Assembly (NCBI RefSeq): GCF_001509585.1
Contig: NZ_LNCI01000023.1
Coordinates: 1 to 35,047 of the forward strand
Source: Tropicimonas marinistellae
GTDB lineage: Bacteria; Pseudomonadota; Alphaproteobacteria; Rhodobacterales; Rhodobacteraceae
Reading direction: 5' to 3'
Length of the DNA stretch: 35,047 bases
A program made the position numbers and the translations under genes. Shown here one piece after another: positions 1 to 35,047 of this stretch. The notes beneath the pieces were generated by a model. The model made no database searches, was not told the origin of the DNA, and saw only the letters and a list, made by a program, of their open reading frames with translations. Within the stretch, counting starts at the first letter, position 1; each line of letters begins with the position of its first letter.

Positions 1-231
1 AGTGTTGGTCGGCTGACTGTGCATTCCTGTCGTTGGGCAGAGTGTGCCGCTTCGCTGATGCAGCAAATCCTACGAGAAGATCTTAGTCCCAGACCGGACG
101 TTGGTGGAGCACGCGGCGAAGGGCAGTGAGGAGCCCGAAGCGGCCATCTTTTCTGATCGGGAATCAAATTCAGCGTGGCAAAAACCAGTTCACTACTTTG
201 CCGCCGAAGGGCTCGCAATCTTTCCGGTCAA
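1..231. other. Intergenic DNA downstream of the cytochrome gene
   Basis: I see no convincing gene here. The stretch lies 3' of the minus-strand cytochrome c gene and continues beyond the window edge. It contains one copy of a short decayed repeat (112-148) whose second copy is near 19.3 kb. The short open readings that cross it have no recognisable motif and run antisense into the cytochrome gene. Confidence 0.5.
112..148 (+). repeat. Short dispersed repeat, copy 1
   Basis: This 37-bp stretch aligns with 19302-19339 on the same strand, with about 33 identical columns of 38. The shared blocks include cgcggcga, ggcagtga, gagccc and gaagcgg. A looser relative on the opposite strand starts at about 20083 (gatgtccgct). 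All three copies sit in non-coding DNA, so this is a dispersed intergenic element rather than a shared protein domain. Its function is unknown. Confidence 0.55.
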
Positions 232-810
232 CTACTCGCCAGTCTGGATAGCCAACTGCACTTGCGAGTACCAGTCCGCCACTTCGCGGATTTCGGCGTC
301 GTTCAGGCCTGCCGCAATCTCAGACATGATCTCGTGCTTTCGCTTCCCTATCCGAAACGCCTTCAACTGCGTGTCGATGTAAATGTTTACCTCGCCGGCA
401 AGATTCGGAGCGTCGAGGAGAACCGAGATTCCGTCTGCCCCATGGCAAGACACACAGGCTTCGGGTGCATCATTCTCACTGACACCTTCCGGCAGCGTGG
501 CAAGCGCTGTGTGAGACGCGTACCACGCAGATACGTCGGAGATTTGCTGCGCAGACAGGCCAGCCGTCACGACGGACATCATCTCGTGCTCGCGCGCTCC
601 GGTCTTGAAAGCCATAAGTTGCGCTTCGAGGTATTCTTTAGGTTCACCGCCGATATGGGGCGCAATCGGGATCTGCGCATAACCGTCGATACCGTGACAT
701 GTGCGGCACATGTTGGCGATCTTGCGTCCGGCCGCCGGATCGTCGGCTGCAACGGGGGAAACCCCGGCGAGCATAAGCCCGCCGAGGATCGCTATTGCTA
801 TAGATCTCAT
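232..810 (-). CDS. Di-haem cytochrome c (c4/c553-like), periplasmic
   Basis: This is a 192-residue exported cytochrome. A signal peptide covers about residues 1-22 (ending VAA). Two haem-binding CxxCH motifs follow, CRTCH at 35-39 and CVSCH at 119-123, each in a repeat of about 80 residues. Methionines at about 77/78 and 162 (HEMMS, HEIMS) are the likely axial ligands. The two-domain layout fits the cytochrome c4/c553 class of small periplasmic electron carriers. The start chosen is the ATG at 810, because it overlaps the upstream dehydrogenase stop as ATGA; a longer reading to 843 would run into that gene. Inference: it accepts electrons from the dehydrogenase encoded just upstream and passes them to a terminal oxidase. 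Confidence 0.9.
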   Translation of the reverse strand: MRSIAIAILGGLMLAGVSPVAADDPAAGRKIANMCRTCHGIDGYAQIPIAPHIGGEPKEYLEAQLMAFKTGAREHEMMSVVTAGLSAQQISDVSAWYASHTALATLPEGVSENDAPEACVSCHGADGISVLLDAPNLAGEVNIYIDTQLKAFRIGKRKHEIMSEIAAGLNDAEIREVADWYSQVQLAIQTGE

Positions 811-2072
811 TCCGCAGGCGAGGGGTTGTAGGCGATACGCCAAATCGCACCGGCGAAATCGTCCGACACCAGCATCGAGCCGTCGGGCAGGAACTCAATA
901 TCCATCGGACGCCCGCGATATTCGCCGGTATCTTCGTTCAACCACCCATCGGCGAACACCTGGGCGCCCACCGCATCGCCGGTTTCGGGATCGAGTGCCG
1001 TAAACATGACACGCGCACCCACCGGTTCGGTGCGATTCCACGAACCGTGCTGCGCCCAGAAGATGCCGCCGTGGTATTCTTCAGGGAAGCTATCGTCATG
1101 GTAGAAGCGCATCCCAAGGTCCGCCGCGTGGGCCGTGAGTTCAAGCTGTGGCTCGATGAACTCCACACCCTCGGGGCGCGCGTAATCGGCTTCCTTCACG
1201 ATTTCGACGCGTGAGTTCGTCCACGGGAACCCGAAGTGCTGACCTGCCGCGGTCTGGCGGTTCAATTCGCCGGGCGGGATGTCGTCGCCCATGCCGTCGA
1301 CCTGGTTGTCGGTCCACCAGAGCTCGCCGGTCGCCGGGTTGAAGTCCTGGCCGACCGAGTTCCGGACGCCGCGGGTGTAGACCTCACGTCCCGTGCCGTC
1401 GGTGTTGATGCGGATGATGCCACCGATGCCGATCTTGTCGTACATCTCGATCTTGTCGAGCGGCTGCACGTTGTGTGGCTGGCCGAGCGAAATGTAGAGC
1501 TTGCCATCGGGGCCGATGTCGCAGACCCGCGCAGTGTGGTTGAAGCTTTCCTCCTCGACCGGGATCAGTTCACCTTGCGGGACGACGACGCCGACCGCCG
1601 GGTCGGGCCCTTCGAAGAAGAACTCAGCCGCCGGGAAGACCAGCACCCGGTTGCGCTCCGCGATGTAGAGGAACCCATCGGGCGAGAAGCAGGGGCCGTT
1701 GGGAATGTCGAAGGTGATCGAGGGCGCGAAATCCTTCACCTCGTCCGCGACGCGATCACGGTCACGGTCGACGATGGACCACATCTTGTCCTTGCGGGTG
1801 CCCGCGAAAAGCACGGTGCCCTGCGGTGCCATGGCCATCGAACGGGCATCCGGCACTACGGCGTAGAGGCTGACCTCAAAGCCCTCCGGCACGTTGATAT
1901 GCTCGATGATTGCATTGAGCGCGTCGGCGCGGTCGCCTTCCTGATCAATGAACGTGAACGTGGCGTCCGTCTTCTGCATGTTTGTCAGTTTATCCATGTT
2001 GTCCTGAGCAAAAGCCGGCCCGGCCAACATCGTTCCGAGCAGAAGGCTCGAAGTGAGTTTCCGATGAAGCAT
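807..2072 (-). CDS. Sorbosone/glucose dehydrogenase-like beta-propeller protein (probable PQQ-dependent sugar dehydrogenase), exported
   Basis: The product is 421 residues with a clear signal peptide (residues 1-22, ending GPAFA). It shows the repeated patterns of the glucose/sorbosone dehydrogenase six-bladed propeller family: IPNGPCFSPDGFLYIAERNR, FNHTARVCDIGPDGKLYISLG, RGVRNSVGQDFNPATGELWW and a C-terminal FLPDGSMLVSDDFAGAIWRI. Family members oxidise sugars or aldehydes in the periplasm, usually with PQQ. The cofactor is inferred from the family, and no PQQ biosynthesis gene is in the window. The start is firm: ATG at 2072 is preceded by a GGGGAGG ribosome site. It is translationally coupled by a 4-bp overlap to the di-haem cytochrome, its probable electron acceptor. 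Confidence 0.85.
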   Translation of the reverse strand: MLHRKLTSSLLLGTMLAGPAFAQDNMDKLTNMQKTDATFTFIDQEGDRADALNAIIEHINVPEGFEVSLYAVVPDARSMAMAPQGTVLFAGTRKDKMWSIVDRDRDRVADEVKDFAPSITFDIPNGPCFSPDGFLYIAERNRVLVFPAAEFFFEGPDPAVGVVVPQGELIPVEEESFNHTARVCDIGPDGKLYISLGQPHNVQPLDKIEMYDKIGIGGIIRINTDGTGREVYTRGVRNSVGQDFNPATGELWWTDNQVDGMGDDIPPGELNRQTAAGQHFGFPWTNSRVEIVKEADYARPEGVEFIEPQLELTAHAADLGMRFYHDDSFPEEYHGGIFWAQHGSWNRTEPVGARVMFTALDPETGDAVGAQVFADGWLNEDTGEYRGRPMDIEFLPDGSMLVSDDFAGAIWRIAYNPSPAE

Positions 2073-2414
2073 GAATTCCTCCCCTTAGTGAAATTGGGTC
2101 GATTGACGGCACCGCGTCGTTGTACCCAATAAAAACCGATCATCGCTTTGCCCGACTTCCGCTGTCAACTTATTTGGCCAATTTCGAAAGAGGATGAGCT
2201 TGCAGCCGAACGACTTCCAGCTCAGGCAGCTTTGTCCGCAACTGAGACAACCGACGGCAGCGCAGCGAACGGCTGGTTCTTGTACCCCGAGGAGATCTCA
2301 ACCTCAGAGAAGCCATAAATCTCGCAACCGCAGAGAAGGTCCGGTAGGTCGGCAAAGCCGACACGGAAAAACAATGTGAATTGATGGGCCGATCGCGTGG
2401 ATCGGCCCAACTCG
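2073..2414. other. Intergenic DNA between integrase and dehydrogenase
   Basis: No gene is supported. The part next to 2072 must hold the promoter of the dehydrogenase/cytochrome pair, but I could not single out -35/-10 boxes. The part next to the integrase stop contains a perfect hairpin (2386-2408). On the minus strand, the sequence just past that hairpin (ggctttgccgac, about 2350-2362) recurs behind the integrase fragment at about 26690, so the repeated unit extends beyond the integrase coding sequence. Confidence 0.5.
2386..2408 (-). terminator. Hairpin after the integrase gene
   Basis: The arms gggccgatc and gatcggccc form a perfect 9-bp stem around a 5-nt loop, starting 6 nt past the integrase stop codon. 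There is no long T run, so it may act as a weak or bidirectional terminator. A version with one mismatch and one wobble pair sits behind the decayed integrase copy at 26634-26656, showing that the hairpin belongs to the mobile unit. Confidence 0.55.
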
Positions 2415-3047
2415 TCAAAGCTCGACGGACTCGGCGATTGAGAGCGCATCTTCCAGATCGACACCGAGATAACGGACAGTGCTATCCATCTTCATTTGTC
2501 CCAGTAGGAGTTGCACCGCTCTCAGGTTGCCAGTCTTACGATATATCTGCGCAACCTTGGTTCGACGCATCGAATGCGTTCCGTACGAAGTGGGGTCCAG
2601 GCCGATCAACTGGACCCATTCTCGGACAAGGCGCGCATACTGGCGGGTTGAGACATGCAGCCGCTCATGGAAACGGCCTGGCCACAGGAACTCCGACCCG
2701 ATCATCAAAGGATCCGCGATCCACTGCGAGATCGACCTCCGAGTACCTTCCGAAATCTCGAACCGAACTGGTTTGTCCGTTTTGCTTTGGATGATCGAAG
2801 CGCGCTCCTTGACCAGTCCGGCAGCGTAAACATCCGCGACCTTGAGTTTCACCAGATCGCATCCTCGAAACTTGCTGTCGATGGCCAGATTGAAGAGTGC
2901 CAGGTCACGTTTCCGCTCAGCGAGTTCCAATCGTACCCGGATGGCCCAAACGTGCTTGGGCAGCAGCGGTCGTTTCTGGCCGACAACGCGCCCCTTGTTC
3001 CACGGTGGTCGGCAAGCTCGGATGGCAGGAAGGTTCACGTTTTCCAT
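2415..3047 (-). CDS. Small tyrosine recombinase/integrase
   Basis: The product is a 210-residue phage-integrase-type site-specific recombinase consisting mostly of the catalytic domain. Visible catalytic positions are Arg61 (FRGCDL), the HxxR box at 158-161 (HSMRR) and the nucleophile Tyr193 (VRYLGVD). The position usually occupied by His in LLGH is Gln184 (LLGQMK), which may weaken or abolish activity; the decayed second copy at 26.4 kb keeps GH there. The N-terminal core-binding domain is short, as seen in compact chromosomal integrases. The start ATG at 3047 has GAGGAAA upstream. No partner element, excision factor or clear attachment site adjoins it, so it looks like an orphan or a remnant of an integrated element. 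Confidence 0.85.
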   Translation of the reverse strand: MENVNLPAIRACRPPWNKGRVVGQKRPLLPKHVWAIRVRLELAERKRDLALFNLAIDSKFRGCDLVKLKVADVYAAGLVKERASIIQSKTDKPVRFEISEGTRRSISQWIADPLMIGSEFLWPGRFHERLHVSTRQYARLVREWVQLIGLDPTSYGTHSMRRTKVAQIYRKTGNLRAVQLLLGQMKMDSTVRYLGVDLEDALSIAESVEL

Positions 3048-3362
3048 TACGTTTCCTCACATCCGCCACTCCCATCCGCAGCGCCGACCCAGCGTCGGCT
3101 ACCCATGATACGTTTGCACGTCGGCTTTGGAGAACGTCGGAATCGAATTCGGAAACTCGGCGGGCGGCCGCTGTAGGCGCGCTTCTGCCGTCTACGATTG
3201 TGTTCCATCAGTGCGTCCGCAACCGCCGGATCATTCAAGAAGGGCGGTGAACGGGAGTTCGCTGCGGCATGACCGAATGCCGGCTTACTTTGGCTTTCGG
3301 AAATGCGCTGCAGCTGATGATCTTACGGCGCCGCGGCAGCTTGGGCATCGGAGCCGCGACGG
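3048..3362. other. Intergenic DNA, no gene seen
   Basis: Neither strand holds a convincing coding region. The sequence around 3240-3310 (a gttcgctgcggcatgaccgaatgc-like block) resembles degraded intergenic blocks elsewhere in the window, for example near 16.35 kb and 28.9 kb. It lies between the 5' end of the integrase and the 3' end of the DUF2955-like gene. Confidence 0.45.
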
Positions 3363-4379
3363 TCAACTGGATTTATTAGCCGGACTTCTATCAGGGAGAA
3401 ATTCGTCAACTACGGCATAAGCCACGATGACGATCAGGGCGGACAGGCCGATCTGAACGACGCGGACAACACTCTTGACGTCGGCTTCGTCCGAAAATGG
3501 CGCGATGGAGCCGCCATAGACAATTAGTACCGTGGTCAGCGCAGACCCCGCCGCCGGCGCCAGTGGATGTTCCGACTTGCTCAGCGCGCCGAGTGACACG
3601 CATAGGAACACGGCCAGCAGGATCGCGGTCACGACACTGGGTGCGATGACGTTTATCTCGTAGAACACGATGGCGATACCGGCGCCGAACAGGTTGGCTG
3701 TCAACATTCCGATGGCGACTTTCTTGCCTGCGGACGGCATGGCCGCCAGTTGCTGGCTGAGGAGCGCCACGAAGAACAGGACGAGCAGAGCGGACCATCC
3801 GAACAGGAAAAAGGCCAAGGCAAACGGCACGGTGACCATGGACATGCGCACAAGCCGGCGCACGGGATCGAAATCTGACGCCTCTTTCTTCAGCTTGGCC
3901 CCACCCTTCGCTGGCGGGTCTGCGGGAAAAAGTGTGAAGCTCAGTGCCGAGGCGAAGCCCGCAATCAAAAGATTGCCCGGGATCCAGGCCACGAGCACCA
4001 GCGCTAGTTCCTCCGACGTCACGATCACGTTCGGGATCATCATTGCGGCCATGAGCGCTAGAACGCCCGGCAGGATGCCCGCGCCCGCTATAGACCAGCC
4101 AAAGGACAGAACGATCGCGATGGCGACACCGCCAAGAAACACCAACGGATAGGGCGCCAGCAGGGAAAAGATCATCCACGATGCCAGCATGAGCAGGATC
4201 GCAAACAGATAAAGCTTTATGGCCACCTTGAGCGGCATTGCGGCGGGCGCCTGCAGGAACAGCGCGGTGAAAACGGCGCCGACGAAAGAGAGCGGCCAAT
4301 CGATGAGCAGCCCGAGACCGAACACACCCGCCGTGCCAAACGTCAATCGAAGGATCGAACGCCGGTCTTCAGTAGGCAT
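3363..4379 (-). CDS. DUF2955-like multi-spanning inner-membrane protein
   Basis: The product is 338 residues and very hydrophobic, with two blocks of membrane segments. About five lie in the N-terminal half (for example AGVFGLGLLIDWPLSFVGAV) and a similar set follows a polar loop of about 30 residues (KGGAKLKKEASDFDPVRRL). This two-block layout and the position next to an HlyD-type adaptor match DUF2955/FUSC-like proteins, which pair with adaptors in tripartite aromatic-acid or drug exporters. Function here is inferred from that pairing. I chose ATG 4379, which overlaps the adaptor gene by 11 bp; an upstream TTG at 4418 would overlap more. It is the last gene of the 6995-3363 minus-strand set. 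Confidence 0.75.
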   Translation of the reverse strand: MPTEDRRSILRLTFGTAGVFGLGLLIDWPLSFVGAVFTALFLQAPAAMPLKVAIKLYLFAILLMLASWMIFSLLAPYPLVFLGGVAIAIVLSFGWSIAGAGILPGVLALMAAMMIPNVIVTSEELALVLVAWIPGNLLIAGFASALSFTLFPADPPAKGGAKLKKEASDFDPVRRLVRMSMVTVPFALAFFLFGWSALLVLFFVALLSQQLAAMPSAGKKVAIGMLTANLFGAGIAIVFYEINVIAPSVVTAILLAVFLCVSLGALSKSEHPLAPAAGSALTTVLIVYGGSIAPFSDEADVKSVVRVVQIGLSALIVIVAYAVVDEFLPDRSPANKSS

Positions 4380-5433
4380 AGGAAAGGAACGCCACGGCAC
4401 GCATATACAAGCGGCCAATGAAGTTCATCAACGTGCTGTCGGTCGTGTAGAGAATGACGTCGGCCTGGCCGTTCAGTTGAAACCGCAGGTCGTCCTCAAG
4501 GCTCCCGGCCTCATAGCCCGGCAGGATGATGCGCACCGGAAACCGCTCCGCCTCGCGCAGGAAGCCTGTCGTGGAGGGCGCACTGGCAATTTGTCCCGGA
4601 GTATCCGACCCGCTTACCGAAATCGCACCACTGAAACTTTCGATCTCGCCCTTCAGCACCCGGCCGGGATGCATGTTGAGGACGACATCGACCGGCGTTC
4701 CAACCTGAGCAAGCCCGATGTTGTTCTCGGTCATGTATGCTTCGATCCAGACGTCTGTCGCGTCCAGGACCGTGACCAGATCGCTGCCCGAGCGCGCATA
4801 GGTTCCGGGCGCAATCAGAAGATTGGAAACGAGGCCTTCGGCGGGCGCCTTCAACTCGGTCCATTCCAGGTTCAGATCCGCGTCGGCAAGGGCGGCGAGG
4901 GCGCGCTGGATCTTGGCATTGTCTTGACCTTCCTCTCCCAGCCGCTGTTTGGCCTTTTCGAGGTCCGCCGTTGAGTTCTCGAGGTTGGCTTTCGCTTCGG
5001 CTAGTTTGCCACGGGCATCATCGGCCTGGGCGATTGGGACCAGCCCCTTCTTCTCCAGGGCGAATATGCGCTCGCTTTGCAGCCGAAGCGTTTCGAGGTC
5101 GACCTGCGCCCGCGCAACCTTGGCCTGTGCGGCGCTAACTTCGGCCGACGATGCGCCGACCTCCTGCGTGGCCGACGCCAGGTCGGCCTCCGCCCTATCG
5201 CGGTCAATTTCGTAGGGGCGACGGTCGATCCTGACGAGGACGTCCCCGGCCGCCACGACATCACCGTTTTGGACCAGCACTTCGGTGACGGTTCCTGTCA
5301 CCTGCGGAACGATCTGGGTGGCTATGGCCTTGACCCGTGCGTTTCCGGTTATCGGGGTCATGCGGTCGGCGGCGATATACCAGACCAGAAACAGCGCAAG
5401 AACTGCAACCGTGGACCAGATCGTCCGTTTCAT
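4369..5433 (-). CDS. HlyD/EmrA-family membrane-fusion (adaptor) protein
   Basis: This is a 354-residue periplasmic adaptor. One N-terminal membrane anchor (about residues 5-22) is followed by a biotinyl-lipoyl-like half domain (QIVPQVTGTVTEVLVQNGD, about 41-60). A long alpha-helical hairpin rich in Ala, Glu and Lys follows (about 75-165), then the second lipoyl half (TELKAPAEGLVSNLL) and a beta-barrel region (IEAYMTENNIGLAQVG). Such proteins bridge an inner-membrane pump to the outer membrane. The start overlaps the AI-2E-family gene stop as ATGA and the stop overlaps the DUF2955-like gene, so the three are translationally coupled. No outer-membrane TolC homologue is in the window. Confidence 0.9.
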   Translation of the reverse strand: MKRTIWSTVAVLALFLVWYIAADRMTPITGNARVKAIATQIVPQVTGTVTEVLVQNGDVVAAGDVLVRIDRRPYEIDRDRAEADLASATQEVGASSAEVSAAQAKVARAQVDLETLRLQSERIFALEKKGLVPIAQADDARGKLAEAKANLENSTADLEKAKQRLGEEGQDNAKIQRALAALADADLNLEWTELKAPAEGLVSNLLIAPGTYARSGSDLVTVLDATDVWIEAYMTENNIGLAQVGTPVDVVLNMHPGRVLKGEIESFSGAISVSGSDTPGQIASAPSTTGFLREAERFPVRIILPGYEAGSLEDDLRFQLNGQADVILYTTDSTLMNFIGRLYMRAVAFLSYAY

Positions 5434-6548
5434 TCCGCTTCTCCCGCGACCGCTTCGCTGTCAGACGTCTCCGGGGCGGGCTCAGCACCCTCGTTGATCC
5501 AAAGACTGAACAACTCGTAGAAGACAGCAAAGAGCACCGGTCCCATGAACACGCCAATGAGTCCATAGGCCATCATCCCGCCAAGAACACCGATCAGGAT
5601 GACGAGCATCGGGGTCTGCAGCCCCTGAGAGATAAAGATCGGACGCAGGAAGCTGTCCATGATGGCCACAGGCACCGCCAGCACCGTGAACACCAGCGCC
5701 ATGCCGCCGGACATGGAACTCCACGCATAGATCACGAGCGGCAGTAAGACGATCCCTGGCCCGACCTGAATGATCGACAGGATCATGCAGATAAAGGCCA
5801 GTGTCGTTGCCGATCCTATTCCGAACAGCTTTAGCAATACCCAAACGAGCAGTGCCTGAATGGCGGCAACTCCGACAACGCCTTTCATCACGTTCTTGAT
5901 CGTGGAGCCCGCCATCAGAACGAACTCGCCACCTCGTGGAGCAAAGATCCGGTTCGCGAAGTTCTGCACGCCGACAACAAGTTTCGGCCCGGGCGATAGG
6001 AGAGCGCCCATCACAATGACGGACAGGGCGAGGCCTAGAAGTCCGACACCGATGCCGAGCACTTTGCCGAACAGGGCCTGCGTGACATCCAGAATTTGTG
6101 GACCGAATTTCGCGAGCGCTCCGTCGAGGTTCGTCTCGAACATTGTCCAGACCTCGAGCAAGGGTGGGCCGAGAACCGGAAACTCGCTCAGCCTTTCTGG
6201 CGGTGAGGGCATCTTGAGTGTTCCGGCAGCCGCCTGTTCCGAGAAGTCTGATCCCAGATCGGCCGCTTCTGATATCGCGGAAGCAATTGGGCCGAGCGTG
6301 ACCGCGAGGCCGATCAGCACCAGAACTGTCGCGGCGAGCCCCTTCCGGCCACCGAGTTTCGACTGAAGCCAGTCAAAGACAGGATATAGTGCAACACACA
6401 AAATGACGGCCCAGATAAAGACGCTCGCAAGCGGCGTTACCATCACGATGGCGCTGTAGATGAACAGTCCGAGAAAAATCAACCGGATCGCGAGGTCGAC
6501 GATCCTGGAATCCTGCGTATCGACACTTGATTTGGTTGGGTCGGCCAT
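5430..6548 (-). CDS. AI-2E/PerM-family membrane permease
   Basis: The product is about 372 residues. Hydrophobic N-terminal helices (LAIRLIFLGLFIYSAIVMV and FIWAVILCVALYPVFDWLQ) are followed by a soluble stretch (about 85-150) and a conserved multi-helix C-terminal half (IMDSFLRPIFISQGLQTPML, then GVLGGMMAYGLIGVFMGPV). This pattern is diagnostic of the AI-2E transporter/PerM family. Members export or exchange various small solutes or ions, and the substrate here is unknown. I prefer ATG 6548 because AGGTG lies upstream; a GTG three codons earlier (6557) is possible. The 3' end overlaps the HlyD-type gene by 4 bp, indicating one transcript. Confidence 0.85.
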   Translation of the reverse strand: MADPTKSSVDTQDSRIVDLAIRLIFLGLFIYSAIVMVTPLASVFIWAVILCVALYPVFDWLQSKLGGRKGLAATVLVLIGLAVTLGPIASAISEAADLGSDFSEQAAAGTLKMPSPPERLSEFPVLGPPLLEVWTMFETNLDGALAKFGPQILDVTQALFGKVLGIGVGLLGLALSVIVMGALLSPGPKLVVGVQNFANRIFAPRGGEFVLMAGSTIKNVMKGVVGVAAIQALLVWVLLKLFGIGSATTLAFICMILSIIQVGPGIVLLPLVIYAWSSMSGGMALVFTVLAVPVAIMDSFLRPIFISQGLQTPMLVILIGVLGGMMAYGLIGVFMGPVLFAVFYELFSLWINEGAEPAPETSDSEAVAGEAE

Positions 6549-6665
6549 TTCTGTCACCTGTCGGTTTTTGTTGGCGGATCGGCAAGCGAGGCGGATCCGT
6601 TACCTGTTTCTCAATTGCTCTGAACATGTTGATGAGTCGACGTTTTCGCTCGTACTCACCACGTG

Positions 6666-6995
6666 TCATTCGTTTTCCTTGTCGGCTTTGTACTGGGAGA
6701 GGATAGCGTCTGCGACAGTCGTTGCGGCCGTCACGAAAACGCCCAATCCGATCATGATGTAGAACATCGTGAAGATCTTGCCGCTGGCGGTCTCGGGCGA
6801 AATATCCCCGAAACCAACGGTCGAAACGGCAATTACGGAAAAGTAGATGGAATCCAGCCAGCTCCAACCTTCAACAGTGCGGTAGAAAACCGATGCCCAA
6901 AGCACGAGCGCAAGAGTGAAGGCAAGCAAGCTCCGCACACGCCCGTCACTCAATGCGTGGCCAACGCCTCGCAAAATCTGTCGAAATGACCCCAA
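6666..6995 (-). CDS. Two-helix potassium-channel-like protein
   Basis: The product is a 109-residue pore-type channel subunit. A first membrane helix (about residues 23-40) is followed by a pore loop with the selectivity-filter signature TVGFGD, and a second helix (IFTMFYIMIGLGVFVTAATTV) ends in a short charged tail. This is the minimal Ion_trans_2 (KcsA-like) architecture without a regulatory RCK domain. The start appears to be an unusual TTG at 6995, supported by a GAGGGA ribosome site about 8 nt upstream. It heads a minus-strand gene set ending at 3363, with a gap of about 117 bp to the permease. An out-of-frame reading begins ATGA at its stop (6669), but it overlaps the permease and I do not call it. 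Confidence 0.85.
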   Translation of the reverse strand: MGSFRQILRGVGHALSDGRVRSLLAFTLALVLWASVFYRTVEGWSWLDSIYFSVIAVSTVGFGDISPETASGKIFTMFYIMIGLGVFVTAATTVADAILSQYKADKENE

Positions 6996-7120
6996 GATTG
7001 CTTCCCTCTTTCTTATTGTGGTCTCAAAATGCGGACGCGTCGTTCCCCGTGATCGGCCGGCCCTGAGCTAGAACCCGCTTGGGGCGGTAACTTGTGATAG
7101 GGCACGCCTGACAGGTCCGA

Positions 7121-8560
7121 TCATTGTTGCGGTGGTTGATATGGGTCGGGCTGTCCCGGCGGGATTGCGGGATACTCCTTGAAGGTCGCAAGGTGCGCGC
7201 CGAGCAGCGGCAAGGCCTGCTCAGCGGCCCAAGTGTAAACCAGCAGAACATCCTTCCGTTCCCCTGGGTCGTTGATCAGGTCATAGACGCGTGGCGTTGA
7301 GTACGACTTCGTGTCGGCGTAGACGGTCTCGTTTTCCTTGAACATGACCTTCCAGTCGGTCCATTTCACGCCGTAGATTTCCTCGCCCATGTAGACGATG
7401 ACGTGGTCGCGGTTGGAGTTTTCCTGCTGGCCCAAAATGAAGGCTGACTGATCCACGCCGTCAAAGGCCCGGTCGTCTGGCACGTTACCACCGACGATGG
7501 CAGCGAGCGTCGGGTAGAGGTCCATCTGGTGCACTATCTCGTTGCTGACCGAACCTGCCGGGATTTTTCCCGGCCAACGGATTGCAAATGGAACGCGGAG
7601 GCTGCCTTCGAACGGCGTGAACAATGTCCCCCGCCACGGGCCCGGCGTGCCCTGGGCATGGGGCATGGGGGCGATGTCATTGCTCCCCACGTTCACGGCT
7701 TCCGGCCCATTGTCGGCGGTGAAGATAACGATGGTGTTGTCAGTCAATCCAGCATCATCAATGGCGGCAGTCAGGTGTCCAATGTAGCTGTCGGTCTGGT
7801 GTAGAAGATCAGCCCAAATCCCCTTGCCGGTCGCGCCGTCGAAGTCGGGGTCGGGAATGACCGGCGTGTGGGTCGCCGTCAGGGCGAAGTAGACGAAGAA
7901 AGGTGCGTCCTCGCCGCTCTTGCGCTGGATGAAGTCGATGGCCTTGTCGGTCAGGTCGCCGTCGATCAGCGCCCGATACTCCATGTCGTATTCGCGGGCG
8001 ATCGTGGCGTCCTGCCCGGCGACACCTGTCATGACGTGGGGCGGTTCCAAGCCCAGAGCCTGCCACCGGCCCTGCGTGGTCCACATGGTCTGGTCCGTGC
8101 TTTCGACGCCGTAGAACTCGTCGAACCCTTGGTCCTTGGGATAGCGACCCTCCGACCAGCCAAGGTGCCACTTGCCATACATCGCCGTGCTGTAACCCGC
8201 GTCCTTGAGCATCTCCGCCATGGTGATTTCCCACTGCGTCATGCCGTAGACGCCGCCCGCTACCGGGATCGTGTGGTTGCCGGAACGGATGCCATAGCGA
8301 CCGGTCATCAGCGCCGCGCGGGAGGGTGTGCATTGAGCCTCGACGTTGAAGTTTGTCAGGCGCATTCCTTCTTCGGCAAGTGCGTCCATCGCTGGGGTCG
8401 CAGCGCCCCGGATTATTCCGCCGCCGTTGAACCCCGGCTCTCCCCAGCCGAAGTTGTCTAGATTGATCAACACGATGTTCGGCCGTTCCTGGCCAACAGC
8501 AACGCCTGCAGAGAAAACCATCACTCCGACAGCGATCATTTGCGACAAGCGCTTCATCAT
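7121..8560 (-). CDS. Secreted arylsulfatase (type I sulfatase)
   Basis: The product is 479 residues, with a signal peptide over about 1-23 (ending VAVG). The type I sulfatase signature C-T-P-S-R lies at 77-81, where Cys77 is the residue converted to formylglycine. The second family motif MYGKWHLGWSEGRYP is also present, as is the metal-site stretch FTADNGPE. In the first metal motif the usual Asp-Asp is Asp-Asn (INLDNFGWGE). It should hydrolyse a sulfate ester in the periplasm; the substrate is unknown. Start ATG 8560 is preceded by GAGGGAG; a longer reading to 8611 lacks such support. An AraC-type regulator lies upstream on the same strand and a DUF3604 gene beyond it. The maturase for Cys77 is not in the window. 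Confidence 0.92.
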   Translation of the reverse strand: MMKRLSQMIAVGVMVFSAGVAVGQERPNIVLINLDNFGWGEPGFNGGGIIRGAATPAMDALAEEGMRLTNFNVEAQCTPSRAALMTGRYGIRSGNHTIPVAGGVYGMTQWEITMAEMLKDAGYSTAMYGKWHLGWSEGRYPKDQGFDEFYGVESTDQTMWTTQGRWQALGLEPPHVMTGVAGQDATIAREYDMEYRALIDGDLTDKAIDFIQRKSGEDAPFFVYFALTATHTPVIPDPDFDGATGKGIWADLLHQTDSYIGHLTAAIDDAGLTDNTIVIFTADNGPEAVNVGSNDIAPMPHAQGTPGPWRGTLFTPFEGSLRVPFAIRWPGKIPAGSVSNEIVHQMDLYPTLAAIVGGNVPDDRAFDGVDQSAFILGQQENSNRDHVIVYMGEEIYGVKWTDWKVMFKENETVYADTKSYSTPRVYDLINDPGERKDVLLVYTWAAEQALPLLGAHLATFKEYPAIPPGQPDPYQPPQQ

Positions 8561-8715
8561 ATTCTCCCTCACCTTTGAAAGCGGGCCTAGTTCAGTGTCG
8601 AACGCTATCAATGGCGCGGTTAATCAGTGAACCATTTCGCGACAAATCCGGGGCAAGAAGGATTGCAACAGCCACATCGTAAAGGCGACGTGGAAGTTGC
8701 CTTCGCCTGACAATT

Positions 8716-9738
8716 TCACGAGCCGGTTGCGTGGCGCCTGCGAAAGCTTGTTGGCGAGACACCAAATCGCGACCTGAAGGCCCGGGCAAAGTGACTCGGC
8801 GTGGCATATTCGAGATGTTCGGCGAGGGCCGAAACAGGCATATTTTGATCGCTCAGAATCTCAACGGCGTGCTGCATCTTCACCTCTGCAAGCAGCTCTC
8901 TGTAGGAACAGCCTTCGAGGTCCAGTCGCCGTTGCAGCGTTCGAGGCCCCAATCTCAAGGTGCGTGCAATATATTCAAGGGAGCTGCGATTGAAGCCGAG
9001 GTTCTGATGCAGGAGTTGCGATACGAGTTCCGCGTGCCGGCGCGGTGGGCCGACGCCATACGCACGCTCGACATCCTGGCGGGTCAAGAATCGTGAAGCC
9101 CGACCACTCGGATTTGGCGCAGACAGATCGGACCGTGCCATTTCGATCTCCAAGCACCAGTGATCGAACAGGATGGGGCAGTTGAACGCCTCTTCGAGGC
9201 GCCATTTCTGCGGTGGTCTCGGAAAATCAAACTGCATGGATAGAGGCGACCAGCTTCGGCCGAGGTAGTGGTACAGGACACTCAACATCGCGCTGGCTGC
9301 CATGATTGCGACCTGCGGATACCCACCAACGCGCCGCTCAGAATACTCGTGCCGAAACCGGGCCGCGTTGCAACTTATATCTAGCATCAGCCGATCATCA
9401 CTCGAATGCAGGTGAATGATGCTAATTGAACGCTTGATTGCGTCGCCAAGCGTCGGCGCCTGCAGAACGTATTCTCCCCATATTCCATAATCGAGCACCG
9501 AGAGCCGCGACGCAAAGTTCAGCGTGAAAAAGGTGTCGCCGGAGCGTCGTGCCGCGCTTCCCATGAACCTGTTGATCGCCGCTGCCGGAACGTGCCCATC
9601 CCGTTGCTGGAGCAAACGCGGCGACAGGGCAGCATCCGCCATGCAGATGAGGAACGTCTTCTCGCCCAACTCGTCGAAAACGACGTTCGGCATGGGACCG
9701 AGCGCTTCCGTTACGATCGTCGGCGGGCATTCGGACAC
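8716..9738 (-). CDS. AraC-family transcriptional regulator
   Basis: The product is about 340 residues. The N-terminal 200 residues resemble the arabinose-binding-like sensor of OruR/ArgR-type AraC proteins (AARRSGDTFFTLNFASRLSV, GDAIKRSISIIHLHSSDDR). The C-terminal double helix-turn-helix contains RTLRLGPRTLQRRLDLEGCS, then LAEHLEYATPSHFARAFRSR and FGVSPTSFRRR, the classical AraC signature. I choose the GTG at 9738 as start because GGAGGG lies 7 nt upstream; the longer reading starts with TTG at 9753, inside that ribosome site. It is divergent from the DUF3604 gene at 9893 (154 bp apart) and precedes the arylsulfatase by 155 bp on the same strand, so it probably controls one or both. Confidence 0.9.
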   Translation of the reverse strand: MSECPPTIVTEALGPMPNVVFDELGEKTFLICMADAALSPRLLQQRDGHVPAAAINRFMGSAARRSGDTFFTLNFASRLSVLDYGIWGEYVLQAPTLGDAIKRSISIIHLHSSDDRLMLDISCNAARFRHEYSERRVGGYPQVAIMAASAMLSVLYHYLGRSWSPLSMQFDFPRPPQKWRLEEAFNCPILFDHWCLEIEMARSDLSAPNPSGRASRFLTRQDVERAYGVGPPRRHAELVSQLLHQNLGFNRSSLEYIARTLRLGPRTLQRRLDLEGCSYRELLAEVKMQHAVEILSDQNMPVSALAEHLEYATPSHFARAFRSRFGVSPTSFRRRHATGS

Positions 9739-9892
9739 GACGTTTCCCTCCAAGACAACGCGCGTTCACCGAAACTGACGCAAAATGGTTCATTGGACAA
9801 CCGCTCGCTCGGATAGGCTCGGCGAAGTCCTGTCTCCGAATCTCAATTCGGCTTCAGGGCAGACAGATTGCAGCAAGACTGAGGAGGGAAAG

Positions 9893-11818
9893 ATGATCGT
9901 ACGGCTCACTGTTGCAATGGCCTTACCATTGGTCTTGTCTTTGGATGCCTCGGCGCAAATCGTGGTCAGCGAGGAAGCAGCCGAAGGGACGTTTGCCGAG
10001 CGGCCGTTTTCGCCCTATGCCAACCGAAACTTCCCGGAACGCCCACTCTGGGGTGAGACGCATTTGCACACCGGCCTGTCGCTGGATGCCGGCGCATTCG
10101 GCAACATCCTTCGCCCCGACGACGCCTGGCGCTTTGCCAAAGGTGAGCAGATCGTGTCGTCGACCGGTCAGCCTGTACGTCTCAGCCGCCCTCTGGACTG
10201 GATGGTTCTGACCGATCACACGGACCTGATGGGGTTTGCCCCTGACCTTCAAGAGGGTGACCCGGGCATCCTGTCCGATCCGAAGGGTCGGGAGTGGTAC
10301 GAAGGCTACAGCCAAGGCGGAGAAGCTGCCGGAAAATCGGCCTTCGACCTGATCACCAACTTCTCCCAAATGACACTCCCCGAGGCCATTGTTGACTCCT
10401 ATAGCCCCGGGGCGGACGCCTTTTCCTATGTCTGGGAGGAGATCGTGCTGGCGGCCGAGGAACACAATGACCCGGGCAACTTCACGGCCTTCATCGGCTT
10501 CGAATGGACCTCCGTTCCCAAGGGTTTCAATCTTCATCGCAACGTTATGCTGCGCGACGGGCCGATGCGGGCGTTGCAGGTGGTTCCGCCGGTCACGCAA
10601 CCGCCGCTGGGCGATACGGACCCCAAGGCATTGTATGAATGGCTGGAATCCTATCAGGAGAAGACCGGAGGCCGTGCCGTTGCATTTGCTCACAACGGCA
10701 ACCTGTCGAACGGCTGGATGTTCCCGACCGAGGACACCTACCATGGCGGCAAGGTCGATCAGGAGTACGTGGAGCGGCGCGCCAAGTGGGAACCGCATTA
10801 CGAAGTTACCCAGATCAAGGGCGATGGCGAGGCCCATCCCTACCTCAGCCCAGACGACGCATTCGCCGATTACGAGAACTGGGACATCGGCAACCTCGAC
10901 CTGACGGAGTTGAAATCGCAGGAAATGCTGCAGGGAGAATACGCGCGTGAGGCTTTGAAACTGGGCCTTGCGCTTGAGGAAAAGTTCGGCACCAACCCCT
11001 ACAAGTTCGGCCTTGGTGGCGCGACCGACAGCCACACCGCACTCGCCACGGCAGAAGAGGAAAACTTCTTCAGCAAGTCGGTGAGCGTCGAGCCCTCGCC
11101 CACCCGTATCGAACACCCATTCATTGCAAGCGATCTTGGGCGGATCGATGGCCATATGCTGGTGGCGTCGGGCTACACGGCGGTCTGGGCTCAGGAGAAC
11201 ACCCGCAGCGCCATCTTCGATGCCTTCAAGCGGCGCGAGACCTATGCCACCACCGGCCCTCGGATCGGCTTGCGCCTCTTCGGAGGGTGGGATTTCACGG
11301 AGGACGACTTGCGCACCCGCTCGATCGCCGAGGCGGGGTATTCCCGCGGCGTGCCGATGGGGGGCGACCTGCGTCCACGCGAAGGCGACGGTGCGCCGAC
11401 ATTCCTGATCGCGGCGCTGCGCGATCCGATTGGCGCCAACCTTGATCGCGTGCAGATCGTTAAGGGCTGGCTGGATGCCGGAGGCGAGTTACAGGAAAAG
11501 GTCTACGACGTGGCCTGGTCTGGCGACCGCGAACTGGGTGCGGACGGGAAACTGCCAGAGGTAGGCAACACCGTCGATCTGGAAACCGCAAGTTGGAGCA
11601 ACACGATCGGAACGTCGGAAATCGCGACAGTTTGGAGTGATCCCGAATTCGATCCGGCCGAACGGGCCTTCTACTACGTGCGCGTTCTTGAAATCCCGAC
11701 CCCGCGGTGGGTGGTCTACGACAAGGTCCGTTTCGGGATCGAGCTCCCCGAAGAAGCGCAACTGATCCACCAGGAACGCGCGTATTCCTCGCCCATCTGG
11801 TACACACCAGAAGGGTGA
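9893..11818 (+). CDS. Secreted DUF3604 protein, paralogue 1 (predicted PHP-like metallohydrolase)
   Basis: The product is 641 residues with a signal peptide (1-21, ending ASA). Likely metal ligands appear in order: HLH at 57-59 ([10 protein letters not shown]), TDH at 107-109, [26 protein letters not shown] and TDSHTAL. The C-terminal third has the family blocks [14 protein letters not shown] and [15 protein letters not shown]3604 has no assigned reaction. The HxH, GxE, H and DxH pattern suggests a PHP-type hydrolytic site, which is inference. The start at 9893 follows AGGAGGG. It is divergent from the AraC gene and ends in front of a strong hairpin. It shares [11 protein letters not shown] and STGQPV with paralogue 3 (TGQPV there), placing the two in one subtype. 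Confidence 0.88.
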
Positions 11819-11830
11819 AATGAGACCTCG

Positions 11831-11861
11831 TTGCGCGGCTTGGACGATCTTGGCCGCGCAA
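11831..11861 (+). terminator. Terminator hairpin after DUF3604 paralogue 1
   Basis: Perfect 9-bp arms ttgcgcggc and gccgcgcaa flank a 13-nt loop, starting 12 nt past the DUF3604 stop codon. There is no T tract after it. The position directly behind the gene makes a transcript end the most economical reading. Confidence 0.55.
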
Positions 11862-12202
11862 ACGCTTCATACTTGCGCCGCCGCCGGATGTCGGTGCCAT
11901 ACGTGTAGTTGCAAGTGCGCGAATAGCGGGCGGCTTTTCTGCCGTACCAAGGACTGCCCGAAGGCTATTGGCAGATCTTCCAAGGTTTTTGGCACAGCAT
12001 CGAAGGAATCCGTCCCCTGGATCACCCACGTACGTTTCACGAAGGTCGGCAAGCCTGAGCTGCCGAATGCCTTCGTAAAACTGACATGGTTTTGAGGAAG
12101 ACCTTAGGATGCTCCAAAAATGCTTCGAGAACCCCGCGTTGCAATGGTTCGACCCCGACGGAACGCGGGCCTGCCGGGTTGGCGCTAAGGACTGGAATGG
12201 GT
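11862..12202. other. Degraded DNA ahead of the istB remnant
   Basis: No gene is supported. Several readings are open for 60-90 codons on the plus strand, one Cys-rich, but they have no recognisable domain, no ribosome site and different frames look equally coding. It lies between the hairpin of the DUF3604 gene and the IS21-type fragment, so it may be the edge of an older insertion. Confidence 0.4.
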
Positions 12203-12463
12203 TTGCCCTTCACTCAGACCGGTGGCCAACTCCTGTTCCACCTGATCAGAAAACTCTACGAACGCACCTCGATCATCGTCACTACCATTCTCGCTTTCGG
12301 AGAATGGCCCAGCGTCTTCGGTGACGCCAAAATGACCACCCCCCTGCTCGACCGGCTCACCCCTCATTGTGAGATCGTCGAAACCGGAAACGAAAGCTGG
12401 CGCTTCAAAAAACGGGGCGTAGCGCCAAGCAACAACCACGCAGGCCCGCCGCAGCCGCGTTAA
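12203..12463 (+). pseudogene. istB: istB fragment (IS21-family ATP-binding helper), 5'-truncated
   Basis: Only the C-terminal part of IstB remains. The reading [20 protein letters not shown], then [20 protein letters not shown], then [20 protein letters not shown] followed by FKKR is a clear match to the conserved end of IS21-family IstB, the AAA-type protein that assists the IstA transposase. The Walker A region and the whole istA gene are missing. The reading frame upstream of 12203 is unrelated to IstB, so the break lies there. The element cannot move by itself. Confidence 0.85.
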
Positions 12464-12552
12464 ATGAGGACTACGCAGCGCCGGGCCTGCTCTGCCACAG
12501 TGGGGTCAATACTACACGCCGAAAAGGGGTCAGCAATCGATGCCGATTGACA
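12464..12552 (+). mobile_element. Right end of the IS21-type element
   Basis: Behind the istB fragment are two similar blocks, tggggtcaata at about 12500 and ggggtcagcaatcgatgccg at about 12526, followed by attgaca ending at 12552. IS21 elements carry repeated terminal sequences of this kind and end in CA. The left end is missing, so only the right end of the insertion sequence survives. The exact boundary at 12552 is inferred from the CA dinucleotide. Confidence 0.55.
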
Positions 12553-12792
12553 TCGAGTCGTTCTGACTGGTTCCAATCGGTCATAAAACCGAGCATCCTA
12601 CAAACGTTTGAGCGATGGCATCGCGGTCCGGACGGGCCGGCATCAGTACTTCGGCCGATGTTGAGCGACGATTCTCACGGTTCCGAATAGTGGACTCTTC
12701 AAACGCTGATGTGGCGTTGATGCAAAAACGCGAAATAAAAAACTTGATCGGCCGAAGAAGACTTCAAGGCTTTGATATTGATCTGGAATTTT

Positions 12793-12838
12793 TATTGCGG
12801 GGATGAGATTTGAACCTAGGATCTTCAGGCTATGAGCC
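12793..12838 (-). pseudogene. 3' half of an initiator tRNA-Met-like gene (possible attachment-site remnant)
   Basis: On the minus strand, GGCTCATAGCCTGAAG reads as an anticodon arm with a CAT anticodon. GGTTCAAAT follows as the T-loop core, and then ATCCCCGCAAT as the 3' acceptor strand. This order and spacing match the 3' half of bacterial initiator tRNA-Met (GGGCTCATAACCCGAAG... CCCCGCAACC). The D arm and 5' acceptor strand are absent; the sequence upstream does not pair with GCGGGG. The T stem is also imperfect (CTAGG against CTCAT). It therefore cannot make a functional tRNA. Such 3' tRNA fragments are commonly left where integrative elements recombined into a tRNA gene. Confidence 0.65.
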
Positions 12839-13186
12839 AACCGAAGGTTCGGAAGCGCGCCATTCCGGGTTGGCAAGCGTCCTGCCCATGGTCACGTTCC
12901 CTCTGGCGCATCGCACACAAAACTTCGCGCTCCGAGGCGGCGCCGAACCCCGTTGCTCGCCAAACCTGACATTAGGTGTTCCCATCGTGAAAGCCTGCTC
13001 CGGGCCCTTCTTGACGCTTTCGTCGCACGCTGCATTGCTCGAGTTCGCCGCCGCAGAAGCGCGCAATGAGGGCGGGGAACGGACTTGCCTCAGTGCCTCC
13101 ATGCAATCGAGGCGAACCCGCAAAATGCAGACAATCGCGGATGGTAAAGTTGTACGCACAACCGTTTGGTCTGCGTCGCCGCCGAA
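12839..13186. other. Intergenic DNA, coding status unclear
   Basis: Both strands are open for about 100 codons. One reading runs from 12888 on the plus strand (MVTFPLAHRTQNFALRGG). The other runs from about 13159 on the minus strand (MRTTLPSAIVCILRVRLDCM). Neither has a ribosome site, signal peptide or known domain. The stretch directly abuts the tRNA fragment, so it may be the flank of an integrated element. I make no gene call. Confidence 0.4.
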
Positions 13187-13687
13187 TCAGTGGGTGCAAA
13201 CAGTCGCGACGAGGATCAAGGCTGGGTCGATCCCAAAGGCGCTTTGAAGGTCTTGGCCGAAGAGTTCCAGCCAATCTGCCTGTGCACGATAGGCCAGCCT
13301 TTCGCGTTCTGCTGGGCAGGCAAAAATAGTGCCGGATTCCGCCTGAAAATGGTGAACCATCTCGTGAACAAGGATGGATATTTCGGCAACGGAACCGCCC
13401 GTCCAGCTTTTTGAGACCAGGATAGCTTCCTTCTCCGCGTCATAGAGGGCCACGACTTCGTCCGGATCGGAGTCGATGCCTTCTCCATATCGACGCGCGA
13501 GCAGTTCCGCCGATGGCATTGCGACAATGTCCGGCTGGGATGAAGGGCTTCCCAATTGATACTCCGAATGCAGCCAAAGGCTGATGAAATCGAGTATCGT
13601 CGGCGCTGCGCGCTGTTCTGCCGAGGCATGGGTGCACAATGCTGCAACAAGCGCGATGGCGGCACCGGTAGTTCGGACAATGTTCAT
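13187..13687 (-). CDS. Exported protein with an HExxH zinc-site motif, family uncertain
   Basis: The product is 166 residues with a signal peptide (about 1-23, ending HASA). The central motif HEMVHHFQ (HExxH) lies at about residues 108-115, in a helix-like context ISILVHEMVHHFQAESG. It is followed by CPAERERLAYRAQADWLE, where a Glu may be the third metal ligand. This resembles small periplasmic zincin-like proteins of the type annotated DUF6647, but I am not certain of the family. Substrate and proteolytic activity are unproven. Start ATG 13687 has GGAGTG upstream. It is divergent from the CadC-like regulator (125 bp between starts), which may control it. Confidence 0.75.
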   Translation of the reverse strand: MNIVRTTGAAIALVAALCTHASAEQRAAPTILDFISLWLHSEYQLGSPSSQPDIVAMPSAELLARRYGEGIDSDPDEVVALYDAEKEAILVSKSWTGGSVAEISILVHEMVHHFQAESGTIFACPAERERLAYRAQADWLELFGQDLQSAFGIDPALILVATVCTH

Positions 13688-13812
13688 GGCATTTCACTCC
13701 GGCTGAGGCGATCTGACCAAGGTCCGCCGCGGCTCGCGGGAAGTCTTGAGAAAGACGTGAAAGAGTCCGGAAATTTTGATAAGTTTGCCGGGAAATTTGA
13801 AACTCTGGGGTC

Positions 13813-15042
13813 ATGCGCGCGTCGAACACTAGGATTGGGCCCTACACTCTGAACCGCCGTCTCGGTCGCCTTGAGAATGGAGCGACCGAAGTGGCACATC
13901 TGCGTCCGAAATCGTACCGTGTCCTGGAGGTGCTGTCGGAACGCCGGGGCGAACTGGTCCCCAAGGACGACCTGATCGCCGCGGTCTGGCAGAATGTCGT
14001 GGTGACAGATGAGTCGCTTTCCCAATGCATCAGCGACATTCGCCGGGCACTCGGAAAAGATGCCGCGTATCTCCTCCGCACCGTGCCCCGTCGGGGATAC
14101 GTTCTGGACGCAGAACAATTGGGCATCATGGCTGCTCTCCAGCGCAAGCCCGCCATCTTGGCTGGTGCGTCTCTTGCCGGCGTGTGTTTGGCCGGTATCG
14201 GCGTCACGTTCTTTCCCTTCGGAACTAAATCTCCCGACCCACCGATCCCTTCGCATATCCCATCCAACGCACCCGAAAGAGCCGCCACTGCGTCTCATTG
14301 GCCGGACTGGCGCGACAGGGCGCCCAATGACGACTTGCGCGCACGCTTGGAAGCAGCGATCGCGAATGATCCGACCAACGCCGTGGCCTGGGCCAAGCTG
14401 GGACAGACCTACTGGTTGGAGGTCAAGTACAGTGCCTGGGGCGGCGGCCGACGGGAACTCGACAAGGCGCTCGATGCGCTGGAACGCGCGCTTGCGCTCG
14501 AAGGCGGCTCCGAAGCCTACCGTACCCTTGCCGATATTCGCCTCGACGCACCATACCCGGACGCACGCTCACGGGTGGATGCCTTGGCAATGGCGCAGGC
14601 GGCGGCGAACCTTTCGCCCAGTGACCCGGATGCAATGATAATCCTGGCGGCTGCTCTAACCGCCAATGACCGGGCCGAGGACGCGGTACCAATCCTCGAA
14701 CGTGCATTGGCTGAAGTTCCCACGCCTCCCGATCGGTACCGAGAGGTCGCCGGCATGACCTATCTGCTGGCGGGCGCCCCCTCCAAAGCCGTAGAGGAAT
14801 TTGGCCGCCTTCACGGGGCTGGGACCTTCGGCGGAACCCGGCACTACGCTGGATGGTTTCTGGCGGCGAGCCTTGCGCACGCCGACAGGGTCGAACGCGC
14901 AAGGATCGTTTTGGAAGAGGCATTGGAAACACGTCCCGAGAAGACGCTCGATGCCGTTGCGCTGTCGCTCGGTCACCTTGATGGCCAAGAGTTGCTGGAA
15001 GTTGTGCTGGAGGGATTGCGATTGGCAGGTGTCCAAGATTAG
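13813..15042 (+). CDS. CadC-like membrane regulator: winged helix, one membrane helix, periplasmic TPR region
   Basis: The product is 409 residues. Residues about 10-100 form an OmpR/PhoB-type winged-helix DNA-binding domain (LRPKSYRVLEVLSERRGELV, then KDDLIAAVWQ, VTDESLSQCISDIRRALG and LRTVPRRGYVL). A membrane helix follows at about 113-134. The rest is a helical region with TPR-like units (AVAWAKLGQTYWLEV, ALDALERALALEGGSEAYRT, AVPILERALAEVP). Proteins of this plan sense a periplasmic or envelope signal and bind DNA directly without a phosphorelay. The start ATG 13813 has only a weak ribosome site. It is divergent from the HExxH protein, and its stop overlaps the DctP-like gene stop tail to tail by 4 bp. 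Confidence 0.88.
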   Translation: MRASNTRIGPYTLNRRLGRLENGATEVAHLRPKSYRVLEVLSERRGELVPKDDLIAAVWQNVVVTDESLSQCISDIRRALGKDAAYLLRTVPRRGYVLDAEQLGIMAALQRKPAILAGASLAGVCLAGIGVTFFPFGTKSPDPPIPSHIPSNAPERAATASHWPDWRDRAPNDDLRARLEAAIANDPTNAVAWAKLGQTYWLEVKYSAWGGGRRELDKALDALERALALEGGSEAYRTLADIRLDAPYPDARSRVDALAMAQAAANLSPSDPDAMIILAAALTANDRAEDAVPILERALAEVPTPPDRYREVAGMTYLLAGAPSKAVEEFGRLHGAGTFGGTRHYAGWFLAASLAHADRVERARIVLEEALETRPEKTLDAVALSLGHLDGQELLEVVLEGLRLAGVQD

Positions 15043-16064
15043 TCCTGGTCGAAATCCACATTGGCGGGTCGGTAGGATTCAAGAAAACTCAGGTAATTTT
15101 GCCAAACTCGGCCGAGCTCCGGGCTGTCTTCTATCCCTGCCTCGATCACCTCCATCCAGGCCAGGTTCAATGCTTCAAGAACGTCGTCGGGCCATTGACG
15201 GATTTCGACACCCTCTGCACGAAAGCCCTCGATCGTCGCGTCCTGGCGTGGTGTCGCGACGTCGAGACTCCATCGCGAAACTGCATCGCACGACTGGGCG
15301 ATTGCGTCGCGAAAGCTTTCCGGCAATTCCAGCCACGACGTTTCGAGAACCAGAAGTTCCAGTGAAGTGGCCGGTTGCTGCCATCCCGGCAACAACAGGT
15401 ACGGTGCCATCTCGTCGAGACCCAATTCGGCATCAATAGAGGGCATTGCGAATTCTGCGGCGTCGATGATACCGGCTTCGTACGCTGAACGAATGTCAGT
15501 TCCCGGCAATTCGTATGTCGTGGTGCCCAAGACCGCCAAGGTGCGCGCGCCATATCCGAAGGCGCGCATGGAGAGTTCGCCCAAATCTTCCGCGCGCTCG
15601 ACAGGTGCCCGGAACCAACCCCCACCTTCCGCCGGCAGCGCGCCACAATAGACACTTCGGAGACCGTGGCGGCGATACAGATCATTGAGCGCCTTCGAAC
15701 CGCCACCTTCCTTCATCCACGCTGTGAATGTTCCTGGATCAGGTCCAAACGGGAAGCCGCCGAAAATCGTCAAGGTCGGATCTTCGCGGTGGTGGTGCCC
15801 TGGCGACCCCCACACAGCATCGACAAGGCCTGACCGCAGTGCTTCGAAGGCGTCCATGTCCAGAACAAGTTGATCGTGGACCTGGATCGTGAAGGCGCCA
15901 TCCGTCAATCGGCCAACCTCTTCAGCGAGGATCCGGCCGGACTCTCCGAAGAGCTCTGGCGCAAGCAGGCTGTTAACCCGCCAATGCACATTCTCCGCAG
16001 CTGGAGCGATTGGAAATTGGGCCGGGATCGCAACGGCAAGAAACACAATCGAGTTTCTAAGCAT
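15039..16064 (-). CDS. DctP-type TRAP transporter substrate-binding protein, orphan
   Basis: The product is 341 residues with a signal peptide (about 1-22, ending APAAE). It follows the DctP pattern: an N-terminal lobe (VHWRVNSLLAPELFGESGRI), the ALRSGLVDAVWGSPGHH region, the conserved RAFGYGARTLAVLGTTTYEL block and an AYEAGIIDAAEFAMPSID segment near the ligand arginine. Such proteins capture carboxylates, keto acids or related anions in the periplasm for TRAP transporters. No DctQ or DctM gene is in the window, so its membrane partner must lie elsewhere, or it may act as a sensor component. I chose ATG 16064 because the signal peptide begins there; a reading to 16139 adds 25 unlikely residues. 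It ends tail to tail with the CadC-like gene. Confidence 0.88.
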   Translation of the reverse strand: MLRNSIVFLAVAIPAQFPIAPAAENVHWRVNSLLAPELFGESGRILAEEVGRLTDGAFTIQVHDQLVLDMDAFEALRSGLVDAVWGSPGHHHREDPTLTIFGGFPFGPDPGTFTAWMKEGGGSKALNDLYRRHGLRSVYCGALPAEGGGWFRAPVERAEDLGELSMRAFGYGARTLAVLGTTTYELPGTDIRSAYEAGIIDAAEFAMPSIDAELGLDEMAPYLLLPGWQQPATSLELLVLETSWLELPESFRDAIAQSCDAVSRWSLDVATPRQDATIEGFRAEGVEIRQWPDDVLEALNLAWMEVIEAGIEDSPELGRVWQNYLSFLESYRPANVDFDQD

Positions 16065-16629
16065 ACCTAGATAGTGCCATGTCACGAGCTCACTGTCATG
16101 ATCGATCCTTGAAGGAACCTTGAATCCGGCGGTGAGCAAGTTGACCGGCCGCCTTTTTAGCTATCCGAATAGTCCGTTCTCAGGTTGTTGCTTCACAGTG
16201 TTGCAATAACCAACAACGACACTGCAACTCGGTGGAAGCTGAAATAGCCGGAGGCACGCTAATGTTCGGAAGACCGCTCTTGCTTGGATAGTCTGCTCGA
16301 TCACGCATTGCAGGTGCGACAACAAGTTGAGAGAGGGGTAGAGGTCCGCTTTCAAGACGTCGCACTGCGGCGAACACATGCCGACGAATGGCTGATTTGG
16401 GCCGGTCGCGTCGATTGACTGAACGCCGCCTGCACGCTTCGACGTTCGCGACCAAGTGACGTGAACGGCCCGAACGCGCCGTTCGTGGAGGGTGCGGAGA
16501 ACGGCTGGAACTTGCCCGAAGAAGCCAAGAGCCTGAGCAGGTACTCCAATGCTCTCCAACTTGCGGTGTCGCTATCTGCTCAAGCGGCTCTATGGTAGAC
16601 TTGGCGCATTCAGCGGGGGGGATTTCGCG
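16065..16629. other. Intergenic DNA with degraded blocks
   Basis: No gene is supported. The region lies between the divergent DctP-like and TPR genes. A minus-strand reading of about 130 codons (16559-16161) has no domain and no ribosome site. The block around 16340-16400 (ggtccgctttcaagacgtcgc, then acatgccgacgaatggctga) resembles the decayed intergenic blocks near 3.25, 19.3 and 28.9 kb. The TPR gene could start at 16549 rather than 16630, which would take in part of this stretch. Confidence 0.45.
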
Positions 16630-18276
16630 ATGGAGTACTACGACCTCGGCGATTACACTCGGAAGATTTCAACGTCGTCAGATAATGCTCAGATATGGTT
16701 CGACCGGGGCTTGGCATGGACATATGCCTACAATCACGAAGAGGCGATCGTTTGCTTTCAAAAGGCTATTGCTGCCGACCCGGATTGCGCGATGGCGCAT
16801 TGGGGCATCGCGTATTGCATCGGACCGAACTATAACAAGCCTTGGGAAACCTTCGAGGACGACGAGAAGCCCGACTGCATCGCGTTGGCGAGAGCATCAA
16901 TCGATGCCGCCGCCGCGCTTCTGGATGGACTGTCACCCATTGAACGTGCCCTGATCGAGGCAATTCCGGCCCGCTATCCAACCTCGTCAGATATCGAGGA
17001 TTTCAGCCCGTGGAACGACGCCTTCGCAGCTGCAATGCGTAGAGTGCATGCTGAGTTCAGCAATGACCTGGACGTTTGCGCCGTCTTTGCCGAGTCGATT
17101 ATGAACCGGACCCCGTGGCAGCTTTGGGATCTGCCGACCGGGAAGCCCGCCGAAGGCGCCGACACGCTTGAGGCAATCAACGTGCTCGACACGGCGTTCT
17201 CCACGCTTCCCGGCGCATGGGAACACGCCGGACTTCTGCACATGTATATCCACCTGATGGAAATGTCGCCGCATCCCGAACGTGCGCTGCGCCACGGCGA
17301 TGCGCTCAGTACCCTGATTCCGGACGCCGGGCATCTACTGCATATGCCGACCCATGTCGACGTTTTGTGCGGCGACTACATGAACGTGGTGCTCCGCAAT
17401 CAAACGGCCATCGTTGCCGATCGGAAGTTCCTGGAGCGCGAAGGCCCCGACAATTTCTACTCCGTTTATCGCTGCCACAATTACCATTTCAAGATCTACG
17501 GCGCGATGTTCCTGGGGCAACCCACTGCAGCGTTGGAAGCAGCTGAAGAACTGATTGCAACATTGCCCTCTGAGACGCTTCGCCCCATGGCCGACTGGTT
17601 CGAAGGTTTCATCCCGATGAAGCAACATGTGCTGATCCGGTTTGGACGCTGGCAGGACATTCTCGATCAGGATCTGCCAGCTGATGAAGAACTTTTCAGC
17701 GTCACTCTTGCCATGATGCGGTACGCACGAACCGTCGCCTTGGCAAACCAACACAAGATCACCGACGCCGAGAGCGAAAGAGCCAGATTTTACGACGCCC
17801 TAGACAACGTGCCGGAAACCAGAATGCTGTTCAACAACACGTGTCGCGACATCCTGAAAGTTGCCGAGCAGATGATGTTGGGTGAGCTTGCCTATCACAA
17901 GGGAGAGCATGAGACCGCATTCGAACACCTGCGCAGATCGGTCGAGATTGATGACACGCTGCCCTACGACGAACCCTGGGGTTGGATGCAGCCCACGCGC
18001 CACGCGCTCGGCGCCCTTCTTCTGGAGCAAGGCCAGACGGAGGAAGCGGAAGAGGTCTATCGCGCCGACCTTGGTCTGGATAGAACGCTTAGCCGGGCCT
18101 GCCAGCATCCAGGCAATGTCTGGAGCCTGCACGGCTTACACGAATGCCTGACCCGGCGCGGTGAGACAGTCGAAGCGCCCCATATCAAACTACAACTGGA
18201 CAAGGCCGCTGCCCGGGCCGAAGTGCCGATCAAGGCATCGTGTTATTGCCGGCAGAAGGCTTTGGCGGCTGAGTAG
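16630..18276 (+). CDS. Large tetratricopeptide-repeat (TPR) protein, cytoplasmic
   Basis: The product is 548 residues with no signal peptide or membrane helix. TPR units are visible at about 19-60 (AQIWFDRGLAWTYAYNHEEA, then CFQKAIAADPDCAMAHWGIAY) and near the C-terminus (GELAYHKGEHETAFEHLRRS, then RHALGALLLEQGQTEEAEEV). A central block contains the conserved-looking LLHMPTHVDVLCGDYMNVV and WEHAGLLHMYIHLMEMSPHP, typical of a widespread TPR family of about 550 residues whose role is not established. The His-rich blocks could bind metal, which is inference. I prefer ATG 16630, after a run of seven G about 8 nt upstream; an alternative start at 16549 adds 27 residues. It is a single-gene unit. 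Confidence 0.85.
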   Translation: MEYYDLGDYTRKISTSSDNAQIWFDRGLAWTYAYNHEEAIVCFQKAIAADPDCAMAHWGIAYCIGPNYNKPWETFEDDEKPDCIALARASIDAAAALLDGLSPIERALIEAIPARYPTSSDIEDFSPWNDAFAAAMRRVHAEFSNDLDVCAVFAESIMNRTPWQLWDLPTGKPAEGADTLEAINVLDTAFSTLPGAWEHAGLLHMYIHLMEMSPHPERALRHGDALSTLIPDAGHLLHMPTHVDVLCGDYMNVVLRNQTAIVADRKFLEREGPDNFYSVYRCHNYHFKIYGAMFLGQPTAALEAAEELIATLPSETLRPMADWFEGFIPMKQHVLIRFGRWQDILDQDLPADEELFSVTLAMMRYARTVALANQHKITDAESERARFYDALDNVPETRMLFNNTCRDILKVAEQMMLGELAYHKGEHETAFEHLRRSVEIDDTLPYDEPWGWMQPTRHALGALLLEQGQTEEAEEVYRADLGLDRTLSRACQHPGNVWSLHGLHECLTRRGETVEAPHIKLQLDKAAARAEVPIKASCYCRQKALAAE

Positions 18277-18651
18277 TCGACCACCAGACGGACAGCGTGC
18301 GTCAATTGTAACGTCCACGTCGGTCGCTGATCTGCCGTCGATGCTGAACGCAGCGAATTTCGGCAGTCCGCCCTCCGCTCAGGTTTCCGCAGCCGCGTGA
18401 AGTTGTCTTTCTTCGTGCGGCGATAACGACGCGACCGTCCCAAATCCGACTTTCGACAGACCGACATTATTCCTCCGTGCGGTTCGTCGGAGGAGACGTT
18501 TATCGGCGGTGCAGCATGAACGGAGGATCAGGTACCGGCTGGGCGGGACCAGCTCGGAAGGCGCTTCTCCGGGAAGACGTATCGGCTTGTCGCTTGTCAA
18601 TGCCTGAACCAGGTCTCCATTCCAGAACGTGCTAATTCGCCAATGCCCGAA
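18277..18651. other. Intergenic DNA, no gene seen
   Basis: Between the TPR gene and the 3' end of the lipoprotein gene I see no supported gene. A 73-codon minus-strand reading (18600-18379) starts with TTG, has no ribosome site and matches nothing I recognise. No strong hairpin follows the TPR gene stop. Confidence 0.4.
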
Positions 18652-19020
18652 CTAGCCTAGTTTGTTGCAGAGCTGGCCTTCACTTGTCCACCCCGCAACC
18701 CGACCATCAGGCCCAAGGCGAAATACCCATCGGCAAGTGGAAAAAGTGCGGCCCGCACTAAGACTGGTCGCAGTTCCACTGCCGCTCAAGGAGGTTGTAG
18801 CCGTGGTCTGACGAGCTGGTGATCCGGGTCGGCGTGTTTCATAGACCAAGGCGGTTGCGGTGCGGCTTCGCGGCTGTCCCAGCTCGTATTCAAGCTCAGA
18901 AGCGCTTTTCCCGACTAGTAGCTGTGCGGTTCTACTGTTCAGCTCCACAGAGGGTGAAGTTGGCGTGCATGCTGAGAGCAAAAAGGCAATAGTCAGCATC
19001 GAATTCGCAGAGTGTTTCAT
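18652..19020 (-). CDS. Small lipoprotein with a BamE/SmpA-like fold pattern
   Basis: The product is 122 residues. The N-terminus is a lipoprotein signal with lipobox LSAC, making Cys18 the probable lipidated residue. After a short linker, the segment LLVGKSASELEYELGQPRSR resembles the first helices of BamE/SmpA-like small lipoproteins. It is followed by a Ser/Thr-rich loop and a C-terminal strand pair (CRWVFRLGPDGRVAGWTSEG) with two cysteines (in TCRW and QLCN) that could form a disulfide. The cellular role is unknown; it need not be the BAM subunit. I start at ATG 19020, because residues before it in a reading to 19080 do not look like an export signal. No operon partner is visible. Confidence 0.7.
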   Translation of the reverse strand: MKHSANSMLTIAFLLSACTPTSPSVELNSRTAQLLVGKSASELEYELGQPRSRTATALVYETRRPGSPARQTTATTSLSGSGTATSLSAGRTFSTCRWVFRLGPDGRVAGWTSEGQLCNKLG

Positions 19021-19374
19021 CCATAAATTCCACTGCCGTTCCACCGGTTCACGAACTACTTCGATTCCTCGTTCCGTCAAGCCGCCGTTACGCGTTGCTG
19101 CAGAGATCGGAGGAAAGTGTTTCTATATGAGCGAGGGGACCGATCGTTATTCCGCTCGCCCGGCAACGCTGTCGTGTTCGGTGATTCTGAGCCTTTGGCC
19201 CGTGAAAACGTCGCTTCCTGCGCATTGCTGCCGGTCACGATAGATGAGCGCTTTGCTCGTGCAGCATCTTCGGTGAACCAGAAGCGGCCATTCAAGGTGT
19301 GCGCGGCGATTGGCAGTGAAGAGCCCCGAAGCGGACATCCTTGACTTGGCCTGCAGTAGGCCGATTTGTGCGGC
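19021..19374. other. Intergenic DNA between lipoprotein and hemerythrin-like genes
   Basis: The region lies between two divergent genes and must hold both promoters, which I could not assign. It contains repeat copy 2 (19302-19339). Just upstream (cggtgaaccagaagcggccattcaagg at about 19271) is another variant of the same gaagcgg motif, so several decayed copies may lie in tandem. Confidence 0.5.
19302..19339 (+). repeat. Short dispersed repeat, copy 2
   Basis: This copy aligns with 112-148 over 38 columns with about 33 identities; the blocks cgcggcga, ggcagtga, gagccc and gaagcgg are intact in both. It lies 36 bp upstream of the hemerythrin-like gene start. Its role is unknown. Confidence 0.55.
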
Positions 19375-19956
19375 ATGACTGATCTTTCGAATCAATTGCT
19401 GGATGAACTGAGCCTCGACGAGGCTGACCGACCCAAAGCGCCGCCAGTGCCGGAGGCAACGGACATACACCGTCGCCAAGGCCGACAACTGGCCTCCATC
19501 CACAGTCATTACCTTAGAGAAATGGCTCAAATCGGCGCGATCCTGGCTAGGATCGAAGCGCGGGACACTCCGCCTGAGCACTTGAAGCGGCTCGTGCTTT
19601 CACTCGATATGGCTGAGAATTTTCGAGTGTTCGGATCGCTGTGCGGCCGTGAATGCCAAGTGCTCAAGTTTCACCACGACATTGAAAGCGCCGACATGTT
19701 TCCCCGGATTGAGGCCGCGGGTGCCGGCAGGTTTCGCGAGATTGTGGCGAAGCTGAAGGCGGAGCACGAGGTCGTCCATGAGTTGATCATCCGCCTCAGT
19801 CGTGCGGCACATACATTGGCGGAAGACCCCTCAGAGGCAAATTTCGTTCGAGCCGCAAATACATTCCGGAAACTGGAAGAGGTCGTGCGCTCCCATTTCG
19901 GCTACGAGGAAACCGAGTTGGCGGAGGCTATCGGGTATTACCTCGGATCGATCTGA
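19375..19956 (+). CDS. Hemerythrin-like (HHE) domain protein
   Basis: The product is 193 residues, cytoplasmic and all-helical. Candidate di-iron ligands follow the hemerythrin order: His in SIHSHYLREM (43-45), His and Glu in KFHHDIESADMFPRIE (100-104), His in KAEHEVVHELI (131-135), and His and Glu in SHFGYEETEL (174-179). Such proteins bind oxygen, or sense or buffer oxygen, nitric oxide or iron. The exact role cannot be read here. The first 35 residues are an extension without a recognised motif. I use ATG 19375; no clear ribosome site is visible, so the start is the least certain part. It is monocistronic, with divergent DNA upstream and no partner gene downstream. Confidence 0.85.
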   Translation: MTDLSNQLLDELSLDEADRPKAPPVPEATDIHRRQGRQLASIHSHYLREMAQIGAILARIEARDTPPEHLKRLVLSLDMAENFRVFGSLCGRECQVLKFHHDIESADMFPRIEAAGAGRFREIVAKLKAEHEVVHELIIRLSRAAHTLAEDPSEANFVRAANTFRKLEEVVRSHFGYEETELAEAIGYYLGSI

Positions 19957-20287
19957 CGCCGCCCTATCGTGAGACTCTCGCTCCCGGCCTTGAAGTGCGG
20001 CAATAATAGCCACTTCAACCGAAAGCAGATGTCGCTGACGAGACAGGCGGCGTGCCAAGCCAAAATGTGAGCGATCTCGTGAGATGTCCGCTCTGGGCCC
20101 AGAGTCACAGGAAACGTGCGGCGCCTTCTCGCAGACGCGGCAAGTCCTCGGACAGCGCGAACGACCCAGTGCCGCCGTTCAAAGAATGCGCCTGTCCTGC
20201 GGTTCGGCAGCACTGAACCAGCCATTTGTTGATTGCGCAGCATCCGATACGAAGCTGAAATGGTTACCTAACTGTGCTCGACGTCCG
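19957..20287. other. Intergenic DNA between two convergent genes
   Basis: No gene is supported. It separates the hemerythrin-like gene from the 3' end of the Crp/Fnr gene. A minus-oriented relative of the dispersed repeat (gatgtccgctctgggccc, 20083-20100) is present. Confidence 0.45.
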
Positions 20288-21013
20288 TCAGGCTCCATCC
20301 TTCTTGGGAGACTTGTCGACTCCAGCCGCTGCGCGCAGGGCATCGATGTCGGTCACGCTCATCCGACCATAGCTGCGCCGAATGATGCCGTTGCGTTCAA
20401 ACTCCTCAAGGTGAGATCCGACGACTGAACGGGAGAGGTTTGCCATCTGCGCGAGGTCGGATTGCGTGACGTCGATCTCCGACGAGACGGAGTCTTCTGC
20501 GGTTCCGAGACGCGCACCGCATAGACGGACAAGCACGGCAGCGAGGCGCGCCTTGGAGGAGCGGATCATCGCATCGTCGAGCGCCGCGACCGCAAGGCTC
20601 AGGTGCTCAAAGGCCAGCAGCCCGATGCCACGCCACAGTTCCGGCCGCTCGCGTGCAAGCGTTTCGATGGTCTTGGCTCCGATGAAAAGGTACTCGCACG
20701 AGCGTAACGCGGACATCGAGGTGATCCGCGGCGAGTCTGCGAGAAACTCGGCCTCGCCGAGCCACGCACCGGCGTGAAAGGTACTCAACATCGAAGGTCC
20801 GTGACGAGACCAAATCGTATCCATCCGCACACTTCCCGAGATCAATCCGTAGAGGCCGTCGGGTTTATCGCCATAGGTCCAGAAAACCGTACCTGAAGGG
20901 CATTTGTGACGAACGGCGGCATCGCGGACACGTTGCGCCAGATCCGCGGGTAGGACGGACAACCAGTCTGCGCGTGAAAGAAGCGCGTCCGCGCCATCAG
21001 GTGGCGAATGCAT
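20288..21013 (-). CDS. Crp/Fnr-family regulator 1, divergent to DUF3604 paralogue 2
   Basis: The product is 241 residues. Residues about 20-125 form a cyclic-nucleotide-binding-like beta barrel (FWTYGDKPDGLYGLISGSVR, then FHAGAWLGEAEFLADSPRI). A dimer helix and a C-terminal winged helix-turn-helix follow (VTQSDLAQMANLSRSVVGSH, then LEEFERNGIIRRSYGRMSV). There is no Fnr-type cysteine cluster, so an iron-sulfur oxygen sensor is unlikely; the ligand is unknown. I choose ATG 21013, with GGGGAG about 9 nt upstream, over a reading to 21052. The DUF3604 gene starts 157 bp away on the other strand, and an inverted repeat (21035-21053) lies just upstream of this gene, consistent with local and self control. 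Confidence 0.9.
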   Translation of the reverse strand: MHSPPDGADALLSRADWLSVLPADLAQRVRDAAVRHKCPSGTVFWTYGDKPDGLYGLISGSVRMDTIWSRHGPSMLSTFHAGAWLGEAEFLADSPRITSMSALRSCEYLFIGAKTIETLARERPELWRGIGLLAFEHLSLAVAALDDAMIRSSKARLAAVLVRLCGARLGTAEDSVSSEIDVTQSDLAQMANLSRSVVGSHLEEFERNGIIRRSYGRMSVTDIDALRAAAGVDKSPKKDGA

Positions 21014-21034
21014 GTGATCAATCTCCCCGCGCCA

Positions 21035-21053
21035 AATGCCTGAAACCGGCATT
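21035..21053. promoter_or_regulatory. Inverted repeat upstream of Crp/Fnr regulator 1 (candidate operator)
   Basis: Perfect arms aatgcc and ggcatt are separated by 7 nt. The repeat begins 22 bp upstream of the regulator start. In the same spacer, a second imperfect dyad ggcatacatgtgcc (21131-21144) lies 26 bp before the DUF3604 start and shares the GGCA/TGCC half. Operator function is inferred from position and symmetry. Confidence 0.35.
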
Positions 21054-21169
21054 CCTTGATGCCTATGCGTGCTACCTTGCTGTTGCGGCAGGTGTCCAGA
21101 TCTGACCGATCATTTATCGCATGGGGCGTCGGCATACATGTGCCTTCGCCTCTCAATGGGAGGATATTC

Positions 21170-23059
21170 ATGCGTTCTGTTGTACTTGCAGCGACCTTGG
21201 GCTGCGCACCTCTCTTCGCAGCAACGGCTCAGGAACTCCCGGGGCTCAGGCCCGGCACGGATATCGAGTATTCGCCCTACCTGCAGGAGGACTTTCCGAA
21301 CCAGGTCTTCTTCGGCGATACACACTTGCACACATCGTTCTCGGCCGATGCCGGGTTGGTCGGTGCAACGACGACGCCAGACGACGCGTTCCTTTTCGCC
21401 AAGGGCGAGGAAGTGATCTCCTCCAATGGCATCCCGGCGCGTCTTCAGCGACCGCTCGACTGGCTCGTGGTGACGGATCATGCGGAGAACCTCGGCATCC
21501 CTGCCGCCCTCGCGGCCGAAGACCCCGTCCTGACCGACACCGAATGGGGCGCCCAACTGGCCGAAATCGCTGCACCTGGCACGGAGGAATCGATGGTCGC
21601 CTCCTACGAATTCTGGATGCAGGCAACCTTCGCCGGCGAGGACCCATTGGCGGGGACGCCGTTCGGGCAGACCATGTGGAAGAAGGCGACCGAGGCCACT
21701 GAGCGCCACAACGACCCGGGCGCCTTCACCGCCTTCATCGGCTTCGAATGGACCTCGCAGCCCAATGGGTCGAACATGCACCGGAACATCATCTACCGGG
21801 ACGGTAAGGACCTCGCCGACCGGAAGGTGCCGATCAGTTCCTATGACAGCGACGATCCAGAGGTGCTCTGGGACTGGATGGCCGACTACGAGGAAACAAC
21901 GGGCGGCCGGATGTTCGCGATCCCGCATGGCGGCAACCTCTCCAACGGCCTGATGTTCGATGATATCACCCTGTCCGGTGAGCCGCTTACGGCGGACTAC
22001 GCGGAGCGCCGCATGCAATACGAACCACTCTACGAGATCACGCAAATGAAGGGCGACGGCGAAGCCCACCCGATGCTCTCGCCCGACGACGCGTTTGCGG
22101 ATTATGGCACATGGGACAAGGGCAGCTTCGGCCCTGAGCCGAAGACGCCGGACATGCTGCCCAAGGAATATGCCCGCTCCGCCCTGAAGCGTGGCCTCGC
22201 GTACGAAGCCGAACTCGGCGCCAACCCGTTCAAGTTCGGCGTCGTCGGCTCGACGGACGCGCACACCGGTCTGTCGACGTCGACGGAGGACAACTTTTTC
22301 GGCAAGGTCGCGCTCGTCGAGCCTACGGGCAATCCGATCCGCTACGAGGAAGCAATCACCGGCCGTGCGACACCTGATCCAGCCGACGACCTGACCCATG
22401 CGGACGCAATCGCATCCGGGATCGCCGCGGTCTGGGCGCGGGAGAACACGCGCGAGGCGCTCTGGGACGCGATGGAGCGGAAGGAAGTCTACGCGACGAC
22501 GGGAACGCGCCTCCGGGTCCGTGTTTTTGGCGGGTGGGATTTCGAGGAAGCGGACATGACCCGTTCCGACTTCGCCGCGCACGGCTACGAGGCCGGCGTT
22601 CCGATGGGCTCTGATCTGAGTGACGGGCCAGAAGGCGCCGTGCCGAAGCTTCTGATCCGTGCGCTGCGCGACCCCGATGGGGCCAATCTCGACCGGATCC
22701 AGGTGGTCAAGGGTTGGATCTCGGCTGAAGGACCGGGGGAGCGGGTTTACGACGTGGCATGGTCGGACGACCGCCAGCCCGACGCCGATGGCAAGCTGCC
22801 CCCGGTTGGCGATACGGTGGACCCGCAGACGGCAACCTATACGAACGCGATCGGGGAGCCCTATCTCGACGCCTTCTGGGCGGACCCGGATTTCGACCCG
22901 TCGCAGCGCGCCTTCTACTACGTCCGCGTGCTCGAAATCCCAACTCCGCGCTGGACGACCTATGACAGCGTCTTCTTCGGTATCGACCTACCCGAGACCG
23001 TGGATGCCAGCCAGCAGGAGCGCGCGTACACTTCGCCAATCTGGTACACGCCGGGTTGA
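21170..23059 (+). CDS. Secreted DUF3604 protein, paralogue 2 (predicted PHP-like metallohydrolase)
   Basis: The product is 629 residues with a signal peptide (1-20, ending AATA). The conserved metal-site set is complete: HLH at 52-54 (FFGDTHLHTSFSADAG), TDH at 102-104, IGFEWTS, MHRNIIYRD, PHGGNLSNGLMF and STDAHTGLS. The C-terminal blocks [23 protein letters not shown] and ERAYTSPIWYTPG are also present. HGGN in place of HNGN and the WDWMADYEETTGG block group it with paralogue 4 and not with paralogues 1 and 3. The start follows GGGAGGA closely. It is divergent from Crp/Fnr regulator 1 and is followed by a strong hairpin, so it is probably a single-gene transcript. The substrate is unknown. 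Confidence 0.88.
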   Translation: MRSVVLAATLGCAPLFAATAQELPGLRPGTDIEYSPYLQEDFPNQVFFGDTHLHTSFSADAGLVGATTTPDDAFLFAKGEEVISSNGIPARLQRPLDWLVVTDHAENLGIPAALAAEDPVLTDTEWGAQLAEIAAPGTEESMVASYEFWMQATFAGEDPLAGTPFGQTMWKKATEATERHNDPGAFTAFIGFEWTSQPNGSNMHRNIIYRDGKDLADRKVPISSYDSDDPEVLWDWMADYEETTGGRMFAIPHGGNLSNGLMFDDITLSGEPLTADYAERRMQYEPLYEITQMKGDGEAHPMLSPDDAFADYGTWDKGSFGPEPKTPDMLPKEYARSALKRGLAYEAELGANPFKFGVVGSTDAHTGLSTSTEDNFFGKVALVEPTGNPIRYEEAITGRATPDPADDLTHADAIASGIAAVWARENTREALWDAMERKEVYATTGTRLRVRVFGGWDFEEADMTRSDFAAHGYEAGVPMGSDLSDGPEGAVPKLLIRALRDPDGANLDRIQVVKGWISAEGPGERVYDVAWSDDRQPDADGKLPPVGDTVDPQTATYTNAIGEPYLDAFWADPDFDPSQRAFYYVRVLEIPTPRWTTYDSVFFGIDLPETVDASQQERAYTSPIWYTPG

Positions 23060-23362
23060 CCGATCACTTCGTCTCGCTCAATCGAGAAAAAAACGGCTCG
23101 ATTGCCGTGACAAGGGCGGCGCTACCCTCGTGGCGCCGCCCTACCTTACCGCCGCCGCCCTTCCGAAGCGTCATTTTAGTCTGTGAAATACTGCCAACGG
23201 AGCCGTTTCTGGTGACCGCAACTGCCATTCACGAAGGTCGGATTCTCAGCCCGACGAGCGGGCGCCTTTCGACTGCTGCGGATTCACACTTCCCGCCCTT
23301 CCTTACGAATGCTGCGCGCACAGGCTTGCGACTGGGTCGACTACGTTCGGAGATGAAGTCCC
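23060..23362. other. Intergenic DNA between convergent genes
   Basis: Besides the terminator at 23113-23142 I see no gene. Short open readings cross it in several frames without a domain or ribosome site. The block at 23225-23330 (ccattcacgaaggtcgg and following) resembles other degraded intergenic blocks of the window. Confidence 0.45.
23113..23142 (+). terminator. Strong hairpin after DUF3604 paralogue 2
   Basis: Perfect 10-bp arms agggcggcgc and gcgccgccct enclose a 10-nt loop about 53 nt past the DUF3604 stop. It lies between two convergent genes, so it may serve both strands. No T run follows it on the plus strand. Confidence 0.65.
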
Positions 23363-24124
23363 CTAAGCCGCTGGCATTACGCCCTCCGCTTCGGCCGCCA
23401 AGGCTTCAGGGTTCTTGATCAAGGTAAGGGCGTATTTCAGTTCAATCATGTTCCTGGCTTCAAAGTCCTTGAGAAGCAAAGATGCCGTTGATGGAGACAG
23501 GTTCGCCAGAGCCGAGATTTCAGCCTGACTGGCCGGGACTTTGTCCATTTCGACATTGCTTTGGTGGATACCTCTTCGGCCGCACAATCGAAGGAGTGTC
23601 GCCGCCAAACGCATACGGCCTGTTCGAAGAAGAAGGTCGTTTGCAGCTGACATCGACAGCAAGAGTGTGAGAGCACATAATGCGCCGAGGGCTACGAGTA
23701 CTTCGGGGCGGCGCTTCGAAAGACGTCGAAACCCGGCATAAGGAACTCGAACTAATTCGGCGCGTCCGGCGACATTGTGCTCCACGACACCTGGAGAATT
23801 CAGGAAAAGCTCAGCAGATCCAAACCAAGTTCCGGGGCCATGAACGTGGGCAAGAGCCGGTTCCATTTCGTTGCTGCCGACGAGGACCCGCACTTGACCC
23901 GACGCAATGCCCCAGATGTACTCCTGTTTCTGACCGAACCCGTAGATCACGTCCTGATCGCTAAAGGATACACTTTCCGAGAGCGCTCGAACCTCCTCCA
24001 GCGCGTCGTTGGACAGGCTGCCGAGCCAAGTTGCCTTGAACGGGTCTGCGACCTGCAACTCCTCCAAAACCTCCGAAATCAGAAAGTCTTGAGTGACCGT
24101 CTCCGCTATCGTTTCAGGTGTCAA
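23363..24124 (-). CDS. Crp/Fnr-family regulator 2, divergent to DUF3604 paralogue 3
   Basis: The product is up to 253 residues. An effector-binding beta barrel (YGFGQKQEYIWGIASGQVRV, then HVHGPGTWFGSAELFLNSPG) is followed by a dimer helix with RMRLAATLLRLCGRR and a C-terminal winged helix-turn-helix (ASQAEISALANLSPSTASLL, then LKDFEARNMIELKYALTLI). It resembles regulator 1 in layout (LLRLCGRR against LVRLCGARL), so the two are probably old paralogues. No Fnr-type cysteine cluster is seen. The start is uncertain: 24124 is a TTG without a clear ribosome site, and internal TTG codons near residues 20-23 are alternatives. The DUF3604 gene begins 44 bp away on the opposite strand, so the promoters must overlap. 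Confidence 0.88.
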   Translation of the reverse strand: MTPETIAETVTQDFLISEVLEELQVADPFKATWLGSLSNDALEEVRALSESVSFSDQDVIYGFGQKQEYIWGIASGQVRVLVGSNEMEPALAHVHGPGTWFGSAELFLNSPGVVEHNVAGRAELVRVPYAGFRRLSKRRPEVLVALGALCALTLLLSMSAANDLLLRTGRMRLAATLLRLCGRRGIHQSNVEMDKVPASQAEISALANLSPSTASLLLKDFEARNMIELKYALTLIKNPEALAAEAEGVMPAA

Positions 24125-24136
24125 CCGCGAGGGTTG
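24122..24136. promoter_or_regulatory. Inverted repeat in the 44-bp divergent spacer (candidate operator)
   Basis: The arms caacc and ggttg are separated by 5 nt (gcgag) and lie at the start of regulator 2, 32 bp before the DUF3604 start. With such a short spacer the site would affect both directions. Short arms like these can arise by chance, so confidence is low. Confidence 0.25.
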
Positions 24137-24167
24137 CGCAAAGATTGACGCAGATGGGTTGGAAAAG

Positions 24168-26087
24168 ATGAATATATTTCATTGTCTTGCTGGTTTTGTT
24201 TTTGCGGTGCCTGGCATTGTCTTCGCGCAGGAGGTGGTTCCCGAGGCCACAGCTGGGTTCCTCAAGGGGAGACCCTATTCACCTTATGCGGACCGTGCGT
24301 TTCCGGAGCGCGTGTTCTTCGGGGATACGCATGTGCACACGGCGCTGTCGGCGGATGCCGGTGGTGGCGGTACCCGGTTGATGCCGCGCGACGCCTACCG
24401 GTTCGCACGCGGTGAACAGGTCACTTCGAATACCGGGCAGCCCGTCAAGCTGCCACGTCCTTTCGACTTCTACATGATCACCGACCACTCAGACGGCATG
24501 GGCGCGATCACCGACATCCTTTCGGGCGCACCGAACATTCTGGCCGATGAACAAGGCCGTCGTTTTCATGAGGCCTTCAACCAAGGCGGTGAAATTGCAC
24601 TGCGAGCCTCTCAGGAGATGACCGCGAGTTTCGCGCAAGGCACGATCAGTCCAGCCTTGAACTACCAGCCGGGCAACCCGGCTTATGAGCGGGTTTGGGA
24701 CGATCTGATCAGCATTGCTGAGGAGTTCAATCAGCCAGGGGTCTTTACGACCTTCGCCGCGTTTGAATGGACGTCCCTGGTGCAAGGCAACAATCTGCAC
24801 CGCAACATCATACTGCGTGATGGGCCGGAGAAGACGGGCCAAATCGTGCCCTATACCACGACACCACCGCTTGGATCGTCCAACCCACGCGACCTTTACG
24901 CTTGGCTTCAGATTTATGAGGACACGACCGGCGGCGACGCGCTCGCCATTGCCCATAACGGAAACCTTTCGAACGGCTGGATGTTCTCGCTCGTCGACGA
25001 CTTTGCCGATGGCACCCCGCCCCTCGACCGGGACTACGCCGAACAGCGCCAGAAATGGGAACCGCTCTACGAGTGGTCTCAATACAAGGGTGACGGCGAG
25101 ACACATCCGTTGCTGTCGTCCGAGGACGAGTTCGCCGATTTCGAAACCTGGGATTATGGCAACCTCGACGCGTCGGTGGCCAAGACACCGGAGATGCTGC
25201 CTGGCGAGTATGCCCGTTCCGGCCTTCTGCGTGGTCTGGCGCTTCAAGCCGAGTTGGGGGTGAACCCGTACAAGTTCGGAGCAAACGCCGCGACAGATAC
25301 ACATATCGGGATAACGACAGTTTCCGAGGACAACTTCTTCAGCAAGCAGGTTCCTTACGAACCGAGCGCAGAGCGTGCGAGCCACGTCGGCAAAGCGTTC
25401 GCCGATGGCAACGTCGCCTATTATGGGTCTGCCTACAGCGCTGCCGGACTCACCGCAGTCTGGGCGCGCAAAAACACCCGCGGTGCAATTTTCGATGCGA
25501 TGGAACGTCGCGAAGCCTATGCCACCACCGGACCGCGCATGTCGGTGCGCTTCTTCGGTGGCGACTACGATCCCGATGCGCTCGCCCGTCGCGACCTGGC
25601 GCGCATCGGTTACTCAGGTGGCGTGCCGATGGGCGGCGACCTCAGCGTCGCCGAAGGCGAAGCCCCGGACTTCCTCGTCTATTCCCTGCGGGATGCAGTG
25701 GGCGCCAATCTCGACCGCATCCAGATCGTCAAGGGCTGGATCGACACCGAGACGGGCGCGGCCATGGAGAGGGTCTACGACGTGGCCTGGGGCGGAGAAC
25801 GATCACCTGGCGCGGACGGCATGCTGCCGCCTGTCGGCAACACCGTCGACCTCTCGATTCCGTCCTGGACCAACACAATTGGATCGCCAGAGCTTGGCGC
25901 GGTCTGGACTGACCCGGATTTCGACCCGGCCGAACCCGCCTTCTACTACGCCCGCGTGATCGAGATCCCGACGCCACGATGGACAGCCTATGACGCGGTG
26001 AAGTTCGGCGCCGAGATGCCGGAAGGCACGCCAATGACCACACAGGATCGCGCTTACACCTCGCCGATTTGGTTTACGCCCGACTAG
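24168..26087 (+). CDS. Secreted DUF3604 protein, paralogue 3 (predicted PHP-like metallohydrolase)
   Basis: The product is 639 residues with a signal peptide (1-20, ending IVFA). The candidate metal-site motifs are HVH at 55-57 (GDTHVHTALSADAG), TDH at 105-107, [28 protein letters not shown] and ATDTHIGIT. The C-terminal blocks NLDRIQIVKGW, YARVIEIPTPRW and AYTSPIWFTPD match the family. HNGN, the TGQPVKL block and the FNQGGE segment near residue 140 group it with paralogue 1. Start ATG 24168 has GGAAAAG upstream. It is divergent from Crp/Fnr regulator 2. A truncated DUF3604 gene starts 12 bp after its stop and was probably cotranscribed with it. Confidence 0.88.
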   Translation: MNIFHCLAGFVFAVPGIVFAQEVVPEATAGFLKGRPYSPYADRAFPERVFFGDTHVHTALSADAGGGGTRLMPRDAYRFARGEQVTSNTGQPVKLPRPFDFYMITDHSDGMGAITDILSGAPNILADEQGRRFHEAFNQGGEIALRASQEMTASFAQGTISPALNYQPGNPAYERVWDDLISIAEEFNQPGVFTTFAAFEWTSLVQGNNLHRNIILRDGPEKTGQIVPYTTTPPLGSSNPRDLYAWLQIYEDTTGGDALAIAHNGNLSNGWMFSLVDDFADGTPPLDRDYAEQRQKWEPLYEWSQYKGDGETHPLLSSEDEFADFETWDYGNLDASVAKTPEMLPGEYARSGLLRGLALQAELGVNPYKFGANAATDTHIGITTVSEDNFFSKQVPYEPSAERASHVGKAFADGNVAYYGSAYSAAGLTAVWARKNTRGAIFDAMERREAYATTGPRMSVRFFGGDYDPDALARRDLARIGYSGGVPMGGDLSVAEGEAPDFLVYSLRDAVGANLDRIQIVKGWIDTETGAAMERVYDVAWGGERSPGADGMLPPVGNTVDLSIPSWTNTIGSPELGAVWTDPDFDPAEPAFYYARVIEIPTPRWTAYDAVKFGAEMPEGTPMTTQDRAYTSPIWFTPD

Positions 26088-26099
26088 GGAGCTGCTTCC

Positions 26100-26360
26100 A
26101 TGAGAAAGCTGCTGATAACGGTCATGTGCGTCACTTCCCCGTTGGCTGTGAGCGGACAAGACGCGCCACATGTGGAACCAGCCGACACGGAGGCTTACTC
26201 GCCCTATAAAGGGCAGGATTTTCCCAATCGGGTGCTCTTCGGGGATACGCATCTCCACACGGCATACTCGGCCGATACCGGGTTGGCCTATGCAACGCTT
26301 ACACCCGAAGACGCCTTTCGGTTCGCAAAGGGCGAAATGGTCGGGTCGGAATTCCTGTAG
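26100..26360 (+). pseudogene. Truncated DUF3604 gene, paralogue 5, fused to integrase sequence
   Basis: Only the first 79 codons of a DUF3604 protein remain. They comprise a signal peptide (about 1-20), SPYKGQDFPNRVLFGDTHLH (HLH at 51-53) and the family block LTPEDAFRFAKGE. The next residues, MVGSEFL and a stop, are not DUF3604 but the in-frame continuation of the integrase (MIGSEFL in the intact copy), placing the junction at about 26337. About 550 codons, including all other metal ligands, are lost. The start follows GGGAGC 12 bp after paralogue 3, so the two formed an operon. The surviving part (SADTGLAYATLTPEDAF) looks closest to paralogues 2 and 4. A short exported peptide may still be made. 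Confidence 0.85.
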
Positions 26361-26627
26361 CCAGGCCGCTTCCATGAGCGGCTGCACATCTCCACCCGCA
26401 AGTATGCTCGCCTTGTTCGAGAATGGGTCCAATCGATTGGGCTGGATCCCACTTCGTACGGAACTCACCCGATGCGTCGAACCAAGGTTGCCCAGATATA
26501 TAGAAAAACTGGCAACCTTTGAGCGGTGCAACTGTTACTGGGACACACGAAGATGGATAGCACTGTCCATTATCTCGGTGTCGATTTGGAGAATGCACTG
26601 TCAATCGCTGAGTCTGTAGAGATCTGA
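26338..26627 (+). pseudogene. Decayed C-terminal fragment of a tyrosine recombinase
   Basis: The sequence corresponds to about codons 115-210 of the integrase at 2415-3047. Shared segments include PGRFHERLH, YARLVREWVQ, IGLDPTSYGTH, MRRTKVAQIYRKTGNL, KMDSTV and YLGVDLE. Two in-frame stops break it, at the codons matching Trp122 (TAG) and Arg176 (TGA). It keeps the GH of LLGH, which is GQ in the other copy, as well as HxxR and the catalytic Tyr. Homology continues past its stop into the hairpin (26634-26656) and a ggctttgccgac-like block, so the repeated unit is larger than the gene. No N-terminal part exists here, so it is non-functional. Confidence 0.9.
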
Positions 26628-26975
26628 CGAGTTGGGCCGGTCCACGCGATCGACCCATCTTGGCGTTACGCCGGTTTTCCGAGTCAGCTTTGCCGACACT
26701 GCAGTCATCTGACAAAAGTGATCGGATGTCCGTTTCGAGCGCGGGACATCGAGGGCAGATGTCCGAAACCTCTCGCGTCAGACACCGATATTCCGGGTTC
26801 GTATCTCCGCGAGGAGAGGATTTCCAATTAACGTGGTGTGGGCTGCGACGAGCGGCACGCCGCGACCTGTTTGAGGTTGGTCTTGTGGATGTTACGGTCA
26901 GATAGGCCCGCAGATGTAAGAGTCGTGTGGCTTGTCTTTGATCCGTCAGCATTTACGCACTGCAGGAGATACCTC
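26628..26975. other. Scar region upstream of DUF3604 paralogue 4
   Basis: The first 80 bp or so continue the integrase-flank homology, including the imperfect hairpin at 26634-26656. The rest has no supported gene. The promoter of paralogue 4 should lie in the last part. No regulator gene is present here, unlike the other three complete DUF3604 genes. The block at about 26725-26770 (gatgtccgtttcgagcgcg) is another relative of the dispersed repeat. Confidence 0.5.
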
Positions 26976-28868
26976 ATGCGCCTCGCATCATGCACTGCCA
27001 TTGGCTTCCTGTTAGCACTTCCCATCGATGCGCAGGACATCGCCGTGACAGAGGAAGATATCAATATCGGCAGCCAGGAATACTCGCCCTATCTTCATCA
27101 GAGTTTTCCCGACCGCGTCTTCTTCGGTGATACGCATCTGCACACAAGCTACTCCACCGACGCAGGGATGGTGGGCAACAGGCTCGGACCGGACGAGGCA
27201 TTGCGCTTCGCCAAGGGAGAGACGGTCATTTCCTCGACGGGACTTCCCGCACGCCTGATCCGCTCCCTCGACTTCCTAGTCGTTGCAGACCACGCAGAAA
27301 ATCTGGGCCTCGCGCCAATGATCGAGGTTTCCGATCCTGAGCTGCTCAGAGACCCGCAGGGCAAGAAATACCACGACCTCGTCAAGTCGGGGAACGGTTG
27401 GGAAGCGTACCAGCTCTGGAAAAAATCTGGCGCCGCCCTCGAAGATTCCATGCCGAACCCAAAACTTCAGGCGAAAGCCTGGAACCAGATCATCGACACG
27501 GTCGATCACCACAACCAACCCGGTGTCTTCACGGCGTTCCATGGCTTCGAGTGGACCTCCTCGCCGGATCTGCGCAACCTCCATCGGAATGTCATTTTCC
27601 GTGACGGTGCCGAGGAAGCCCGACAAGTCATTCCGTTCAGCATCTTCGACTCCACTGACCCGGAAGACCTTTGGGACTATATGGAGATGTACGAAGAGAC
27701 GACCGGCGGCAGCGCCCTTGCCATTCCCCACGGCGGCAACCTCAGTCAGGGCCTTATGTTCGCTGTCGAGCGCATGAATGGCGAACCGATTGATGCCGAC
27801 TACGCTGAAAGGCGCATGCGGTGGGAGCCCATCTACGAAGCCACCCAGATCAAGGGCGACGGCGAAGTGCATCCGATGCTCTCGCCGAATGACGAATTTG
27901 CCGATTACTACCAGTGGGACAAGGGCGATTTCGGGATGAATCCGAAGGAACCGGAGATGCTGCCGAATGAATATGCCCGCAGCGCGCTTATGATCGGCCT
28001 GGAACAGGCTGAGAAGACCGGTAGCAATCCGTTCAAGTTCGGCATGATTGGCGCCACAGACAGCCACACGTCGCTTGCATCGACGCGTGAGGAGAACTTC
28101 TTCGGGAAGTTCGCTGGCACGGAGCCGGCCACCGATACGCGATACTCCGATCTCGTCAGCCAGGACCTGCGCCCGGACGGGGACGGATCACTGAATGTCT
28201 ACCACTGGGAATCGCTTGCCGCGGGCCTTGCTGGTGTCTGGGCGAAGGAAAATACGCGAGAGGCGCTGTGGGACGCGATGGCCCGAAAGGAGGTCTACGC
28301 GACCACGGGCACGCGCCTTCTGGTCCGGGTTTTTGCTGGATGGAACTTCGGAGCCGATGAAGTCAACCGCCCTGATTTCGCGCGGTACGGCTACCAGAAC
28401 GGGGTGCCCATGGGAGGCGACCTGAATCGCGCGCCCGATGGCGCCGCGCCGCAATTCATGGTTCGCGTGCTGCGCGACCCGGATGGCGCCAATATTGATC
28501 GTATCCAGATGGTTAAAGGCTGGCTCGACCCCAATGGCGAGGCTCAGGAGAAGGTCTTCGACATAGCCTGTGCTGACCGGGAAATCGTTGAGGACAAGTG
28601 CAGCGGCCCGGTGGGGGACACCGTGGATGTAGAGAACGCGAGCTATTCCAACACTATTGGTCGTGCCGTGCTCGGCAGCTACTGGGAAGATCCGGAGTTC
28701 GACCCTGCGCAACGTGCCTTCTACTACGTGCGCGTTCTTGAGATTCCGACGCCGACCTGGATTGCCCACGACGAGAAGATCTTCGGCAAGCGCGACGCAC
28801 CCGACGAGGCGCTCCGCAAACACCAGGAACGCGCCTATACATCGCCGATCTGGTACAACCCTGGCTGA
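26976..28868 (+). CDS. Secreted DUF3604 protein, paralogue 4 (predicted PHP-like metallohydrolase)
   Basis: The product is 630 residues with a signal peptide (about 1-19, ending PIDA). The motifs are HLH at 54-56 (FFGDTHLHTSYSTDAG), ADH at 104-106, HGFEWTS, LHRNVIFRD, PHGGNLSQGLMF and ATDSHTSLA. The C-terminal end has [23 protein letters not shown] and ERAYTSPIWYNPG. It differs from the others by ADH in place of TDH and by a Cys-containing insertion (ACADREIVEDKCSG) before VGDTVD. HGGN and YEETTGG group it with paralogue 2. Start ATG 26976 has AGGAGA upstream; the longer reading to 26838 crosses the integrase scar. No regulator adjoins it. Confidence 0.88.
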   Translation: MRLASCTAIGFLLALPIDAQDIAVTEEDINIGSQEYSPYLHQSFPDRVFFGDTHLHTSYSTDAGMVGNRLGPDEALRFAKGETVISSTGLPARLIRSLDFLVVADHAENLGLAPMIEVSDPELLRDPQGKKYHDLVKSGNGWEAYQLWKKSGAALEDSMPNPKLQAKAWNQIIDTVDHHNQPGVFTAFHGFEWTSSPDLRNLHRNVIFRDGAEEARQVIPFSIFDSTDPEDLWDYMEMYEETTGGSALAIPHGGNLSQGLMFAVERMNGEPIDADYAERRMRWEPIYEATQIKGDGEVHPMLSPNDEFADYYQWDKGDFGMNPKEPEMLPNEYARSALMIGLEQAEKTGSNPFKFGMIGATDSHTSLASTREENFFGKFAGTEPATDTRYSDLVSQDLRPDGDGSLNVYHWESLAAGLAGVWAKENTREALWDAMARKEVYATTGTRLLVRVFAGWNFGADEVNRPDFARYGYQNGVPMGGDLNRAPDGAAPQFMVRVLRDPDGANIDRIQMVKGWLDPNGEAQEKVFDIACADREIVEDKCSGPVGDTVDVENASYSNTIGRAVLGSYWEDPEFDPAQRAFYYVRVLEIPTPTWIAHDEKIFGKRDAPDEALRKHQERAYTSPIWYNPG

Positions 28869-29049
28869 GCCGATTGCACCGGCGAGGTTTAAAGTTGATC
28901 AGGTCCGGATAGCCGCCATTCACGCATTCTCGCTCAATGGCAGGAATGCGCAGTTTACTGCCGTCCTGGTGCGCTGGGCCGAGACCGATCGAATCGATGG
29001 ATCGAAGCGGGAGATTTTCTTGACGGTGCGGCCTTCGCTTCACTCGGGC
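28869..29049. other. Intergenic DNA after DUF3604 paralogue 4
   Basis: No gene is supported and no strong terminator hairpin is visible. The block at about 28910-28990 (gccattcacgcattctcgc and following) resembles the degraded intergenic blocks near 3.25 and 23.2 kb. Confidence 0.4.
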
Positions 29050-29208
29050 TCAGCGTGTTACGAGATAAACGGCTGCAGCGGCCGCAATTGCGACAATCGA
29101 ATAGAGTGTGGGGTCGCTGGAAAACGCATCCAGAAAGTTGGTTGCATGCGACTCCATTGAGCCGCCGCCGGCAGAGCCACCTGCTGCAATCCCATATTCC
29201 ACGAGCAT
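29050..29208 (-). CDS. Possible small single-helix membrane protein
   Basis: The reading is 52 codons. A Gly/Ser-rich N-terminal part (GIAAGGSAGGGS) leads into FLDAFSSDPTLYSIVAIAAA and a hydrophobic end (AAVYLVTR), making one C-terminal membrane helix of about 17 residues. The amino-acid pattern looks more protein-like than the other frames, but no good ribosome site is seen and the start could be 29268 or a later Met. I do not recognise a family. If real, it would be a tail-anchored inner-membrane peptide. It lies between the DUF3604 gene and the NHL gene, about 300 bp downstream of the latter. Confidence 0.35.
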   Translation of the reverse strand: MLVEYGIAAGGSAGGGSMESHATNFLDAFSSDPTLYSIVAIAAAAAVYLVTR

Positions 29209-29511
29209 TTCTGCAATCCAACGTTCGCGAGCCTGTGCTGCGATAGTAAATCCCCAATTGGGCAACATGTGGGCAAATCAACAATGGTCGCTGGCGCGAG
29301 CGACTACCCAAACCCGGGAACTTCCTGTCGCCACGAATGCGCGGTGATCGCGATATCCGGACCACTCGGAGAGCTTCGGGAAGGTACGCCTATTTCGCGT
29401 CAGGCGCCCGTCAGGACCGTTTGGCGAGCGGTCATTTTTCCCCACAACGCTCATACCACCGGCCTCCAAAAGGTGCCGCGCAATGCCGGCGACCAGCGAG
29501 CTCATCGACCG
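29209..29511. other. Intergenic DNA after the NHL gene
   Basis: No supported gene lies in this stretch of about 300 bp downstream (minus strand) of the NHL-propeller gene. Several frames are open for 60-130 codons but lack domains and ribosome sites. No clear terminator was found. Confidence 0.4.
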
Positions 29512-30390
29512 TCAGTTCAGCACCACGACGTATTTGACGATGCGGTTGTTGTCGCTGTCGGCGAAGTAATAGGCATCGTCGCGCACAGCGACCCCTTCGG
29601 GATCATCCAGCAGGTTCACGCCTTCTCCAGGTATTCCGGTTCCGATCACGCCGAGCAGTCGGTCTTGGTCGGGATCAATAAGAAGTACACGATGGGCATC
29701 CTGATCAGCGACGACGAGTTGTCCGAACGCATCGACGGCCAGGTATCGCGGTCCAATGAAACCATATTTTGGTCCCTGCAGGACTTGTAGGCGCTCCAGG
29801 TCTTGCGAGAACCGAACAAGCCGCCGATTGAAATTATCCGCGACCCAAATGGTTCCATCCGGCGCCTCCTCGACGTCATGAGCGCCGGGCATTCCGCTCG
29901 CCGAAGCGACGACTTCATTGCTTTCAATGGCGACCAGTTCTCCCGTGCCGGACGCCATGACGTAGAGCCGACCGTTTGAATGCGCCAGCGCGCCTTCTGT
30001 CCGCGGAAATGTCCCAAGCAATCCCTCGCTGGTCGCCGTGCCATCGCTAAACGAAAATACCGCAACAGCACTTGATCCCGTTACGGCGACATAGGCTTTC
30101 CCATCCGGGCCGAAGGAGATGTCATGAACATTCGGCAGAAATCCATCGCCGAACGTGCCAACCAGTTCCAGCGTATCCGGATCCAGAATTGCAATGCGAC
30201 TTCCGAACTTGTCAGCCACGTAGAGACGCCCGTCGGGGCCGAAGGCAAGGTCGTGAGGGTCGTTGAGGATGGCCTCGCTTGCACTGTGAAAAGACGCAAA
30301 TGGTGCGGTCGAATCTTGTGCAGAGGCAGCCAGCACGGGGAGTAAGGCGAGACAAAATCCCGCCAGCGAACTTCGAGCAAAGGCATGCAT
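29512..30390 (-). CDS. Exported NHL-repeat beta-propeller protein
   Basis: The product is 292 residues with a signal peptide (1-24, ending AASA). It is built of NHL/SMP-30-like blades, each with a pattern such as NDPHDLAFGPDGRLYVADKF, then NVHDISFGPDGKAYVAVTGS, GAHDVEEAPDGTIWVADNFN, GPRYLAVDAFGQLVVADQDA and DPEGVAVRDDAYYFADSDNN. That gives about six blades. Such propellers serve as binding scaffolds or lactonase-like enzymes. I see no diagnostic catalytic set, so a binding role in the periplasm is the safer call. Start ATG 30390 is firm, with GGAGGT 5 nt upstream. It is monocistronic as far as can be seen. Confidence 0.85.
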   Translation of the reverse strand: MHAFARSSLAGFCLALLPVLAASAQDSTAPFASFHSASEAILNDPHDLAFGPDGRLYVADKFGSRIAILDPDTLELVGTFGDGFLPNVHDISFGPDGKAYVAVTGSSAVAVFSFSDGTATSEGLLGTFPRTEGALAHSNGRLYVMASGTGELVAIESNEVVASASGMPGAHDVEEAPDGTIWVADNFNRRLVRFSQDLERLQVLQGPKYGFIGPRYLAVDAFGQLVVADQDAHRVLLIDPDQDRLLGVIGTGIPGEGVNLLDDPEGVAVRDDAYYFADSDNNRIVKYVVVLN

Positions 30391-30734
30391 GAGGACCTCC
30401 GTTGGCTTTCGTGGACAGTAGCATCATGCCGTCGCGCGCCAAATCCCAAGATCGTCCGCTCAATGGCCGCGGCGGGTTCCGTGCCGGTATTCGCGCAAAT
30501 CGACAAGGCGAATGGACGTTCGTGGACCAGATTGAGTCCGTCGTTGGTGGGGACGAGTGTCAGCCACACCTCGGGTTCATCTGGCAGCCATTCGCCGCGT
30601 GTTGAAGCGACGACCGGTTAGCAGGCCAAGCCGTCGTCGCGTGGTCGTCGGCTCAGGGTTCATGTCCAGCCCTGCAGAAAACGAAACTGAAGCTACGCAT
30701 CGCAGCAATGAAAGCGCGGAGACGGCTGTCAGTT
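30391..30734. other. Intergenic DNA upstream of the NHL gene
   Basis: No gene is supported. The left edge must contain the promoter of the NHL gene. Open readings on both strands (for example 30569 leftward on the minus strand) have no domain, and one of them overlaps the NHL gene. Confidence 0.4.
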
Positions 30735-31205
30735 TCAGCTCTCGTACCCCGTCAAGCGCACCACCTTCCCGAGCCGAAGGATGCGATCCGGATTGGGGAA
30801 CTCGATGAGTACGACCGCTGCGCCGGATGCTGGGGCAAGGTCATAGCTGGCGGTCAGAGGCTGTCCCTTGTGTTCGTATTTTCTACCGTCGGGCAGTATC
30901 AGGTCCACCGATATCCTGGCGCCGACATCCGCATCTTTTTCGCCTTCGCGCATCCGGGACACAACGCGCTGCAGTGGCACGGGCGCCCGTATGTGGATCG
31001 GATTAAGCTGGACCGGTGTGGCGATTTCCCGACTGTCGTCGATATTGACGTTGGCATTTTCGCGATATCGTGGTGCAGATATCTGCCCGTCGAACGGTGC
31101 AAAAAGCTTCTGCGCCGGCAGCATCTCGGCAGCCATGTCGCGCTGGATTTCCAACGTTCGGTGGTCGGCTTTCTGATGATCTGGCCGAGGGCGTTTCCAT
31201 AGTTC
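30735..31205 (-). pseudogene. 3' fragment of an RND-type periplasmic adaptor (AcrA-like) gene
   Basis: The open frame of about 157 codons corresponds to the second half of an RND efflux adaptor. It has a coiled-coil end (DHRTLEIQRDMAAEMLPAQK), the lipoyl-domain hallmark LFAPFDGQISAPRYRENANV, the barrel segment TPVQLNPIHIRAPVPLQRVV and the terminal pattern VLIEFPNPDRILRLGKVVR. An in-frame stop (31206-31208) ends the frame upstream. The N-terminal membrane or lipid anchor and first lipoyl half are missing, and no RND pump gene follows. I therefore call it a remnant. It is not related by position to the HlyD-type adaptor at 4.4-5.4 kb. Confidence 0.7.
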
Positions 31206-31440
31206 TCAACGTAGTCCACACCGAAACATGTCGCCTGTTTTCCAGCCAATCTGACCAAGGTAGTCGATGTGCTTGGCACCGGCCCGGAACCGGCGTTGAT
31301 CGACAATCCCGCCGCCACAGCGCAGCTTCTCGAAAGCGGAGCTTGGTGCATGAGCGCGACATAGATGGCCGCGGCAGGCAAATCTACTGGCAGTAAAACC
31401 CATTCTGTCTAGGGTGACTTGAAAAAAACCAAGCCAACGA

Positions 31441-32436
31441 ATGTCGAACACGAAGCAGATATTATCCATGTTGCGCAGCCGCGCTGAGGGTGACGAGGAC
31501 AAGTTCCTCGCGATCGCCTTGCAAGTTGCTGCCGCCGAAGCGCGACAAGGACACCGTACGACAGCAGAGCAACTGCGGGCTGCGGTCGAGGACCTGCGAC
31601 GCGGCGGTCCTGACAAGCCCACAGTTAGTGTTTCCATGTCGCAGCCGCGCGGTGATCTCGAAGGGCTGCTTGATCTGCGCAAGCCGAGCATTAGCTTGGA
31701 GCAAGTTGTACTCGCACCAGCTCTTCGCGAGAAATTGGAACGTGTGGTATTGCAACAGGAACGGCGTACTTGGCTACGCGAAGGCAATCGCACCCCCTCA
31801 AGACGTTTGCTTTTTGCAGGACCTCCAGGATCAGGCAAGACGATGACGGCCGAGGCCATGGCTGGACAGCTGCGCTTGCCGTTTCTCGTTGTGCGCCTTG
31901 AGGCATTGATCACCCGCTATATGGGCGAGACGTCTGCACAACTTCGCCTCGTCTTCGACGAGACCATTCGGCGGCGCGGAGTCTATCTTTTCGATGAGTT
32001 CGATGCGGTTGGTGGCAAACGGGCAGCAACCAATGACGTTGGCGAGATGCGCCGGGTCCTGAACAGCTTTCTACAGTTCATGGAAGAACCCGCCTCCACA
32101 GACAGCGTGATACTCGCGGCGACCAACCATCCAGAACTTTTAGACCCCGCATTACAGCGCCGTTTCGATGAAGTACTACAATTTGATATGCCCTCGCCTG
32201 ATGAGATACGGGAAGTCATCCGCAACAATTTGCGGCCAATGAAGTATCCCCGGATCTCCTGGAAGCGCGTGGTCGATGCCGGAGCCGGTCTAAGCCAGGC
32301 CGAGCTTGCCAGAGCGGCTGACGAAGCGGCGAAGGAAGCCCTTCTTAATGAGCGAAATACCATTCTAACAGAAGATTTGCTGGCGCAGCTTGCTGCGCGG
32401 CATGACATGCGAATTGCGTTTAAAGGTAGCGAATAA
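31441..32436 (+). CDS. AAA+ ATPase partnered with a subtilase
   Basis: The product is 331 residues. After a helical N-terminal region (1-90) comes one AAA+ module: Walker A GPPGSGKT at 127-134, a pore-loop-like segment (LITRYMGETSAQLR, about 156-169), Walker B YLFDEFD at about 182-188, sensor-1 ATNH at 227-230, an arginine-finger pair at 240-241 (QRRFDE) and a small helical lid with GLSQAELARAADEA. Such ATPases unfold or remodel proteins. It is followed after 15 bp by the S8-protease gene, the usual order of ATPase/subtilase gene pairs. No ribosome site is evident before ATG 31441. A 60-base sample at 32161-32220 has 27 G/C against 38 in a sample from the DUF3604 gene at 22681, suggesting foreign origin. 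Confidence 0.88.
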   Translation: MSNTKQILSMLRSRAEGDEDKFLAIALQVAAAEARQGHRTTAEQLRAAVEDLRRGGPDKPTVSVSMSQPRGDLEGLLDLRKPSISLEQVVLAPALREKLERVVLQQERRTWLREGNRTPSRRLLFAGPPGSGKTMTAEAMAGQLRLPFLVVRLEALITRYMGETSAQLRLVFDETIRRRGVYLFDEFDAVGGKRAATNDVGEMRRVLNSFLQFMEEPASTDSVILAATNHPELLDPALQRRFDEVLQFDMPSPDEIREVIRNNLRPMKYPRISWKRVVDAGAGLSQAELARAADEAAKEALLNERNTILTEDLLAQLAARHDMRIAFKGSE

Positions 32437-32451
32437 CTGGTGCACTGACTA

Positions 32452-33345
32452 TTGGCAGATTACGACCGACCCCACGTTAACATCGAGCGGCTCTTAACAC
32501 CGCATTCCTACACAGCTCATAAACCCTCGGGCGGGCGCACAAATGCCCGTAATCGCGCACAACACGGTACACGACTAAGCGATGGACTGGTCGCCTCATT
32601 CAATGCCGCAGAAGAACGGCGCCCATCCGCAGAGGAACACCCGCCAGGCATTGAGCCCAGTGAAGGCACCTTTGTTACTATCGAACTAAGTCCTTCGGCG
32701 CGCGAACTCGATATCGAAAAGCCCGACCGTGGCATTCGGCAAAGCGCTGCCGGAGAAGATCAAAATCGCCGGACGATGGTCCTTCATCTCGAAGATCAAT
32801 CTGCCCGAGATTACCTTGTTGAACGGGTGGATCGCTACCGTTCTGCCCCTCTGACTGTTGCTGGCAAGCCACCTCTCGCCAGTGAAATGGAACCGATAGA
32901 GGATTTTCTACCAACGCAACTTCTCGATGTTTGGCGAGAAGACCCAGCCGCACTGCCCCAAGAAGGAAGCGCGCAGGTCTGGTGGGGGCTTTGGTGTTGG
33001 GAAGACTTTACGGATGAAGTAACAGATGTTGCTGTCGCACTCGGGATGCAGGTCGCTCCGCAAGACCGGTGGAGCACCTTCCCAGACATTCGGATCGTTC
33101 CTGTCTATGCAACCCGAACGCAGGTTCAGGCGATGCTCGATATTGGTCGCCCTGGACTGGCCGAGATCGGCTTTGCCACTGATGACCCCGCCATACTCGT
33201 GAATCTCTCTGGTGAAGAACAAGATGGGCTCGTCGATGACCTCGCAGACCGAATTCAGTGGCCCGGAGCAGACGTGCCAGCAGTTTGTCTTCTCGATACC
33301 GGGGTCAATCGAGGTCATCCCTTGATTGAACCTTCACTGCCTTGA
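32452..33345 (+). pseudogene. Subtilisin-like (S8) protease, N-terminal part, frameshifted
   Basis: These 297 codons are the 5' part of a subtilase gene. A variable N-terminal region (1-100) and a prodomain-like or partner-binding region (about 105-260, with LLDVWREDPAALPQEGSAQV) lead to the Asp box VPAVCLLDTGVNRGHP, in which Asp282 is the first catalytic residue. The frame then stops 15 codons later because of a 20-bp tandem duplication (33320-33359). Removing one copy joins this part to the following frame as HPLIEPSL-APEDVQ, giving a continuous protein of about 850 residues. The start is probably TTG 32452, 15 bp after the ATPase stop; an in-frame stop lies just upstream and no ATG is near. 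There is no signal peptide, so it acts inside the cell. Confidence 0.85.
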
Positions 33346-33359
33346 TTGAACCTTCACTG
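33320..33359 (+). repeat. Perfect 20-bp tandem duplication splitting the S8 protease gene
   Basis: The unit ccttgattgaaccttcactg occurs twice head to tail with no mismatch. Twenty is not a multiple of three, so the second copy shifts the frame and brings a TGA into frame right after the first copy. One copy alone restores the reading frame through the catalytic His region. Confidence 0.97.
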
Positions 33360-35024
33360 GCACCGGAAGATGTGCAGGCGCTCGTAGAAGACTGGCAAGG
33401 CGATGACCATTACCCGGGCCAGATTGGTCACGGCACGCCAATGGCTGGGCTTGCATTGCACGGGGATTTGACAGGCCCACTCGCTGATCAATCAACGCCA
33501 GTTCTACGTCACCGTCTGGAGAGTGTAAAATTCCTACCGCCAACACCAAGGGCTGATGATGATCCAGCCAACTACGGAGCGATCACTCAAGCTGCAGTCG
33601 CTTCGGCAGAGGAGCGGCAGCCAGAACGACGACGCATAGTGTGCTCTGCCACAACCAATGATCGTCGGCGCGGAGATCGTCCGACACGCTGGAGTGCCGC
33701 TATTGATGAGATCGCGGCGGGCGTTGACGCGGCCGAAGGCGAAGAACCGCCCCGCCGTCTCTTTGTTCAATCCATCGGAAACATCGGCCATGACAATGAT
33801 TGGTCGAGTATTGAGGATGCCACGCGCCATGCTGGAGAAGACCCGGCGCAGGCCTGGAATGCTCTTACAATTGGCGGGGTCACACTCAAGAACGAGATCG
33901 ATCCTCACGACCAAGGAGCCTGGTTTCCGTGCGCTGATGTCGGCGAACTCAGCCCTTACTCAAGAACTTCTTGTGATTGGCCCAACGGCACGACACCGGT
34001 GAAACCAGAGCTCGTCTTTGAGGCCGGGAACCGTGCGGTGTCCGCCTTCCAAGACCAGGTTTCAGATGCGATGCCCTCACTGTCTCTCGTCTCCACTGGC
34101 AAGGGTGGGGTTGGCGATGCCCTCGTACCGTTTCACGCAACCAGCGCAGCGACAGATCAAGCCGCTAGAATGGCTGCGCAAATCTCTGCAGAGCATCCAG
34201 ACTTTTGGCCTGAAACGGTGCGGGCGCTGATGGTACACAGTGCGCGCTGGACAAACCCGATGATGACTGAAGTCACCAATGCCAGCGGCATGACTGGGCG
34301 GAGTGCGTTGCGCCGAAAATTCGGCTACGGGCAACCTGACTTGCCGCGTGCGCTTGCGTCTGCGTCCAACGATCTTGCGCTCTTCTCGCAGGCTTTCATT
34401 CAGCCTTATGATCGACCCGACATTAGCAGGCGCGACCCAAATCAACGCGTGGGGCGCATCACATATGGAAATGCCCACTACTATGATTTCCCCTGGCCCA
34501 CTCAGATCCTTGAACAACTGGAGAATTGCCCGGTCAAGTTAAGGATCACACTGTCATACTTTGTGGAGCCCTACCCCTTGAAAGGGTCCATGCTCGATCC
34601 AGCGCGCTACAGGTCATTCGGTCTCCGTTTTGATCTAAAGCGCCGACGTGAAACCGAAAGAGAGTTCCAAAGCCGCTTCAACTCCGAGATGGGTGACCGG
34701 TCGGGCGTCGGTGAAGGAGATCCTGATTGGGATTTTGGACCCAAATCTGTCTCAGCCGGATCGCTTCATTGCGACACCTGGACCGGAACTGCGGTGGAGC
34801 TTGCTTCTCGAGATCAGTTGGCCATCTATCCCGTCATGGGATGGTGGCGAGACCGGCCAAGTCAGAATAGGTACTTGGATAAGGCCCGGTATGCGCTGGT
34901 TGTCACTTTGGAAGCGCCAGAGGCAGGGGTCGACCTGCAAGCCCATGTTGCTGCGACGGTAGATGCCATGATTGCGGCAAGAGTTGCCGCTCAGACTTAT
35001 GTCCCTATTGATGTTCAAACGTGA
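33342..35024 (+). pseudogene. Subtilisin-like (S8) protease, C-terminal part, frameshifted
   Basis: This frame carries the rest of the S8 catalytic domain and the C-terminal region. Visible are the His box GHGTPMAGLALHG (His30 of this frame), the oxyanion Asn in FVQSIGNIGHD (Asn147) and the Ser box FHATSAATDQAARMAA (Ser268). A C-terminal beta-rich domain follows (about 360-560, with VKLRITLSYFVEPYPLKGS and YALVVTLEAPE). With Asp282 of the preceding frame the triad is complete, so the protein was catalytic before the duplication. Any translation from the TTG at 33342 would lack the Asp box and be inactive as a protease. It ends 23 bp before the window edge. Confidence 0.85.
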
Positions 35025-35047
35025 TCCTCGACGCCTCGCTCCACGCC

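Follow-up and report, generated by a model that had tools for sequence, protein, structure and literature searches.

Divergent Crp/Fnr- and AraC-type regulators beside an array of DUF3604 genes in Tropicimonas marinistellae

Four complete DUF3604 genes and a truncated one lie on the plus strand within 19 kb of the window, the whole analyzed stretch of 35,047 nucleotides from Tropicimonas marinistellae. Copy A (9893..11818; PF12228 E value of 2e-235), copy B (21170..23059; 1.4e-234), copy C (24168..26087; 1.7e-223), and copy D (26976..28868; 7e-228) score 743 to 783 bits against a PF12228 cut-off of 20.4 and cover the profile from position 2 or 3 to position 591 of 591, bearing out the original prediction of this gene content. 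The truncated gene (~26100..26360, +) retains only the N-terminal part (profile positions 3 to 45) and reads into the broken 3' end of a tyrosine recombinase gene (26337..26697, +), which was recognized by translation and as an inverted 85% copy of positions 2348 to 2705 (self blastn). Other remnants of mobile DNA are a tyrosine recombinase fragment (2415..3047, −; PF00589, 5e-12) and the 3' part of an IstB gene of the IS21 type (12086..12463, +; PF01695, profile positions 165 to 235 of 238). No Rfam family matched the window at gathering scores.

Three of the four complete copies face a divergent regulator, as predicted, and Pfam confirms the families. Copy A faces an AraC-type regulator with Arabinose_bd and HTH_18 domains (8716..9753, −; HTH_18 E value of 8.5e-18), copy B faces Crp/Fnr-like regulator 1 (20288..21013, −; alternative start, 21052), and copy C faces Crp/Fnr-like regulator 2 (23363..24124, −; start possibly at ~24067); copy D is without an adjacent regulator and is preceded only by the truncated remnant. 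Both Crp-like proteins contain cNMP_binding and HTH_Crp_2 domains scoring over their cut-offs. The spacers, previously put at 44 to 157 bp, are 154 (AraC/A), 156 (Crp 1/B), and 43 b (Crp 2/C) when recounted from the starts of that earlier reading (9738 for AraC); a start near 24067 suits the family of regulator 2 better and would lengthen its spacer to ~100 b, and a near-copy of regulator 1 at locus L163 starts at the equivalent of 21013. The regulators had also been described as private to their enzymes. All three do face DUF3604 genes divergently, but the AraC gene is not obviously private to DUF3604, because downstream of it, on the same strand, lies a sulfatase gene (7121..8611, −; PF00884, 2.7e-51), the translation of which contains the formylglycine motif C-x-P-x-R as CTPSR.

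The genome carries 12 intact DUF3604 copies, and the presence of four of them within 19 kb is beyond chance. Copies A, C, and D are 49 to 54% identical to copy B, and each window copy is 77 to 94% identical to a gene in another genome versus ~50% to its window neighbors; the closest relatives include genes of genome G008 (copy A, 92%), Ruegeria arenilitoris (copy C, 82%), and Ruegeria sediminis (copy D, 77%). The four copies fall into separate supported sets of the DUF3604 tree, which argues that the array was assembled from separate lineages rather than by tandem duplication, a candidate origin rejected on the basis of the tree. Local tandem duplication of a single DUF3604-regulator unit followed by fast divergence would suit the shared orientation of the four copies within 19 kb and the Crp type of two of the three window regulators, but the greater identity to foreign genes than to neighbors and the separate placement in the tree make it highly improbable. 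Compared with their nearest kin, the window copies have dN/dS values of 0.04 to 0.10, indicative of purifying selection, with synonymous sites near saturation in several pairs. A repertoire of paralogues, as originally suggested, is a fair reading, because the copies are mutually divergent, are separate in the tree, retain their candidate active-site residues, and have low dN/dS values.

Between genomes, gene-regulator blocks are conserved or moved. Regulator 1 and copy B form a 3.2-kb block (20155..23315) that is also present in genome G004 (locus L163; 89% DNA identity by blastn), a locus with no further match to the window at 200 b and 78% identity, and the Crp gene of this block has a dN/dS of 0.11. 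Similarly, the order sulfatase-AraC-DUF3604 recurs in genome G002. The earlier statement that the array does not reflect duplication of a gene-regulator block holds inside the window.

Most likely, DUF3604 proteins are exported hydrolases that adopt a PHP fold and depend on metal. PHP domains were the top Foldseek matches for both DUF3604 models (including an AlphaFold2 model of copy B with a pLDDT of 93), with E values of 2.7e-5 in one and of 8e-4 and 9.6e-4, which are marginal, in the better model, and with modest TM-scores of 0.42 to 0.60 by target length. The claim of a PHP fold rests on predicted structure, since the Pfam PHP profile was not matched by the four window proteins at E values of up to 1; at this threshold they matched DUF3604 only, apart from a weak match of P0004 to an unrelated viral family. 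Sequence searches found no relative among solved structures in the PDB, NCBIfam gave no match to the four copies, and PHROGs gave none to copy B. Ten candidate active-site residues (H52, H54, D60, D97, H104, E193, H204, H253, D363, and H365) are invariant in 58 of 58 sequences and are kept in all four window copies; by motif, they are putative metal ligands. Copy A has a signal-peptide-like N terminus (judged by eye) and is probably exported.

The closest known folds are the phosphoesterases of the PHP superfamily, i.e., the PHP domain of RNase AM (7ug9), TM0559 (2anu), and BVU_3505 (3e38), with which DUF3604 shares the HxH, DH, E, H, and DxH pattern. DUF3604 differs in its length of ~600 residues, its long insertions, its C-terminal beta-rich part, and its apparent export and has no sequence match to any PDB chain. 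PHP folds vary in chemistry, and no DUF3604 function was found in the literature searched, so that another PHP-fold activity (e.g., on lactones or peptides) or a noncatalytic binding role, instead of hydrolysis of sulfate or phosphate esters, is a serious minority possibility. The invariance of the candidate ligands and the regulator subfamilies common to DUF3604 and sulfatase genes, described below, count against it.

The original prediction that almost every complete copy has its own regulator describes the window (three of four) but not the genome, where a divergent regulator accompanies 5 of the 12 intact copies and is lacking at the other 7. Of the genome's HTH_Crp_2 matches that pass the cut-off, 3 of 13 face DUF3604, as do 2 of its 25 AraC matches, which is likewise beyond chance. 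Of 141 surveyed copies, 17 have a divergent regulator, a count in which LysR, GntR, TetR, DeoR, and MarR regulators (profiles from 1 to 3 seeds) are underrepresented in DUF3604 and control rows alike. Regulators were identified with a simple gene caller supplemented by an ORF search in regions with near-full-length copies; G066 and pieces were left out, as were 4 of 80 named loci (L057, L076, L103, and L121) that repeat loci of relatives, and L059, L067, L078, L092, L098, L122, L147, L159, and L171 contributed no row because the gene caller returned no full-length copy. An association elsewhere found partial support: a regulator was the direct divergent neighbor of 17 of 137 DUF3604 genes (120 without) versus 20 of 581 other genes (P = 1e-4), these controls being from the same loci and not independent, but a taxonomically broad set showed no significant excess at operon heads (9/73 versus 20/276; P = 0.16) or among direct neighbors (5/73 versus 10/276; P = 0.33). 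A universal DUF3604-regulator rule is ruled out, as most copies are without a divergent regulator.

The fit of the regulator labels to the DUF3604 tree is poor. The Crp label required 8 changes versus 8.9 after shuffling (68 of 500 shuffles as low), the AraC label required 5 versus 5.9 (29 of 500), and all labels together required 15 versus 16.8 (2 of 200), the last partly owing to near-copies.

An association is also seen from the side of the regulators. Both Crp-like proteins of the window, which share only 27% identity, belong to a distinct Crp/Fnr subfamily, delimited by a score gap from 129 to 108 bits. A set of 100 relatives contained 24 members; 19 of these face, in divergent orientation, a gene of a guild comprising DUF3604 (6 cases), sulfatase (11), and DUF1254/DUF1214 (2) genes, compared with 0 of 25 other Crp genes. 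In the 25 control loci, 5 of them short, the sequence retrieved within 4 kb was free of DUF3604, sulfatase, and DUF1254 genes throughout. Five of the six DUF3604-linked cases were seeds of the subfamily profile, but when all six are removed, 13 of 18 members still have a guild partner (versus 0 of 25; P = 2e-7). A further sample yielded 57 matches, 11 of which belonged to the first set; 46 were new, and the 27 of these with loci were examined, 18 having a guild partner. Removal of L276, which is 100% identical to profile seed L096, leaves 17 of 26, in 9 of 14 genera; the 26 include L275, which is 84% identical to seed L138. Facing ORFs, where scanned, were the longest opposite ones and were not checked as genes. 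Members without a guild partner numbered 5 of 24 in the first set and 9 of 27 in the second, and many members come from few genera (g1 and g43), such that cases are not independent. In the 5.4-Mb genome of T. marinistellae itself, which offers 12 DUF3604, 13 sulfatase, and 5 DUF1254 places, all five subfamily members face a guild gene, and DUF3604 occurs in 29 of 42 genomes with the subfamily versus 26 of 348 without it. Several sulfatase-linked members also adjoin a gene of ~650 amino acids; the one scanned (L240) encodes a multihaem cytochrome c with TPR.

The window proteins resemble CRP, FNR, and FixK in their domains but belong to a separate subfamily, whose DUF3604-adjacent members depart from cAMP-responsive CRP in its phosphate-binding cassette (Arg82 and Ser83). 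The position equivalent to Ser83 of CRP is not Ser in any of nine DUF3604-adjacent proteins, and four of the nine, among them window regulator 2, lack Arg82, with regulator 1 keeping Arg (alignment by eye). L187, from the same genome, keeps both residues. No Fnr-type N-terminal cysteine cluster was seen by eye in the two window proteins.

The subfamily of the window AraC protein faces the same three families. A divergent guild gene lies within 1.5 kb of 12 of the 16 members examined (of 23 matches at ≥179 bits). Without five seeds, the proportion is 7 of 11 versus 2 of 24 other AraC genes of the T. marinistellae genome (P = 0.001), but the controls showed only ~700 b upstream, and the like-for-like figure within 700 b is 6 of 11 versus 2 of 24 (P = 0.006). 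The best NCBIfam match is to QhpR, with 162 bits where the model's cut-off is 250; the domain order and divergent local arrangement are as in other AraC-family regulators with Arabinose_bd, from which this subfamily differs in facing DUF3604, sulfatase, and DUF1254 genes. Neither regulator subfamily is therefore confined to DUF3604.

The regulators might instead be passengers, i.e., ordinary divergent pairs with distant or global targets, carried along on mobile or plasmid DNA together with DUF3604. Close relatives of copy A have different regulators (AraC in L156 as in the window, LysR in L164, and none found with the profiles used in L160 and L153), most DUF3604 copies have no divergent regulator, and recombinase and IS remnants lie within the island. 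This explanation is nevertheless unlikely: across several genera, genes of the same three enzyme families recur opposite members of two subfamilies, these genes are absent from the 25 control Crp loci, and the Crp gene of the conserved block retains a low dN/dS.

We therefore favor, with a probability of roughly 0.6, a reading in which the window is a mosaic island of four anciently separate DUF3604 genes, three with a local divergent regulator, and in which the Crp/Fnr and AraC subfamilies are wired locally, through divergent promoters, to a guild of sulfatase, DUF3604, and DUF1254/DUF1214 genes. Each regulator would bind at the shared promoter region of its divergent pair, respond to a cue (for the Crp type, probably not cAMP), and switch the facing enzyme gene, and several enzymes of one scavenging guild, putatively cleaving sulfate or phosphate esters, would be turned on separately.

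Palindromes in 24 Crp spacers were not above shuffles (combined P = 0.12), and no common operator was found in the Crp spacers overall or among DUF3604-linked spacers. Three sulfatase-linked spacers (L240, L241, and L248) contain an exact CCATCANNTGATGG, from which the window spacers differ by 4 and 5 mismatches; in the T. marinistellae genome, exact sites are absent, and 18 sites have one mismatch (versus 3 for the reversed control), none of them in the window contig. The lack of a shared operator among DUF3604-linked spacers, with the low identity of the two window Crp proteins, speaks against a general response to sulfur or energy starvation in which the Crp and AraC genes co-regulate the copies instead of switching them individually. 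Such a response would suit the coexistence of several Crp paralogues in one genome and the ~650-amino-acid genes beside sulfatase-linked members, and we consider it doubtful, though less so than passenger regulators. Building on separate switching, one may tentatively go further. The two regulator subfamilies, unrelated to each other and in the Crp/Fnr case no longer tied to cAMP, could serve interchangeably as local switches of exported hydrolases that form a mobile guild; DUF3604 would represent a new class of PHP-fold enzymes hydrolyzing sulfate or phosphate esters, with each enzyme-switch cassette answering its own substrate. This extension is speculative.

Regulator subfamilies linking DUF3604, sulfatase, and DUF1254/DUF1214 genes are new here, and the common control genes suggest a shared scavenging toolkit. 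Because DUF3604 occupies the same regulatory slot as sulfatases, it gains a functional lead, and its role is testable via the regulators; it may matter for marine bacteria recovering sulfur, phosphorus, or carbon from organic esters. Among the matches listed from open-access full text, no described system of DUF3604 with divergent regulators was found, PF12228 was not mentioned, and DUF3604 received one passing mention (PMC11925237); a DUF1254 gene appears as a table row of an NnrR profile (PMC6710368). A different arrangement of the same family is the DUF3604-peptidylprolyl isomerase-HupE/UreJ operon of rhizobia and rhodobacters, present in all five of the plasmid regions that were read among 79 matching records; the neighborhoods of the window copies revealed neither a peptidylprolyl isomerase nor a HupE gene. 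The family is widespread, with at least 595 confirmed relatives and occurrence in 55 of 390 genomes of the order.

Four intact DUF3604 genes (PF12228 profile matches at 9893-11818, 21170-23059, 24168-26087, and 26976-28868; copies A to D) and one truncated copy (about 26100-26360) were found where originally predicted, and the first three intact copies face an AraC regulator (8716-9753, minus strand) and two Crp/Fnr regulators (Crp 1, 20288-21013, and Crp 2, 23363-24124, both minus strand), respectively. The window is one entire contig of 35,047 b from a 5.42-Mb assembly of 41 contigs. A sulfatase with a CTPSR motif lies downstream of the AraC gene, and an IstB piece lies between the DUF3604 copies. 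The broken tyrosine-recombinase 3' end at 26337-26697 forms an inverted repeat (85%) with another such end at 2348-2705; as the truncated DUF3604 is joined directly to it, their junction looks like a recombination scar.

The genome encodes 12 intact DUF3604 genes and five more pieces, together with sulfatase in 13 places and DUF1254 in five. A private regulator for almost every complete copy describes the window (three of four copies) but not the genome, where a divergent regulator accompanies 5 of 12 (three Crp and two AraC). Eight more intact copies lie elsewhere in the genome; by Pfam, their upstream neighbors are a divergent AraC, a divergent Crp, a codirectional GntR, acetate kinase, Gfo/Idh/MocA, sulfatase, a TPP enzyme, and PEMT. 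Other remnants lie at 9432-10374 of locus L016, G000:C3:29814-30080, G000:C40:143702-143839, and 7145-7678 of locus L234; the DNA of one is 82% identical to part of copy B, and one lies near the sulfatase-linked Crp on contig C6.

A divergent regulator within 700 b upstream was found for 5/12 DUF3604 genes in this genome, 7/54 in relatives, and 5/75 in a taxonomically broad set of named genomes, versus 4/87, 7/241, and 11/307, respectively, for other genes of ≥250 amino acids in the same loci. Direct divergent regulator neighbors were more frequent for DUF3604 (17/137 versus 20/581; P = 1e-4), as were operon heads with a divergent regulator (27/137 versus 48/581; P = 3e-4). The association is real in the family of the window and not significant outside it (operon heads in the broad set alone, 9/73 versus 20/276; P = 0.16). 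Within four genes of DUF3604, recurrent neighbors among 126 loci were HupE/UreJ (33 loci), peptidylprolyl isomerase (32), a second DUF3604 (25), and sulfatase (16), followed by one AraC cluster (12), DUF1254/DUF1214 (11), Crp (9), and Phenol_MetA_deg (7). An unnamed family of 246 amino acids (cluster c6) occurs in 10 of the 126, including L013, L063, L064, L077, and L168; the only member scanned had no Pfam match.

One Crp subfamily repeatedly faces a guild of sulfatase, DUF3604, and DUF1254/DUF1214 genes. In a 26-protein tree, a branch with support of 99 separates all nine DUF3604-adjacent Crp proteins, together with two other proteins of this genome and two from elsewhere, from eight own-genome and five other Crp proteins; DUF3604 adjacency requires four changes on this tree, compared to 7.7 when shuffled (1 of 500 shuffles as low). 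A profile of the nine (eight divergent and one codirectional) gave 24 matches of ≥129 bits in 100 relatives before scores dropped to 108, and 19 of the 24 have a divergent guild gene within 800 b (DUF3604 in 6, sulfatase in 11, and DUF1254 in 2). No guild gene was divergent from, or anywhere in the loci of, 25 other Crp genes (20 lower-scoring and 5 from this genome). Of the six DUF3604-linked cases, five were profile seeds and one is a near-copy; with all six set aside, the contrast is 13/18 versus 0/25 (P = 2e-7). The profile gave 57 matches in 390 genomes drawn from the order, and 18 of 27 new matches with loci face a guild gene (DUF3604 in 4, sulfatase in 13, and DUF1254 in 1), or 17/26, in 9/14 genera, after removal of one identical to a seed (L276, identical to L096). 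The remaining nine face Phenol_MetA_deg (one), an FAD/NAD oxidoreductase (two), or open reading frames without a Pfam match (six). In the genome of the window, all five subfamily genes face a guild gene. DUF3604 is present in 29/42 genomes with the Crp subfamily versus 26/348 without it (by genus, 11/16 versus 7/123). Downstream of the sulfatase-linked Crp of locus L240 lies a multiheme cytochrome c-TPR gene (4330-6327; Pfam, this locus only), and like-sized genes occupy the same place in L235, L242, L244, and L249.

An AraC subfamily behaves similarly. Seven AraC proteins encoded in DUF3604 loci served to build a profile, which gave 54 matches in 15 genomes, 20 of these matches with loci. Among the 23 scoring ≥179 bits, 16 have loci, and a divergent guild gene lies within 1.5 kb of 12 (with an intervening gene in two), compared to 0 of 4 lower-scoring matches with loci. 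Without the five seed loci, 7/11 are guild-facing, versus 2/24 other AraC genes of this genome (P = 0.001); restricted to 700 b, the visible reach of the control, the counts are 6/11 and 2/24 (P = 0.006). Of the two guild-facing control genes, the one in L220 is related to the AraC facing DUF3604 in L013.

Catabolic genes with local divergent regulators are a known kind of arrangement. The literature searched, which included few subscription journals, contained no description of DUF3604 function, of this Crp subfamily, or of a system of this form. What is new is the guild: the same three enzyme families recur as partners of both regulator subfamilies.

Most likely, each divergent regulator would bind the shared intergenic DNA and switch the enzyme gene that it faces. 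The cue for the DUF3604-adjacent Crp proteins is unlikely to be cAMP, because in alignments judged by eye the position that we take to be Ser83 of CRP is not serine in any of the nine and the presumed Arg82 is missing in four, including Crp 2; the own-genome Crp of L187 retains both. Palindromes in 24 Crp spacers were not in excess over shuffles (P = 0.12), and no common operator was found among them. The palindrome CCATCANNTGATGG, common to only three sulfatase-linked Crp spacers (L240, L241, and L248, from three genomes), is a candidate operator of that branch.

The AlphaFold2 model of DUF3604 from 58 sequences was confident (mean pLDDT, 93; pTM, 0.91), and the best PDB matches of two models were PHP-type phosphoesterases (3e38, 2anu, and 7ug9), with marginal E values in the better model (8e-4 and 9.6e-4) and unrelated proteins next. 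Ten residues (H52, H54, D60, D97, H104, E193, H204, H253, D363, and H365) are invariant in all 58 sequences and all 12 own copies, a pattern that we take to be that expected of a PHP metal center. Most of the 12 have signal-peptide-like N termini by eye. In all five plasmid regions examined from rhizobia and rhodobacters, DUF3604 shares an operon with peptidylprolyl isomerase and HupE/UreJ, an arrangement consistent with partners that would fold a predicted exported metalloenzyme and supply its metal.

The four window copies belong to four separate starred sets of an unrooted 149-protein DUF3604 tree, with closest kin in relatives G008 (copy A; 92%) and G004 (copy B; 94%), Ruegeria arenilitoris (copy C; 82%), and Ruegeria sediminis (copy D; 77%); the other window copies are 49 to 54% identical to copy B. 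This supports the prediction that the array is not a simple duplication of a gene-regulator block, but such blocks do recur between genomes. DNA matches (≥200 b and ≥78% identity) suggest that enzyme-regulator pairs can be kept or moved as blocks and that regulators can be swapped around one enzyme: Crp 1 with copy B (20155-23315) is the sole match of its G004 locus (contig C11; 89%), positions 4000-8491 match a G002 locus (79%) in which the order sulfatase-AraC-DUF3604 recurs, and copy A alone matches G008 (83%) and G007 (79%), where its relatives have no regulator found and a LysR, respectively. Comparison of each window copy with its closest relative gave dN/dS ratios of 0.04 to 0.10, and the ratio for Crp 1 was 0.11; synonymous sites are near saturation in several pairs. 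A 50-b stretch of copies A and B (10463-10512 and 21707-21756) is 92% identical, versus ∼64% in its surroundings, and may be a small conversion tract or reflect strong local conservation.

Beyond the array, positions 31441-35024 encode an IetA-like AAA ATPase and, after it, an IetS-like subtilase that occupies two open reading frames (32452-33345 and 33342-35024). The pair is a candidate IetAS-type antiphage defense, in which the subtilase is possibly broken.
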